DNA from: Rubripirellula reticaptiva
Lineage (GTDB): Bacteria > Planctomycetota > Planctomycetia > Pirellulales > Pirellulaceae
Direction: 5' to 3'
NCBI RefSeq assembly: GCF_007860175.1
Contig: NZ_SJPX01000001.1
Coordinates: forward strand, 1 to 64,000
DNA length: 64,000 nucleotides
How positions within the stretch are numbered: the first letter of the stretch is position 1; each line of letters begins with the position of its first letter. This document shows, one piece after another, positions 1 to 64,000 of the stretch. The notes under the pieces were generated by a model, which saw only the letters and a program-made list of their open reading frames with translations, had not been told where the DNA came from and did not search any database. The position numbers were made by a program, and so were the translations under genes.

Positions 1-111
1 ATTCTGCAACGCGACACTACTGTGAAAGACAACATTCGCGGCAAACGTATGCGAGCGGGATGGGATGACGCCGTCCTGGATGGCATTTACGCCGGATTTA
101 ACCGCACTTGA
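1..111 (+). CDS. C-terminal end of an unrecognised protein, cut by the window edge
   Basis: An open frame enters from the left edge and ends at TGA 109-111, leaving 36 visible residues ending AGFNRT. I do not recognise the family, and the piece is too short to assign a domain. It may belong to a gene upstream of the window. The next coding material (M50 remnant) is in the same frame after this stop, but the protein character changes completely, so I do not join them. Confidence 0.3.
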   Translation: MLQRDTTVKDNIRGKRMRAGWDDAVLDGIYAGFNRT

Positions 112-756
112 ACGTGCGATTGCCCTGGCCTGCCGATCATAGCAACAGCATCTCTATTGCCTGTCGCCGTGATCGGTTTTTTGTCAAAACTCGCTTGGGT
201 CAATGTTGCATTAGTCGTGTTCAACATGATCCCTGCTTTTCCGATGGACGGCGGTCGCGTGCTGCGAGCGATGTTGGCGTTGGCGATGCCGTACAGGAGC
301 GCGACTCGCGTTGCCGTCGGCGTTGGTCGGTTCGCGGCGGTCGGTTTGGGTTTGGTTGGCTTGATGACGGGCAACTTCCTGCTGGTCTTCGTTGCCGGGT
401 TCGTCTTCTTGGCCGCCGGTGCGGAACTAGCGATAGCGAATCGAACGTCGGGCGAGGTACCAATGCCTGCGAAGTCGACATTACTGGACGCATCGGGACG
501 AGAGATCGCACCGATCCCATCGCAATCCTTGCCGGTGGTGAGTGCTCAGTGGAACGCTCGCAACGTCCTAGGTTGGCTGTCAAGCGACTCGGTGGACGAA
601 TTTTTGGTTTCAAGTCAGGGCGTGGCAGTGGCCATTGTTCGCAAGTGCGATCTGCGACAGGCGGTGAAGAATGGAATGGGTTCGATCCCGATCGAACGAT
701 TACTGGCCGGGCACTTCTTGCCGTTTCGAGATGCGCATTCCGGGACGACAGCGTGA
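112..756 (+). pseudogene. 5'-truncated site-2 (M50) metalloprotease remnant
   Basis: The translation carries the C-terminal half of a membrane-embedded site-2 protease. The hallmark NMIPAFPMDGGRVLRA segment holds the third zinc ligand (Asp of the MDGG motif) and is followed by a hydrophobic segment and a soluble tail of about 100 residues. The first half, with the HEXXH zinc site, is missing: the frame is open only from base 112 and the preceding residues look nothing like the family. The first usable start is TTG at 157, which would give about 199 residues against the usual 350 or more. Without HEXXH it cannot be catalytic. In planctomycetes such proteases often sit in stress-related gene neighbourhoods, which fits the NADH dehydrogenase and two-component genes downstream (inference). 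A rearrangement or deletion near base 112 is the simplest explanation. Confidence 0.6.
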
Positions 757-842
757 GCGGATTCGTCGTAAGCCGACCGGCCAGAGCTTGGAATACCAGC
801 CAACACCAACCCTACGCGTCTGCAAGGCTTCATCCAGTGTGT

Positions 843-863
843 CCTCGCTAACGCTTCGGATTG
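843..863 (-). repeat. REP-like palindromic repeat copy
   Basis: On the minus strand this reads AATCCGAAGCGTTAGCGAGG. It matches the short repeat seen at 5535, 6223 and 13117 (core CCCGACGCGTTAGCGAGG). It lies in the gap before the NADH dehydrogenase gene. Confidence 0.45.
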
Positions 864-934
864 GTAGATTCATTCACTCTCTCAAGAGTGCGGCGACGAC
901 CGATATTCGTTCATTTTTCCAATAGAATCTGTTG

Positions 935-2206
935 ATGAAGAACCAAACGACCAGAATTCTCGTCCTCGGTGGCGGGTTTGCGGGCGCGTATTGCGTCAAA
1001 CGACTTGAAAAACTCGTCCGCGGTCGCGACGTTGAAATCACGCTGGTCAACGCACACAACTATTTCGCGTTCACGCCAATGTTGGTCGAAGCCGCCACGT
1101 CGGCACTTGAACCACGACACGTTGTGGTGCCGCTACGCGGCTTTATGCGATCAGCCAATTTTGCGATGGCCAGCGTCGAAAATATTGACTTGAATTCTCA
1201 ACTGGTCACGGTCCAGCCTGAGTTCGGCGACCGAATGATGCTTTCCTACGACCATTTGGTGGTAGCGATGGGCAGTGTCACTCGAATGCCCTCGATAACG
1301 GGAGTCCAAGAGTTTGCTTTTGGACTGAAGACACTCGCTGACGCAACGACGCTAAGAGACCGAGTAATTGGGATGCTAGAAATGGCAAACTTGGCTCCCG
1401 ATCACGAACATCGCCAAAGTTGGTTGACGTTTGCAGTCGTCGGCGCGGGGTACACAGGCGTCGAAGCAGCAGGCGAATTCAACGCATTCTTGAAGGAAGC
1501 AATTCGGAATTATCGCAACGTCAACGAAACCGATATTCGAGTAATGTTGATTCAACGTTCCGGCAGAATACTAGATACGCTCGATGACACAATGTCGGAA
1601 AAAGCGAGCGAGATCCTGAAACGAAATGGTGTCGACATCCGCTTGAACGAAAGTATCGCGGAAGTTCGCGAAACGTCGTTCACGCTCGAAAGCGGCGCAG
1701 AGATCGTTTCCCACACCGTAATCTGGTCCGCCGGTGTCGCTCCGCCGTCGCTTTTAAAAAATTGCGGTTTGCCGATCAATTCACACGGCTATCTCGAGTG
1801 CGAACGCGACTTGCGAATTCAAGGACACGACAACATTTGGGGCATCGGCGATTGTGCCTCGAATCCCGATGCGGATGGCAAACCGTATCCCCCCACCGCA
1901 CAACACGCTCTTCGCGAAGGCCGCGCGGCGGCCGAGAATCTTTCCGCATTGCTGTCAGGTCAACCGACTCAGCCGTTTAATTATCGCAACAAAGGAACAA
2001 TGGCACCGCTGGGAGGACGTCAAGCAATTGCAAACGTCTTCGGCTTGCACCTAACTGGCTTGCCCGCATGGTTTCTATGGCGAACAGTTTACCTTGGCAT
2101 TATGCCAGGATTCGGCCGCAAAATTCGCGTCGCCATGGACTGGACGACCGAGATATTTTTCCGCCGCGACGACTCGCAACAGAACTTTCACCGCACACGC
2201 AAGTAA
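935..2206 (+). CDS. NAD(P)/FAD-dependent oxidoreductase, type II NADH dehydrogenase-like
   Basis: 423 residues, the usual length for NDH-2, which passes electrons from NADH through FAD to quinone without pumping protons. An N-terminal Rossmann FAD motif GGGFAG sits at about residues 12-17. A second dinucleotide motif (VVGAGYTGVEAAGEF) for NAD(P)H is near residue 168. The ATG-like SAGVAPP and the GIGDCAS motif that contacts FAD near the C-terminus are present. The tail (RVAMDWTTEIFF) is amphipathic, as in NDH-2 proteins that lie flat on the membrane. I chose ATG 935; a TTG directly before it at 932 is in frame. The gene stands alone on this strand. Sulfide:quinone reductase is a relative, but I do not see its conserved cysteine pattern. 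Confidence 0.85.
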   Translation: MKNQTTRILVLGGGFAGAYCVKRLEKLVRGRDVEITLVNAHNYFAFTPMLVEAATSALEPRHVVVPLRGFMRSANFAMASVENIDLNSQLVTVQPEFGDRMMLSYDHLVVAMGSVTRMPSITGVQEFAFGLKTLADATTLRDRVIGMLEMANLAPDHEHRQSWLTFAVVGAGYTGVEAAGEFNAFLKEAIRNYRNVNETDIRVMLIQRSGRILDTLDDTMSEKASEILKRNGVDIRLNESIAEVRETSFTLESGAEIVSHTVIWSAGVAPPSLLKNCGLPINSHGYLECERDLRIQGHDNIWGIGDCASNPDADGKPYPPTAQHALREGRAAAENLSALLSGQPTQPFNYRNKGTMAPLGGRQAIANVFGLHLTGLPAWFLWRTVYLGIMPGFGRKIRVAMDWTTEIFFRRDDSQQNFHRTRK

Positions 2207-2234
2207 GATCCGTTGCAATCGCAGTCTCCTTCCA

Positions 2235-2447
2235 TCATGACAACGATGGCTGCAGGCGAACTCCGGTATTGACGTAAAGTTTCAACTCTTCGTTGATTCG
2301 CGCATGTAACAGACGACGGTGAACCGCGCCGAGTGGTAGATGCGGTTCATTGCAATTCCATGCAGCAAGTGCTTTGACGATGTCTCGTAGAATTCGAACG
2401 CGCGGGAACAGGTCGTCGTCTCGAATCCAACTCAATGATTCAGCCAA
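2235..2447 (-). CDS. Small hypothetical protein, 70 residues
   Basis: A 70-residue frame opening at TTG 2447 (an in-frame TGA lies just upstream) and ending 28 bases beyond the NDH-2 stop on the opposite strand. Composition is balanced, with charged and helical stretches (RVRILRDIVKALAAW, RINEELKLYV), unlike the arginine- and serine-rich shadow frames around it. I do not recognise a family. It could be an intact small gene or the tail of a decayed one, since the surrounding 2.2-3.3 kb looks degraded. Confidence 0.3.
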   Translation of the reverse strand: MAESLSWIRDDDLFPRVRILRDIVKALAAWNCNEPHLPLGAVHRRLLHARINEELKLYVNTGVRLQPSLS

Positions 2448-3381
2448 GTCTATCGACGATCAAACCTTCAAAACGAAGACATCATGTTTTTCGGGCGACT
2501 GGAATTTTTGTTTTGATGTAACTCTCGTTGGCCTATTTGCTGGCTCCCCTGATGTGGGAAACCGTCGAACACTGGCAACTACGAATGGACCAAGGTCCTC
2601 GAATCGCTCACCCCGGCTCAGGCATCCCTGGGATCCGTTGAATGTCAGGTCGATTGGATCGAAAATAGAATTACTTGCAACCATGAAGTCAGCCAATTGG
2701 TATCAGGCAGACGCCTTGGGTATCGAGAGTGATTTGGAGATCGACGCGAATACGATGCCAAAACGAACATACGACGAGGCGACTGTCAGCCGGCTGATCT
2801 TGCTTTGTCGCGAAGAAGTTCTCGCGATGGAGGAGCCAGCCAAAACAACCCGCGCCGCCGGAACCATGTCCGATTTTGGTTAACTGAGCAACTTGGTTCC
2901 GGCGCTCGTCTAAGTTGGATCGGTTAAGCCAGCTTTGACCCTCGAGTCGGATTGGGCCATACCCCTGTCAGGTCACTCACCACATCGCGAGCGAGGTCGA
3001 CACCGAACGCGACTATTTTCCCGACTGCTGCAGAAAACCGGACAGCTTTTCGGTAGCGACGTTGCAACGGAATTCCACGAACCGCTCGACAGCCGAAACG
3101 GCATCGGCGATCCGTGGATCGACACAATTCAACAGCCGGTCGTCAGCGAAGTCGGTAAAATTTAGAGTTGCACACTGGTGCAGCAATTGCGTTAAAGTGA
3201 AATCCGGCTAGTCGACTCGGACAAGCAATGAATCCATAATGATGAAAGCCAAATAAGTAGCCTACAAAGCTTCATTACCACCAGGGAAATCTTCGCGCAA
3301 TTGCTTTCGTTTGCAGGACGCGTGATCCTTGGTGTTTTAAAGATCGCAATATCGTCCATCCTCACGCACGAGTTTCGTTCA
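2448..3381. other. Stretch without a convincing gene; probable decayed sequence
   Basis: No frame here gives a protein I would defend. Short pieces look like fragments of real proteins: a membrane-like stretch starting LAYLLAPLMW near 2530, and EWTKVLESLTPAQASLG near 2590 in another frame. They are separated by stops, which suggests eroded coding sequence rather than a regulatory spacer. The long plus-strand frame 2350-2883 has the composition of a chance ORF. Confidence 0.35.
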
Positions 3382-3804
3382 ATGACGAGTGATTACGAAG
3401 ATGACGATTCCGAACCAAAGCCAATTCCCGCTATTGATCGGAGGGAAGTGATTCTGGTGATTACGCCAACAAGATACACAACGGATGCGCGGCGGCACTT
3501 TGTTGGAACGGTTCAGCGATACGATCGTAGCTGCATAAGAGCTTACGGTTACGAATTCGTTTGCGACAACAAGGTGGGGACTTTTGTGAGAAGCAAGACT
3601 CAGCGAACACGGATTCTTCCACTGAACGACAACGTCATCATTTACGTTTTGCCCGATGAGACCGAACTTTCAGGGGTGCGTTACGAGCAGACCGATCATT
3701 CCGATTTGAATGTCACCGACGGGAAGAATTTCACGCTGGACCTGAGCGAACTTGGACATCCTAAGCCATCGACAGAGCGAAGCTTCGAAGCCGAAGGTCT
3801 GTAG
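3382..3804 (+). CDS. Small conserved-looking protein with possible Sm-like beta-barrel
   Basis: 140 residues from ATG 3382; the open frame extends to 3301 but the extra N-terminus has no methionine-proximal support. After an acidic, disordered N-terminus (YEDDDSEPKP) comes a compact beta-rich segment of about 60 residues (FVGTVQRYDRSCIRAYGYEFVCD, then TRILPLNDNVIIYVLPDET). Alternating hydrophobics with glycine turns recall small barrels such as LSm/Hfq or YhbY-like folds; this is pattern resemblance, not a family match. The tail is acidic. It sits alone, between decayed sequence and the csrA-rhomboid genes. CsrA is an RNA-binding regulator, so an RNA-related role would fit the neighbourhood, but nothing here proves it. 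Confidence 0.55.
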   Translation: MTSDYEDDDSEPKPIPAIDRREVILVITPTRYTTDARRHFVGTVQRYDRSCIRAYGYEFVCDNKVGTFVRSKTQRTRILPLNDNVIIYVLPDETELSGVRYEQTDHSDLNVTDGKNFTLDLSELGHPKPSTERSFEAEGL

Positions 3805-4346
3805 GCCTCGAGTCAAAACATCGATACGGGCTACGTATACCTTACGCTGAGGGGGAGACATGAGTCGCATTCGGTGCCGATGATAGGTTTCAATATGTTC
3901 ATTTCCATCGATCATGGCTAAGTCATGGACATGGGCGTTGAAGAGTTGATGCAGGTGTACTTCTCGCTGGGTGTGATCAGGTCTTCGGTCGGGCCGGCTG
4001 AAGTAATGCGAAAACCGTAACCGAAGTCGTCAAATATTGAACTCCGTGCCAATCTGAAACGCCAGCCATCCGGAAGTCGACATGAGTTGCTTACCAATGT
4101 CTCTCTCGACATGAATGATCCGCTCGCCTAGGGGACGGCAAACGATGTTGTCCCATTCGATGATTTGGAAACCAGTCATAGCGGGTGACATAAATTGCTT
4201 GAGGCCTGAAATGGCAATCTCTTTATGGAGTGCTCTCGGTGCGCCGAAGCTGCACGACGTTAGATGAATGCCACGACCGAATCGAGACGTGCGGAGGTGT
4301 TCGGCTGGTGGTCCTTGCTGGCGCGTCGGGTTGGTTTTGAGTGAAA
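3805..4346. other. Intergenic stretch with a possible relic frame on the minus strand
   Basis: The only protein-like signal is on the minus strand around 4030-4200, reading FQIIEWDNIVCRPLGERIIHV and ending at 4030. It has no plausible upstream start of its own and is surrounded by chance-like composition. I treat it as a possible relic, not a gene. Confidence 0.3.
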
Positions 4347-4610
4347 CTAGAGCGACTTGCGAATCCGCTTGAAACCGTCGCTTATTTCGCTTCCAACCAG
4401 CTTGAATGAGTCCCAAACATCCTCGGTAGTTTCGTCGACGGCTTCGCGGAGTGGTTTGTAATCGTCACTCAATTGAGTGAGCTTTCCTTCGAGAACATCC
4501 CAATCGTCTTTAAAATTTTCTTTACCAAGGTGCAAGCGCACGCGAAGTTCGTCGCGTTCTTGCTTAAGGGCCACGATCATCTTGCCGATTCGTTCTTGAG
4601 TTGTAGTCAT
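4347..4610 (-). CDS. Small charged coiled-coil protein
   Basis: 87 residues from ATG 4610. Nearly the whole protein is helix-forming and highly charged: two heptad-like stretches (ERIGKMIVALKQERDELRVRLHL and LTQLSDDYKPLREAVDETTED) followed by VWDSFKLVGSEISDGFKRIRKSL. Small proteins of this kind, with a coiled coil and a tryptophan-containing amphipathic tail, occur beside stress and metal-resistance genes in several bacteria (general knowledge). I assign no function. It lies 47 bases downstream of the rhomboid gene on the same strand and may be the last gene of a csrA-rhomboid-coiled-coil transcript. Confidence 0.6.
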   Translation of the reverse strand: MTTTQERIGKMIVALKQERDELRVRLHLGKENFKDDWDVLEGKLTQLSDDYKPLREAVDETTEDVWDSFKLVGSEISDGFKRIRKSL

Positions 4611-4657
4611 GATTGTTATTCCTTTGTGCGGTCGGAGCTGAAATCAAAAGTGCCGTA

Positions 4658-5266
4658 CTAACTCGGAGCGTAAGCGGATGCGATTCCCAGTGGGAAAGCG
4701 ATCAGGTGTGCGAGGTCTGCGGATAGCATTCGCCCGTCTTCGGGCAAGTGAATGAAGGACCAAGTGGCTCGCAAGCACAACACAACGATAATCGCAACTA
4801 CTAGTGGCCATCGCATTTGCGATGCCATTGTGGCGAATGCTAAGCCTACGCATCCGTAGTAACCGGCTGAAGGACCGACATCCTGAACACACCAAAGCAA
4901 GTTACCGCGATGCGTTTCGCTGATCACGCTGGCAACCATGACGCCGATGGTCATCACGGCTAGCGTTGCCAGATGGACGGCGAAAAACGTTGCGATCGCT
5001 CGCAGCGGACCGAAACACCCCTCCACATATCCGACCGCAACGGCGAACATCACAATTGAACTATAAAACCGCCAGCCTCCGGCTGTAAAAAACAATGACG
5101 TGAATGCACGATGCACCTGGCCTTCGATCATCAATCGCATCGAGTAACCCGCAGTGCGATGCACGTTCTCGTTGAGCAAACCGACGTGACTGCGACCATA
5201 GATCCCAGCACCGATCAAAATGATTAACATCGTCATGGTAAAGGGAAGACGAAAAAGAGTGTTCAT
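4658..5266 (-). CDS. Rhomboid-family intramembrane serine protease-like protein
   Basis: 202 residues with about six hydrophobic segments, the size of a minimal bacterial rhomboid. The fourth segment carries VGPSAGYYG, matching the GxSG motif whose serine is the nucleophile. A late segment carries DLAHLIAFPLG, with the histidine expected of the Ser-His dyad. The loop after segment 1 (HRAFTSLFFTAGGWRFY) is a weak version of the usual WR motif. The family cleaves membrane proteins within or next to the membrane. ATG 5266 overlaps the csrA stop (TGATG); a GTG at 5269 is in frame. Overlap implies translational coupling. The motif match is moderate, so this could be an inactive rhomboid relative. 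Confidence 0.65.
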   Translation of the reverse strand: MNTLFRLPFTMTMLIILIGAGIYGRSHVGLLNENVHRTAGYSMRLMIEGQVHRAFTSLFFTAGGWRFYSSIVMFAVAVGYVEGCFGPLRAIATFFAVHLATLAVMTIGVMVASVISETHRGNLLWCVQDVGPSAGYYGCVGLAFATMASQMRWPLVVAIIVVLCLRATWSFIHLPEDGRMLSADLAHLIAFPLGIASAYAPS

Positions 5267-5499
5267 CACCTTAATACGGCAGTCGCCGAAGTTTGGATCG
5301 ATGCGACGATAGACGCGACCAAAGTCGTGGGGACTTCGGCTACCGACGTCGTCATTTGCAACTCACCACGCACGATCCGGATTTCCTTCGGAGCCTCGAT
5401 CGCAAAACGAACTCGATTACCTTGGATCTGAGTCACTGAGATGAAAATGTCGTCGCCAATGCGGATTGATTCGTTTTCTCTTCGCGTTAGAACCAACAT
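5266..5499 (-). CDS. csrA: Carbon storage regulator CsrA
   Basis: 77 residues. The N-terminal 60 match CsrA closely: MLVLTRRENESIRIG, then GNRVRFAIEAPKEI and VRGEL. Leu4 and Arg44, the residues that contact RNA in characterised CsrA dimers, are both present. CsrA binds GGA-containing hairpins in mRNA leaders and represses or stabilises the transcript. The last 20 residues (SVAEVPTTLVASIVASIQ) extend beyond the core and are alanine- and valine-rich. An AAGAG stretch lies about 10 bases before the ATG at 5499. The gene directly precedes and overlaps the rhomboid gene, so the two are likely one transcript. An inverted pair of REP-like repeats (5535-5592) lies just upstream. Confidence 0.93.
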   Translation of the reverse strand: MLVLTRRENESIRIGDDIFISVTQIQGNRVRFAIEAPKEIRIVRGELQMTTSVAEVPTTLVASIVASIQTSATAVLR

Positions 5500-5534
5500 G
5501 ATAATTTTTCTCTTGGTGGGGGAAGAGTTCTTGT

Positions 5535-5592
5535 ACCGACGCGTGAGCGAGGATCAAATCAGAGATGCTCTCGCTCTAGGTTCGGGTTGGTA
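5535..5592. repeat. Inverted pair of REP-like repeats upstream of csrA
   Basis: ACCGACGCGTGAGCGAGG (5535-5552) faces CTCGCTCTAGGTTCGGGTTGG (about 5570-5590). The GAGCGAG/CTCGCTC parts can pair into a hairpin, with imperfect arms beyond. The core is shared with 843, 6223 and 13117. It could be a mobile palindromic element, a 5' leader structure for csrA, or both. Confidence 0.45.
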
Positions 5593-5683
5593 AGCAAGAT
5601 AAACGCACAGACTGTGCCAAACGAAAACTCGCACAAAAAATTGTCTAGAATTGATAAAAGCGGACAAATCCTGGTCACCCTGG

Positions 5684-6145
5684 CTAATTTCTGCTCGGCA
5701 AAGCATCGCTCATCGACACTGCGATTGCGGCAATGGCGTCAAGCAGCGGCTTCCAAGCGACGGCGTTGCGGTGCTTGCTTTCAAGCGAAACTGCTTGCTC
5801 AGCCTCGATCAATGCTTCGGACAGATGCCCTGACTCAATGAGTGATACGGCCTTGCTCGCTGCAGCTTTTGCAGCCTTGGCGTCAATCTCCACCCGTTCC
5901 AGAAACTGCGTCGCCTCCAGCCAAGCAGCCGATTCAGAACCGGAGGTCGAATCGGACATCAACTGAGCTTGTCGCGCCCGGATGCCACTCAAATTCAGCT
6001 GCCGTGAACCGAAGACGGTCTTCCAATTGCAACCCGTCCATTGACTCACCGCATCTTCGTAGAGTCGTTGCAATGGTTCGGTGGATTGTCGTGATGTGGC
6101 CAGGAAAACACCAATGCCTTTTTCAATGCGTAAGTGGAGAGGCAA
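5684..6145 (-). CDS. Hypothetical protein, 153 residues, alanine-rich helical C-terminus
   Basis: The frame opens at TTG 6145; no ATG or GTG lies between this and the upstream in-frame stop, so the start is uncertain. The first 60 residues are mixed (LYEDAVSQWTGCNWKTVFGSRQLNLSG). The rest is helical and alanine-rich, with a segment resembling one TPR-like repeat (HLSEALIEAEQAVSLESKHRNAVAW). I do not recognise the family. It lies upstream of csrA on the same strand but is separated from it by about 180 bases holding the inverted REP pair. Confidence 0.45.
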   Translation of the reverse strand: MPLHLRIEKGIGVFLATSRQSTEPLQRLYEDAVSQWTGCNWKTVFGSRQLNLSGIRARQAQLMSDSTSGSESAAWLEATQFLERVEIDAKAAKAAASKAVSLIESGHLSEALIEAEQAVSLESKHRNAVAWKPLLDAIAAIAVSMSDALPSRN

Positions 6146-6222
6146 CGACCGTCGAGCTATGTTGCAGGTTGCGTACCGTTTGCGAGATGAACTGATACAA
6201 TCCTCTGAAATTTCACCTACTA

Positions 6223-6239
6223 ACCCGACGCGTTAGCGA
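6223..6239 (+). repeat. REP-like repeat copy before the histidine kinase gene
   Basis: ACCCGACGCGTTAGCGA, matching the core repeated at 843, 5535 and 13117. It lies 46 bases upstream of the kinase start codon, inside the probable promoter or leader. Confidence 0.45.
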
Positions 6240-6285
6240 ACTTCAACACTCGCGCACGCGTTTGGCTAGTCCAATTCCTAAATAA

Positions 6286-8823
6286 ATGAAAACACTCAAC
6301 CGCACTTACTGGCTGCCTTATGCGATCGCTGCCGCATTCATCGCCGTTGCTGCGTTTGCGATCGTTTCCTATTTGAATACGCTCGCGATACGTGAAAGCG
6401 AACGCTTGGTCGCCCGCTCGTATTCGATTCGTGAAGCAACCGATCAATTGCTATCTGCGATGAAGGATGCAGAGACCGGACAGCGAGGATATTTGTTAAC
6501 CGGTGACGAAACATTTCTAACACCGTTTCATACAGGCATTGAAAAAGCTGAAGAAAAGCTGAAAGAGCTGGAGTCGCTTTCTGAAGGAGCACGAGATACC
6601 GCCTCGCGTGTCGGCATCCTACGCGAGTCGTTTCAAAAGCAGCTCAAGCACCTGAACGAAACAATCGAATTGCGGCGTATTCAACCTGCCGCTCGCGTCA
6701 GCGACGAAGTATTGGAGCTGGTGAAATCGGGGCGTGGAAAGACGGCAATGGAAGCCGCACGTGAGGCTTCGCGGCAGATCGTAGCGAATCAAACCATGCA
6801 ACTGAAAGACACCGAATCGAAGAATAGCTATTTGTCATCGATGTCACGGACCACGATAACCGTCGGAAACACGATCGCACTCGCATTGATTTTGGCCACC
6901 GCACTCGCTGCGTACCACGACCGCAAGAAACGCGATGCGGCGGAAGTGGCACTGCTAGCCCAACAAGCGGAACTCGCCGCCGTCGTTGACTCGGCCTTTG
7001 AAGGCATCATCACGCGTGACCAGGATTTCACGATCCGTTTTGTTAATCCAGCAGCGGCAAACATCTTGGGAGTTGACGTAAAGCAAACAGTTGGCAGGTC
7101 GTTGTTGGATTTCGTTCCTGAAAACCGTCGCGATTTTGTGAGGTTGCGAGCAGATCAATCTCAGCATTCCAGACTGCAAGTCTATGAGTTCGACAATGAA
7201 CTGATGATTCGGGCGGATGGCACCGAGTTCGCAGCCTCCGGAAACTCCGTCCGAACCATTACGGCAACCGATACCCTGGTCACGGTTAAGTTCCGCGACA
7301 TGAGCGACGTTCAGAAAAACGAAGCAAAACAACGTGAGTACGCTGCGATCCTTGAACAAATCAGCGATGCCGTGCTGGTCTGCGACACTGATAGTCGAGT
7401 TCGTTCATGCAACGACTCGGCCGAAACATTGCTGGGGATCAGCGAGCGAGAAATGGCAGGCCAGTCGGTTCGCGACCTCTTGGCAGTCGATACCGAGCAA
7501 TGGGAAAGAGATCGCATCAAGGTAATCGAAACGGGACTAGCGATTAGTGAAAGTTCCTGGGTTTCGCCAGCTGGCCAGGAATACGTTCTCGAACAACGCC
7601 GCTCACTGATTCGAGATAATGAGGGGACCCCCATCGGGAAATTGTTGTTCTTGATCGACATCACTGACCGTGTGCGCGATGAAGCCAAGGAACGTCGTAA
7701 TCAACGACTTGAAAGTATCGGCAGACTGACCGGTGGGATTGCGCACGACCTGAACAATGTCCTAACGCCAATCGTGATGAGCGCCAAACTGCTCAAGCGT
7801 GGTAGCAAGACGCCAGAGCGTTTGGTGGACAACATCATTACGAGCGCCGACCGTGGCGGACGAATGATTAAGAAGCTTCTTTCATTCGCGAGTGGTGGTG
7901 ATGGCGAGCGGACACGACTGGACTTGCGAGAATTACTGTCAGAGTTGGAAGAAATCCTCAGTCATGCGTTGCAGCAAACCATTGACCTGCAAGTCACAAT
8001 CCCTGCAAAGCTTCGCAATATTGACGCCGATAGTACCGAGCTTTCGCAGGTCATCATGAACTTGGCAATCAACGCTCGCGACGCGATGCCCAACGGTGGT
8101 CGGCTGGACATTTCGATCGGAGATTTTGACGTCGATCAATCGCGGGCGGATCGCAGCGATTTCTTGACCGCTGGACCGCACGTGCTATTGACCGTCGCCG
8201 ACAACGGTCACGGTATCCCAAAGGAAATCATCGACCGTATTTTTGACCCGTTTTTCACCACCAAGGAGCAGGACAAAGGAACGGGTCTCGGTTTGGCAAC
8301 GACACTGGGCATTGTTCGCTCGTACAACGGCGACATCACTGTCTACAGCGAACCAGACATCGGCACCAAGTTCTCAATCTATCTGCCGTCATCAACATTG
8401 TCAGCCGAGATTGCTGAGCTAGATGACGAAGACGCTGCGCCAATTGGCAAAGGCGAAACAATCTTAGTAGTCGATGATGAACGCCTGATTTTAGAAACCG
8501 CTCAAGAAACACTCGAATCGAGTCAATACAAGGTCATCATCGCAAGCAGTGGCGCCGAAGGCGTTGCGATCTATCAAAATCAGGGCGAAAAGATTGATTT
8601 GGTCTTACTTGATATGATGATGCCGGGAATGGATGGTTTTGAAACCAAAAACGCGATCCGTCGCATGAATGCGCAAGCACGAGTGATCGCCAGCAGCGGC
8701 CTACGTCGCCCCGGCCAAGAAGGCGGAAAGATGGCCGACTTCGACGGATTCCTCCCCAAACCTTACACAGACGACCACCTACTACGACTCGTCCGCAACA
8801 TCATCGAACAAATCAAATCATAA
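6286..8823 (+). CDS. Hybrid sensor histidine kinase with CHASE3, two PAS domains and a receiver
   Basis: 845 residues. A first membrane helix (about 10-30) is followed by an extracytoplasmic CHASE3 sensor carrying the typical [15 protein letters not shown] motif (about 60-75), then a second helix (about 188-210). PAS domains follow at about 230-340 and 355-465. The phosphoacceptor His487 lies in the H-box [11 protein letters not shown]. The ATP-binding domain has the N-box [14 protein letters not shown] (about 592), VADNGHGIP and [12 protein letters not shown]-terminal receiver (about 722-843) has the DD pair at 730-731 and phospho-Asp776 in [11 protein letters not shown]. The ligand of the CHASE3 domain is not predictable. 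The next gene, 66 bases on, is a sigma-54 response regulator and is the likely partner. Confidence 0.93.
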
Positions 8824-8853
8824 GCGAGACACATCCAGTGCATTCTCGCTTAT
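8820..8853. repeat. Perfect 10-bp inverted repeat between kinase and regulator genes
   Basis: ATAAGCGAGA (8820-8829) and TCTCGCTTAT (8844-8853) pair perfectly around a 14-base loop, and the left arm contains the kinase stop codon. The right arm continues into TATCCGGTTCG, resembling the REP-like repeat found elsewhere. A T-run lies at 8868-8874, too far from the stem for a standard intrinsic terminator. It may tune expression or mRNA stability of kinase against regulator. Confidence 0.55.
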
Positions 8854-8889
8854 GTATCCGGTTCGCATTTTTTTGCACTCAAAGTAAAC

Positions 8890-10359
8890 ATGACAAACCT
8901 TCTCGTTATCGACGACGAACCGCTCATTTTAGAATCGATCGAAATGGCGTTTCCTGATCATGAAGTCACGAAATGTCTGACCGCTGAAAAGGGTATCGAC
9001 GCGTTTTTGCAATCCACGCCCGACGTGGTGCTGTGCGACATTCGGCTTCCCGACATGTCCGGCATGGAAACGTTTGAAAAACTGCACCGCATCGACCCCA
9101 AAGTTCCGATCATTTTGATGACCGGCCGCGGCACTGCCGGGACCGCGATCGAAGCGATGCAACGCGGAGCGTTCGAGTACCTCCTTAAACCGCTCGACCC
9201 AGAGACCCTGATCCCATTAATCGAGGACGCCGCCGAAACCAGTCGTATGACGCGAGTCCGCGCTGTCGTGCCTGATGCGAGTTTGGACGAGGTGCCTACC
9301 GATAGCGAGAACGATTTGCTAATCGGCAACTGCCCAGCGATGCAGGAAGTCTATCGCTCGATTGGCCGCGTCGCTCGGCAGAACGTCACTGCTTTGATCC
9401 TTGGCGAAAGCGGTACCGGCAAGGAAGTCATCGCCCGAGCGATCTATCAATACAGCGAGCGTTCGGCGGGACGGTTTCTCGCCATCAACTGCGCCGCAAT
9501 CCCTGAGAACCTGCTCGAAAGTGAATTGTTCGGTCACGAAAAAGGCTCGTTCACCGGAGCCGATCGCAAGAAGGTCGGAAAGTTCGAACTGTGCAATGAA
9601 GGCACGTTGTTCTTGGACGAAATCGGCGACATGACGCCGCTGATGCAGACGAAAATTCTTCGAGTCCTGCAAGATCAAACGTTCGAGCGGGTTGGCGGCA
9701 CCGAAACGATTCGCACCAATGCCCGGATCATCGCCGCGACGAACCGTAACTTAGAACAAGCGATCGAAGACAAAGAATTCCGCAGCGATCTGTTCTATCG
9801 GCTTAACGTCTACACGATCAATTTGCCACCGCTACGAGAACGAGGCGACGACATCGCACTACTGGCGAGCTATTTCCTCAAACGATTCGCGAAGGAAATA
9901 GACAAACAAATCGACGGCTTTGCCGCTGAAGCCGTCGACGTGATTAGCGGCTACTCATGGCCCGGGAACGTTCGTGAGCTTCAAAGTGCAATGAAGCACG
10001 CATTGCTTGAAGCGACAGGCCCAGTGATCGTGCCTGCTTACTTGCCGGATTCAGTACGAGAGTGCGGTAGCCGAACTCGCGAAAGCTTGGATTCGGGAGC
10101 GGACCAGAGTCTACCGAGTTCGGCTACGACCGGCTTAGATTTTGCCGCGCTCACCCGTAAACGACTTGCCTCAGGAAGCAACGACATCCACCGTGAACTC
10201 GTTAACATTGCCGAGAAGGAAATCTTCGCCGAAGTGTTAAAGTATACCGATGGCAATCTCACTCAAGCCGCCAAACGACTGGGCATCACAAGAACAACGT
10301 TGCGATCCAGGCTTGAATCCCTTGGCATGTCACTGGACAAATCTGCATCTTACTCGTAG
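8890..10359 (+). CDS. Sigma-54-dependent response regulator, NtrC family
   Basis: 489 residues with the full NtrC layout. The receiver domain (1-115) carries phospho-Asp50 in CDIRLPDMSG. The AAA+ domain (about 145-375) has Walker A GESGTGKE at 172-179, the sigma-54 contact loop as GSFTGA (a common GAFTGA variant) and the Walker B region LFLDEIGDM. A Fis-type helix-turn-helix closes the protein (GNLTQAAKRLGITRTTLR, about 452-470). Phosphorylation should trigger AAA+ assembly and open-complex formation at sigma-54 promoters. The hybrid kinase just upstream is the probable partner. I looked for TGGCAC-N5-TTGC sites beside nearby genes and found none convincing, so the regulon is unknown. Confidence 0.93.
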   Translation: MTNLLVIDDEPLILESIEMAFPDHEVTKCLTAEKGIDAFLQSTPDVVLCDIRLPDMSGMETFEKLHRIDPKVPIILMTGRGTAGTAIEAMQRGAFEYLLKPLDPETLIPLIEDAAETSRMTRVRAVVPDASLDEVPTDSENDLLIGNCPAMQEVYRSIGRVARQNVTALILGESGTGKEVIARAIYQYSERSAGRFLAINCAAIPENLLESELFGHEKGSFTGADRKKVGKFELCNEGTLFLDEIGDMTPLMQTKILRVLQDQTFERVGGTETIRTNARIIAATNRNLEQAIEDKEFRSDLFYRLNVYTINLPPLRERGDDIALLASYFLKRFAKEIDKQIDGFAAEAVDVISGYSWPGNVRELQSAMKHALLEATGPVIVPAYLPDSVRECGSRTRESLDSGADQSLPSSATTGLDFAALTRKRLASGSNDIHRELVNIAEKEIFAEVLKYTDGNLTQAAKRLGITRTTLRSRLESLGMSLDKSASYS

Positions 10360-10404
10360 CTAGCGAACCACCGGTAACCGAACTCGCCAGAGCTTTGATC
10401 ACCC

Positions 10405-10945
10405 ATGCCGAAATCCATCATGTGATTATTGGTTCTCATCATCGCCTTGCTTTCCAGCCAACTTGCTGTGACCGGCGGCGAACCGATGACCATCGGCGAA
10501 CATTAACCTGTGAACGCATTGAATCAGCGCTCAAACAACTCGACGTCACTCATCACTGGCTTGCTGGCAAGCACGTCGACTGGCTCACGGGCGATCCAAA
10601 TGGCAAACCCGTCGGAAACCTCGGTTACCATACGCACTACAGTTCCTTCGTCGCCGCCGTGTCGCACCACCTTGGCGTGCTAATCCTGGAACCGCCCCAG
10701 CATCCGCAAATTTGCTCGCCGATGCGCAGTACGATTGGCTTGTATCAAATGCAGGTCTCAGCATCGGCTTGGAAACCATTAGCGATCCAGTCCTCGAAAA
10801 CAAGTTTGCCGCGCAAGGTAAACTTGTCATCGCCGCTAACCACTCGCCCGACGAAACGAAGCCCGGACACATTGCCGTCGTCATTTACAGCAATCGCACC
10901 GAAGCACGAATCAAAGAAGACGGACCCGACATCAACGGCACTTAA
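10405..10945 (+). pseudogene. Secreted NlpC/P60- or CHAP-like amidase remnant
   Basis: Starting at ATG 10405, MPKSIM is cut by TGA (10423-10425). The same frame then reads a clear signal-peptide core (LLVLIIALLSSQLAV) to another stop. The sequence continues in a second frame (ESALKQLDVTHHWLAGKHVDWL to LEPPQHPQ) and, after a further shift near 10710, in a third (LLADAQYDWLVSNAG to GPDINGT). The pieces form one protein of about 180 residues. HTHYSSFVAAV and GHIAVVIYSN resemble the catalytic cysteine and histidine regions of papain-like amidases, with Tyr where Cys would be expected. The family is inferred from these motifs only. One nonsense change and two frameshifts make it a clear pseudogene. 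Confidence 0.6.
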
Positions 10946-10975
10946 TCCGCGAAAGTACTACGCCACACCTGATTT

Positions 10976-11617
10976 GTAGTCGCGTCTTGGCTTCTTCGAT
11001 GATTTGGTCGACTTGCCGGAACAAGCTTACCTCATGAGCGAGTCTGCCCTTGTACCGCCCCATCGCCATCTCCGGGACAAGGCCGGTCGACAACGCAAAG
11101 AGCACAATGACGCGTAAGATTGGGACCCCACACGCTGGTGCTTGGCTGGTCAGTTGCGGGTACTCAGCTTGTTTTTTTGGGGGAGTGTCAGCCATCGTCA
11201 CCGTTGCCTCATCGGCGGTGATGGCCCGGTGCCCCTGCCACAGATCGGGGCTCGTCGCTTCAATCGCTTGGCCACCGCAGGTGACCAGGCGATGCATCAA
11301 AGATGCAACGAGCAAATCCGAGCGACAAAATCCGCACCGGTCTTCGCCGAGCAGGCCCGCTGAAAATTGGCGACTCGATAAGAGATAGGTTTGGCAATTG
11401 CGCATCCGCAGTCGTGGTGAATGCTCATGACCTGCGACACAAACACCCACAAGGTGACGAGGGTGTCGTAGATTCGGGCCGCACCAAAAATAGAGGTTGC
11501 TACGCCGAAGCCTGACTCGATCGTCTCTTTCGAGATCAGTGAGGCAGAGTAGAGGTCGCCGCATTACCATGCGTGGTCGACTCGGGCGCAAAACGAATCA
11601 AACGTTTGATCGTACAC
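10976..11617 (-). pseudogene. Degenerate IS4-type transposase
   Basis: On the minus strand a GTG at 11617 begins YDQTFDSFCARVDHAW, then a stop. The same frame goes on through LYSASLISKETIESGFG and IYDTLVTLWVFVSQVMS, typical of the N-terminal domain of IS4-group transposases. After a frameshift near 11290 the protein resumes with AITADEATVTMADTPP and CGVPILRVIVLFALSTGL, the region of the first catalytic Asp and the conserved hydrophobic strand. Homology stops around 10980, before the later DDE residues, so the C-terminal half is missing. I could not identify terminal inverted repeats. This dead element fits the cluster of broken genes around it. Confidence 0.65.
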
Positions 11618-12232
11618 GGGGGGCTTCCTTGCATGGTGTGTTTGGGAGGTTGGATCCCAAAACTCATCGCAAGTGAAGCCCATTGCTGTCAATCGACGCT
11701 AACCCACGAACTGAAAACGGGTTGCTGTGGATTGATTGCCATTTGGGTCAATCGCCCAAACGGGTGCGACCGTGCTGTCGCGGACTTTGCTGCTGGTCTG
11801 CCGTATCAAAGCGCCAAAACACGACAATTGTTGAGCAGTCAACAATGCGGTGAATGTGATGCCCATCACAATAGCTAAGACCTGGCCCAGCTACCGGGAA
11901 ACATTTTGATGGTGATGGTTCTAATGAAGAGATTCTTAGGTTTTCGACCGTGGCTGGCCAGCATTTGATCGGACCGCTCAAATTCTATCCAGCTGGTGTA
12001 GCGGTTGGACGCCAACGAGCTCACCCGAGACCGGAAAATTCGCTCGGCGTCAGCATTTTCTAGCCAGGAAAGCAGTATCGCCAAGAATTTGTTCGTGCCG
12101 ACAATCCGATTGGTCCAAGGTATGCGACTCCTATATCGAACGCCTGACTAGCTTCTGCCAAGCTTCTGCCAAGCTTCGCTAGGATCGGCCGTTTTCGTGT
12201 TTCGGAACCCCATTTCAACCTAGAGATAAAAA
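11618..12232. other. Intergenic stretch, no gene supported
   Basis: Several short frames exist but all have chance-like composition. A minus-strand stretch near 11700-11880 (VMGITFTALLTAQQLSCFGAL) looks membrane-like or relic-like but has no start or family. A direct repeat of AGCTTCTGCCA (two copies, about 12150-12171) precedes the small secreted-protein ORF. Confidence 0.35.
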
Positions 12233-12433
12233 ATGAAACGTTCACTTGCTTTGTCGCTGTTAGCCGCACTTTCAGGCAGCACTTTCGCCGAACCGACATC
12301 GGCCGCAACCAGTCACTCCAACAGAACCTCCGCGGCACAAACTCAGACCGCTGAAAACTCGGACCTGAGCGAAAAGCAGCGGATCATGGTCGAACTCCGT
12401 CGCCAAGTTGGAAGTGAACTTAGCGAGAGATGA
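12233..12433 (+). CDS. Small secreted protein, 66 residues
   Basis: The ATG at 12233 starts a textbook signal peptide: basic MKR, hydrophobic core LALSLLAALSG, then a small-residue cleavage region ending TFAEP. The mature part is about 45 residues, low in complexity and rich in Ser, Thr, Ala and Gln (TSAATSHSNRTSAAQTQTAEN), ending in a charged helix (SDLSEKQRIMVELRRQVGSEL). A RBS-like AGAG lies about 10 bases upstream. I recognise no family. The stop TGA overlaps the ATG of the next small frame. It could be a real short exported protein or a fragment of a longer decayed gene. Confidence 0.5.
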   Translation: MKRSLALSLLAALSGSTFAEPTSAATSHSNRTSAAQTQTAENSDLSEKQRIMVELRRQVGSELSER

Positions 12434-12549
12434 ACACTAACCAACAAATTACCGTTTCGGTTCAGCAATTTGTCGATCACACGGTCGCCGATATTCTTTC
12501 CACGCAGTCTAGAAACGACACGACTCGAAATGTGCTGAGAGAGTGCTGA
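12430..12549 (+). CDS. Microprotein, 39 residues, overlapping the small secreted protein
   Basis: ATG 12430-12432 overlaps the upstream stop as ATGA, the arrangement used for translational coupling. The product begins MNTNQQITVSVQQFVDHTV and ends NVLREC. It has no signal peptide or membrane segment and I recognise no family. An alternative reading is that both frames are pieces of one ancestral gene joined across a frameshift, since the surrounding 4 kb is full of broken genes. Confidence 0.35.
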   Translation: MNTNQQITVSVQQFVDHTVADILSTQSRNDTTRNVLREC

Positions 12550-12710
12550 CTGTGAAAAATGTTTTAAGCAACAAACCACAGTATCGCAAAAACGGGAGAC
12601 CGCGTGACCTGCGGTTCAGACGAAAAAGTACGCCTCAAGTTCGATGGAAAAATGCCGAAGAATCTAGCCCCGTTTCAATCTCATGACTTTGAGTTTTGAG
12701 AAAACCTCCG

Positions 12711-13064
12711 TTATCCGCGACGAATTCTCTGAGCAAAGCTCAATTCGTTTCCTTCGGGATCGCGGAGATGAAAATAGCGTTCTCCCCACTCGGCATCCTT
12801 TGGCTCAAATTCAGGTTTCAGGCCTTTGTCGACTAGCGATTGGTACAGCACATCAACATCGTCAACCGCGAAGATAATCAGCGATGCGACAGGCGTCGGC
12901 GCATCAGGGTTAATGAGGCGAAGATTGACGTGTTGCTCACTAACCTGAAAAGTCGTGAACGAAGCCTGTTCGCCGCCGCGATGCAGAGCAAAACCTAAAT
13001 GCGTGTAAAAGCGTACTGCTGCAGCCATGCACGATGTTGGGAGAGTTACGGCCGAAAGTTTCAT
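12711..13064 (-). CDS. VOC-superfamily (glyoxalase/bleomycin-resistance-like) protein
   Basis: 117 residues from ATG 13064; the frame extends upstream but the family N-terminus (MKLSAVTLPTSCMAAAVRFY) starts here. The fold signature is clear: an AVRFYTHLGF opening helix, a VNLRLIN strand, then VDDVDVLYQSLVDKGLKP, and the closing HLRDPEGNELSFAQ motif with the Glu used as a metal ligand in many members. This length is one VOC module, so it should dimerise. Substrates in the family range from methylglyoxal adducts to antibiotics and cannot be told from sequence. It is the only clearly intact gene between 10.4 and 15 kb. Confidence 0.85.
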   Translation of the reverse strand: MKLSAVTLPTSCMAAAVRFYTHLGFALHRGGEQASFTTFQVSEQHVNLRLINPDAPTPVASLIIFAVDDVDVLYQSLVDKGLKPEFEPKDAEWGERYFHLRDPEGNELSFAQRIRRG

Positions 13065-13116
13065 CTCTTGTGATCCCAAGTTTGAAAGAAGTCGCCAGAC
13101 TTCAAATCTTTCATCT

Positions 13117-13135
13117 AACCCGATGTGTGAGCGAG
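13117..13135 (+). repeat. REP-like repeat copy
   Basis: AACCCGATGTGTGAGCGAG, an imperfect match to the CCCGACGCGTTAGCGAGG core seen at 843, 5535 and 6223. It lies just upstream of the VOC gene, in the gap before the hydrolase remnant. Confidence 0.4.
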
Positions 13136-13296
13136 CACCAATACACAATACCTCGTTTGCGCTTTTAACCAGGACAGCTCGCCCCTCTTATTCGTTCGCA
13201 ACACTCGAGGATCGCAACTCGCCGTCGCCAACACGTGATTCCTCGCCTCTCAGGCTAGGCACTGTCTCGCAACCCAGATTTGATCAATCTTCGTAA

Positions 13297-13947
13297 GGCG
13301 GCAAGGATTACGAAGGCGACGAAGCCGGCCACCTGGAGTCTCCGTATCGGTACCAGCTCAGAAAGGTCAGCAACAAACCTGATGGGACGAAATTGCCGGC
13401 GGTGATCTTTTGCCATGGTTCTGGCGGAGGCGTCAAAGAATTCCCGCCTGCGGAGAAAGAGATTGAATGGCAACAGGCACTTTCTCAGAATGGAGATTCG
13501 TACTATTTCTTTACACCAAAAAGCGGCAAAAAAGTGGCAGTCTCTCCGCAGAAGACCTCCAGAAGTTTATGAGCAACGTCGTGGCGAATTACGACTTCGA
13601 TCCCAAACAAATCACAATCATTGGGTACAGCGCTGGCAGCGGGTCTGTTACAGCACCGCCGTGGACAAAGGTGACTTGATCAAATCAGCGATTGTGATCG
13701 AAGGTGGCTTCCGAGGGACTGTTCCGGACGACCATACGCTGAAAGGTCTACTGATCATGGTTTTCACAACAAGGACGATCAACGGGTTGCGTTAGAACGT
13801 GGTGAAAGCTTCGTTAGGATGGCACGTGAGGCTGGAGCGGATGTCAGTTTCACCATCAATCCCGATGGCGAACACAAGATTCAGGTCAAAAGGAACTTAA
13901 CGCCAGAAGTTATAAAATGGATTTTGGGAAAACCGAGAGAGAAGTAG
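13297..13947 (+). pseudogene. Alpha/beta hydrolase (carboxylesterase/PHB-depolymerase-like) remnant
   Basis: Pieces in three frames form one hydrolase. First comes DYEGDEAGHLESPYRYQL through PAVIFCHGSGGG (oxyanion-hole HG motif) to FFTPKSGKKVAVSPQ. Then SAEDLQKFMSNVVANYDFDP leads into TIIGYSAGSGSV, the nucleophile elbow GxSxG. The last piece is DKGDLIKSAIVIEGGFRG followed, after another shift, by HNKDDQRVALERGESFVRMA, where the catalytic Asp region lies, and GEHKIQ with the expected His. It ends at TAG 13945-13947. At least three frameshifts and no intact start (TAA lies directly upstream) make it a pseudogene. The ancestral protein would have been about 215 residues or longer. Confidence 0.7.
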
Positions 13948-13996
13948 TCAATCACGCTGTTTCACAGCTCAACCACTTCGGAATTCAATCCAGACC

Positions 13997-14260
13997 ATGA
14001 AGACAATACTCTCCGTTGCTTTTTGTCACCTCTTCTGTTGCGGCTGGAGAATTGGTCGACGACTTTACGGACGCACAGCTTGATCGGCGACTTGCAGAAC
14101 GCGGCGAGTGGCAGTTTCAAAATGGATTCGCCAGTTGGGTCGCCGACCCAGATCTTTATAAAAATTTAAGAATCACGGCACCATCCTCAAATGGCCGCGT
14201 GAGTTCCCTCTTTACAATCGTGGTCACAGTCGACAAATAAAGAATGTCATGACGGCTGAG
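13997..14260 (+). pseudogene. Secreted DUF1080-like (concanavalin-type) protein fragment
   Basis: ATG 13997 starts MKTILSV. A frameshift within the signal peptide leads to LFVTSSVAAGELVDDFTDAQ in the frame from 14016. The sequence GEWQFQNGFASWVADPDLYK is followed in yet another frame by KNHGTILKWPREFP, the order expected for the start of planctomycete DUF1080-like proteins. The rest of the protein (usually 200 residues or more) is absent. Family assignment rests on these motifs and is moderate. Confidence 0.5.
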
Positions 14261-14676
14261 ACGGAACTTACAAGAGTGACAATCTACGATTACCAATACA
14301 CGACCCGGCAGCGGCAGCAGCCCTACACGAACGGCTATCCCCTCGTCGCAATGGAATCGACTTCGTTGCAATTTTCCAGCGTCTCTTTATCGCCCGAGGG
14401 CTCTGTCGATAGGATTGGTTCGAAGTTCGGCTTCCAATACATCGACTTCGACGAGCGCCCTACTTTCTCGTAAATGTTTGTGCTGAAGTCGAGCGACGAA
14501 GAGGCAATACGAGGTGCTTTTTTTCGCCGATGCTCGACCTGTTTTCCAAACAGCCCGCGGTGTCAGTCGATGCAAGCGGCGACTTGTTCACCGACATGGA
14601 GGTGAGCCATAGAGAGCCTGAAGAAATCCGCGATTTCATGGCCGAAGCCTACGAGTTCTTCACCGCTTTTCAGTAG
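14249..14676 (+). pseudogene. Conserved-hypothetical protein remnant with one stop and one frameshift
   Basis: TRVTIYDYQYTT to DRIGSKFGFQYIDFDERPTFS is followed directly by TAA (14471-14473) and continues in the same frame with MFVLKSSDEEAIRGAFF. A one-base shift near 14530 leads to MLDLFSKQPAVSVDASGDL and EPEEIRDFMAEAYEFFTAF before the final TAG. The reading is continuous in sense, so this was one protein of about 140 residues or more, now broken twice. I recall similar planctomycete hypothetical proteins but know no function. Confidence 0.55.
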
Positions 14677-14963
14677 CAATTCGATGAAACCAGCGTTCGG
14701 TGAATGAACCAGTCCAGCGCGTTCGGCCCGACTTTTCCGAGCAATTCGAATTGCTGCACGTTTTGGTTGCGATAGCCCCAGCCACGCATAGTGATCACAA
14801 ACAGGACATCGTCCCCAACATCCAATCCGACAATCTGCGCAACGGCCAGTTGCTGATGAAGGAATGAGTCTTGGCGAAACCTCAAGGGTTTGCTCTTAGG
14901 CTTTAACTGGCTGGAAGCTTTCCGTGCATAAATCGATTTGCAGAATGACGAGCCACCATTCAT
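14670..14963 (-). CDS. Hypothetical frame, doubtful
   Basis: 97 residues from ATG 14963. The middle (LAVAQIVGLDVGDDVLFVITM) is protein-like, but there is no recognisable family, no signal peptide and no clear ribosome site. It lies between the decay corridor and the serine hydrolase gene and overlaps the end of the preceding remnant by a few bases. It may be a relic or chance. Confidence 0.25.
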   Translation of the reverse strand: MNGGSSFCKSIYARKASSQLKPKSKPLRFRQDSFLHQQLAVAQIVGLDVGDDVLFVITMRGWGYRNQNVQQFELLGKVGPNALDWFIHRTLVSSNCY

Positions 14964-15005
14964 CTACACGACTCCCGTAAGTCTGTCCGAGCCGTGTTGG
15001 TGACA

Positions 15006-16409
15006 TTATGGACCAACACTCTGTCGATCGAGAAGCAACTGCAGTTCTGATGCATCGAGTGCGCCGTCGCGATTCTCATCGAGGAAATTGAACGAGCTCT
15101 TCAGTCGTGGCCCGGCTTCGTCTTGTGCAATCTTGCCATCACTGTTTCGGTCGAATCTTTGGAGGAATATTTGCACAGCTTGGCGCTTGTTACCCGGGAC
15201 GCCGAAATCTCGCACGGATGCCTCAGCAGCTTGACCCGCGAGCAGCAGACTGAGGAAGGTGTTGTCTTCGAACCGATCCCGATCGCTGTCTCCTTGCCGA
15301 AGTGCAACCAGCTTCAGCGAGGGGATGACATACATACGGCACTTCCCCGCGCCAAGCGCGGCAAACAGGTCAGGGCAGCCGTCCCAGTAAATCCAACCGG
15401 CCTTGTCTCTTGGCTCCGTCCTCTGCGCGGCAACCCCCACCGAACCTTGCCCGCCCGGCTGGTTCAACCACAAAGCCAATCCATGTCCGGGGTTCGCATC
15501 GCTTGGCTTCATGAGTTCGTGCAGCAAATCCTTCCTGACGATCTGTTTCCCATTCCATTCACCGTCTTGAAGCAACCACTGGCCGTACTTTATCCACTCA
15601 AGCGCGGTCAGGTGTGCGCCGTTAGGGATGTGTGGATTGCCCGACACGTCGTGTACCCAGTCGCCGACCTCCACACCGATCGGATCGAGGATCCGCTGCT
15701 TCAAGTAGTCCAGCGGCGTCTGCTTTCGCGTCGCCAACTTTCGTTTCATGATCTCGCCCAACACGTAGTAGCAACTGGGACCATATTGGAATACCTCGCC
15801 AGGCTCGCGCAACACCGGCACTCCGATCGCGTGCCGATAGAGATCCCGGGCGAGGGTCGGCCGGTCGTGGCCCTGCAAGTTCGTAACATCCTGCACGAGC
15901 CCGGCACTGAGGGTGAGCAGGTGGCGGAGCGTGATCCGACTCTTTCGCGGATGACCATTCCATTCGGTTAGAGTCTTTGCGGCAAGTTCGTCAAAGGATT
16001 CGACCATCCCGTCTTCGATCATCGCTGCAATCACCGGTCCCCAAAATGCCTTGGTGGCACTGTGCAAGTGGGTGGCAGTTTCAGGTCCAAATCCGTTGGC
16101 GTATTTCTCAAAGACGGTCTTGCCGTCAACCAACACCAGCACTGCGCGACCGCCGTTCCTGGCCGAGTACTCGGAGGCTCGCTTGAAATTTCCGGCGGTC
16201 GGCACTACTCCACCATCGTTCGTGTCGATCAAACCTGCCGTTTCGCTGGCATCAGTCTTCGTTGCCGTGCTCTCTCCCTGGGCGAAAGGTTTGGCGTCGG
16301 CGGAGATCGGTGGTTCGGTGCCCCACGTTTTCGGCGCAACAACGAAAAGATAAACGCTAAGCAAAGCGAATGCGAGAAAACTCACAAGTCCAATTCGAAA
16401 ATACTGCAT
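15006..16409 (-). CDS. Serine hydrolase (class C beta-lactamase family) with C-terminal EF-hands
   Basis: 467 residues from ATG 16409; the frame extends 32 residues further but the membrane or signal segment (IGLVSFLAFALLSVYLFVVA) starts here. The beta-lactamase/PBP-like domain spans about 75-400. The nucleophile motif SATK is at 117-120, and YGPSCYYVLG supplies the Tyr-x-Ser region. The C-terminus carries two EF-hand-like calcium loops (DRNSDGKIAQDE and DENRDGALDASE). Such proteins act outside the cytoplasm as esterases or D-peptidases; the substrate is unknown. It is the most distal gene of the leftward arm, 130 bases after the EF-hand esterase, which shares the calcium-loop idea. Confidence 0.85.
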   Translation of the reverse strand: MQYFRIGLVSFLAFALLSVYLFVVAPKTWGTEPPISADAKPFAQGESTATKTDASETAGLIDTNDGGVVPTAGNFKRASEYSARNGGRAVLVLVDGKTVFEKYANGFGPETATHLHSATKAFWGPVIAAMIEDGMVESFDELAAKTLTEWNGHPRKSRITLRHLLTLSAGLVQDVTNLQGHDRPTLARDLYRHAIGVPVLREPGEVFQYGPSCYYVLGEIMKRKLATRKQTPLDYLKQRILDPIGVEVGDWVHDVSGNPHIPNGAHLTALEWIKYGQWLLQDGEWNGKQIVRKDLLHELMKPSDANPGHGLALWLNQPGGQGSVGVAAQRTEPRDKAGWIYWDGCPDLFAALGAGKCRMYVIPSLKLVALRQGDSDRDRFEDNTFLSLLLAGQAAEASVRDFGVPGNKRQAVQIFLQRFDRNSDGKIAQDEAGPRLKSSFNFLDENRDGALDASELQLLLDRQSVGP

Positions 16410-16539
16410 TGCTTGAAGCCTATCGTTATTGAAGATGCGAGTCGCTCGCATCGCTATTTTATCTCTTGGTCGGTGGCAACGATAGCGAGAGTGTTTGCGA
16501 AGCAAGTTCCAGTCTGGGTAGCGTGTCGGTTATGGCGAA

Positions 16540-17613
16540 CTACTTCGCTTCGATCAGTTGCCGAATCAAGAACCGTTCTACCGAACCATCGGGATCATTT
16601 TCAACGTTGATCCCCGGTGCTCGGACGATGCACTGGAGTCCGAGTGCTTGCATAGCTTCCTGTAACTTCAAACCAAGACGCACGTGGTGAACCCAGTCGC
16701 CCTGGGGCGTATCCCTGGTGACTTCCGTATTCCCGTGACCGTACACCATGTAAACCCTGGCCCGATCGTCTCGCGACAGGTGCGTGATCGGCGAAGCGTC
16801 TTTCATCCGCTGCCTCACTACCTTGTCGAAGAGTTCGATTTCACCATCAATCCCAAGGAACGCAGGCAACGCATCGTGGAACGGTAGGTCGGGAACACCA
16901 AACCACTCGCGATAGGTGTGCATGTCATACGTCGATTGGCCATTGAGTGTCGCGGCGGCGAGAATCCGAGTCGACTGACGAGCCACGGGATCGTCGCTGT
17001 TGGGTTGGGCCAGATCGTCATGAAAAGCAAGCCACAAACTGATCCCGGCTCCGGCTGATCCGCCGAAACAGGCAACTCGATTCGAATCGATGTTCCATTC
17101 CTTCGCTCGGTGCCGAATCGTCTGCAGCCCGCGAGCGGCATCGTGCATCATGTTCGGGTAAGGACCGACATCGGAAAGTCGATAGTTCATCGAAGCAAAT
17201 GCAACGCCCGCTTCCTGAAACAGCCTGACCTGTTTCTCGCTCACAGCCGATTTATCGCCGCCGCGAAAGCCACCGCCATGAATGAAGATAACCAGGGGTG
17301 TTGGTTCTTTGGCGTCAGGAACAGGCCACAGATCGAAACGTTGCCGCTCATGCTCGCCGTAGGCAATATCGGCGTGCGGCGACACGGGCCGACGAGCTTC
17401 GGTTCGACTGCGGCGATCTTGCTGAAAATTACGATACTTATCCATCGTCAGACGCCCGTCGTGATCGGCATCACTTTCGGGGAAGCGTTTCAAAAACGCC
17501 GCCAACTTCTCTACCGTCGACAAAGTAGATCGGGTTGGCTCCTGAGCCAGCAGGAATGAACTGAAAGGCAAGCTGATCAGTACGAACAGGCAGCAGGTCA
17601 ATCGACATTGCAT
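16540..17613 (-). CDS. Secreted alpha/beta-hydrolase esterase with N-terminal EF-hand-like loop
   Basis: 357 residues from ATG 17613. A signal peptide (MQCRLTCCLFVLISLPFSSF) is followed by one EF-hand or dockerin-like loop (DADHDGRLTMDK, about 48-59; position 12 is Lys, so calcium binding may be weak). The catalytic domain has the oxyanion motif HGGGFRGG, MNYRLSD, the nucleophile in GGSAGAG and a late acid/His region, as in hormone-sensitive-lipase and BD-FAE type esterases. Such enzymes often remove acetyl or feruloyl groups from polysaccharides, which would suit the glycan theme of the cluster (inference). It follows the ThuA gene on the same strand after 86 bases. Confidence 0.85.
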   Translation of the reverse strand: MQCRLTCCLFVLISLPFSSFLLAQEPTRSTLSTVEKLAAFLKRFPESDADHDGRLTMDKYRNFQQDRRSRTEARRPVSPHADIAYGEHERQRFDLWPVPDAKEPTPLVIFIHGGGFRGGDKSAVSEKQVRLFQEAGVAFASMNYRLSDVGPYPNMMHDAARGLQTIRHRAKEWNIDSNRVACFGGSAGAGISLWLAFHDDLAQPNSDDPVARQSTRILAAATLNGQSTYDMHTYREWFGVPDLPFHDALPAFLGIDGEIELFDKVVRQRMKDASPITHLSRDDRARVYMVYGHGNTEVTRDTPQGDWVHHVRLGLKLQEAMQALGLQCIVRAPGINVENDPDGSVERFLIRQLIEAK

Positions 17614-17699
17614 TCGACGTTTCTCTTTCGTTTCAAAATACAAAAGCCGCACGATCCTTAAGCTGACTCTGCCAATCGGACCGATCCATCAACGCAAGC

Positions 17700-19124
17700 T
17701 CACGGCAAGTCGCCGGGAAGTTCGTCGAGACGACGCAGTTCGACAATCTCACTGACGAACCAAGGCTTGCCGGTTGCTTTGCGATATCCGATGCACTTGG
17801 ACGGATACTTCGCCCCATCGTGTTGCCTCCAGTTACTGAATCGATTGATGTCCTTTCGCCAATCGATTCGCACGATCTGCAGGTTCGTCTTTTCAAAGTA
17901 GACGTCCATCGCTGGCGAGATCGACTCGCTGACTTGCAATCCAACCAAGGTTCGCCCGGCTTCTTCGATTTCCGGCAACACTTTCAGTTTCGACTTTTCA
18001 TCGACGAGTGCCTGCAGTGTCCACGCCCACACGAGATCCGTGGCTGGTTCGTCTTTCTTTTTCTTCCAGTCGCCCTTGCCTCCACGAAACCACCAGTTCT
18101 CGTGGCCATCGAAAACAGACTCGCGAGGCTTGCCCGGTTTTGCCGGATCGTCACTGACATTCAATCGCTCCTCGATGGCAAACCGACTCAGTAGATTCGC
18201 GTTGCCTCCCGCGGATTGAACGATCCGCCGCGCCAATTTTCGCGGATCTTCGGAAAACTCAACCGCCGCCGGAGAGAATGTGGTGAGGTCCGGCAGTGTT
18301 GTCTGCACTCCGCCGTCGGGAACATCACGCTTGGCAGTCCAGACAATTCCATTGAGGATAAACCGTCGCAAATCTGCCAACGCCCAGTTCTTGTAGAAAT
18401 GGGGCATCACGATCCCGAACCCACGACCGCTATCGGGTCGCTCGACACACCAAGCAACCGTTTCATTCTTGGGTGAATCCGTTGGCAACATTGATGTGGC
18501 TAGGGCCGTCACATTCGAGGCCAGTCGATTCTGATCGGCTCCGAAATAGTTGTTGACATAGGGTTCATCGTGCAACATGAATTCATTCCAACCACGTGAG
18601 ATCGGATGTTCCGGAGTCGCCGGCGTGATCGCTGCGGAAGGATAGATTTTGGCGATGCTTTGGTGATGCGGGCAAGACTTGTTTGCAAAATAACCACCGA
18701 GCCAACCGAGCAGCGGATGCTCACCCGCCTGCCCAACATCGTGACCCATCAAGCCGGTTGCGTAGTGCACGCAAACAATGCCACATCCACGAGCCATCAG
18801 CGTATCGAGCTGCGCAAGAATCGTGGCGGTCTCCGGCAATCGCTGAGGCGGAAAGGTATCGCCGATGAACACAATCGTGCTGACCGATTTCAAACGCGAC
18901 TGATCCTTCGGCCACTCATACACCACCTCCGCTGCGACGTCCGAAACGTTGGACATATTTTCGAGGCAATGCTGCAACAACCGTCCCCCAGCAGCGACTT
19001 CATGCGATCCCGGCGGATGGGTACTCGGGCCAACCACGATCAATACCCGAGTCGGCTCCGCTGCAACCAAGCATGGCACGGCGAACAAGCAAGCCAGCAG
19101 ACTAAGTAAGAAACCATTCTTCAT
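17700..19124 (-). CDS. ThuA-like domain protein, secreted
   Basis: 474 residues. A signal peptide (GFLLSLLACLFAVPCLVAA) is followed by a ThuA-type class I glutamine-amidotransferase-like fold (about 24-275): RVLIVVGPSTHPPGSHE, then IVFIGDTFPP and GIVCVHYATGLMGHD, with GGYFANKSCPHHQ and the late RGFGIVMPHFYKNWA. ThuA domains are linked to sugar utilisation and 3-keto-disaccharide metabolism in bacteria. The C-terminal 180 residues are a separate domain I do not recognise, with a tryptophan-rich stretch (WWFRGGKGDWKKKKDEP). Only five bases separate it from DUF1552 upstream, so they are surely cotranscribed. Confidence 0.82.
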   Translation of the reverse strand: MKNGFLLSLLACLFAVPCLVAAEPTRVLIVVGPSTHPPGSHEVAAGGRLLQHCLENMSNVSDVAAEVVYEWPKDQSRLKSVSTIVFIGDTFPPQRLPETATILAQLDTLMARGCGIVCVHYATGLMGHDVGQAGEHPLLGWLGGYFANKSCPHHQSIAKIYPSAAITPATPEHPISRGWNEFMLHDEPYVNNYFGADQNRLASNVTALATSMLPTDSPKNETVAWCVERPDSGRGFGIVMPHFYKNWALADLRRFILNGIVWTAKRDVPDGGVQTTLPDLTTFSPAAVEFSEDPRKLARRIVQSAGGNANLLSRFAIEERLNVSDDPAKPGKPRESVFDGHENWWFRGGKGDWKKKKDEPATDLVWAWTLQALVDEKSKLKVLPEIEEAGRTLVGLQVSESISPAMDVYFEKTNLQIVRIDWRKDINRFSNWRQHDGAKYPSKCIGYRKATGKPWFVSEIVELRRLDELPGDLP

Positions 19125-19129
19125 AGTGT

Positions 19130-20530
19130 TCAGCTCCTCGGTGTCGCATCAGAGGCAATCTCTTTGATTTGTTTGGTTGCAATCCCAACGGGTCGGTCCA
19201 GCGGAATCCCGGCGCAGGTAAGCAAAGTGGTTAGCAGGTCACCCTGATTTCCCTTCACGTCCGGCAGGAAGTGTCCCGTGTTGATCGAACCGCCTCCGCG
19301 ACCAGCCAAGATGAACGGCAGGTTCTCTCGGGTGTGCCTGTCGCCGTTTTCAAGGCCAGAGCCCCACATCATGATGCAGTTATCTAGCAGCGTACCGTCG
19401 CCCTCGCGCAAACTGGCCATCTTTTTCACCATGTAGGCGAACTGATCGATGTTGAACTTCGTGATCGCGGCTACCTTCCTGACCTTCTCTGGATCATTGT
19501 TGTGGTGAGTCGTCGAATGATGCTTGTCCGTGAATCCCAACTCGGGGTAGGACACGCCGTTCGGGCTCGATCCTATGTAGGTGCAGACGCGGGTCGTATC
19601 GGTCTGAAATGCCAGCACGTTCAGATCGCACATCACCTGCATGTACTCACTACGTTTGTCTCCCTCCGGAATCTTGATCTCAATAGGCGGGGAATCCGAT
19701 TCGTGGCGACGACTGGATCGGACGCCCGCCTGTTCCATGGCGGCCTCCTTTTGACGCAGTTCGATGGCGGCAATCCGTCGTTCGACTGAGCGAACGCTGT
19801 CCAGGTACTCGTCCAACTTTCGCTGGTCGGTCGGCGACAAGGTCCGCCGCAAATCCCGTGCACCGCCAATGACTAAATCCAGCATGTCTCGGTCTAACGG
19901 ACTCATCCCTGTGGATGCCCGCCCGCTGCCTTCTATTTTCTTGTGAAACAATCGATTCAGCACGTTGCGAGGATTGCTTTCGGCAGGAACCGCTTGGGTC
20001 GGCGAGCGGAAACTGCAGTGGGAATAATAGGCCTCGTTCAGCCCCGCTTGGTTTTCCTTCCACGTTTGAGGCATCGTTGCAAGTTCCAACGAGGGCAATG
20101 TGGTGAAAGCTCCCAGAGCGCCCGCAGCAATCTGATCGGCAGAGATCGAGATGCTGATCTCATCCCGCTTGTCCGGGTCCGGCAACGCGGCCGTGAGCCA
20201 CGTCGATAGTTCGAGTGCGTGAGGCGCGCCTTTGAAAGGACCGTTGGAAACTCCCGAGATGCCCTTCATCATCAGACATTGATCAAGCACGGGCCGCAGG
20301 GAATCGAGTGCCGGTGGCGGCGACGTGAGGAAACTCTCCGCATCCGTGGGCCAGAACTGATCCATGATCACGCCATGCGGCATGTACATGAACCCCAGTC
20401 GGATCGGCGGTTTGAACGCCTTCTTCTCGCTAGCTTCCGCCCAGCCCATCGAATCCAACAGCGGCAAGGCGAGAGCAGCCCCAACGCCTTTCAGACAGAA
20501 CCGACGGTCAATCGTTGTGTTTTTACTCAT
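19130..20530 (-). CDS. DUF1552 protein with twin-Arg-like N-terminus
   Basis: 466 residues. The N-terminus [21 protein letters not shown] is a Tat-type or related export signal, as usual for DUF1552. Family marks include [41 protein letters not shown] and the C-terminal [11 protein letters not shown] with [12 protein letters not shown]. The function is undefined; in planctomycetes it travels with DUF1592-type heme proteins, and here it follows one by 62 bases. The C-terminal motif parallels that of DUF1501, which belongs to the alkaline-phosphatase superfamily, so a metal-binding role is possible (inference). Start ATG 20530. Confidence 0.9.
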
Positions 20531-20592
20531 TAGAAGACCTTTATATTGAGCCGCGGTTGGTTTCGATTTCGCTACAACTTGTGGGATGCCGA

Positions 20593-22512
20593 CTACTCGG
20601 TTCGACGATGCGTGAAGGGGTAGCTGGTGACGATCGCTGTGACCACTGTCTGCATGCGGTAGCCATCCTGAGCAAGCTCCCGCATCAAATCATCCAACAC
20701 AATTTCGTCATACCCCTCCAGCCTTCGACACAGGGCATAGGCTAACAATTTCTCAACCAGGTTGCGTGAAAAGTCATCGAGGCGTCCGGCAATCATGACC
20801 TTTAATTCCTGCGGACTCGAAAAACGACTTCCATCAGGAAGCTCACCCGAGGCGTCAATCGGCTGACCGTTTTCGTCCTGATCACGCCAGCGACCGATGG
20901 CATCGAAATTCTCCAGACCAAACCCGATCGGGTCGAGTAACTGATGGCAATTGGCGCAGACCGGATCGGTGCGGTGCAGTTCCGTGCGCTCGCGTAGGGT
21001 TAGATTGGCAACCGACTGCTGGTCCTGTTTCTCCAATGCCGGAACGTTTGGCGGAGCAGATGGCACATGCTCCCCGAGCAATTGTTCAAGCACCCACACA
21101 CCGCGAATGACGGGACTGGTACGGTTGGGGAAGGACGTCGACGCGAGAACTCCAGGCATTCCCAATATCCCTCCCCGATTTTTATTGGTCAGCTTGACCT
21201 TGCGCATCTCGGCGCCAGCAACGGTTTTGCCTAGCCCATAGATGGAGGCCAGACTCTCGTTGAGGAACGTGTAATCGCTATCAATAAAACGAGCGACACC
21301 TTGGTTCTCACGCACGATACTCTCGAAAAAGAGACGCACTTCGTCGTACATCGCCGCGCGCATTTTTCCCGTCATCTCGGGGAACTTGGCGGGATCAAAT
21401 GTCTTGCTGTCTAAATCCCCAACACGAAGCCACTGAGCACCGAAACCGTCAAACAGGGCTCGCGAACGAGGATCCTCCAGCATGCGTTTCACTTGCATTT
21501 TCAGGATCGTCGGCTCGTGTAGCTTTCCGGAGCCAGCCAGCGTCATCAGCTCATCGTCAGGCATCGTGGCCCACAGCAGATACGACAATCGCGAGGCGAG
21601 TTGATAATTGTCAAGTGGAACAATCTCAGCCTCGGATTCAAATTCTTCAGCCGGAGTGATGAACAGGAACTGTGGAGAAACGAGCATTGCCTTGAGCATC
21701 AAACGCAAGGCCGCCGGATACGAGAGTTCGTTTTGTTGTCCCAAGTCGAAGACGTCCAAGAGCACCTTGAGCTCGCCATCGGATGGCGGTCGACGGTAAG
21801 CTCTCTTCGCCAGCGACTGGGCTACCTTTCGTGCCTCTCTCCGAGAGTCATTCTTTGACGCGGGAGCTTCGCCAAAATGTCGCTGTTGGAACTGCGTGGG
21901 CGGGGAATCGTCGGGTGCCAAAACTTGGTCTAACACTTCATCGGCGATTGAAAGATACTGCTCGAGTTGAAGCGGTGAGAGCGAATTAAGATATCCCTCA
22001 CCACTGACCTCATCTGGCAAGCCAGCGGCAATCTTCGGATCGACACCGAATAGATCGCGCAGCGTGTTGCTGTATTCCGTTTTAGTCAAACGACGAATAA
22101 CAAACGTTCCAGGATCTTTGGGGCTGAGGTATTTGACCTTGTCCAGCCATTTCATGAACATCTGGCGTTCTTCATCGGTCGGCTGCTCCAAACCATCCGG
22201 TGGCATGTCGTGTGTCTTCACTCTGGCCGCCGCTTTCTTCCACTTTTCACTGAAGGCAGCATGCCCTGGAGTATCCAGGGCTGGGGTGAAGCTGAGGCCG
22301 GCCTCTGTCGGTCGACTGTTCTGGTGACACTCCAGGCAATACGTTTTGATAAAAGGAGTGACTCGTTGACGAAAGAACTTCTCAGAGTCGGCTTTCCCCT
22401 CAGCCAACGCCTCCTCAGCCGCGGACTGAGCCCAGCACGTCTTGGGACTAATCCACAACACGCCCAGGACCATCACGGCAAGTGTGCCACGGAGAAAACG
22501 TGCTTTTATCAT
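20593..22512 (-). CDS. DUF1587/DUF1595/DUF1592/DUF1588/DUF1585 heme protein
   Basis: 639 residues from ATG 22512 (upstream in-frame ATGs at 22530 and 22539 are possible). After a signal peptide ending near CWAQS comes a PSCyt-type heme motif CLECH (59-63). Then follow DUF1587 ([17 protein letters not shown], about 140), DUF1595 (about 237), DUF1592 ([19 protein letters not shown], about 300), DUF1588 (about 447) with a second heme motif [14 protein letters not shown] (about 517), and DUF1585 to the end. Two CXXCH sites suggest a periplasmic multiheme redox protein. Its DUF1552 partner lies directly downstream. The gap before it (22540-22666) holds palindromic repeats. Confidence 0.92.
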
Positions 22513-22590
22513 TGTCACTTGAAAGCTCATCACACCCATCTTTGTATCTGTCCATTGTAGTCATTGCTCGTTAAAGCGGCATGCCGTAAG

Positions 22591-22640
22591 ACGGACATCT
22601 TGTCCATCACGCGTCTCGCCCGACCTGGAAGGCCGGCGAG
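22591..22640. repeat. Degenerate palindromic repeats between serine hydrolase and DUF1592 genes
   Basis: GACGGACATCTTGTCC (about 22590-22605) forms a small hairpin (GGACA-TCT-TGTCC). It is followed by CTCGCC...GGCGAG, a second hairpin. The first shares its sequence, in inverse orientation, with the element inside the DUF1592 gene at 40561-40575 (AGACAAGATGTCCGT). Confidence 0.5.
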
Positions 22641-22666
22641 TCGGTGCGAACTCATCTGCCGTTCGC

Positions 22667-23770
22667 TCAGGATTTTTGCAAGGCCTCAGCGATTCGCGTC
22701 GCGACGAGATCCCTGGGATGGGGAAAGACTGCTCCGTAGGGTAGCGTCGTCAGAATCACGCAGATTGAATCCGTTGACGGGTCGGCCCAGCAAATCGTTC
22801 CTGTTGATCCAGTGTGCCCGAAGGTTTCATCACTCAGGTGAGGCGTATTGCCGATTTGCCCGAGATCAAACCCAAGACCTCGTGGTTGAATGTTCGGTGA
22901 ATTCTGATTGCTGATTATCAGCTTGATGGTTTCAGGCTTGAGGATCCGTCCGGTCGAATGCAGAAACTCGCGTAGGAATCGAGCGACATCTTCCGCCGAA
23001 CCGTGCGCAGTCCCCCAAGGAGCCCCAAGCTTTCTCCAGTACGGACTGTTCCAGTCCCAAGACTTCGTCGACGGATCGCCCGCGCCCGACTCAGGAGCAG
23101 CCCAATCGACCTGATTCATCAAGACGTCAGAGATTTTGAACGCCCCGAGCCCCATCGCCGAACGCGTCATCCGCAGCGGCTTGAAGATCCGCTCGTGCGT
23201 TAAGTCTGCAATCGAACGACCGCTAATCCGCCGGGCGACTTCTGTGGCCAGCAAAATTGCCATGCTTGAATAGCTGTATCGGCTACCGGGCTCGAACAGC
23301 AGCGGTGTCTTGACCGCCGCGGCAACGAACTCGGCAAGCGAAGCATGCGACGCGCGCAGTCGGGCGTTCTCGGGAAGTTGATCGGGAAGCCCCGAGACAT
23401 GCGTCATCAACTGGCGGATCGTGATCTTCTCGCAACCGTCGCCTTGAAATTCGGGAAGGTATCGCTGCACGCGATCATCGAGCTCAAAGCGACCATCGTC
23501 GAAAAGCTTCATCACGGCGGCAATCGAGATCGTTTTTGAAATCGACGCCAACAAGAACATTGCGTCGGTGTCACGCGCTAGGCCATACGTTCGCGAAAAG
23601 ACATCCGAGCCCTGCTGGACGTAGATGGCACTCGCTTGAATCTCCCCTTGCTCGGCAGCATTGGCTAGAATTCTGCAAGCGCTTTCAAGCCGCGACTCGT
23701 CCATACCAGCTCCCGCGCGCGGGCAAATCGCCAGAGCCAGACCACTTCCCAGAAAGATTCGTCGTTTCAT
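22667..23770 (-). CDS. Serine hydrolase, beta-lactamase/PBP-like
   Basis: 367 residues. A short twin-Arg-like N-terminus (MKRRIFLGSGLALAICP) suggests export. The nucleophile motif is SISK (76-79). The family pattern continues with FDDGRFELDDRVQRYLPEF, ITIRQLMTHVSGLP, PGSRYSYSSMAILLATEV (Tyr-x-Ser) and a late HTGSTGTICWADP, where class C enzymes have their KTG-like HTG motif. This is a complete esterase/peptidase-type enzyme with unknown substrate. It lies between the WD40-cytochrome gene (112 bases) and the DUF1592 gene (about 150 bases). Confidence 0.88.
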   Translation of the reverse strand: MKRRIFLGSGLALAICPRAGAGMDESRLESACRILANAAEQGEIQASAIYVQQGSDVFSRTYGLARDTDAMFLLASISKTISIAAVMKLFDDGRFELDDRVQRYLPEFQGDGCEKITIRQLMTHVSGLPDQLPENARLRASHASLAEFVAAAVKTPLLFEPGSRYSYSSMAILLATEVARRISGRSIADLTHERIFKPLRMTRSAMGLGAFKISDVLMNQVDWAAPESGAGDPSTKSWDWNSPYWRKLGAPWGTAHGSAEDVARFLREFLHSTGRILKPETIKLIISNQNSPNIQPRGLGFDLGQIGNTPHLSDETFGHTGSTGTICWADPSTDSICVILTTLPYGAVFPHPRDLVATRIAEALQKS

Positions 23771-23882
23771 GTCGCAGATACTCTTCTCGTTAACGGCTCA
23801 GCAGTAGTTAGGATTTAGTACGGCTGACAGAATCCTGCAGATCCATTTGCCAACTCTCATCTTGGCAGATAGCTCGTGCCGG

Positions 23883-25238
23883 CTACGGCTTGGCGATCCA
23901 ATGGCGAACGATTGCGGCGTCGGCGATGTTCCAAATGCGAATTTCTCCGCTAAAAGAGCTGCTGGCGATGTAGTTACGTTTGTCGTCACCCGCAGTGTTC
24001 GGCTGGTAGCATGCTGACAGCACCCAATCACTGTGCCCCTTGTATTCTTGGGCAATCTTATTGGTGGCGAGATCGATTCGCAGCAGTCGGTGGTCGGAAC
24101 AGGGCACGAAGAGATCGGTTCCGTTGCGGATCAGTTTGTAACCTTCACCACCAACGCCAACTTCCGCAACTTTCTTGGCGCCTTCGACATTCCATCGGTG
24201 CAGCTTGTTGTCCGCTCCAACGGAAACAACCTGCTTGTTGTCGGCGAGAATCGATACGCCTCGCACCGCTGCTCCGTGTCCTAGATAGCTCGAAAGCAAT
24301 TCACCCGTGGCTCCGTCGTACACCTTTGCCGATTTGTCACGACTGGCCGATGCCAGTCGCGTGCCGTCGTCGCTCCAAGCTACCGCAGTGACCCAATCCG
24401 CGTGACTCGCGATCGACCGAATTTCCTGCAGGGTCTTAACATCGACGATGCGGATGGTGCTGTCAGACGAAGCGATAGCAAGTTCATTGGTCCCAGGCCG
24501 ATAGGCGATGTCCAACACGACGTCGTTGGTTCTCGCAACAACGCCTTTGATTTCACCTGAATTGAAATCGACAAGTCGCACCTCTCCACTTCGTCCAGGC
24601 TCGCCACAACCGACGGCCAATGTTTGTCCGTCCGATGAAAACGCCAACGCAAAGACACGTTGCCCGACATTTTTGATCCGCCGAACGAGTTTCGCGTCCT
24701 CGGTATTCCAGACGACTAACTCGTGATAGCCGCTGGTAACAATCAGCTTTCCGTCAGGAGAGAAGATCGTCGCCGTGATTGGAATGGCTTGGCTGTAGAC
24801 TTCCGGCGGGTCAGCGTATTTGACTGGTGGAATAACCAGCGTCAGCGACTGGCCAGCATCCTCACCATCGAACTTACCGCCGGCGGCAATCCATTTCCTG
24901 ATCAACTCAATCTGCTCCGCCGCAAGAGGTTCGCTCTCAGCCGGCATGCGTTCCGATTCGTCGTCGCAGGCCACGCGTCGTAGCAACTCGTTGACTTGAT
25001 CCGGCGAAGCAGCGATCGGCAATTCGCCCGAGTCACCCGCCTTAAGCAGCTCTTTATAAGTATCGACTCGATAGCCGCCTTCTGCTTTCTTGGGACCATG
25101 ACAAGCGAGGCAACTGTCCAGCAGAATCGGAGCAATATCACTGCGAAAGCTGACCGTCGCAGTTTCTTCGCCTGAGGTGACCGACACTTGGACCAGAAAG
25201 CAGCTTAGCGAAACAGCAAGAATGTAGATTTGTTTCAT
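23883..25238 (-). CDS. PSCyt1 cytochrome fused to WD40 beta-propeller
   Basis: 451 residues from ATG 25238; the longer frame overlaps the DUF1549/1553 gene but the signal peptide (QIYILAVSLSCFLVQVS) starts here. A planctomycete cytochrome domain with CLACH (43-47) covers about 30-125, including the usual MPAESEPLAAEQIELIRKW. WD40 repeats follow from about 150 to the end (TATIFSPDGKLIVTSGYHELVVWN, WVTAVAWSDDGTRLASASRDKSAKVYDG), roughly six or seven blades. The heme domain presumably takes part in electron transfer while the propeller mediates assembly. It starts 33 bases after the end of the large DUF1549/1553 gene. Confidence 0.9.
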   Translation of the reverse strand: MKQIYILAVSLSCFLVQVSVTSGEETATVSFRSDIAPILLDSCLACHGPKKAEGGYRVDTYKELLKAGDSGELPIAASPDQVNELLRRVACDDESERMPAESEPLAAEQIELIRKWIAAGGKFDGEDAGQSLTLVIPPVKYADPPEVYSQAIPITATIFSPDGKLIVTSGYHELVVWNTEDAKLVRRIKNVGQRVFALAFSSDGQTLAVGCGEPGRSGEVRLVDFNSGEIKGVVARTNDVVLDIAYRPGTNELAIASSDSTIRIVDVKTLQEIRSIASHADWVTAVAWSDDGTRLASASRDKSAKVYDGATGELLSSYLGHGAAVRGVSILADNKQVVSVGADNKLHRWNVEGAKKVAEVGVGGEGYKLIRNGTDLFVPCSDHRLLRIDLATNKIAQEYKGHSDWVLSACYQPNTAGDDKRNYIASSSFSGEIRIWNIADAAIVRHWIAKP

Positions 25239-25270
25239 GGATCTATTTGGGCTCGATGAAAATCCAGCGA

Positions 25271-28200
25271 TTAATGCTGGAACAAAAACTCGTCGGTATT
25301 GAATAAGGCCCAACAAACATCCTCAACTCCCACGACTGGATCTGGATTCTTGCTGCAATGCTCGAGCGAGGCTTTTAGCTCGATGTCGGACGGTGGGCGA
25401 CAGACGGATGCTAAATAGATGTCGCGAATGACTTCTTCGACTGGCTTCCCGGCTGCCAAGGCTTTGCGGAAACGATTGTTAGTGTCTCGCAACTTCTCGT
25501 GGATCATCGGTCCGTTGAACAACTCGATGGCCATGCCCAGATTGGAATCGTCAGCTCGTTCACACGCACAAACGGTGCTTCGTTCGGGTTGGCCGAAAAC
25601 TTTCAAGAAATCAACTTTGACGACATCCGGAGCTGGCAATTGGGTCGCGAGCGTGCCTGCGGGTAGGCTGCCAAATTTCTGTTCGAGTGCTAGGGTCCGA
25701 TTGATGGCGTCGAGCAATTGTTCTGCTCCCAGCAAACGAGGCTCTTGATGCGAGAAGTACTTGGTGTCCTCCTGGTTGAACTCCGTTGTTTGGTAACTCG
25801 CTTGATAAGTCCGGCTGTTCAAGATGACTCGCAGCAAATGCTTTCGGTCATAGCCGCTTTCGACAAAGTCCTTCGCGAGCGCGTCCAACAGGGCTGCGTT
25901 CGATGGAGGATTGGAGTCGCGGAAGTCGTCGATGGGATCGACAATGCCTCGCGCAAAGAGTTGACTCCAAATGCGATTGGCTTCGATTCGGGCAAAATAC
26001 GGATTGTCAGGATTCACTAACCAATCGGCGAACGCGAGGCGTCGGTCGGTGTCGCCGGGCGACTGGATGCTGCCGACTTGCGGCAACCAGGGGGCCATGA
26101 CTTGGCCGGTTCTGGGCTGCGTCACGTCGCCGGAAAAGCTGGTGTAGACAAACATCTCACCGGGTCGATCCGTCTTGCGTCGTTGGACACGATTGAAGAA
26201 CGAGCCAAGTCCATAGTAATTGTCTTGCGTCCAGCGCTCGAAGGGATGATTGTGGCATTTGGCGCACTGCAGTCTCGCACCGAGGAAGACTTGCGAGATG
26301 GTTTCCACACATTCGTTCATGTCGGTGGAGGTGCGATAGAAATTCGCGGGCGGGTTGGACAGCGTACTGCCGGCACCGGTGAGCAGTTCTTTGGCAAACT
26401 GGTCGTAAGGCATGTTTTCATGCAGCGACTGTTCGACCCAGCGATGGTATTTGTAGACTCCTTCGTCGCCGACCAACTTGCTAGTCATCCTCAGCAAGTC
26501 GCCCCACTTCAGCGACCAGAACTTCGCGTACTCTTCTCGCTGGAGCAGCGCGTCAACCAACCGATCGCGTTTACGCTCGCCGGTATCCGCTAAGAACGCG
26601 GTTGTTTCTTCAATGGTGGGTAAAATTCCGAGCAGGTCCAAACTGACCCGTCGCAGGAACTCATCGTCGCTGCATGTTTCTGCGGGCAAGTACTGCAGTT
26701 GTTGCAGTTTGGCATTCACAAGTTCGTCGATGTAGTTGTTCGGCGCCAGAGACTTCCACTCGAAATCGTCCAAGTTCTCGACAAACATCAACGGCACGGA
26801 TTCGATGTACTCCAGCAACCGCACCAAGATCGCAACTTCACCGCGTTCATGTGGGGTCACAAAGCCATTGACATCAACGGTCGCGACAGCCGTGTCGGAA
26901 GTTTCGTAGGCGACCAGATGCGTTACGTCACGCCGGCGACCATCGGCAAGGTGAGCCGTGACGGCCAGTTGCTGGCCGCCGTCTTTGACCGCCAATATTT
27001 GTTTTTGATTCGGATAGACCTCAAGCTTGGTGACGCGTGGCGTGTCCGCGGGGTCAGCATTCGCACCGCTGGCAATCCAGTCTCGCAAAATCGCATAAGC
27101 CGCATCGTCTTTGTGCAACTGCTTGCCACCGCCGTGCGCAACTTTCATCAAGGGTTTGAGCAACAGCAGGCTTTGTTCAGCATCCAGCGAGTTCGTACGA
27201 CGACCAAAGTCTTCGCGGATCAACGTCAACTCGTCGAGTTTCATATCAAAGGCGCGTAGCGACAAGCGAAACCCGCCTTTGCCGCTCGGCGAACCATGAC
27301 AAGCACCGGAGTTGCAACCTTGCTTGGACAACGCGACCAAGACTTCGGACTCGAACTCGATCTTACGCGGCGTGGTGACGTTGGAAACTCGGACCGGGAT
27401 GACTTGTCGATGCATACCAACTTCGACGACAACTTCGGCTTCTCCATCAGCAATCGGATAAACGACTCCGTCACGCACCTCGGCAACTTGTGGGTTGGAT
27501 GAAGTGAGTCGTGCATGGCGAGTCCAGTCGCGCGGCAGATTTTGCACGTCGGTTCCGGTGACCGCCATTTGCTGTCTGCCACGCGAATCTGCTAACACAA
27601 TCTCGCTCGGGTACACGATCAGATTCGTGGGACTATCGTCCAGCTTCGGCAATGCGTGTGTCGATGCGACCGTGAAATCCTGACCTGCGTATTTGCTGGC
27701 GGCGTTGACGGTTAGCTCATGAGCAACATCGAGTGCGGCGTCAGCAGTGATTTGCAAATCGAATTCCGCATGTGATTGATCGGCGGAGACGACAAGCGAC
27801 TCAGGCCCTGTGATGCCGACTGGTAAGCTCGCAAACGTAATGGTTACTGGCTGCGGATCCGTTCCCTCACGCAGTAGATGCACTTCCGCGCGAACTCGTC
27901 CGCCACGCACAAACGGTTCCGAAAATTTTGTCGTGACGCGAACGGGATCAATCCACTGGATCGGCAAGTTATAAGTTTCGATGCGTCCGTGTCCGTTGAA
28001 CTCACCGAAGACCAGCAACGGCAGTTGCTCGGGTTCACCCGTGGCTTGGTCGCTGCGCAACAGCGTTAACGTGTACGATTCCTTATCCACTTTCGTGCTC
28101 GCGTTCCAACCAGCAGGCAACGCACTGGAGAGCACATCGACGCCCGCTTTGAATTCGGCTTGGATTCTTTTGGGCGTCAGTGCGGCCGAGTGCGAACGAA

Positions 28201-29935
28201 CGGGACGAGCGAACTGTACCGGAGCGGTTGGTTCCATCGTGAACGGCGCATCGGTGGTCGTCGTAGCGGCGAGTACAATCACGCCGTCGGCTTGCGTCGA
28301 AGGAGCAAGCACAAACGGCTCCTTGACGCGTCGCAGCGAGTGACTGTTGACGACGCAACTTTGTTCGGGATTGTCGACGGAGGTCGCACTGATTCGCACG
28401 ACGTCCAGGCTGTCGGATTTCCATGCTTCACTTGCAGTCAGGTAAATTTTCGCCTCGGCGACTTTCGCGGGAATGCGAGGATTCACGATTCGCAAACCTG
28501 ATTCCGCGTTCGTCAGCGCGAGTTCGATCTCACCGTCGTAACCGAACCGCGAGATTTGCAGGTCCAGAGCACATGCGCCGTGCTCGGGTTCGATCATGAA
28601 TGCTTCCCGTGTCGCTGCGTCGGCTTTGAGTGCAACGCTAAACGATCCGGACGGAGCGCATTCGATGTGGTAAGCAAACTCATCGCCGCCACGTTTCAGC
28701 AAGTCGGTGACGTCCAAACGATAGTCACCATCTTCGGGCAGCGTCGCATCAAAGCTCCACTCGTCAGCGTCGGTGACTTTGGTTTCAGCAATCTTCGCTC
28801 CGGCAGCGTTGAACAACTGCATTTGCAATAGCGTGGGACTGCCCAGGCTGCGCGTTTTCGCAGCGATGCGAATGACTTGTCCCTTGGCACAACGGATGAG
28901 ATAGTTATCGACTTCTTGCGGTTGCCCTAAACGACCGTTGATGCCGATCGGCAATGTCAGACTGTCGTTTGACGCAGCCTCAATCAATTGCGGATACGGA
29001 CTGCAATAGAGCGGTACCCAACTAGAAGATTGTCCGTCGTCGAATTTGGCACGAACTAGCATGTTGCCTGGAGCTCCGGCAGGAACGTCCATCTCGCGTG
29101 CTGGCAACCGTTCTCCATCGGGTCCGGAGAAGGCAACCGAAGTCTTTTCGCCACTGCGCACAGCGAGTGGATAACACTGGTTGACGATTGGGAAGTCACC
29201 GATTCGCAATTGATAAGCTGCGCCACCGGCGGCATTGCGGCTGTCTTGAATCTGCAGCCAGTAGTCGCCTTCCTCTGTGAATTGGTAACTGAACCGGCAA
29301 TCGGGACCGACCAAACTGTCGTCAGCTTGGATCAGTGTCTCTCCAGCGGCATTGAGCACGCGAAGCACTGGGTCCATTGCGGAGCGAAGCTGCTGCGTGT
29401 GGACTTCGACGGCAATCCGTTCACCCGCAGTCGCATGGATTCGATAGAAATCGCTGACCGACGCATCGCAAACACCTTCGACAGTTGATCGCGTGGATAG
29501 CTGTTGCGCCGTTTCGATCGAGTGATTGTTGCCGCTGTCCTTCACCGCATCTAAGTCGTCGACGATGACCACATGGGGTTTGACTACGCCCGTCGCTGTC
29601 GTCAGCCACAGACTCATCGGGCCAAGTTGCACGTCTTCGGATAGCGTCAGAGCGACGGTGACTTGAGTAGGCTCGATCTTTTCGACTTGCCACCGCACCG
29701 ATTCTTCACTGGATGCGATTCGCAGCGAGTCGTTCAAGTCCGTGCCTTGAATCAGCAACTGGGTCGTTTGCCCCGGCTTGAAGGTTCGCGGCTGCACCGA
29801 ATTGATCGTTTGGGCTGTGGCGTGAAGCGACAAACACAGCCAAGCGAGACTCACTAAGCAAAGCGTGTAAGTTCGGTTTCGCATGGGCTTCATTCGGTAG
29901 GACGATGGAACGTTTTCATTAGGCGAGGAGTTCAT
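25271..29935 (-). CDS. Very large DUF1549/DUF1553 protein with pre-peptidase and BIG2-like domains
   Basis: 1554 residues from ATG 29935, chosen because AGGGAGAG lies 6 bases upstream; it overlaps the DUF1501 stop by 17 bases (ATG 29893 and 29884 are alternatives). After a signal peptide come two pre-peptidase C-terminal-like beta modules (DFYRIHATAGERIAVEV and DNYLIRCAKGQVIRIA) and a BIG2-like module. An unusual heme-like motif CNSGACHG (CX4CH, about residue 870) follows, then a second BIG2-like module, DUF1549 from about 1065 with CAKCHNHPFERW, and DUF1553 from about 1298. It is far longer than the 900-1035 residues of its paralogues here. The beta modules suggest cell-surface or matrix attachment (inference). 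Confidence 0.88.
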   Translation of the reverse strand: MNSSPNENVPSSYRMKPMRNRTYTLCLVSLAWLCLSLHATAQTINSVQPRTFKPGQTTQLLIQGTDLNDSLRIASSEESVRWQVEKIEPTQVTVALTLSEDVQLGPMSLWLTTATGVVKPHVVIVDDLDAVKDSGNNHSIETAQQLSTRSTVEGVCDASVSDFYRIHATAGERIAVEVHTQQLRSAMDPVLRVLNAAGETLIQADDSLVGPDCRFSYQFTEEGDYWLQIQDSRNAAGGAAYQLRIGDFPIVNQCYPLAVRSGEKTSVAFSGPDGERLPAREMDVPAGAPGNMLVRAKFDDGQSSSWVPLYCSPYPQLIEAASNDSLTLPIGINGRLGQPQEVDNYLIRCAKGQVIRIAAKTRSLGSPTLLQMQLFNAAGAKIAETKVTDADEWSFDATLPEDGDYRLDVTDLLKRGGDEFAYHIECAPSGSFSVALKADAATREAFMIEPEHGACALDLQISRFGYDGEIELALTNAESGLRIVNPRIPAKVAEAKIYLTASEAWKSDSLDVVRISATSVDNPEQSCVVNSHSLRRVKEPFVLAPSTQADGVIVLAATTTTDAPFTMEPTAPVQFARPVRSHSAALTPKRIQAEFKAGVDVLSSALPAGWNASTKVDKESYTLTLLRSDQATGEPEQLPLLVFGEFNGHGRIETYNLPIQWIDPVRVTTKFSEPFVRGGRVRAEVHLLREGTDPQPVTITFASLPVGITGPESLVVSADQSHAEFDLQITADAALDVAHELTVNAASKYAGQDFTVASTHALPKLDDSPTNLIVYPSEIVLADSRGRQQMAVTGTDVQNLPRDWTRHARLTSSNPQVAEVRDGVVYPIADGEAEVVVEVGMHRQVIPVRVSNVTTPRKIEFESEVLVALSKQGCNSGACHGSPSGKGGFRLSLRAFDMKLDELTLIREDFGRRTNSLDAEQSLLLLKPLMKVAHGGGKQLHKDDAAYAILRDWIASGANADPADTPRVTKLEVYPNQKQILAVKDGGQQLAVTAHLADGRRRDVTHLVAYETSDTAVATVDVNGFVTPHERGEVAILVRLLEYIESVPLMFVENLDDFEWKSLAPNNYIDELVNAKLQQLQYLPAETCSDDEFLRRVSLDLLGILPTIEETTAFLADTGERKRDRLVDALLQREEYAKFWSLKWGDLLRMTSKLVGDEGVYKYHRWVEQSLHENMPYDQFAKELLTGAGSTLSNPPANFYRTSTDMNECVETISQVFLGARLQCAKCHNHPFERWTQDNYYGLGSFFNRVQRRKTDRPGEMFVYTSFSGDVTQPRTGQVMAPWLPQVGSIQSPGDTDRRLAFADWLVNPDNPYFARIEANRIWSQLFARGIVDPIDDFRDSNPPSNAALLDALAKDFVESGYDRKHLLRVILNSRTYQASYQTTEFNQEDTKYFSHQEPRLLGAEQLLDAINRTLALEQKFGSLPAGTLATQLPAPDVVKVDFLKVFGQPERSTVCACERADDSNLGMAIELFNGPMIHEKLRDTNNRFRKALAAGKPVEEVIRDIYLASVCRPPSDIELKASLEHCSKNPDPVVGVEDVCWALFNTDEFLFQH

Positions 29936-31334
29936 GCAAGACTCTCCCTGAGGTGATTCGGTGAGGTCGGTTTTCGCGATCGAGCAGCGCGGTTTCGGTT
30001 GGCAGCCCCATTGCATGCAAGATCGTGGTGGCGAAATCCTGTGGCGTGACAGGATCGGATGCGGGGTAGGCAGCGTGTTTGTCGCTTGAGCCATAAACCA
30101 TGCCTGGCCGAATGCCGCCGCCGGCCAGTAGGCCGCTGTAGCAAAACGGCCAGTGTTCGCGGCCCGCATTGTTCGCCGTAATCTGTGGCTTACGACCAAA
30201 CTCGCCGACCCACGCTACAATGGTTTCGTCCAGCAAGCCGCGTTCTTCTAAGTCCGTCAAAAGTGCTGCGAGTGCTCGGTCGGCGGGTGGGATCAAGTCG
30301 TTCTTCAAGCGATTGAAATTGTCGCCGTGTGTGTCCCAGAAGTTTTTGCCGTCGTTGTGCCAATTCACTGAGATCAGCGGCACGCCATGTTCAACCAAGC
30401 GCCGAGCCATCAAGACGCATTGGCCGTGAATGTTGCGACCGTAACGTTCACGCGTTGCGTCGCTTTCTTGAGTCAAATCAAACGCTGAACGCACGTTGCC
30501 TGAACCGATCATTTGCATCGCGCGTGCTTGGTGGTTCCCATAGGATGACGCGCCGAGCGAACGATGCAGGTTCGCACGCTGAGCGTCGAGCGTCTTCAGC
30601 AATTCCACTCGCGATTCCAAACGTCCAATCCCAATGTCCGCTGGTAGTGACAGTCCTTGCGGGTGCCAGTTTGGATCATTGGGATCGCCACCCAGCAACA
30701 TGCCGTCGTAGGCCGAACCCAACCAGCCACCGTGTTGCCCAGGCGCTTCGCCGCCGGGTGCGGCAGGATGAAACGCTTTCCATGGCATGGCAACAAAGGA
30801 CGGCAAACCATTCGTACTGGGGCGAAGCTTCGATACCAATGCGCCCAAGTGCGGCGAGTCCTTGGCGCTCGGCGGATCAGCGTCGCTCTTGAGCACCGGT
30901 GCGAGCTGACCAGTGAGCGTTGCATGTCCGCTGGACAAGTGAGCGGGATCGTCGTGCGTGAGTGAGCGAATGATCGCGAGCTTGTCCGTCATCGATGCGA
31001 GCTGCGTGAAGTGTTCGCAGATTTGAATGCCTGGAACTTTGGTTGAGATCGGGTTGAAGGTGCCACGCACTTCCGCCGGCGCATCGGGCTTCATGTCGAA
31101 CGTTTCCAGTTGACTTGGCCCGCCCCACATGAACAAGAAGATGCATGCCTTGGCACGCTTGGCTGGCAAGCTCAGTCCGTTTTCTTGTGCGAGCGCCAGT
31201 CGCGATTCCAAATCACCCAAGCCCAGACCGAGCGCCGAGATCGCACCCGCCTGCAATACTTGCCGACGGTTCAAGCGATTGAAACGTCGAAATTCGTTGC
31301 AGCCCGTTGGCATGCTTGTTTCACGAAATGACAT
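29919..31334 (-). CDS. DUF1501 protein with Tat signal (left arm, third copy)
   Basis: 471 residues. The N-terminus has NRRQVLQAGAISALGLGLG, a twin-arginine signal. DUF1501 hallmarks follow: CIFLFMWGGPSQLETFDMKP, GIQICEHFTQLASMTDKLAIIRSL, ISVNWHNDGKNFWDTHG, and the C-terminal IVAWVGEFGRKP, GREHWPFCYSGLLAGGGI and DPVTPQDFATTIL. DUF1501 belongs to the alkaline-phosphatase superfamily, whose members use metal-bound catalytic sites, but its own reaction is unknown. It directly precedes the large DUF1549/1553 gene with a short overlap, so this pair is likely the functional unit. Confidence 0.92.
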   Translation of the reverse strand: MSFRETSMPTGCNEFRRFNRLNRRQVLQAGAISALGLGLGDLESRLALAQENGLSLPAKRAKACIFLFMWGGPSQLETFDMKPDAPAEVRGTFNPISTKVPGIQICEHFTQLASMTDKLAIIRSLTHDDPAHLSSGHATLTGQLAPVLKSDADPPSAKDSPHLGALVSKLRPSTNGLPSFVAMPWKAFHPAAPGGEAPGQHGGWLGSAYDGMLLGGDPNDPNWHPQGLSLPADIGIGRLESRVELLKTLDAQRANLHRSLGASSYGNHQARAMQMIGSGNVRSAFDLTQESDATRERYGRNIHGQCVLMARRLVEHGVPLISVNWHNDGKNFWDTHGDNFNRLKNDLIPPADRALAALLTDLEERGLLDETIVAWVGEFGRKPQITANNAGREHWPFCYSGLLAGGGIRPGMVYGSSDKHAAYPASDPVTPQDFATTILHAMGLPTETALLDRENRPHRITSGRVLHELLA

Positions 31335-31380
31335 GGTGTTCTCGGTGGGAATAATTTGTCGTCGTGCGCGCTGCCTGCCT

Positions 31381-31408
31381 ACGCTCTCAGGCTGGCAGCC
31401 TGGGCTAC
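31381..31408. repeat. Palindromic repeat between two DUF1501 genes
   Basis: ACGCTCTCAGGCTGG (31381-31395) runs into CAGGCT-GGC-AGCCTG, a 6-bp stem with a 3-base loop (31388-31402). The 15 bases at 31381 recur with one mismatch at 45243 (ACGCTCTCAGACTGG). Confidence 0.45.
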
Positions 31409-31416
31409 GATTCCGA

Positions 31417-32889
31417 CTAACTCAAACCGGCGATGGGTTCGCCGTGGTAAATGTGGTGGGGGCGATTCTGTGCGTCATGCCAAGCGGCGGTGGCTGGGAC
31501 TCCCAAGGCGTCGTAGATCGTTGCAGCGAAGTTCTCCGGCTTGACTGGTTGTTCGTCGGGATACGCACCTCGCGCATCCGACTTACCAACGACGTTGCCG
31601 CCGCGAATCCCGCCGCCGGCGAACAAAACCGATTGGACGGCGCCCCAGTGGTCGCGGCCTGGCAATTTGTAATGTTTTTCAAGCAAAGTGATCTGTGGCG
31701 TACGCCCAAACTCGCCGGCCATCACGATCAGCGTCTCATCCAATTCGCCCGTCGAATGCAAATCATCCAGCAAAGCCGAAACGGCTTGATCAGTCGGAGG
31801 AAATAAATTGTTCTTCAAGTGCGGGAACGCATTGCCGTGCGTGTCCCACGTTTCATCGTTGCCTAAATTAACCTGCACGAGGCTGACTCCCGCGCCGACC
31901 AGTCGCCGCGCCATCAGCAACGACCAACCAAACGAGTTGCGACCATAACGATCAAGATGCTTCTCGTCCGCGTTCGTTACGTTTAGTGCTTGATGCACGG
32001 AGGATTCCGTCAACAGGGACACCGCTCCTTGCCGCAAGCGATCGAAGTTCTCGACTTGAGCGTACGATGCGAGGTCCTCACGCTGGCGATTAAGCGACTC
32101 CAACAGCGCTAGCCGACCGTTGATGGCCTGCATGCCAAGTCCGTCTGGCAAGGAAAGTTGCGGGGCTTGAAACAGACGTTCGTCTGGCTTGCCGCGATCC
32201 TGGTGATCGAACGCGTACTCGGGAAACGCACCATACGAAGTGTTGTGGAACGGCGACGCTTCGATCATCCAGGGATCGTGTTGCGGCCCCATCGGACCGG
32301 AGTGTTGCCCAGGGATCACGCGTCCGCTGTTGTGCACAAGTCGTTCTGGCAACACGACGGCTGTTGGCAAATTGTTTTGCTGTTTCGCACGCATCGCATA
32401 GCCCGTCACCGCAGCAATCGACGCTCGATCGGATCGGCTCGGGTTATTCGGACTGAATCCAGCCGGCAACTCGGAATGACCCGTCAACATGATGTGATGG
32501 GCGGCGGAGTGTTCGTTGGAGCCGTGGGTTAGCGAACGACAAAGCGACCACATCTGGCTTCGCTCGGCGAGTTTCGGTAGGTGTTCGCAAATCTGCAGTC
32601 CCGGAGTCTTCGTAGCGCGAGGTTGGAACTCACCGCGAATGTTGTCGGGAGCGTTCGGCTTCATGTCAAAGCTATCGTGCTGCGACAATCCACCTGAAAG
32701 AAAAATGAAGATGCACGATCTCGCTTTGCCGCTGGGCTGACGACCCTCCGCCGCAGTCGCCTGGCGCAACCCAGCGAGATGATTCATGCCGAGTCCAAGA
32801 ATTCCAATGGCACCCGCTTGCAACGCGTCGCGACGTGAACGCCTCGCATGTTGCCAACTGCATTGCGACTCTTGAACTCGCTTGCTCAC
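31417..32889 (-). CDS. DUF1501 protein with Tat signal (left arm, second copy)
   Basis: 490 residues. The start ATG 32889 overlaps the stop of the previous DUF1501 gene (ATGA), indicating coupling. The twin-arginine segment RRSRRDALQAGAIGILGLG is followed by CIFIFLSGGLSQHDSFDMKP, LSRGLTHGSNEHSAAHHIM-type residues around 105-120, VNLGNDETWDTHGNAF, and the C-terminal MAGEFGRTPQI, GRDHWGAVQSVLFAGGGI and PENFAATIY. Length is normal for the family. It has no DUF1549 gene directly beside it, so it depends on a partner encoded elsewhere in the arm. Confidence 0.92.
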   Translation of the reverse strand: MSKRVQESQCSWQHARRSRRDALQAGAIGILGLGMNHLAGLRQATAAEGRQPSGKARSCIFIFLSGGLSQHDSFDMKPNAPDNIRGEFQPRATKTPGLQICEHLPKLAERSQMWSLCRSLTHGSNEHSAAHHIMLTGHSELPAGFSPNNPSRSDRASIAAVTGYAMRAKQQNNLPTAVVLPERLVHNSGRVIPGQHSGPMGPQHDPWMIEASPFHNTSYGAFPEYAFDHQDRGKPDERLFQAPQLSLPDGLGMQAINGRLALLESLNRQREDLASYAQVENFDRLRQGAVSLLTESSVHQALNVTNADEKHLDRYGRNSFGWSLLMARRLVGAGVSLVQVNLGNDETWDTHGNAFPHLKNNLFPPTDQAVSALLDDLHSTGELDETLIVMAGEFGRTPQITLLEKHYKLPGRDHWGAVQSVLFAGGGIRGGNVVGKSDARGAYPDEQPVKPENFAATIYDALGVPATAAWHDAQNRPHHIYHGEPIAGLS

Positions 32890-34274
32890 GCTGACGCTCC
32901 CGTGTACAGATTCGAGATGACGTTGCCGTTGAGCAAATGATGCGGGCGATTAAGTGGATCCATAAGGGTCGCACTCGAATTGACACCCAGGGCATTGAAG
33001 ATCGTGCTGCAGATATCCGCCGGCGACCACGAGTTTGTTACCGGGTAAGCCGCTTGTCCGTCAGTCTGGCCGAGTACTTGTCCGCCTTGGATTCCGGCTC
33101 CCGCGAACAGACCGGAATACGCGTGAGCCCAATGGTCGCGGCCGGGAATCGTTTGGCCGGGCAAGGTGCTAACTTTCGGCGTCCGTCCGAATTCACCCAT
33201 CACGATCAGCAGCGTTTCGTCCATCAAGCCGCTCGCCGTCAAGTCATCGGTGAGCGCCGCCAAGCCTTGATCCAACTGCGGCAACAACGTGTTCTTTAGC
33301 TTGCCCCAGTTGTCGGTATGCGTGTCCCAAGTCTGCACGATTCCCATCGTCGCTTGGACGACCGGCACGCCAGCTTCGATCATACGTTTGGACAATAGCA
33401 GCGATTGCCCGAATTTGTTGCGACCGTAACGATCTCGCGTGGCATCGGTCTCGCGATTGATCTCGAAAGCGTCCGTCAACTTGCCCGAAGTCAGCAAGCC
33501 GTAGGCGAGGTTCTGTTGATCGCGGAGTGAATCGGTTTCGACTCCCGTCAACCTGCTATGTCCACGATTCAATTTATCAAGCAGCTGTCGTCGCGATTGC
33601 AATCGTCCTGTTGAGACACCCTCGCGCATCGAGAGCGCCTGCATCCGAAAATCTTTGTCGTTCGGATCGCCATTGATTTGCCACGGATCATGCTTCGCGC
33701 CTAGAAAGCCAGAGTGTTGACCGGGCCAAGTCAAAGGGCCTTCGATCAAATAGTTCGGTAGCGAAACACCCGAAGGCATGCCATCGGTGCGCGGACGAAT
33801 GAAATCCAAGGCCGAGGCGTAGTTGGGAAAATCGTTGCGTGTTTCAACGCGATCCAAATCCGATCCACCGCGCGGCACCGGCGTAGGACGACCGGTCAAC
33901 GCCACATGCGTCGCCAGCAGATGATTGTGTTCGCGATGGGCGAGCGTCCGTACGATGGCCCAGCGATCGGTCTGTTGTGCGAGCTTTGGCAAGTGTTCGC
34001 AGACCTGAACACCGGGAATCGTCGTCGAGATCGGCGAGAACTCACCGCGCACTTCCGCCGGCGCGTCAGGCTTTGGATCGAGCGTGTCAAGTTGGCTCGG
34101 ACCACCACTAAGCAGCACGATCAGCACCGACTTGGCCTTACCAAATCCGACCGGCTTGTCGGACATGGGATCGCCCGCCAATGAGATACCTTTCGGCAGC
34201 ATCGATCCAGCGACGCCCGCAGCAGCGGCGCAAAGCAAACCTCGACGGTCCAATCCATAGAGAGGATTCAGCAT
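32886..34274 (-). CDS. DUF1501 protein with Tat signal (left arm, first gene)
   Basis: 462 residues from ATG 34274, the first gene of the leftward arm. The signal DRRGLLCAAAAGVAGSM is twin-arginine-like. DUF1501 marks are complete: VLIVLLSGGPSQLDTLDPKP, GVQVCEHLPKLAQQTDRWAIV, QTWDTHTDNWGKLKNTLLP, LIVMGEFGRTPKV, GRDHWAHAYSGLFAGAGI and NSWSPADICSTIF. It faces the rightward arm across a 222-base gap, so its promoter must lie there. Confidence 0.92.
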   Translation of the reverse strand: MLNPLYGLDRRGLLCAAAAGVAGSMLPKGISLAGDPMSDKPVGFGKAKSVLIVLLSGGPSQLDTLDPKPDAPAEVRGEFSPISTTIPGVQVCEHLPKLAQQTDRWAIVRTLAHREHNHLLATHVALTGRPTPVPRGGSDLDRVETRNDFPNYASALDFIRPRTDGMPSGVSLPNYLIEGPLTWPGQHSGFLGAKHDPWQINGDPNDKDFRMQALSMREGVSTGRLQSRRQLLDKLNRGHSRLTGVETDSLRDQQNLAYGLLTSGKLTDAFEINRETDATRDRYGRNKFGQSLLLSKRMIEAGVPVVQATMGIVQTWDTHTDNWGKLKNTLLPQLDQGLAALTDDLTASGLMDETLLIVMGEFGRTPKVSTLPGQTIPGRDHWAHAYSGLFAGAGIQGGQVLGQTDGQAAYPVTNSWSPADICSTIFNALGVNSSATLMDPLNRPHHLLNGNVISNLYTGASA

Positions 34275-34496
34275 GGGCGAGTACCCAGAAAGGCAGGGTT
34301 TAAGGTGGGCAGTTCATAACAGGCGGGACTGCCATTCTACACCAAGCGTGGCTGTCAAACCGTAGGGGACGCCAGCACAGGTCTTTTCCACTGTCTCGTT
34401 TCGTGCGGTACTTCTACCACAACAGCAGCGATTACCGTGCATGCACAAGTAATTGAGGGCATACTGGTAGGGCGATGTCTTTTGAGAACGGGAAAG
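34275..34496. promoter_or_regulatory. Divergent intergenic control region of the supercluster
   Basis: 222 bases separate the start codons of the leftward and rightward arms, so both promoters should be here. I see no convincing -35/-10 or -24/-12 pair and no obvious operator palindrome. GGGAAAG lies directly before the rightward ATG at 34497. Function is inferred from the divergent layout. Confidence 0.45.
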
Positions 34497-37466
<2,970 letters not shown>

Positions 37467-37490
37467 ACGGTCCAGCAAAGGAATCACCCC

Positions 37491-38936
37491 ATGCAAAATC
37501 GACGTGACTTTCTATTGAGCGGCGGCGCCGGATTCGGCAGCCTCGCGCTTGCGACGATGCTGCAGGAAGATTCTCAAGCATCATCCGATGGCGTGGTGAG
37601 TGTTTTGCACCATCCGCCGAAAGCAAAACGAGTGGTGCAATTGTTCATGGCGGGAGCCGCCAGCCATATCGACCTGTGGGATCACAAACCGATGCTGGAA
37701 AAGCATCACGGCGAAGATTCCGATTTCGGTGAACACGTAGAGGCGTTTCAGAACGGACTTGGTCCATGGATGAAATCACCCTTCAAGTTTTCTCGGCACG
37801 GCGAGTCGGGAAAGATGATCAGCGAGGTCGTCGCGCCGCTCGGTTCTTGTATCGATGACATCGCGTTTGTGCATAACATGGTCGGCAAGACCGGTGTGCA
37901 TTCCCAAGCAACCTATCTGCAAGCAACCGGATTCCAACGCCCCGGCTTTCCCGGCATGGGCTCGTGGATCAGTTACGCGTTGGGTTCGATCAACGAGGAC
38001 CTGCCGACGTTCGTCGTCTTGCCCGACCATCGCGGTTTTGCGAGCAACGGTCCGAAGAATTGGGGATCAGCGTTTTTGCCAGCCAGCTCGCAAGGCACAG
38101 CGATCTTTCCTCAGCGTGACAATCCAATCGAGGATCTGCTGCCTCACGCAGATTACGTGACCAAAGCGGGAGACCGCGACGGGCTCAATCTATTAAACCG
38201 TATGAACCGGCGTTATCAACAGCAACGCGAATCCGATTCACGACTCGACGCACGAATCCGTTCTTATGAATTGGCAGCTCGCATGCAGCTTTCCGCCCCG
38301 GAAGCTTTGAACATTTCCGGCGAACCGAAGCATGTCATGAAAATGTATGGACTTGATCGACCTGGCGCTACCTATCCCAACCAAATCAACCATGCTGAAG
38401 AAGCAGAGTACTTTGGTCGTAAGTGCCTGATCGCTCGAAGATTGCTTGAACGAGGTGTGCGATTCGTACAAATTTGGTCTGGCAACGACAACGGTTTTCC
38501 GCGGCGCAACTGGGACTCGCATGAAGATATCCAGCGCGATCACGGTCCTCTGGCGCGAGGAATGGCTGTCGGGACCGCGGCGCTGCTGAAGGACCTGAAG
38601 CAAAGCGGCCTGCTGGACGAGACGATTGTCCTGTGGACCACCGAATTTGGCCGCATGCCAAGTACTCAAGGAAGCAAGGGGCGCGACCACAATCCGTATG
38701 TGTTTACCAATTGGATCTCAGGCGGTGGCATCAAGGGAGGCGTGACCCATGGTGAGTCAGATCAGTGGGGCTACAAACCGCTTGATCGAAGCAGTCCGAC
38801 TCAGGTCTACGACATTCACGCCACCATTTTGCACTTGCTCGGCATTGACCACACGCGGTTGACCGTTCGGCATGACGGCATCGATCGTCGCCTGACCGAC
38901 GTCCATGGACATGTAATCAAGGACATTTTGACGTGA
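37491..38936 (+). CDS. DUF1501 protein with Tat signal (right arm, first copy)
   Basis: 481 residues. The signal [19 protein letters not shown] is twin-arginine. Family marks: [71 protein letters not shown] and the DVHGHVI ending shared with the other right-arm copies. It resembles the copies at 49685 and 53931 more than the left-arm trio (the latter have GRDHW and lack the HVHGHVI-type tail). It is paired with the DUF1549/1553 protein upstream; its stop overlaps a GTG that could start the next frame. Confidence 0.92.
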
Positions 38937-39025
38937 ATGATTCAATCTTCTCGAGTCGCCGCTGGAGTTTCGCCAAAGTGAAGCCACATCTTTCGCACTC
39001 CTTCGCCACGACTGACGTGTTCCCT

Positions 39026-41497
39026 ATGTCGCGTTTATGTTTCGTTGTTTTGGCGTTCGTTTCCCCGGTGGTATCCGTGTCTGCTGCGGAATCGTTTGAG
39101 GCGTTTTTAACGAAAAACTGTGTCCGCTGTCATGGAGCCGATAGAGAAGAAGGCGACATGCGAATCGACCGGCTGTCGCACGATTTCAAAGCGGCAGTGG
39201 ACACTCACCACTGGGCTGAGACGCTTGATAAGGTCAACAGTGGCGAGATGCCGCCTGAAGATGAGCCGCAACCAACTCAGGACGAGATCGCGGCGTTCGT
39301 GATGAATCTCAACTCTCGGCTCCAAGAAGGGCGGGCAGCCCGCATGGCAGTTCGACCCGCTGTGGCACACTACCGCTTGAGCCGGAAGGAATACCAGAAC
39401 ACGGTCTACGATCTGCTCGGCGTGCGCTACGATCCGGCCAAGCCGGGGGAGCTAAACGAGGACACGCTGTGGCACGGTTATGAACGTATCGGGTCGCAGC
39501 TTTCGCTCTCGCCATCGCATGTCGATCGCTATTACCACGCGGCGGACATCGTGCTCGACCGCGCGTTTCCTGCCGCTGCCAGTAAGACTCACAAAGTCCG
39601 CAAGACAGCAGCAGAGTTGCGATATGGTGGTGGGAAGAGTCAACAGGAGGCGTTGGACCGATTCGGCATCAAGCGACCGCTTCGTTACCTCCTCTTCCCC
39701 GGTCGGGTCCAAAACGCGCTTTCGTCCAACTGGTTTGGAAAGACCGGTCCGGAACACAGCGGACTTTACAAGCTCCGCCTTCAGGCCAGCGGAATTCGCC
39801 CGCCCGGCGGCCAGCCGGCCCACCTGAGTATCGGCAAGCAAACCAGTGAGGAGACCGTTGATGGCCTCGTTGAATTCGACATTAGAGCACCCGAGGACAG
39901 TCCGCAGGTTTATGAGTTCGACGTATTTCTTGAGATGCCGGCGTCTCTAGATTTCAGCGTGGTGGTCACCGATGTTGTGGACAGAAGAAGCGGCGCCGCC
40001 TTCCGCAACGCGCTCACCAGCCGAGGCGGCTATGTCTTCACGCACAGCAGCGAGACCGCGCTCCTGAACCCCAACGCTCCCCAGATGTTCGACGGCGACG
40101 GGAACGGCATCTTCTCGACAGTGCTGCTCGATTGGATCGAGTGGGAAGGGCCGCTAGTAACAGAAGCGGAGAAGTCACGGCGCAATGATGTGCTGCCGCC
40201 CGATGACGCGACTGCGAAAGTGGTTGCGGAGCATCTGCAACGCTTCGCCCAGCGCGCCTGGCGGCGGCCGGTAGAGCAGGAAGAGCTGGAGGACTATCTG
40301 GAAACTTACCGGATCGAACGCGAGGCGGGCGAAAAGGCGACCGATGCCTATCGGATCGCGCTGCAGGGCGTACTGACGTCCCGAAACTTTATCTATCTGG
40401 TCGAGGGCGATCCAGTCGCTCGCGAACGTCTCACGGACTCGGAACTCGCCTCGCGGCTATCGTATTTCCTTTGGAGTTCGATGCCCGACAACGGTCTTCT
40501 CTTAGCTGCTCGCAACGGCTCCCTATGTACGACGGACCTTCAGTCCGACGCTCCCCGAACAGACAAGATGTCCGTCGTACTGGCGCAACAGGTGGACCGG
40601 ATGTTGATGGACAGCAGGGTCAACCGATTCATCGACGACTTCGCGCGGCAGTGGCTGCAGCTGCACCGCGTGGGCATGTTTCCGCCGGACAAAAAGCTCT
40701 ACCCCGGCTATGACGACTGGCTCGAGACGAGTACGAGGGCTGAGCCGGTTGAGTACTTCCGCGAGATGCTCGCGAACAACCTGCCCATCGATAGCTTCCT
40801 CGATTCCGACTGGACCATGGCCAACGCTCGGCTCTGCGATTTCTACGGATTGCCCGAACCCAGAACGGGCGGCTTCCAACGCGTCTCGCTCAAGCCCGAG
40901 GACCATCGCGGCGGTCTGCTCACGATGGGCGCGGTGCTCGGGCTGACTTCGGACGGAACCCGACACCGCCCGGTGCATCGCGGCGTATGGGTGAGTGAAT
41001 CGATCTTCAACAGCTCTCCACCATCACCTCCGGCCAATGTGGATCCGATCGAGCCCATTCCCCCCAAGGGAACCAAGATCACGATCCGCCAACGAATTGA
41101 AGCACACGCGAAGAACGCGAGTTGTGCCGCCTGCCATCGCAACATCGATCCGCTGGGACTGGCCTTCGACCAATACGATGCCATCGGTCAGTGGCGCACC
41201 CACGAGCGAGTTCCAACGGGTGTGGGTGAGGATCCGATGGTGGATGCCTCCGGATTGATGGCCGACGGACGTTCGTTCACCGATTCTGTCCAATTTAAAC
41301 AACTTCTGCTCGAAGACCGCGACAAGGTCGCGCGAGCCTTCATCGAACACCTTTGCACCTACGCCCTCCGCCGCGTGCTGACCGTGGATGACGAAGGCGA
41401 TCTCATGACGATTGAAGAAGAAGCGAAGAAGAACGATTACCGAGTCAAAGACATCGTGCGTGCGGTGGCCTTGTCGGAATTGATTCGAAAACGCTAA
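39026..41497 (+). CDS. DUF1587/1595/1592/1588/1585 heme protein carrying an in-frame palindromic insert
   Basis: 823 residues from ATG 39026, chosen because the signal peptide ([20 protein letters not shown]) begins here; a GTG at 38933 overlapping the DUF1501 stop would add 31 residues. PSCyt heme motif CVRCH (32-36) is followed by DUF1587 ([16 protein letters not shown], about 117), DUF1595 (about 405), DUF1592 ([17 protein letters not shown], about 468), DUF1588 (about 628) with [12 protein letters not shown] (about 700), and DUF1585. Residues about 501-518 ([17 protein letters not shown]) are encoded by an inverted repeat and have no counterpart in the other two copies here; see the findings. 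The reading frame is intact. Confidence 0.9.
40527..40580. repeat. Palindromic element inside the DUF1592 coding sequence
   Basis: Perfect 11-bp inverted arms GTACGACGGAC (40527-40537) and GTCCGTCGTAC (40570-40580) enclose 32 bases holding a second small hairpin (GGAC-CTTCA-GTCC, from 40534) and AGACAAGATGTCC. The whole lies in frame. Related GACGGAC palindromes occur in gaps at 22591 and 45184. Confidence 0.75.
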
Positions 41498-41528
41498 CTG
41501 CCTTTCAGGAAATGAAATTTAGAATTCT

Positions 41529-43631
41529 ATGAATACTTGGTTCAAAATCGCGATTTGTTTCATGGGTCTTCTAAGTGGTGAAGTGAGCGCCCAGGACGAT
41601 CGATCACCATCCACGGAAACCCATTCGACAGACGTCATCGTCTATGGTTCGACACCCGGCGGCTTTTGTGCCGCGATCGCTGCTGCTCGTGAAGGCGCGT
41701 CGGTCATTCTGCTGGAGCCAACCGATCATGTTGGCGCGATGAATACAGGAGGGCTCAGCCACTGCGACTCAAACCAGATGGTCCGAAGCACCTTGATGGG
41801 ACTCTTCGACGAGTGGCACATGCGCGTGGTTAGAGACTACACCGATCGTGGGCTGAGGGCACCATACAACCCGTCGAAAAAGGACCAGTCGCGGTGGACT
41901 TTCGAACCACATGTCGCGATGCGTGTGACGATGAAAATGCTTGAAGAAGCCGGGGTCATTGTGTTGACCAAACGCTATCTCGAATCGGTCACAAAGGATG
42001 GTCCGCGGATCACTTCGATTGTCACCAAGAACGGCACGTTTACCGCCAGAGCTTTTGTTGATGGCACATACGAAGGCGACCTGATGGCAGCGGCGGGAGT
42101 CGATTGGGTGATCGGGCGCGAAGGGCGGGACGAGTACGACGAGTCGCTGGCGGGCAAGCAGTATCCCAAGAAAAAAATGAACATCAGCGGATTCAATGAA
42201 ACTGGAGTATCGTTGCCACTAGTCACCACCGAGGATGCGGGTGCCGAGCGGGAAGGTGATAGCCGAGTCATGACGTACAGCTTTCGACTTTGCCTGACCA
42301 TGGACCCGAAGAATCGCGTCCCGATACCAAAGCCAGCAAACTACGCCCCGTCACGGTTTCAAGTCGTGCGTCGCGCATTGAAGGCGGGAGAGAAACGCAT
42401 TGGTTTTGACCTCTACCCACTGCCGGGAAACAAACTCGATGGCAACAATTCGATCGGTGGACAGTTCTCGATCGGGTTAGTCGGTGGCGGGAACAACTGG
42501 CATTCAGCTGACGAAGCAGGCCGGAAGCAGATATGGGAAGCACACAAGCAGTACACGCTTGAGTTCATCCACTTCCTGACGACCGACCCGGCCGTGCCCG
42601 AGGGCATACGCAACAAATATGCGGAACTCGGTCTGTGCAAAGACGAGTTTGCGAGCTATGGCCACTTCTCTCCTGCGCTCTACGTTCGAGAATCGCGTCG
42701 CATGCAGGGCATGTATGTCATCAGCCAAAAGGACATCCTAAAGGAGCCACGCAAAGATGACCCCATCGCCATCTCGTCGTTCCCGATCGACTCACACGAC
42801 GTCCAGCGAGTCGCGTTGAAAGACGGTGGAGTCATGAACGAGGGGACGATCTTCCCTGTGCGGAGAATCCCGGGTCAGGGATACGCCTACCATGTGCCCT
42901 ACCGCGCGATCCTGCCGAAGCCTGAGCAGTGCGACAACTTGCTAGTGCCGGTCGCGCTGTCATGCACGCACGTCGGAATTTCGTCGTTGAGGATCGAAGG
43001 CGCGTGGATGGTGATTGGCCAAGGCGCTGGCGTTGCAGCGGCACTGGCAGCAAAAGACAACGTGGCAGTGCAGGAACTCGAGTACACGAAATTGCGCGCG
43101 CGACTTCTGGTTCAAAACCAGGCTCTGGAGCTGCCGGACGTGTCCGACTTGCCGACGGTGGACGGCTCCATTGCCGCGAAGTCCCTTTCGGGAATTGTAC
43201 TCGACGATACGCAAGCGAAGCTGTCAGGCAACTGGTCTCGATCTACGAATTTCAAACCGTACATCGAAAGTGGATACGTCTTCAGCGGAGAAAAAGGTTC
43301 AACAGCAAAGGGCGATGGCAAAGCCAGCGCGACCTTTCGATTCAAAGTACCGAAGTCCGGTCGCTATCAGTTGCTCATGGCTTACTCGGCTCACCAGACC
43401 CGAGCGAAGAATGTCCCCGTTACGGTTTCTTATGCATCTCACCGTCAAGACATCTTGGTTGATCAGACCGTCCCACACCCAAGCGGCAAACACTTTCGTC
43501 CAATCGACACGCTCGAACTCGAAGCGAACACCGAAACCGTTATACAAATCACGAACACGAGCACGGATGGATTTGTGATTCTAGACGCTCTGCAACTGTT
43601 GCCGATCGATCGCAATGCGAAAACCAATTAG
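41529..43631 (+). CDS. FAD-dependent oxidoreductase with C-terminal golvesin/xanthan-lyase-like domain
   Basis: 700 residues. A signal peptide (WFKIAICFMGLLSGEVSA) is followed by the FAD-binding start DVIVYGSTPGGFCAAIAAA, LLEPTDHVGAMNTGGLSH, and FVDGTYEGDLMAAAGVDW with IGREGRDEYDE, typical of the FAD_oxidored family found with planctomycete sugar clusters. The late CTHVGISSLRIEGAWMVIGQGAG closes the flavin fold near residue 500. Residues from about 575 form a separate beta domain (KSGRYQLLMAYSAHQTRA) like golvesin C-terminal modules, probably substrate or cell-wall binding. It sits between DUF1592 and DUF1552 genes, separating a pair that is adjacent elsewhere in the window. Confidence 0.88.
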   Translation: MNTWFKIAICFMGLLSGEVSAQDDRSPSTETHSTDVIVYGSTPGGFCAAIAAAREGASVILLEPTDHVGAMNTGGLSHCDSNQMVRSTLMGLFDEWHMRVVRDYTDRGLRAPYNPSKKDQSRWTFEPHVAMRVTMKMLEEAGVIVLTKRYLESVTKDGPRITSIVTKNGTFTARAFVDGTYEGDLMAAAGVDWVIGREGRDEYDESLAGKQYPKKKMNISGFNETGVSLPLVTTEDAGAEREGDSRVMTYSFRLCLTMDPKNRVPIPKPANYAPSRFQVVRRALKAGEKRIGFDLYPLPGNKLDGNNSIGGQFSIGLVGGGNNWHSADEAGRKQIWEAHKQYTLEFIHFLTTDPAVPEGIRNKYAELGLCKDEFASYGHFSPALYVRESRRMQGMYVISQKDILKEPRKDDPIAISSFPIDSHDVQRVALKDGGVMNEGTIFPVRRIPGQGYAYHVPYRAILPKPEQCDNLLVPVALSCTHVGISSLRIEGAWMVIGQGAGVAAALAAKDNVAVQELEYTKLRARLLVQNQALELPDVSDLPTVDGSIAAKSLSGIVLDDTQAKLSGNWSRSTNFKPYIESGYVFSGEKGSTAKGDGKASATFRFKVPKSGRYQLLMAYSAHQTRAKNVPVTVSYASHRQDILVDQTVPHPSGKHFRPIDTLELEANTETVIQITNTSTDGFVILDALQLLPIDRNAKTN

Positions 43632-43798
43632 CAGCTTCACGTCGACTATGTCCTATTTGCTCAGGCGGTGAACGATACGCACGCAAGGGACATCACCATT
43701 CAATTCCTTGCTTACGCATCGCGTTACCCAGCCGATGCACGACTTAGACTTACCTTAACAGCACACACACCGAATTAAACGAACCCAGGAAACTCCCA

Positions 43799-45157
43799 AT
43801 GAGTCACTTCCTTTCCCAATCGTGGTTGATCGACCGCCGACACGCCCTGCGCGCGATGGGCACTTGCATCTCGCTACCATTTTTGGAATGCATGATTCCG
43901 CTGCGCGCGGCGGAATCGGAAAGCGCCTCGCCTCGGCGCAGCGCCTTCATCTATCTCGCCAATGGCGTCCATTCACTAAACTATCAGGTCACGACACCGG
44001 GCAAGGATTACCAATTTTCCCGGTCACTTAAGCCATTGGAAAAGTATCGTCAGGTCATCACTCCTGTCAGCGGTTTACATCATCCGGGAAGCCTCGGGCA
44101 TCATCACAACTGCATCGACATCTGGCTGACCGGCGGAACGATCGGCCCTTCGGCCCGCAATTCCATCTCCGTGGATCAGAAGATGGCCGAAGTCACCGCG
44201 CCGCATACCCGCTACCCTTCCATGGAGATTGCCCTGACGCAGGGCTCCCTCGCCTGGACCGCGGACGGCGTGCAGCTTCCTGCGATGCGTCGTTGCAGTG
44301 AAATATTCGCATCCATGTTCGTGGAACCGAAAGGCGGCATCGCTGCCCAGCGAAGAGCTTTGCGTCTTAAAGCCAGCGTTCTCGATGATAACCTCGCGGA
44401 AGTGCGTCGGCTCGAGCAAAAGATGGGAGCGGCCGACAAAGGACGACTCGACCAATACCTTACTTCGGTTCGTGAGGCGGAGATCCGCGCGCGACGGGCC
44501 GATACGTGGCTCGATACGCCGCTGCCTGAGATCTCCGATGCCGATCGCAAACGCACCAACCGCGACATCCCAAAGACTCAAGCGGGCGACTATTTCCGAA
44601 CCGTCTATGACCTCATGGTGCTCGCCTTTCAAACGGACGTCACCCGAGTTGCTACCTTTAGCCTGGGCGGCGAAGGAGACGCCTTTGCCATTCCGGAAAT
44701 TGGCATCACCGAGTCCCGCCATCAACTCAGTCACCACGGCGGTGATGAAGGCTACATGGAGAAGCTCACCAACTACGACACGTTCGCCATTGAGCAGTTC
44801 GGCTACTTTCTCTCGCGCCTCGAGGAGACGAAGGACGTCAATGGCCGGCCGCTGCTTGGTTCGACGATGGCTCTGTTTGGCAGCGGCATGTCCTATGGGC
44901 ATAGCCACGGTAACGCCAACCTTCCTCTCGTCTTCGCCGGTGGTTCGGACCTTGGCCTGAAGCACGGCAGCCATCTCGACTTCAATCAAGGGCACTTCAA
45001 CGGATACCAACTCGAGAAGCCCGGCGAACACTACGGACTCTGCAGTCGCCCCGCGAACCCGGACGCTCACATGAGCAACCTTTTGCTGACGATGGCCCAA
45101 CGCATGGGTGTGGAGACTGATACTTTTGGTGATAGCAACAGAGTGATCGAAATCTAA
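43799..45157 (+). CDS. DUF1552 protein (right arm, first copy)
   Basis: 452 residues. The N-terminus has [20 protein letters not shown], a twin-arginine-like signal. Family marks: [59 protein letters not shown], and the C-terminal [20 protein letters not shown] ending near residue 385. Histidine density around [10 protein letters not shown] and [12 protein letters not shown] suggests a metal site (inference). A long frame on the opposite strand (44075-45175) is a shadow of this gene. It presumably partners the DUF1592 protein at 39026 despite the intervening FAD gene. Confidence 0.9.
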
Positions 45158-45183
45158 CGGATCGCTTTTCGCCAACTAAATGC

Positions 45184-45206
45184 AGGACGGACAGGAAGTC
45201 CGTCCT
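45184..45206. repeat. Perfect GACGGAC hairpin in an intergenic gap
   Basis: AGGACGGAC (45184-45192) and GTCCGTCCT (45198-45206) form a perfect 9-bp stem around AGGAA. No T-run follows, so a simple intrinsic terminator is unlikely. The sequence is related to the elements at 22591 and 40527. Confidence 0.65.
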
Positions 45207-45296
45207 ACGTTCGCCCACAACAACGTGATCCTCAACGACCACACGCTCTCAGACTGGCCACTACCAGATATGCCCTCACGAAAAACGGCAACCTCT

Positions 45297-46556
45297 ATGT
45301 TTCGTCTTGCACTCTGCGTCAGTGTTACCTTGATTGGATCTGCCGCAGCCGCAGACGAACCGTTCCGCCCCGAGGCCGGGAAATTTCCGCCTTTGGAAAA
45401 GGCGCATTCCTACCGAGGCGAACTGGTCTTCGTGGATCATGCCAACCGACGCGGCAGCATCCGCGTTCAAGGGACGGGCAAGTTTTACCGAAACGACCCG
45501 CAGCCCTTCGCTATGCTTCCCTACGGTGTCATCCGCTATCACGGCGCTCCGGCAGATCTACGCGACATCCCGCTCGGTACCGTGATGCACGTTCGTGCCT
45601 TTCTCCCGCCTGCCCCAAAGATTTCCGCCGTACCGGTGTTGCCGGTAGACAACAAAAGGAAAGACGCGGGGCATTATCGTGGCACCGGTACGGCGCCAGC
45701 CGAGAACCATGTGCTGCTCCTAGAAGACGAGTCCAGTCACTGCCTGCACGAGGGATTGGTGTGGAGGCTTCAAGAAGTGGAACTGAAAAACAACGCGGGA
45801 AAGATCATCGCTAGTCGCGGGCCAAAGACCGGTGGCGACGGCAACTTTGAAGGGAAAGAATTGACCTTCGATGCCGCCACTCGCATCTGGCGTGATCGCG
45901 AGCGAATCAGAATCGCAGACCTGGTCGCCGAAAAAGCATGGCCCGCTAGCGGGAAGAAACAGCTCGATGGGCAGGCCGTCCTACTCGGGATCACCTGGAA
46001 GCCTGCACCAGGCGATGGGCTGAGTGGCGCTTTCACGCAATTTCACATCTCCGACATCTGGCTGAACGAAGACGCCATCCAGAACGCGGCCCATTTTCAG
46101 ACCGAGACGCACAAAGCCTTCATCCGCAGCCGTTGGATGCCAGCCTGGATTGATGCCGTTGAGTATGGCAAGTTCGGCCACGCGACCGTCACCGCGACGC
46201 TCTTCGGCGGGATGGACTCCTCTCTCTACAACGACTTCCAGAAAGGCGTCGGTGCACAAATGAATGGTGCCGAGAACACTTTGAAGCACACAGCCGGACA
46301 CTACGGTCCATCCCACGTCGCATCCAGTGGCAAAATCCTTGACGTCACCAAGTCAACCGGAGAAATTCCGCTCGGCAGCAGTGGTATCCAAATCCAGTTT
46401 GAGACGGACTTGATCATCGAAGGCATTCGACCCGGAAGAGTCGTTCGTGTCCGCCCGGAAAGCTGGCCAAAGATGCAAGTCCCTCGCGAGGAATACCTTC
46501 TTGAAAACGACCCCGAAGATCGATTCCCGACTCCTGCGATCTTCCCAAAATACTGA
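45297..46556 (+). CDS. Unrecognised secreted protein
   Basis: 419 residues from ATG 45297, where a signal peptide begins (FRLALCVSVTLIGSAAA); in-frame ATGs at 45180 and 45270 add residues without signal character, and 45180 would place the hairpin at 45184 in the coding region. The mature part is beta-rich: YRGELVFVDHANRRGSIRV, VIRYHGAPADLRDIPLGTVM, LLLEDESSHCLHEGLVWRL, and a last block GIRPGRVVRVRPESWP. Short strands with G and D turns suggest OB-like or beta-barrel modules, but I know no family. No CXXCH is present. It sits between DUF1552 and a DUF1549/1553 gene (17 bases upstream of the latter), so it is very likely part of the operon. Confidence 0.75.
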   Translation: MFRLALCVSVTLIGSAAAADEPFRPEAGKFPPLEKAHSYRGELVFVDHANRRGSIRVQGTGKFYRNDPQPFAMLPYGVIRYHGAPADLRDIPLGTVMHVRAFLPPAPKISAVPVLPVDNKRKDAGHYRGTGTAPAENHVLLLEDESSHCLHEGLVWRLQEVELKNNAGKIIASRGPKTGGDGNFEGKELTFDAATRIWRDRERIRIADLVAEKAWPASGKKQLDGQAVLLGITWKPAPGDGLSGAFTQFHISDIWLNEDAIQNAAHFQTETHKAFIRSRWMPAWIDAVEYGKFGHATVTATLFGGMDSSLYNDFQKGVGAQMNGAENTLKHTAGHYGPSHVASSGKILDVTKSTGEIPLGSSGIQIQFETDLIIEGIRPGRVVRVRPESWPKMQVPREEYLLENDPEDRFPTPAIFPKY

Positions 46557-46573
46557 CCCAGCGAAATCGAACG

Positions 46574-49500
46574 ATGACACAACTCAAACTTCACTGCTGG
46601 GTCGCCGCGCTCTACCTCGGGCTCAATCGACTGCGGAACTGCAATGCGATTATCCGCAACTGCTTCATTTCGTTGAGTTGTTTGTGGCTGATAGCGCTGG
46701 GCTGCTCCGCGAAGGCGGCTGATAAGTCGATTGATTTCGGCAAGCAGATTGCGCCGATCATTGCGCAGCATTGCGTGCGATGCCACTCGCCGGACAGCAG
46801 CAAGGGCGACGTATCGCTGGCGACACTCGACGATTTGAAGTCGAACGACTATGTCGTCGCCAGTGATGCGGATGGCAGCTTTCTGATCGATCTGGTGACA
46901 TCGCAGGATGGTGAGCCGCCCGCGATGCCGCAGGAAGCAAATCCGCTGCCAGACGAAGAAGTGGCCCTGCTACGTCAATGGATCAATCAGGGTGCGAATT
47001 GGCCCGACGACGTTGTCATCGAAGAGAAAGCAAAGGCTGATGTGTCGTGGTGGTCGCTGCAGCCGTTGGAAGTAGCTCGACACTCGGAGTTGAGTTCAAG
47101 CAGCCCCGACTCGGAGAGTCAGGCTACAACCATCGACGACTTTATTCACGAAAGACTCAGCCAACACGGTCTCACATTCAGTCCGAAGACAGATCGTCGA
47201 ACATTGATCCGGCGTCTGTCATTTGATCTGCATGGACTGCCGCCGGCGCCGGAATCCGTTGATGCGTTTGTGACCGATGCGGATCCACAGGCATATGAAA
47301 AGCTTGTCGACCGAATGTTAGACTCTCCCCACTACGGCGAACGATTTGCGCAGCACTGGCTGGACATCGCACACTACGCCGACACGCATGGATTTGAACG
47401 CGACAAACGGCGGGACAACGCGTGGCGGTATCGCGACTATGTGATCCGCGCTTTGAATGAAGACAAACCGTACGACCGCTTCTTGCAAGAACAGATCGCT
47501 GGCGATGTGTTATGGCCCAGTGACGAGCAAGCCGTGATCGCGACCGGTTTTCTCGCGGCCGGACCGTGGGACTTTGTCGGGCAAGTGGAAACGAAAAGTC
47601 CTTTACTGCGTCGGTCGGCAAGGTCGCTCGATCTGGATGACATGACGACGCAGGTCATGACGGCCACGATGGCGATGACCGTTAATTGTGCGCGCTGTCA
47701 CGATCATAAACTCGATCCGATTTCGCAGCAGGAGTATTTCCAGCTGCAAGCCGTGTTCGCCGGTGTGCGGCGAGACGATCGTGTTGTGAGTGACACAGCA
47801 CTGAAGCAATACGAAGAAAGGAGGGAGTTGCTAATTGCCCGTCGAAACAAGATCGACTTCGAGGCTGGACTGCTTGAAGGCGACGGGCTGAATCTCGCGG
47901 ACATCGTTGGCGGCGGCAGTGGGCTCGGCAGCGGTACCTATCGCAACGCTCTTGATCCTCGCAACGCCAAAGTTCAAACCCGTGACTCTGGGAAACTCGG
48001 CAATGTTGAGACGAATCGATTCTCGCCGTCCGATTTCGAATTCATCGACGGCGTGTTCATTCCAGATGGCGAAGACGGCAAGGCCGAGATCCCAGTCAGC
48101 TCAACGGGAATAACCATCACTGGTCTACCGAAAACGTCCGGTGACGCGTGGGACATGATCCGCAACGGGCCGGTTGCGAGTCAGCATTCTCCAGAACTAG
48201 GCGGCATTGACTTCACCAAAGACGGACACAGTTTGCTGGGACTGCATGCCAACGCGGGAATCACCTTTGATGTCGCCGCGATACGCGGCGCACTCGTGGG
48301 GCAAGACACAAACCCGCGTGACTCGCTTCTATTCACCGCAAAACTCGGTTACTTCGGTGCCGTCGGCGGACACCACGCAGACGCATGGGTGTTCGTTGAC
48401 GGAAAACAAACTACACATTTTTCGAAACTAACTCGTGATGATGGGTTGCAGAATATCGAAATTGATCTGCCTCCGTCGTCACGATTTTTGACACTGGTTG
48501 TGACCGATGGCGGAAACGGTTTCAGCATGGATCAAATCGGCTTTGGCGATCCCGCGGTGAGGCTCTCTGCGCCAGCGAATCTCACCGTCGACGATCGCCA
48601 GCGACTTACTGAACTTCGCAGGCAGCGAATAGAGATCGACGCGAAGCTTGAGATTCTCGGGCCAACACCAAAGTTCTACGGCGTCGTTGCCGAATCCGAC
48701 GTGCCGGAAGTAAGGCTGTTGACGCGAGGTGATCCCGAATCGCCGATCGGTGAAGCGCTTCGCCCCGCGGCACTCGGTTCGCTGGCGATGTTGACTCCGA
48801 ATCTGGGAACACTCGAATCGAGCGCAGGCGAACGCCGCGCCGCACTGGCTCGCTGGATCACTCATCCCGACAATCCGCTGACGCGCCGGGTGATCGTGAA
48901 TCGTCTGTGGCACTGGCATTTCGGCAAGGGATTGGTCGATACGCCCAGCGATTTTGGATTCGGCGGCGGTCGGCCATCGCATCCGGAATTGCTTGACTGG
49001 CTGGCGGAAGAACTCGCAGAGCGCAACTGGTCGCTCAAAGAAATACATCGATTGATTTTGAACAGCGAAACGTACCAACAGTCGAGTTACGTCGATGACG
49101 GAGCGAGCGCTGAATCTGCCCGACAGATCGACGCGGACAACCGATTACTCTGGCGTCAAAACCCACGGCGACTGGAAGCCGAGTCGATTCGTGACGCGGT
49201 GCTGTTCGTCAGTGGCAAGCTGAACCCCGAGCGTGGCGGTCCTGGTTTCGAGGACTTTCAGTATCAAGAAGCCTATGCCCCGATTTACACCTACATCACC
49301 GCTGACAAACCGGAACTGTGGCGACGGAGCATCTATCGTTACATCGTACGCACCACGCCGAACCGGTTTCTCACGACGCTTGATTGTCCTGATCCAGCGA
49401 ACCTGACGGCCAGCCGAATGACAACGACCACGCCACTGCAATCGTTGGCTCTCTATAACAACGACTTCATGCTGAAGCAGGCGAGATACCTGGCCGAACG

Positions 49501-49681
49501 CGTCGAAAGCGATGCCGGATTGCACAAACGGGATCAAATTACACGAGCCTTTGAAATAGCTTTCGGAAGGCAGCCAACAGAAAGTGAATTGATCCTTGCG
49601 ACCGACTTTGTGCATCAGCAAGGATTGTTTGGCCTATGCAGATCACTACTTAACTCGAATGAGTTTATTTATGTGGATTGA
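46574..49681 (+). CDS. PSCyt1-DUF1549-DUF1553 heme protein with NPCBM-like module
   Basis: 1035 residues from ATG 46574. A hydrophobic export segment ([15 protein letters not shown]) precedes PSCyt1 with CVRCH (67-71). DUF1549 from about 186 has [30 protein letters not shown] and [12 protein letters not shown] (about 372). Between about 480 and 668 lies an inserted beta module ([54 protein letters not shown]) matching the style of NPCBM carbohydrate-binding domains. DUF1553 runs from about 756 to the end. Its DUF1501 partner starts four bases after its stop. Confidence 0.92.
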
Positions 49682-49684
49682 GAA

Positions 49685-51106
49685 ATGAGCATCAGTTTTT
49701 CACGAAGAGATTTTCTTCAGTCCGCTGGCGGTGGACTCGGTGGGCTTGCGCTGACGGCGATGCTGGCTGGGGAAGGGCGAGCTGAGTTGCATCATGCGCC
49801 GAAGGCAAAGCGTGTGATTCAGATCTTCTGTCCCGGTGGCATGAGCCAGGTCGATACGTTTGACTACAAACCAGAACTTGAAAAACGCACCGGGAAGCCG
49901 TTTGATCCCGATGGCACGCTACAGTTTTTCGCGTCGAAGCCAGGTAACTGTCAGGGCAGCCACTGGAAATTCCGACAGCACGGCGAATCGGGGCTGTGGA
50001 TCAGTGATCTGTTTCCGAAGTTGGCAACGTGCGTTGACGATATGGCGTTCATCTATTCGATGCACAGCAAAACAGCGCTGCATGGTCCGGCATGCTTCAT
50101 GATGAACACCGGTTTCGCTTTGCCCGGTTTTCCGAGCATGGGTTCGTGGGTGACTTATGGGCTGGGCAGCGAAGCGGATGACCTGCCAGCCTTTGTTGTG
50201 CTGCCCGATCCACGTGGGTTACCGCCGGGAGGAATCATCAACTGGGGCGCCGGCTTCCTACCAGCGGAACATCAGGCGACGACGCTCGATACATCGAATC
50301 CGACTCGACCGATCACTGATCTGTTCCCACCAAGAGACTTCGCAGCAGCGAATCCTGAAGCGGATCGTGCGGGACTTGCGTTTCTTGAGCAGCTCAACCG
50401 TATGCACATCGAATCTCGCACCGCCAACAGCGAACTCGACGCGCGAATCAAGGCGTATGAGATGGCCGCCCGATTGCAGCTGAGCGCGCCCGAAGTCACC
50501 GACCTGAGTAACGAGACAGCAGCAACACAACAGCTCTACGATATCGACCATCCCGAGACTGGTTCGTTTGGTCGGCAATGTCTGTTGGCTCGGCGATTGG
50601 TTCAGCGCGGTGTGCGGTTCGTACAGATTTATTGCGGTGCGGAAAACACCACGGCGAAAAAGATACGCCCGAACTGGGACAGCCACGAAGATGTTGTTCG
50701 CGATCACGGATACTGGGGCGCGGTGCTGGATACGGGAGCGTCGGCACTGTTGAACGATTTGAAGCAGCAGGGAATGCTCGACGAAACACTGGTGATTTGC
50801 ACGACCGAATTCGGTCGTCAGCCCGGTGCTCAAGGCGGCCAGGGCAAAGGCCGTGACCATAACGCCGGAGCATTCACCGCATGGCTCGCCGGCGGTGGCA
50901 TTCGAGGTGGATCCGGCTACGGAGCCACAGATGAACTCGGGTTCAAGGCCGTCCAGTCGCCGGCCTACAGCTACGATCTCCACGCAACAGCACTTCACCT
51001 GCTGGGCGTCGATCACACGCGTTTGACGTTTTATCACAACGGGATTGAGCGCCGCTTGACAGACGTTCATGGACATGTGATCAGAGAGATTCTGCGAGAA
51101 ACATGA
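49685..51106 (+). CDS. DUF1501 protein with Tat signal (right arm, second copy)
   Basis: 473 residues. The signal FSRRDFLQSAGGGLGGLAL is twin-arginine. Marks: VIQIFCPGGMSQVDTFDYKP, FVQIYCGAENTTAKKIRPNW, CTTEFGRQPGAQ, GRDHNAGAFTAWLAGGGI and DVHGHVIREIL. Three bases separate it from the preceding DUF1549/1553 stop, and its own stop overlaps the next start (ATGA 51103-51106). It thus sits between two heme proteins and could serve either. Confidence 0.92.
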   Translation: MSISFSRRDFLQSAGGGLGGLALTAMLAGEGRAELHHAPKAKRVIQIFCPGGMSQVDTFDYKPELEKRTGKPFDPDGTLQFFASKPGNCQGSHWKFRQHGESGLWISDLFPKLATCVDDMAFIYSMHSKTALHGPACFMMNTGFALPGFPSMGSWVTYGLGSEADDLPAFVVLPDPRGLPPGGIINWGAGFLPAEHQATTLDTSNPTRPITDLFPPRDFAAANPEADRAGLAFLEQLNRMHIESRTANSELDARIKAYEMAARLQLSAPEVTDLSNETAATQQLYDIDHPETGSFGRQCLLARRLVQRGVRFVQIYCGAENTTAKKIRPNWDSHEDVVRDHGYWGAVLDTGASALLNDLKQQGMLDETLVICTTEFGRQPGAQGGQGKGRDHNAGAFTAWLAGGGIRGGSGYGATDELGFKAVQSPAYSYDLHATALHLLGVDHTRLTFYHNGIERRLTDVHGHVIREILRET

Positions 51107-53841
51107 ACATGAAAAGAAGAATGTCAAATCAGCGTTTGTCTGCCTTGCTCTTCGCAGTCATCTTGGCTTGTGAAGTGCAAGCAGTTGACTTCACGCAAGA
51201 CATCGAACCAATCATTCAGGCTCATTGCATCGATTGTCATGGACCGGATGAACAAGAGAGTCTGTTCCGACTTGATCGCTTGGCAGACATGCTTTCCGGT
51301 GGGAACTCGGGCGAGCCTGCCGTGGTGCCAGGAAAACCAGACGAGAGTTTTCTGCTGAAGTTGATTCGGCACAAAGAAACCGGCAAGGAAATGCCGCCGG
51401 ATGAATCATTATCGAAAGGCGAAATAGATTTAGTCGAACAATGGATCGCCGACGGAGCAACGACTCCGGAAAGCTACGGACCAGCAAAAAGGAAAGTCGA
51501 TCTTTCGCACTGGGCGTTCCAGCCGGTAAAGCGTTCCCAAGCAAGTGGTATCGACAAGTTCGTTCACGACAAGTTGACAGACAACGATTTAACGCAATCG
51601 CCCGCTGCGGAACGACGTGTTTTGATTCGACGGTTGTATCTCGTGATGCTTGGCATTCCGCCATCACCGCAGCAGGTCGAGACATTCGTGACGGATGATA
51701 GTGACGATGCTTGGCAAACGCTTGTTGAACGTGTTCTTGCCAGTTCGCATTACGGTGAACGTTGGGCGACGTACTGGCTGGACCTGGTACGGTTCGGGGA
51801 GACGCATGGCTATGAAATGAATCGCGAGCGACCGACGGCGTGGCAGTATCGCGATTGGGTCATCCAGTCGCTGAACGACGACAAACCCTACAACGAATTC
51901 GTTCGCCAGCAGATCGCCGGTGATGCGCTGGGAGCGGACGTCGCTACAGGGTTCCTAGTGGCCGGTCCCGTCGATCAAGTCAAAGGTTCCGACCCGAAAC
52001 TGCGACAGGCTCAGCGAATGAACGAGCTCGACGACATGATCAACACCACCGGCACAGCGTTTTTGGGACTGACGACTGGCTGCGCGCGTTGCCACAATCA
52101 CAAATTCGATCCCATCAGCCAGCGCGATTACTACTCGATGCAAGCCGTGTTCGCCGGCGTCGAGCACGGTGATCGCTCGCTGCCGCCATCGCCGGAAACC
52201 AAACAGCAGATCGCGACGCTGGATGCGGAGATCGCAGAACTGAATGACCGGCTGAAGAAATTCATGGCCGAAGATGAATCGAAACTACGTCCGTCCGTCA
52301 ACGCCAAGCAGAACGAAGAGGTCTTCGAGAAACGAAAAGCACGCTTCATTCGCTTCACGATTCAGAAAACCACTGGCGGCGCAGGCTGTATTGATGAGTT
52401 GGAAGTTTACGCTGAAGGAAGTAACGTTGCTCTGGCTGACTGCGGTGCCAAAGCGACATCGTCCGGCGACTTCGTGCATCCAAAACATAAACTGTTGCAC
52501 ATCAACGATGGACGTCACGGCAATGATCGCAGTTGGATTGTCGATTCTGCGAAAGGCGGCTGGGTCCAAATTGAACTCGCCGCACCGGCCATCATCGACC
52601 GCGTCGTCTGGGGCCGCGATCGTGACGGACATTTTGCCGACCGGTTGCCGATCGATTACCACATCGAATCCGCTGTGGAAGCGGGCCAATGGGAATTGTT
52701 AGCGTCATCGGCTGATCGAACAGCTTACTCGGGTAGCAAGCCTTCCGAGCCAGAGTATCAGTTCGCGAAGTTTCCGGATGCGGAAGCGGTGCAGGGTGAG
52801 ACGTGGTTGAAGCGGTTGCAGACAGCTCGCGACGAGAAAAAGGAACTCGAAGGTTCGACACTCGTTTATGCCGGCACGTTTTCACAACCCGGTCCCACGC
52901 ATCGTTTGTATCGCGGCGAACGAGATGCGAAGCGCGAGCAGGTTGCTCCGAATGCGATCGAAGTCTTCACATCGCTGAATCTGTCGTCCGACGCGCCCGA
53001 GCGTGACCGTCGACTGGCGTTGGCGAATTGGGTTGCCAGCAAGGACAATCCGTTAACGGCACGCGTGATCGTCAATCGGTTGTGGCAGTTCCACTTCGGC
53101 ACCGGTATCGTCGACACGCCCAGCGACTTCGGACTCAACGGAACACCGCCGAGTGACCCGGAGCTGCTCGACTGGATGGCCAGCGAACTGATGGCTCACG
53201 ATTGGTCGTTGAAACATATTCATCGACTGATTTTGAATTCTGACACATGGCGTCAAAGCAATCGACCGAATGCGGATGCCGTGCGAGTCGATGCGACATC
53301 GCGTCTACTGTGGCGATTCCCGCCTCGACGTTTGGAGGCGGAAGCGATTCGCGATTCCATCCTCGCCGTAACCGGAGTGCTTGACCTCAAAAATGCTGGT
53401 GGTCTGGGGTTCAGTCCGTTTGAAGTGGAGATGGAGAATGTGCGTCACTATCACGCGAAGAAAACGTTTGGCCCAGCCGATTGGCGACGGATGATATACA
53501 TGACGAAAGTGCGACAGGAACGTGAGCAGGTGTTCGGCGCCTTCGATTGCCCCGATGCGAGCATGGTGGTGCCGAAACGAAGTCGCTCGACCACACCGCT
53601 GCAGGCACTGAATCTGCTTAATAGCGAATTCGTGATGCAACAAGCCGAACTGTTTGCGCGGCGATTGGAAAAGGAATCCGATACACGGCCGGAGCAGATC
53701 ATACGAGCCTGGCAGTTGTGTTTTCAGCGAGATCCGACAGACGAAGAACTGGCCGATAGCGAAGCGTTCATTCAACAAGAAGGCATCCAGCAGTTCACCC
53801 GCGCGATGCTGAATGCGAATGAATTCGTGTTCATTCCGTAG
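51103..53841 (+). CDS. PSCyt1-DUF1549-DUF1553 heme protein with discoidin-like module
   Basis: 912 residues; ATG 51103 overlaps the DUF1501 stop. A signal peptide (LSALLFAVILACEVQA) precedes PSCyt1 with CIDCH (42-46). DUF1549 begins near 147, with HYGERWATYWLDLVRFGETHG and CARCHNHKFDPI (about 327). A module at about 410-545 (RFIRFTIQKTTGGAGCIDEL, GWVQIELAAPAIIDRVVWG) resembles F5/8-type C domains. DUF1553 from about 640 has VIVNRLWQFHFGTGIVDTPS. The DUF1501 gene downstream (53931) starts after a gap holding a hairpin, giving a heme-Tat pair. Confidence 0.92.
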   Translation: MNMKRRMSNQRLSALLFAVILACEVQAVDFTQDIEPIIQAHCIDCHGPDEQESLFRLDRLADMLSGGNSGEPAVVPGKPDESFLLKLIRHKETGKEMPPDESLSKGEIDLVEQWIADGATTPESYGPAKRKVDLSHWAFQPVKRSQASGIDKFVHDKLTDNDLTQSPAAERRVLIRRLYLVMLGIPPSPQQVETFVTDDSDDAWQTLVERVLASSHYGERWATYWLDLVRFGETHGYEMNRERPTAWQYRDWVIQSLNDDKPYNEFVRQQIAGDALGADVATGFLVAGPVDQVKGSDPKLRQAQRMNELDDMINTTGTAFLGLTTGCARCHNHKFDPISQRDYYSMQAVFAGVEHGDRSLPPSPETKQQIATLDAEIAELNDRLKKFMAEDESKLRPSVNAKQNEEVFEKRKARFIRFTIQKTTGGAGCIDELEVYAEGSNVALADCGAKATSSGDFVHPKHKLLHINDGRHGNDRSWIVDSAKGGWVQIELAAPAIIDRVVWGRDRDGHFADRLPIDYHIESAVEAGQWELLASSADRTAYSGSKPSEPEYQFAKFPDAEAVQGETWLKRLQTARDEKKELEGSTLVYAGTFSQPGPTHRLYRGERDAKREQVAPNAIEVFTSLNLSSDAPERDRRLALANWVASKDNPLTARVIVNRLWQFHFGTGIVDTPSDFGLNGTPPSDPELLDWMASELMAHDWSLKHIHRLILNSDTWRQSNRPNADAVRVDATSRLLWRFPPRRLEAEAIRDSILAVTGVLDLKNAGGLGFSPFEVEMENVRHYHAKKTFGPADWRRMIYMTKVRQEREQVFGAFDCPDASMVVPKRSRSTTPLQALNLLNSEFVMQQAELFARRLEKESDTRPEQIIRAWQLCFQRDPTDEELADSEAFIQQEGIQQFTRAMLNANEFVFIP

Positions 53842-53845
53842 TGGC

Positions 53846-53910
53846 CGTTTAACGGCTAGCCGAAGGCGACAATTCACAACCGTTCGACGCCTTCGGCTTC
53901 GCATTAAACG
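53846..53910. repeat. Long imperfect hairpin between heme-protein and DUF1501 genes
   Basis: Left arm 53846-53868 (CGTTTAA then AGCCGAAGGCG) pairs with right arm 53888-53910 (CGCCTTCGGCT then TTAAACG): 18 of 23 bases match, with one 5-base internal mismatch and a 19-base loop. It fills the gap between two genes of an otherwise tightly packed operon. No T-run follows. Confidence 0.65.
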
Positions 53911-53930
53911 AATCAATCAAGAAACCCACC

Positions 53931-55388
53931 ATGACTCCATTTCTGAATCGACGACACTTTCTGACTCAGGCGACGACGGGACTCAGCAGCATCGCGCTGG
54001 CGAGTTTGCTGGATCAGCAACGGTTGCTTGCCGACACTGCACCGATTCGTCCGAAGATCGATCCCGCGAAACCGTTCGCTGCTCGTGACACGCATCATCC
54101 TGCGGCGGCGAAGAATGTGCTGGTGATCTTTTGCGCGGGTGCGTGCAGCCAGATCGACACGTTCGACTATAAGCCCGAACTGATCAAACGCCATGGCCAG
54201 CCCATGCCGGGCGCCGAGTCGCTGGTGACATTTCAGGGCGAACAAGGCATGCTGACGAAGAGTCCGTGGGAATTCAAACCGCGTGGCGAATCCGGCAAGA
54301 TGATTTCGGAACTTGTGCCGCAACTTGCGGAACTCGCCGATGACATGTGTTTCATCCATTCGTTGACCGGAAAGACCAACACGCATGGGCCGGGCGAAAA
54401 CTTCATGTCGACCGGTTATACGCTCGATGGTTTCCCCAGCATGGGCGCGTGGGCGACATGGGCATTGGGAACCGAGAACGAAAACCTGCCGGCTTACGTC
54501 GCGATTGCCGATCCACGTGGCACGCCGCAGTCGAGCGTCAATAATTGGGGACCGGGTTTTCTGCCCGCAGCCTTTCAGGGAACCGAGTTCAGCGCCCTCA
54601 AACCGCTAGACAACCTCGACATTCCGCCGGGTGTCAGCGCAAAAACTGATCGAGCGACGCGAAGTTTTCTGGAACGCATGAACCAGCGTCATCTCGAACA
54701 ATTTCCGGGCGACAGCGAACTAGCGGCGAGAATTTCCAGTTATCAACTCGCCGCGCGGATGCAGTTGAGCGTTCCCGAAGTCACCGACTTGTCGAGCGAA
54801 CCGCAGAGTATTTTGCGCGAATACGGAGCGGACGATTCGCAGAACACCTTGAAGGCACAGTTTGCGAAGAACTGTATCCTCGCGCGGCGGTTGATTGAAA
54901 ACGGCGTCCGTTTTGTGCAACTGTTCAATGGCGCCTATCAGACTGGTGGCGAAGGCGTCAGTAACTGGGACGGACACAAATCGCTTCAAGAACAGTACAG
55001 CAAACATGGCCCGGTGCTGGATCAACCTTGCGCGGCTCTGCTTCGAGACATGAAGCGGCGTGGGTTGTTGAAGGATACGTTGGTCGTTTGGATGACCGAG
55101 TTCGGTCGCATGCCGACATTTCAAAAGGGAGCCAGCGGACGCGATCACAATCCAGACGGATTCACGGCATGGATGATGGGAGCTGGCGTGAAAGCACCGT
55201 TCACTTACGGGGCGACCGATGAGTTCGGTTACAAAGCCGCCGAAAACATCAGCACCGTCTACGATTTCCACGCCACGATTCTGCATCTGTTAGGTCTGAA
55301 CCACAAGCAACTCACCTACTACCACAATGGCTTCGAGCGTCGCCTGACAGACGTGCATGGTCACGTCATCAAGGAGATACTGGCGTGA
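53931..55388 (+). CDS. DUF1501 protein with Tat-like signal (right arm, third copy)
   Basis: 485 residues. The N-terminus [19 protein letters not shown] is twin-arginine. Marks: [92 protein letters not shown] and [11 protein letters not shown]. Its stop overlaps the GTG start of the DUF1592 gene (GTGA 55385-55388), an unusual case where DUF1501 is coupled to DUF1592 rather than to DUF1549. Confidence 0.92.
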
Positions 55389-57937
55389 GCAGCTCGGCAT
55401 CCCGCGGCCACTTGAAGGTCTCCTTGTTTAACGGAGTGTGCTTGCTGTTTTGCATCTGCGCATCGAAGTCAAACGCGTCGGAAATCCCCAAGCCAATTGG
55501 TGAACTCATCCGGAAGACCTGCGTCGACTGTCATGACGGCGACTCGGCAGAAGCTGGACTGGACCTCACATCACTGACGTTTGATCTGGCTGACCGACGA
55601 CTTCGCGAGCGTTGGATTCTGATTCATGATCGAGTCAAATCGGGTGAGATGCCGCCTGATGATTCAAGTCTCTCAGATGGTGATCGACAGTCACTGGTGA
55701 AGACACTGCACGACGTTATCGGGAAAGCGGATCGTGAGGATGTTCTTGCAAACGGTCGCGGTCCGTTGCGACGGCTCAACCGTGACGAATACGAACAGAA
55801 TTTGCGGGACGTGCTGAAACTGCCGCTGCTCGATATTCGTGACATGCTGCCGGAAGATCGCGTTGCCCATCGGTTCAACAAGACTGCCGCGGCACTCGAC
55901 ATGTCCCGCGTGCAGTTGGCTGCCAACCTCGATGCCGCCGACGCGGCGCTGCGACAGGCGGTGGCGGGCGGACCGGAGCCGCCACCGGTCACCAGGTATC
56001 ACGCGGCGGGGACGCAGCTTTTTTCGGCCACCAGCACCTTTGGTGAACGCGAAGCGATGTTCTTTGCGAAGGACAACAAGGCGGTTGATACGACAGAACT
56101 CGACAATCTTAAAGACGATCCCGCACTGGAACTGGCGTTGTTCCGGTCGGCTCACTGGCCCTATTTCGGATATCCGCGTGGATTCGTTGCGAAACTCCCG
56201 GGCGAATACCGGGTCCGCTTTTCGGCGCGGGCCGTCTTGCAGACCGAAGGGTATCAGCTCAAACCGGCAACCGATCCGGTGCCGATGACGTTTCGCGCGC
56301 GAAAGCCGTCTGGCCCGGATGTCTCTGGCGATATTCGGGCAACGGGTGGAATCATCGACATTCAGCCCGAGCCCGCCGTTTATGAGACGACCATTCGCTT
56401 ACTTCCAACAGAGACGTTCGAGTACAGCCTGTTAGGTCTGCCAGTTCCGCTGGCACGTAACGTCAACGGTGGCCCGCCGACGTATCGTTATCCGCCGTTT
56501 CCCGATGGTGGCCAACCGGGGGTTGCCTTTCAATGGCTGGAAGTCGAAGGTCCGCTCCCGCCGGAGACATGGCCGCCGCCGTCACACCACGTCTTGTTTG
56601 ATGATTTTGGAGCGGACATTCAATCCACCAACCCGCAAGAAGACTCGCGGCGTCTACTTCGGCGCTTCGTAGAGATCGCTGCTCGCATGCCTGTACCGGA
56701 AGAAGCACTGCTCCGGTTCGAGCAACTCATTCTCAAGCGACTCGAGCAGGGGAGCCCGTTCCCTGAGGCGATGCTCGCCGGTTACAAGGCGTTTCTCTGT
56801 TCCAGCCACTTCCTTTATCTGCGAGAACCTGCTGATCCAGCGACTGGCAATCTCGATCAATATGCCATTGCCTCACGACTATCGCATTTCCTAACGAACA
56901 CGCGGCCGGACCCGGCGTTGATGGAACTGGCCGGCGCGGGAAAGCTCCGCGATGCTGACACACTTCGCCGTGAGACCGATCGGCTGATCAATAGTCCCGG
57001 CTTCGATCGGTTCGTTGATGCTTTTACCGACTACTGGCTCGACCTGCGCAACATGCGACGCGACGAACCGGATATTCGTCTGCATCCCGAGTACCGCTTT
57101 GATGAGTACCTGATCGAGTCGATGGAGCGCGAAACTCGCACCTTCTTCACGGCGATGATTCGCGACAATCTCCCAGCGAGTGTTCTAGTCGATGCCGACT
57201 TTGTTTACGCCAACGATCGTCTTGCGCGGCATTACTGTTTGAAACCGCTCAGCGGGTCCAAAATGCAAAAGGTCGTGTTACCCGATGACAGTCCCTACGG
57301 CGGTCTGTTGACGCAGGCGGCCATTTCGAAAGTGACCGCCAACGGCACATCGACGTCGCCGGTCATCCGCGGCGCGTGGATCATGGAGCGTTTGATCGGC
57401 CAGCCACCCCCGCCTCCGCCAGCGAGCGTCCCCGCTGTCGAGCCGGACATTCGTGGCGCGAAGACGATTCGTGAGTTGTTGGCTCTGCATACGAAATCGG
57501 AATCGTGTGCTGGCTGCCATGCGCGGTTCGATCCCGTTGGTTTGGCATTGGAAAACTTCGATGTCCTGGGCGGCTGGCGAACACGTTATCGCGGACTCGA
57601 AGCGGGAGAACGCATCTCCGGGATAGACCGCGCCGGCCACGATTTCGCCTACGCACTTGCTGACACGGTCGATGCCAGCGGCCGTTTGCTGGATGGTCGC
57701 CGCTTTCAGGACATTCACGAACTGAAGGCCATCCTTGCAGGCAATCCACGTCAACTGGCCCGCAATCTTCTGCACCAGTTCACGCTTTATGCGACCGGAA
57801 CTCCGGTCCGGTTCTCAGATCGCGAGGAGATCGAATCAATGCTCGATGCCTGCGAAGCAGATGGATATCGCGTTCGTGATCTCGTCCATGCATTGGTGCA
57901 GAGCAGGATCTTTCTCGGAAAGGAAGGCAGCCGATGA
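55385..57937 (+). CDS. DUF1587/1592/1588/1585 heme protein (right arm, second copy)
   Basis: 850 residues from GTG 55385, overlapping the DUF1501 stop; the signal peptide ([18 protein letters not shown]) follows. PSCyt heme motif CVDCH (46-50), then DUF1587 ([17 protein letters not shown], about 131), a DUF1595-like helical region (about 430), DUF1592 ([18 protein letters not shown], about 492), DUF1588 (about 637) with [12 protein letters not shown] (about 708), and DUF1585. The section corresponding to the palindrome in the copy at 39026 is short and normal here. The stop overlaps the DUF1552 start (ATGA). Confidence 0.92.
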
Positions 57938-59223
57938 TAGGCCGCTATCAAATCAATCGCCGTCAGTTTCTTCGCGGTGCGGGAGTCACGCTTGCGCTAC
58001 CGTTTCTGGACAGCCTGCGTTCAGTATCAGCAAAGCAACCGGATGCAGAACTTCCGCGGCGAATGCTGTTGATCTCGAACAACCTCGGGGTCCTGCCGCA
58101 ACAGTTCTTTCCGGAAACACCCGGGCGTGATTACGAACTCTCACCGTACCTGCAGGCTCTTGCCGAGTTCCGCGACGACTTCACGGTGATCAGTGGCCTC
58201 TCACACCCCGATGTCGACGGTGGTCACAGCACAGAGAACTGCTTTCTCACGGCAGCCCGTGGCCCGACCAAGAGTGGCTTTCGCAATACAATCTCGCTCG
58301 ATCAATTCGCCGCCGAACGCCTGGGACCCGTGACGCGGTTCCCGACGCTCAATCTCGGCGTGAACATCGACAAGGCGAATCGCAGTCTTTCCTGGACGCG
58401 AGACGGTGTGCTGCTGCCCGCCGAAGACAGTGCGTCTGCTCTGTTTCGCAAGATGTTCATCCAGGGCGATCAGGCTGCTGTAAAACACCAGCTCCATAAA
58501 CTCGACGAACGCGGCAGCATTCTCGATACGTTGCTGGATGATACGCGGCAGTTCCGCAGCAATCTCGGTCGCGACGATCAATCACGGCTCGACCAGTACC
58601 TGACGTCCGTCCGCGAAATCGAAGAGCGACTGCAAACAGCTCGCCAGTGGGAACTGCGCCCGAAACCGATAACTGATCAGCAACCACCGGACGACATTCG
58701 CGACCAGAAGTTGTTCTTCGAGAAGTTTGACCTGATGCTGTCGATGGGGCGGCTGGCGCTGGAATCGGATTCCACGCGGATCGTCACGCTGATGGTCGAT
58801 GCCTTTGCGACTCCCGTGTTCAAACTGCATCCCGATCAGAACACAACCGATGGCTACCACAATCTCAGTCATCATGGTCAGTCAGAATCGAAGGTCCAAC
58901 AACTCATCGACGCCGATCATCAGCAGATGACGCTGCTCCACAAGCTGTTCGGACAGCTTGCCGAAACTCGTGAAGGGGAAGACCGGTTGCTGGACCGCAC
59001 GATGATCCTGTTCGGTAGCAACATGGGGGACGCCAACACCCACGACAATAACAACCTGCCGATTCTGCTCGCTGGCGGCGGACTCAAGCATGGCCAGCAC
59101 CTCGCCTTCCGGAGCGATCGCAACAAACCACTGTGCAACCTGTTCGTCACGATGCTGCAGTACCTTGGCGTTGAAACAGAGTCCTTCGGCAGCAGCACTG
59201 GCAATTTGAATGAGATGACCTAA
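57934..59223 (+). CDS. DUF1552 protein (right arm, second copy)
   Basis: 429 residues; ATG 57934 overlaps the DUF1592 stop, the tightest heme-partner coupling in the window. The signal INRRQFLRGAGVTLALPFLD is twin-arginine. Marks: [79 protein letters not shown] and the C-terminal LFGSNMGDANTHDNNNLPI with LLAGGGLKHG. Length is typical of the family. Confidence 0.92.
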   Translation: MIGRYQINRRQFLRGAGVTLALPFLDSLRSVSAKQPDAELPRRMLLISNNLGVLPQQFFPETPGRDYELSPYLQALAEFRDDFTVISGLSHPDVDGGHSTENCFLTAARGPTKSGFRNTISLDQFAAERLGPVTRFPTLNLGVNIDKANRSLSWTRDGVLLPAEDSASALFRKMFIQGDQAAVKHQLHKLDERGSILDTLLDDTRQFRSNLGRDDQSRLDQYLTSVREIEERLQTARQWELRPKPITDQQPPDDIRDQKLFFEKFDLMLSMGRLALESDSTRIVTLMVDAFATPVFKLHPDQNTTDGYHNLSHHGQSESKVQQLIDADHQQMTLLHKLFGQLAETREGEDRLLDRTMILFGSNMGDANTHDNNNLPILLAGGGLKHGQHLAFRSDRNKPLCNLFVTMLQYLGVETESFGSSTGNLNEMT

Positions 59224-59272
59224 TGGCCACGACCAAGAACGGACTGGCAAATGCATTAAGATTCGCTTAACC

Positions 59273-61126
59273 ATGAGAGACGACATGAGAGATACAAGCA
59301 CCTTACTCCTAACGCTTGTTGCGGCCCTGATGCTCGCGCCGCTGGCTGTGTTGCGAGCCGCCGATCGGTCCTTGGATTCACCAGACATTGTCGTGTGCGG
59401 TGCCACGCCCGCGGGCATTGCCGCGGCACTGAATGCTGCTGAAGGCGACCGAAGCATTTGGCTGGTCGAGCCCACGGGGCGAATCGGTGGCATGATGACA
59501 CACGGCCTCTCGCATTCGGATTTCCATAGCTTCGAAGCACTCAACGGGCCTTTTCTGCTGTTTAGTCAGCGAGTCCTAAAGCACTACCAGGCTACTTATG
59601 GTGAAGACTCTGCGCAAGTCCAAGACAGCTGGCAGGGAACCCATGGTGAGCCTTCAGTCAACCTGCTGATCTTTCAACAGATGCTCGCCGAACGGCCGAC
59701 AATCACAGTCCTAACCAACCACCGTCTGGTCGAAGTTGACGTTGAGAACTCGACCATCACCGCTCTGCATTTTGTGCTTCCGGATTCAAAGAAAGTCACG
59801 GTCAAGCCGCGGCTGGTCATCGATGCCACTTACGAAGGCGACCTGCTGGCAGCAGCGAAGATTCCGTACCGCGTGGGCCGCGAGGCGAAGTCAGAGTATT
59901 CAGAAACGCTCGCGCCGGAAGCTGCCGACGCCGAACTGCAGGGTTACAACTTCCGTCTATGCATGACTCAGAACCCGACGAATCACGCACCTATTCCTGT
60001 CCCCGACAATTACAACCGAGAGGACTATGCGGCGATCATTCCTCTGGTGAAAGCCGGGCAGTTTGACGCTGCCTTCGGCTATCCCGGCCGTCGCTTCATA
60101 CTCAAGGCACATCTTCCGGTGATGCCTAACGGCAAGCACGACATCAACGATGTCTCACAGGGACTCGTTCGTCTTTCGCTGCCAGGTCAACATCACGAGT
60201 ATCCCGAGGGCAACCTCGCCACCCGCCGCTTGATAGAGAAGAAGCATCTCGACTGGCAGCTCGGCCTGATCCATTTCGTCCAGACCGATCCCGAACTGCC
60301 TGAGGCATTTCGAAAGGAAGCCGCGACGTGGGGTCTATGCCGCGATGAGTTTGCGGACACCGGCCACATCCCACCGCAAATCTACGTTCGAGAAGGTCGC
60401 CGCATGGTGGGCTTGCGAGTCTACACCGAAGCCGACACCGAATACGCCCCCAACGACGCCCGTGCCCGGTTGCATCTCGACGCCATCGCGGTCGGAGAAT
60501 ACAGTCACAACTGCCACGGCACAGGCCACGAAGGACCACCTATCGGCGGACGACACACGGGCGAATTCTACAAGGGCGTTGCTCCCTATCAAATTCCCTT
60601 TGGCGTGCTGGTGCCGAAGAAGATTCGCAATTTGCTGGTTCCGACAGCCTGCAGCGCAAGCCATGTCGGTTTCTGCGCTCTGCGACTCGAACCAATCTGG
60701 ATGTCGCTTGGAGGCGCTGCTGGGTTTGCAGCCGACATGGCGCTGGCTGAGAGCGTCTCTGTGCAGGAGGTCGATGTCGAAGCATTAAAACGCCGTGTTT
60801 GGTCGAGCGGCGGAGCAACGATCCACGTGAGCGACGTGCCTCCGAGCCACCCAGACTTTATCCCCGTGCAATGGTGGGGCAGCCTTGGCGGCTTGCATGG
60901 AATCGAGCCCGCTCCGAAAAAACCAGGCGCGCGAGGCAAGCATATCGTTAGTCAGTATTACGAAGCGTTTCCTGGCCACTCCATCAAGCTCGACCAGCCA
61001 CTGGATGAGGAACTTAAGACTCGCTGGAATCAACTGGCTCGCCAACACGGCCTGCCGGAGTCCAATAACAGCACAACCCGCGGCGACTGGATTCGAGCTG
61101 CATTTGCGGGCGCAAAGAAAAGGTGA
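59273..61126 (+). CDS. FAD-dependent oxidoreductase (second copy, no golvesin domain)
   Basis: 617 residues from ATG 59273 (another ATG at 59285). A signal peptide (LLLTLVAALMLAPLAVL) is followed by DIVVCGATPAGIAAALNAA, LVEPTGRIGGMMTHGLSH, VIDATYEGDLLAAAKIPY with VGREAKSEYSE, and the closing ASHVGFCALRLEPIWMSLGG. These match the copy at 41529 motif for motif, so they are paralogues, but this one ends without the golvesin-like domain and instead has a short tail (SGGATIHVSDVPPSHPDF). It again follows a DUF1552 gene, as an apparent fixed companion. A flavin oxidase or dehydrogenase acting on a sugar is likely (inference). Confidence 0.88.
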   Translation: MRDDMRDTSTLLLTLVAALMLAPLAVLRAADRSLDSPDIVVCGATPAGIAAALNAAEGDRSIWLVEPTGRIGGMMTHGLSHSDFHSFEALNGPFLLFSQRVLKHYQATYGEDSAQVQDSWQGTHGEPSVNLLIFQQMLAERPTITVLTNHRLVEVDVENSTITALHFVLPDSKKVTVKPRLVIDATYEGDLLAAAKIPYRVGREAKSEYSETLAPEAADAELQGYNFRLCMTQNPTNHAPIPVPDNYNREDYAAIIPLVKAGQFDAAFGYPGRRFILKAHLPVMPNGKHDINDVSQGLVRLSLPGQHHEYPEGNLATRRLIEKKHLDWQLGLIHFVQTDPELPEAFRKEAATWGLCRDEFADTGHIPPQIYVREGRRMVGLRVYTEADTEYAPNDARARLHLDAIAVGEYSHNCHGTGHEGPPIGGRHTGEFYKGVAPYQIPFGVLVPKKIRNLLVPTACSASHVGFCALRLEPIWMSLGGAAGFAADMALAESVSVQEVDVEALKRRVWSSGGATIHVSDVPPSHPDFIPVQWWGSLGGLHGIEPAPKKPGARGKHIVSQYYEAFPGHSIKLDQPLDEELKTRWNQLARQHGLPESNNSTTRGDWIRAAFAGAKKR

Positions 61127-61283
61127 TTCGATCACGAGTCACATCCACTCGAACAAAATGGTCTGCAGTTTCGCACGAATCGTCATATCAAATGTAAATC
61201 TTAGCATTCCGTTTCTGTCCGACGGACGCGGCAGAATGGTCAATAGAATTCAATTTCCTCGATGATGCCAGAAAAAAATCCGA

Positions 61284-62927
61284 ATGAACAAACAAGCGGT
61301 CCTCATCCTCATCCTCGTCCTCCTGCTGCTCCCGCTCACCGCGTTGCAATCTGTTAAGGCAGCGAAACCCAATGTCCTGTTCATCATCGCCGATGATCTT
61401 GGTTGGGGCGATCTTCGCTGCTATGGCAATCCTGTAATCGACACACCCACGATCGATGGGCTGGCGAAGGCGGGAGTTCGATTCACTGATCATTACTCAC
61501 CATCAGCGTTGTGCGCGCCGGCCCGCGCGGGGTTTCTGACAGGGCGTTTCAATCATCGCACCGGCGCTGTGGATGTGCCCAGTAATCGCGGACTCGACCG
61601 GCTTGATTTGTCCGAGAAAACCTTCGGTGACTACTTCCGTCACGCGGGCTACGCGACGGCGCTCATCGGCAAGTGGCACAACGGCGCGTATTCTGACGAC
61701 TATCTGCCGCGCCGGCGCGGGTTTGATCTGTTCTTCGGATTTCCCAACGGCGGGCAGGATTACTGGAAATGGAATCTGCTCCGCAACGACGATGCCGTGC
61801 AGCACGATGGGCGATATCTCTCAAATGCACTCAACGACGAAGCTATCACGTTTATTCGCCAGCAAAAGACAAGACCATTCGCGTTGTGGCTCGCGCATCA
61901 TGCACCACACAGTCCGCTGCAGGCTCCCGAGGCGCTCGTGCAGAAGTACGAGAAACGTTTAGGCAAGAACGTCGCCAAAGCTGTGGCGATTACTTATGCG
62001 ATGATCGAGGCAATGGACATGGGCCTAGCACGAGTGTTTCAGACGCTGAAGGACGAGGGCGTGTGGGAAAACACGCTGATCGTTTTCACCAGCGACAACG
62101 GCCCAGTGCTCAGACCCGCCGCGGAACTCGGTTCGCAGATGCGATTCAACGGTGTCTTCTCTGGCCAGAAGGAGTCGGTATTAGAGGGAGGCATCCGAGT
62201 GCCTGCCATTGTCGCCTGGCCAAGACATATCCCAAGCGGACGAGTCGAGTCCACTGCGGTGCATGGTTGCGATTGGCTGCCGACACTTTACAGCCTCACC
62301 GGAGAGTCTGCGCCGGCCGGTGCTAAACCTTTTGACGGGATGAATCTGATGCCGTTGCTCGAAGGAAAGCCAGCACCCGCAGTGGCCGGGCGTTTCCTTT
62401 CGTTCCAACGCAACCGCTACGCCCCCGTGCCGCACGTTAACGCGTCCATTCGCGATAGCCGGTGGAAACTGTATTGGCCCGGCCATGACGCATCGCTCAA
62501 GAAAGACAGTGGTCGCGACAATCCCTCCTATCTGCGAGGCGTCGTGACGCCACATTGGGAGATGCCGCTTGACCGGCAACTCGACCCGCCCACCACCGCA
62601 CCGCAACCCCCGCCACGCCTCTACGATCTCGACGCTGATCCCGCCGAGCAGCACAATCTGGCCGCCCAGCACCCCGAGATCGTGAAGTCGCTTGCCGCGA
62701 AACACGATGCCTGGTTCAACGACGTAAACGCCGACTGGCGGCAATCGCGAGCCCACATCGTTGCGCAGGACCGAGCATACTGGAGTACCCGCACCGCACC
62801 CGATCCCGCCGCCTTGTTCAAAGACTACTGGCAATGGAAGTCTGCCCCCAAAGGCACTGACCCCAAGACTGCTGATCCGCTGCAGGTCTTCCGAGGCTTC
62901 TGGAATAACGCTCTAACAGACCAATGA
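61284..62927 (+). CDS. Type I sulfatase (arylsulfatase family)
   Basis: 547 residues. A hydrophobic export signal (AVLILILVLLLLPLTAL) precedes the sulfatase core. The formylglycine motif CAPARAGFLTGR holds Cys77, which a maturase must oxidise. Metal-site residues appear in NVLFIIADDLGWGD (Asp37, Asp38) and later in FTSDNGP; GKWHNG carries the conserved Lys-His. Planctomycetes have many sulfatases for algal and marine sulfated glycans. No maturase gene is in the window, so activation must come from elsewhere. It follows the FAD oxidoreductase by 157 bases and is likely part of, or just beyond, the rightward operon. Confidence 0.93.
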   Translation: MNKQAVLILILVLLLLPLTALQSVKAAKPNVLFIIADDLGWGDLRCYGNPVIDTPTIDGLAKAGVRFTDHYSPSALCAPARAGFLTGRFNHRTGAVDVPSNRGLDRLDLSEKTFGDYFRHAGYATALIGKWHNGAYSDDYLPRRRGFDLFFGFPNGGQDYWKWNLLRNDDAVQHDGRYLSNALNDEAITFIRQQKTRPFALWLAHHAPHSPLQAPEALVQKYEKRLGKNVAKAVAITYAMIEAMDMGLARVFQTLKDEGVWENTLIVFTSDNGPVLRPAAELGSQMRFNGVFSGQKESVLEGGIRVPAIVAWPRHIPSGRVESTAVHGCDWLPTLYSLTGESAPAGAKPFDGMNLMPLLEGKPAPAVAGRFLSFQRNRYAPVPHVNASIRDSRWKLYWPGHDASLKKDSGRDNPSYLRGVVTPHWEMPLDRQLDPPTTAPQPPPRLYDLDADPAEQHNLAAQHPEIVKSLAAKHDAWFNDVNADWRQSRAHIVAQDRAYWSTRTAPDPAALFKDYWQWKSAPKGTDPKTADPLQVFRGFWNNALTDQ

Positions 62928-62940
62928 AAGCTGCCACGCG

Positions 62941-64000
62941 ATGAACCCCACCTTCATGCTACTTGCTTCCCTGCTCCTCTCGCGGTTCGCCACGCTGCAC
63001 GCTGATGAGCCCGCAACACTCTGGGACAAGCGTGCGTCTTTGCTCAAGACAGCCGAAATACCAGTACTTAAGGATGTGCGTTTCTCGGTGATCAAGCCTT
63101 ACGAGTTTGAAAGCGACGGTTATCGATTCCTGCATGGTGCGGCAATTTGTTTTCACAAGGGGCGGCTCTACTCATCGTTTGGTCACAACCAGGGCGGCGA
63201 GAACACCGACACGGAGGAAGCCAGGTTTTGCGTAAGCGAAGATGAAGGCGAGAGATGGAGCAAAGTGAGCACGATCGACAAAGGCAAAGGCCCAATCGGC
63301 GTGAGTCATGGCGCATTTCTTTCGCACAACGGAACACTCTGGGCTTTTCAGGGAGCCTACACCGGTACGATGAGCGGCGTTCATACACGGGCTTATCTTC
63401 TCGATGAGGCCAGCGCTCAATGGCAGCCGAAAGGCACTGTCATCGAAGACGGTTTCTGGCCCATGCAGGAACCTCAAAAGATGGACGACGGCAACTGGAT
63501 CATGGCCGGGCTCAAGGTCGGTGACAGCAACCCGGCCATCGTTGCCATCAGCCATGCCGATGATTTCACCAAGTGGGATTTGGTGCCCATCCCGCAATCC
63601 AAGAACCTCAAGAAGATGTGGGGCGAATCCACTGTCATCGTCAGCGACAAACAGATCACAAACATTTCTCGCTACGGCGATAAAGCGGAAGCTCTTGTTG
63701 CAACCAGCGAAGACTACGGTCGCACCTGGAGTGAGATGCGTCCCAGCAATCTGCCGATGACCACCAGCAAACCAATCGCTGGTACGTTGAGCACCGGTCA
63801 GCGTTATCTCGTCTGCACCACCACAGCGGACAGCGGCAAGCGACGTTCGCCCTTGACCATCGCTGTCAGCAGATCAGGCGAGACCTTGTTCAGCAAAGTC
63901 TTCGTCATTCGCCATGCTGAATTCACCGATGGCCCCGGCGAGTCGCATCCAAAAGCCGCGCTCTCTTATCCGTATGCAATCGAGCACGACGGAAAGCTCT
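62941..64000 (+). CDS. Sialidase/BNR-repeat-like secreted protein, cut by the window edge
   Basis: The frame from ATG 62941 stays open to the edge (353 residues visible). A signal peptide (FMLLASLLLSRFATLHA) is followed by a beta-propeller of the sialidase type. Two Asp-box-like turns are visible (SEDEGERWSK at about 100 and SEDYGRTWSE at about 255), with FLHGAAICFHKGRLY, GVSHGAFLSHNGTLWAF and WGESTVIVSDKQI as propeller strands. The fold is shared by exo-sialidases and other BNR-repeat glycosidases, so the sugar cannot be named. It starts 13 bases after the sulfatase stop, which pairs desulfation with glycoside processing. Confidence 0.78.
   Translation, partial: MNPTFMLLASLLLSRFATLHADEPATLWDKRASLLKTAEIPVLKDVRFSVIKPYEFESDGYRFLHGAAICFHKGRLYSSFGHNQGGENTDTEEARFCVSEDEGERWSKVSTIDKGKGPIGVSHGAFLSHNGTLWAFQGAYTGTMSGVHTRAYLLDEASAQWQPKGTVIEDGFWPMQEPQKMDDGNWIMAGLKVGDSNPAIVAISHADDFTKWDLVPIPQSKNLKKMWGESTVIVSDKQITNISRYGDKAEALVATSEDYGRTWSEMRPSNLPMTTSKPIAGTLSTGQRYLVCTTTADSGKRRSPLTIAVSRSGETLFSKVFVIRHAEFTDGPGESHPKAALSYPYAIEHDGKL

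What the first reader, a model, noticed from the sequence alone, without database searches (positions are those of the whole stretch)
15006..64000. A 49-kb divergent supercluster of exported heme, DUF1501/DUF1552 and FAD proteins
Two long arms read away from 34275-34496 and contain four DUF1549/1553, three DUF1592, six DUF1501, three DUF1552 and two FAD oxidoreductase genes, plus a WD40-cytochrome, ThuA, esterases, a sulfatase and a sialidase-like protein. Nearly all carry export signals. These DUF families have no established reaction, so this repeated set is a strong candidate for an undescribed extracytoplasmic oxidative glycan-degradation system.
Basis: partly seen in the sequence, partly recalled or inferred. 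Interest (0 to 1): 0.8.

Follow-up and report, generated by a model that had tools for sequence, protein, structure and literature searches.

The report
Array of exported heme-protein gene modules
A planctomycete has lined up several separate, well-conserved sets of exported heme-protein genes of unknown reaction in one place; the line-up itself looks local to this lineage, but one three-gene set is shared with little change between two bacterial phyla.

Summary
The gene content is confirmed except the 'sialidase-like' protein, which belongs to a family without Pfam or NCBIfam model. The locus is an outlier: 18 of 148 genome hits to five families lie here, 7 in the next largest cluster. The 'one divergent system' reading is not supported. 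The left-arm core (DUF1501 genes, Ig-like DUF1549/1553 protein, WD40-cytochrome) is a conserved free-standing operon; it faces the right arm in 0 of 8 relatives with sequence upstream. The right arm is a string of modules that recur elsewhere in other orders. In this genome the cytochrome genes are not significantly nearer to sulfatases than rotated controls. Fixed gene pairs and a possible carbohydrate role are already in print. New here: (i) a DUF1592–DUF1552–new-family operon in Planctomycetota and Verrucomicrobiota, 67-85% identical across the phyla where RpoB is 47-56%, with Verrucomicrobiota monophyly rejected (p-AU 0.0037); (ii) a CX4CH heme-like motif where PSCyt1 usually lies in 7 of 12 divergent DUF1549 proteins; (iii) DUF1552 is a distant relative of DUF1501 that lacks its N-terminal Ser/Asp/Lys motif. 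The reaction is unknown; a heme-coupled exported oxidoreductase is my guess.

The parts
15006..16505 (-). beta-lactamase/esterase fold with EF-hand
   Evidence: PF00144, PF13202
16540..17652 (-). BD-FAE alpha/beta-hydrolase esterase
   Evidence: PF20434
17700..19124 (-). ThuA-domain protein
   Evidence: PF06283
19130..20530 (-). DUF1552 (HX1), twin-arginine N-terminus; pair with 20593-22539
   Evidence: PF07586; RRFC
20593..22539 (-). D1592a: PSCyt1-PSD3-PSD5-PSD4-PSCyt3-PSD2, two CXXCH
22667..23770 (-). beta-lactamase-fold protein
   Evidence: PF00144
23883..25316 (-). WD40 protein with PSCyt1 heme domain (left operon)
   Evidence: PF07635, PF00400
25271..29893 (-). Ig-like protein with PSCyt2/PSD1, CX4CH heme-like motif plus one CXXCH (left operon); start moved in from 30199 by reading the sequence
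   Evidence: PF07583, PF07587; motifs
29919..31334 (-). DUF1501 (1501a, left operon)
   Evidence: PF07394 319 bits
31417..32889 (-). DUF1501 (1501b, left operon)
   Evidence: PF07394 279 bits
32886..34274 (-). DUF1501 (1501c, first gene of left operon)
   Evidence: PF07394 295 bits; operon in relatives
34275..34496 (.). divergent intergenic region; arrangement not seen in relatives
34437..37466 (+). PSCyt2b: PSCyt1-PSCyt2-F5/8C-PSD1, two CXXCH (ATG at 34497 also possible)
37491..38936 (+). DUF1501 (1501d), pair of PSCyt2b
38933..41497 (+). D1592b, DUF1592-type protein with two CXXCH; first gene of the three-gene operon found in two phyla
41529..43631 (+). FAD_oxidored with golvesin/xanthan-lyase-like C-terminal domain, lying between D1592b and HX2 here
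43799..45157 (+). DUF1552 (HX2), second gene of the operon
   Evidence: PF07586
45180..46556 (+). new-family protein (unk45; likely start about 45297), third gene of the operon, 1-4 copies per locus elsewhere
   Evidence: no Pfam/NCBIfam match
46574..49681 (+). PSCyt2c: PSCyt1-PSCyt2-NPCBM-PSD1
49685..51106 (+). DUF1501 (1501e)
51103..53841 (+). PSCyt2d: PSCyt1-PSCyt2-PSD1
53931..55388 (+). DUF1501 (1501f)
55385..57937 (+). D1592c, DUF1592-type protein with two CXXCH
57934..59223 (+). DUF1552 (HX3), pair of D1592c
59273..61126 (+). FAD_oxidored (FAD2)
   Evidence: PF12831
61284..62927 (+). sulfatase
   Evidence: PF00884

Best explanation
The region is a lineage-specific array of independently conserved modules, not one system. 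Each module joins a c-type heme protein with one or more twin-arginine partners of the DUF1501/DUF1552 group, which are distantly related to each other and, through DUF1501, weakly to sulfatases. The most widely shared module is D1592b-HX2-unk45, which has moved between Planctomycetota and Verrucomicrobiota. Proposed mechanism, inferred and not shown: the partner is folded with a metal in the cytoplasm and exported by Tat, the heme protein by Sec; the partner's conserved His/Asp site acts on an extracytoplasmic substrate, most likely a sugar or glycan fragment bound by domains inserted in the heme protein; electrons pass over the partner's hemes to the respiratory chain; the third protein docks the complex or presents the substrate. 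Shown here: gene pairing, heme motifs, twin arginines, DUF1552-DUF1501 homology, cross-phylum spread, independence of the arms. Inferred: export route, metal binding, heme loading, electron flow, substrate, complex formation. I put about 0.8 on the module/array part and about 0.3 on the redox-enzyme part.
For: Pairing: 42 of 46 PSCyt2 hits have DUF1501, and 15 of 20 PSD4 hits DUF1552, downstream on the same strand within 4.5 kb; of the 9 misses 8 have the partner upstream and 1 has none. Independence: left operon intact but without the right arm in relatives. D1592b-HX2-unk45 together in 9 of 10 relative contigs. In 80 loci, of 150 unk45 genes 67 have HX2 and 68 another unk45 as nearest upstream gene. 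Transfer: identity to the window in Verrucomicrobiota HX2 77.6-85.2, D1592b 70.1-76.1, unk45 66.7-81.8, RpoB 47-56 in the 12 of 13 genomes with a match; AU test p 0.0037. Kinship: DUF1552 vs DUF1501 hhalign probability 98.1, E 7e-14 (the alignment includes the twin-arginine N-terminus); DUF1501 profile vs sulfatases, E 0.007 at best. Hemes: two CXXCH in 37 of 38 DUF1592 rows and 19 of 20 PSCyt2 rows, and a Met after the first heme in 38 of 38 and 19 of 20; the PSCyt1 part of the PSCyt2 profile matches the diheme protein FoxE, E 1.3e-7.
Against: No direct evidence of any reaction, metal, heme loading or secretion. Some modules do recur side by side: 12 of 80 loci hold an ortholog-grade relative of another window gene, and relatives G012:C187 and G033:C88 carry long arrays, so the array may be more than accident. 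The 80 loci are the best 80 of 388, which favours high identity. Strong constraint could raise identity too, though it would not explain the rejected monophyly. Most rows are MAGs labelled by their submitters; binning errors are possible. DUF1501 keeps a Ser/Asp/Lys motif, which would also fit a plain hydrolase.
Confidence: 0.52

Rival explanations
1. One reading: the whole 49 kb is one co-regulated extracytoplasmic oxidative glycan-degradation system driven from the divergent region.
For: Densest such locus in the genome; short gaps and overlaps between many genes; F5/8C and NPCBM insertions; two relatives with long arrays.
Against: The divergent layout was found in 0 of 8 informative relatives; module order not kept; no catalytic glycoside hydrolase or polysaccharide lyase domain among the 25 genes, only an Ig-like hyaluronate-lyase N-terminal domain at 27.4 bits against a cutoff of 27; sulfatase proximity not significant.
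Confidence: 0.12
2. DUF1501/DUF1552 are hydrolases of the sulfatase/phosphatase kind, and the heme proteins only sense redox state or hold the complex.
For: DUF1501 aligns weakly to sulfatases of solved structure; an N-terminal Ser, Asp and Lys and the WDxH and GRxH motifs are kept in DUF1501, the window's six included.
Against: DUF1552 shows no conserved Ser, Thr or Cys in the N-terminal segment examined, yet is paired with heme proteins in the same way; heme-protein pairing is near-universal in the genome.
Confidence: 0.23
3. The modules are surface or periplasmic electron-transfer or adhesion parts unrelated to glycans.
For: Neighbours of the three-gene operon elsewhere are mixed: LRR-like proteins in 15 of 80 loci, S15- and S9-peptidase-like genes in 5 and 4 of 80 (one representative of each group scanned).
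Against: F5/8C, NPCBM and Laminin_G-type domains in some heme proteins; published carbohydrate-binding associations.
Confidence: 0.13

Closest known systems
Planctomycete-specific cytochrome (PSCyt) genes with adjacent unknown families (PMC5615132, passages read)
   Same: Same domain architectures (PSCyt1-3, PSD1-5), carbohydrate-binding, Big_2, WD40 and F5/8C additions, PSCyt2 and PSCyt3 genes usually next to two different unknown families, high copy number.
   Different: Here: 18 family hits in one locus, a third gene family tied to DUF1592-DUF1552, cross-phylum transfer, CX4CH variant, no significant excess near sulfatases in this genome (the paper reports sulfatases often near PSCyt genes in some lake Verrucomicrobia).
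Alkaline phosphatase/sulfatase superfamily (membership of DUF1501 recalled, not looked up)
   Same: DUF1501 profile aligns weakly to sulfatases, mainly in its C-terminal half; DUF1552 is homologous to DUF1501.
   Different: Twin-arginine N-terminus, fixed heme-protein partner, and in DUF1552 no N-terminal Ser/Asp/Lys motif.
Polysaccharide utilization loci
   Same: Long cluster of exported proteins with some carbohydrate-binding domains and a sulfatase.
   Different: No catalytic glycoside hydrolase or lyase domain and no SusC/SusD domain among the hits of the 25 genes.
FoxE, a diheme protein of solved structure
   Same: Matches the PSCyt1 part (positions 29-119) of the PSCyt2 profile, E 1.3e-7.
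   Different: The match does not extend to the PSCyt2 and PSD1 parts.

Membership tests
PSCyt/PSD gene modules | PSCyt and PSD domains with CXXCH motifs | tested here: met
   the left-arm Ig-PSCyt2 has no PSCyt1 hit and one CXXCH plus CX4CH
PSCyt/PSD gene modules | Adjacent DUF1501 or DUF1552 partner gene | tested here: met
   42 of 46 and 15 of 20 downstream genome-wide; of the seven PSCyt2/PSD4 genes of the window six have the partner adjacent, D1592b has it one gene away
Polysaccharide utilization locus | Catalytic glycoside hydrolase or polysaccharide lyase | tested here: not met
   None among 25 genes
Polysaccharide utilization locus | Induction by a glycan | not testable with these tools
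   Needs culture and expression data
Alkaline phosphatase/sulfatase superfamily (DUF1501, DUF1552) | Profile homology | tested here: inconclusive
   DUF1552-DUF1501 strong; DUF1501-sulfatase weak, best E 0.007, among chance-looking hits; DUF1552 no PDB match up to E 1
Alkaline phosphatase/sulfatase superfamily (DUF1501, DUF1552) | Conserved N-terminal nucleophile motif | tested here: inconclusive
   DUF1501 keeps Ser, Asp, Lys; DUF1552 keeps none of them in the segment examined
MauG/cytochrome c peroxidase-like diheme enzymes | Sequence or fold relation | tested here: inconclusive
   No such match by profile or by fold of D1592b (nothing at E 0.001 or better, model pLDDT 79.8); missing matches are weak evidence
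3-keto-glycoside pathway | Co-location with 3-keto-disaccharide hydrolase genes (PF06439) | tested here: not met
   Five of six tests p 0.68 or more; canonical PSCyt2 at 10 kb 6 of 34, p 0.043 uncorrected

The most novel reading that the evidence does not exclude
D1592b-HX2-unk45 is an undescribed three-part exported heme/metal oxidoreductase, in which a sulfatase-like fold has become a His-ligated redox or lyase centre, and which spreads between Planctomycetota and Verrucomicrobiota and sets what these bacteria can oxidise outside the cell.
Probability: 0.22. Interest if true: 0.8.

Novelty: new variant of a known kind. Interest (0 to 1): 0.45.

Why it matters
Planctomycete cytochrome genes and their DUF partners are numerous (46 PSCyt2, 20 PSD4, 56 DUF1501 and 20 DUF1552 hits in this genome, some of them fragments), and PMC5615132 (passages) states that nothing is known of the function of the PSCyt genes. 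A small operon kept in two phyla at 67-85% identity is a better target for expression and structure work than a 49-kb array, and the CX4CH variant and the DUF1552-DUF1501 kinship give concrete residues to test.

Tried and rejected
Sialidase reading of 45180-46556: no domain. Sulfatase partnership: six rotation tests (5 and 10 kb, three gene classes) all above the rotated mean, none significant, p 0.10-0.53. 3-keto pathway: five of six tests negative, the sixth p 0.043 without correction. Diheme peroxidase kinship: no match. Fold of unk45: model pLDDT 81.6, pTM 0.82, no PDB match at E 0.001 or better, best 0.009. DUF1592 and PSCyt2 families align with each other by profile only over the N-terminal heme part and the stretch after it. 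A literature search on 3-keto, glycoside, DUF1080 and cytochrome listed unrelated papers. Claims of novelty rest on searches of an open-access library; the new gene family has no name that could be searched, and PHROGs and PADLOC were not scanned.
Full report
Observation. The gene at 45180-46556 has no Pfam or NCBIfam match. The genome (7.85 Mb, 13 contigs) has 56 DUF1501, 46 PSCyt2, 20 PSD4, 20 DUF1552 and 21 FAD_oxidored hits, some of them fragments or weak. With the best six FAD hits this gives 148 hits in 61 groups (gaps up to 6 kb); the window group holds 18, the next 7, three of which look like pieces of one broken gene. Seven cytochrome genes in 41 kb is unlikely by a uniform model, P 0.0001; tandem duplication is not modelled.

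Pairing is the rule in this genome, not a feature of this locus. 42 of 46 PSCyt2 hits have a DUF1501, and 15 of 20 PSD4 hits a DUF1552, downstream on the same strand. Of the 9 misses, 8 have the partner upstream on the same strand (the window's left operon among them) and one PSD4 hit has none nearby.

The array is not one conserved unit. The search with the left operon's first gene gave 11 relatives at 68% identity or more; all 11 contigs were fetched and drawn. In 10 of 11 the second DUF1501 gene follows; in 8 of 11 the Ig-PSCyt2 and WD40-cytochrome orthologs follow too (one further contig is cut there, another ends); the third DUF1501 ortholog is present in 2. Three contigs end just upstream (G020, G009, G002) and say nothing about the divergent side. 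In the other 8 none shows PSCyt2b or another right-arm ortholog as divergent neighbour; five of them show a different DUF1501-like gene followed by a PSCyt2-type gene, four of these with a WD40-cytochrome-like gene as well.

The right arm is built of modules. In relatives D1592b-HX2-unk45, with 1-3 unk45 copies, is present in 9 of 10 contigs; in the tenth (G033:C88) unk45 lies beside other modules. G012:C187 holds orthologs of PSCyt2c-1501e-PSCyt2d-1501f, D1592b-HX2-unk45 and D1592c-HX3 in another order with further genes between. In 80 loci from named genomes, the best 80 of 388, the nearest upstream gene of 150 unk45 genes is HX2 in 67, another unk45 in 68, nothing (contig end) in 8 and something else in 7. 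Of 64 strong HX2 genes 52 have unk45 within 150 bp. Where both D1592b and HX2 are seen (53 loci), I saw no clear FAD match between them, unlike in the window. 12 of 80 loci hold an ortholog-grade relative (0.40 of self score or more; sulfatase and WD40 genes left out) of another window gene. unk45 is patchy: 22 of 60 genomes, the own one included, some of them incomplete.

Transfer. Identity to the window in rows labelled Verrucomicrobiota: HX2 median 81.0 (77.6-85.2, n 35), D1592b 73.7 (70.1-76.1, n 28), unk45 73.3 (66.7-81.8, n 45). RpoB of 13 such genomes gives 47-56% in 12 and no match in one. In three near relatives RpoB is 89-91%, HX2 90-91%, D1592b 79-81%. So D1592b, which changes faster than RpoB among near relatives, is far more alike across phyla. 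A tree of joined D1592b and HX2 (55 rows) puts Verrucomicrobiota in two places; holding its 28 rows together against 26 others is rejected, p-AU 0.0037 (the one row titled Proteobacteria was not named in the test). An earlier HX2 tree alone needs 5 label changes, but its starred branches do not rule out one origin. Labels were checked with RpoB for ten more rows: L090, L093, L112 at 48-55%; L075, L078, L080, L066, L111 at 77-84%; L092 and L087 without a match. Limits: loci were chosen for similarity, and most are MAGs.

Proteins. DUF1552 and DUF1501 are homologous by profile (98.1, E 7e-14). DUF1501 touches sulfatases weakly (best E 0.007). In the aligned sets DUF1501 keeps S, D, K, WDxH, EFGR and GRxH; DUF1552 keeps several His, a DxTR motif and NLP, and in its N-terminal segment only R and G. 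DUF1592 rows carry two CXXCH in 37 of 38 and PSCyt2 rows in 19 of 20; a Met after the first heme is kept in 38 of 38 and 19 of 20. The PSCyt1 part of the PSCyt2 profile matches FoxE (E 1.3e-7) and hydrazine synthase alpha (0.0026); a coiled-coil kinase match (0.0013) looks like chance. The window's Ig-PSCyt2 lacks a PSCyt1 hit but has CNSGACHG. The same CX4CH form is in 6 of the 11 other PSCyt2 genes under 200 bits, 5 lack it; only three of the seven CX4CH proteins were scanned with Pfam, and none shows PSCyt1 at that place. WD40-PSCyt1 genes sit next to it in the window, L141 and L143 and are fused with it in L142, 4 of 7. That CX4CH binds heme elsewhere is recalled; two papers holding the term were seen only in a listing.

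Models. unk45: pLDDT 81.6, strand-rich, no PDB match at E 0.001 or better. D1592b: pLDDT 79.8, mostly helical with a strand-rich part near residues 250-410; best hits EngBF (GH101, E 0.0016) and lectin- or CBM-like entries, none at E 0.001 or better, and the output does not say which part of the model matched.

Glycan link. Sulfatases lie within 10 kb of 12 of 34 canonical PSCyt2, 3 of 12 divergent PSCyt2 and 7 of 20 PSD4 genes; rotation means 7.9, 2.7, 4.7; p 0.10, 0.53, 0.16. All are above the mean, none significant. PF06439: one of six tests at p 0.043, the rest 0.68-1.0. This is one genome; PMC5615132 reports sulfatases often near PSCyt genes in lake Verrucomicrobia and an inverse relation of PSCyt and GH density (passages). 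PMC2754498 (passages) cites a suggestion that a stress-induced ECF factor regulates RB10051, a PSD1/PSC2 protein, which points to control other than by glycans. PMC11495043 (passages) uses PSCyt1 only as a cytochrome label.

Verdict. A real outlier made of known kinds of module, read too far as one divergent system; its most interesting part is the small transferred operon with a new third family.

Noticed in passing
window 6286-10359 (+): Hybrid histidine kinase (CHASE3, PAS, receiver) followed by a sigma-54 activator response regulator, outside the array; possible regulator, untested.
   Followed up: no
L126, L125, L065, L098, L099, L078, L103, L108, L110, L082: Gaps of about 600-1000 bp between D1592b and HX2; some hold an unassigned short ORF (203-285 aa families in a few loci).
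   Followed up: no
contigs of G005, G006, G017, G011, G008 fetched: The left operon faces another DUF1501-like plus PSCyt2-type gene set in five relatives, four of them with a WD40-cytochrome-like gene.
   Followed up: partly
G000:C3:169072-169947: DUF1501 pieces with stop codons, probably one broken gene, close to intact PSCyt2-DUF1501 pairs.
   Followed up: no
L128:12781-14049 and 14 similar genes: LRR-like protein in 15 of 80 loci of the three-gene operon, 14 on the operon's strand (one representative scanned).
   Followed up: partly
L086: Record titled Proteobacteria falls among mainly Verrucomicrobiota rows in both trees; probably a mislabelled bin.
   Followed up: no
L142:3651-8909 (-): One 1753-aa frame fuses PSCyt1-WD40 with CX4CH-PSCyt2-PSD1, joining the two kinds of left-operon gene in one protein.
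   Followed up: yes
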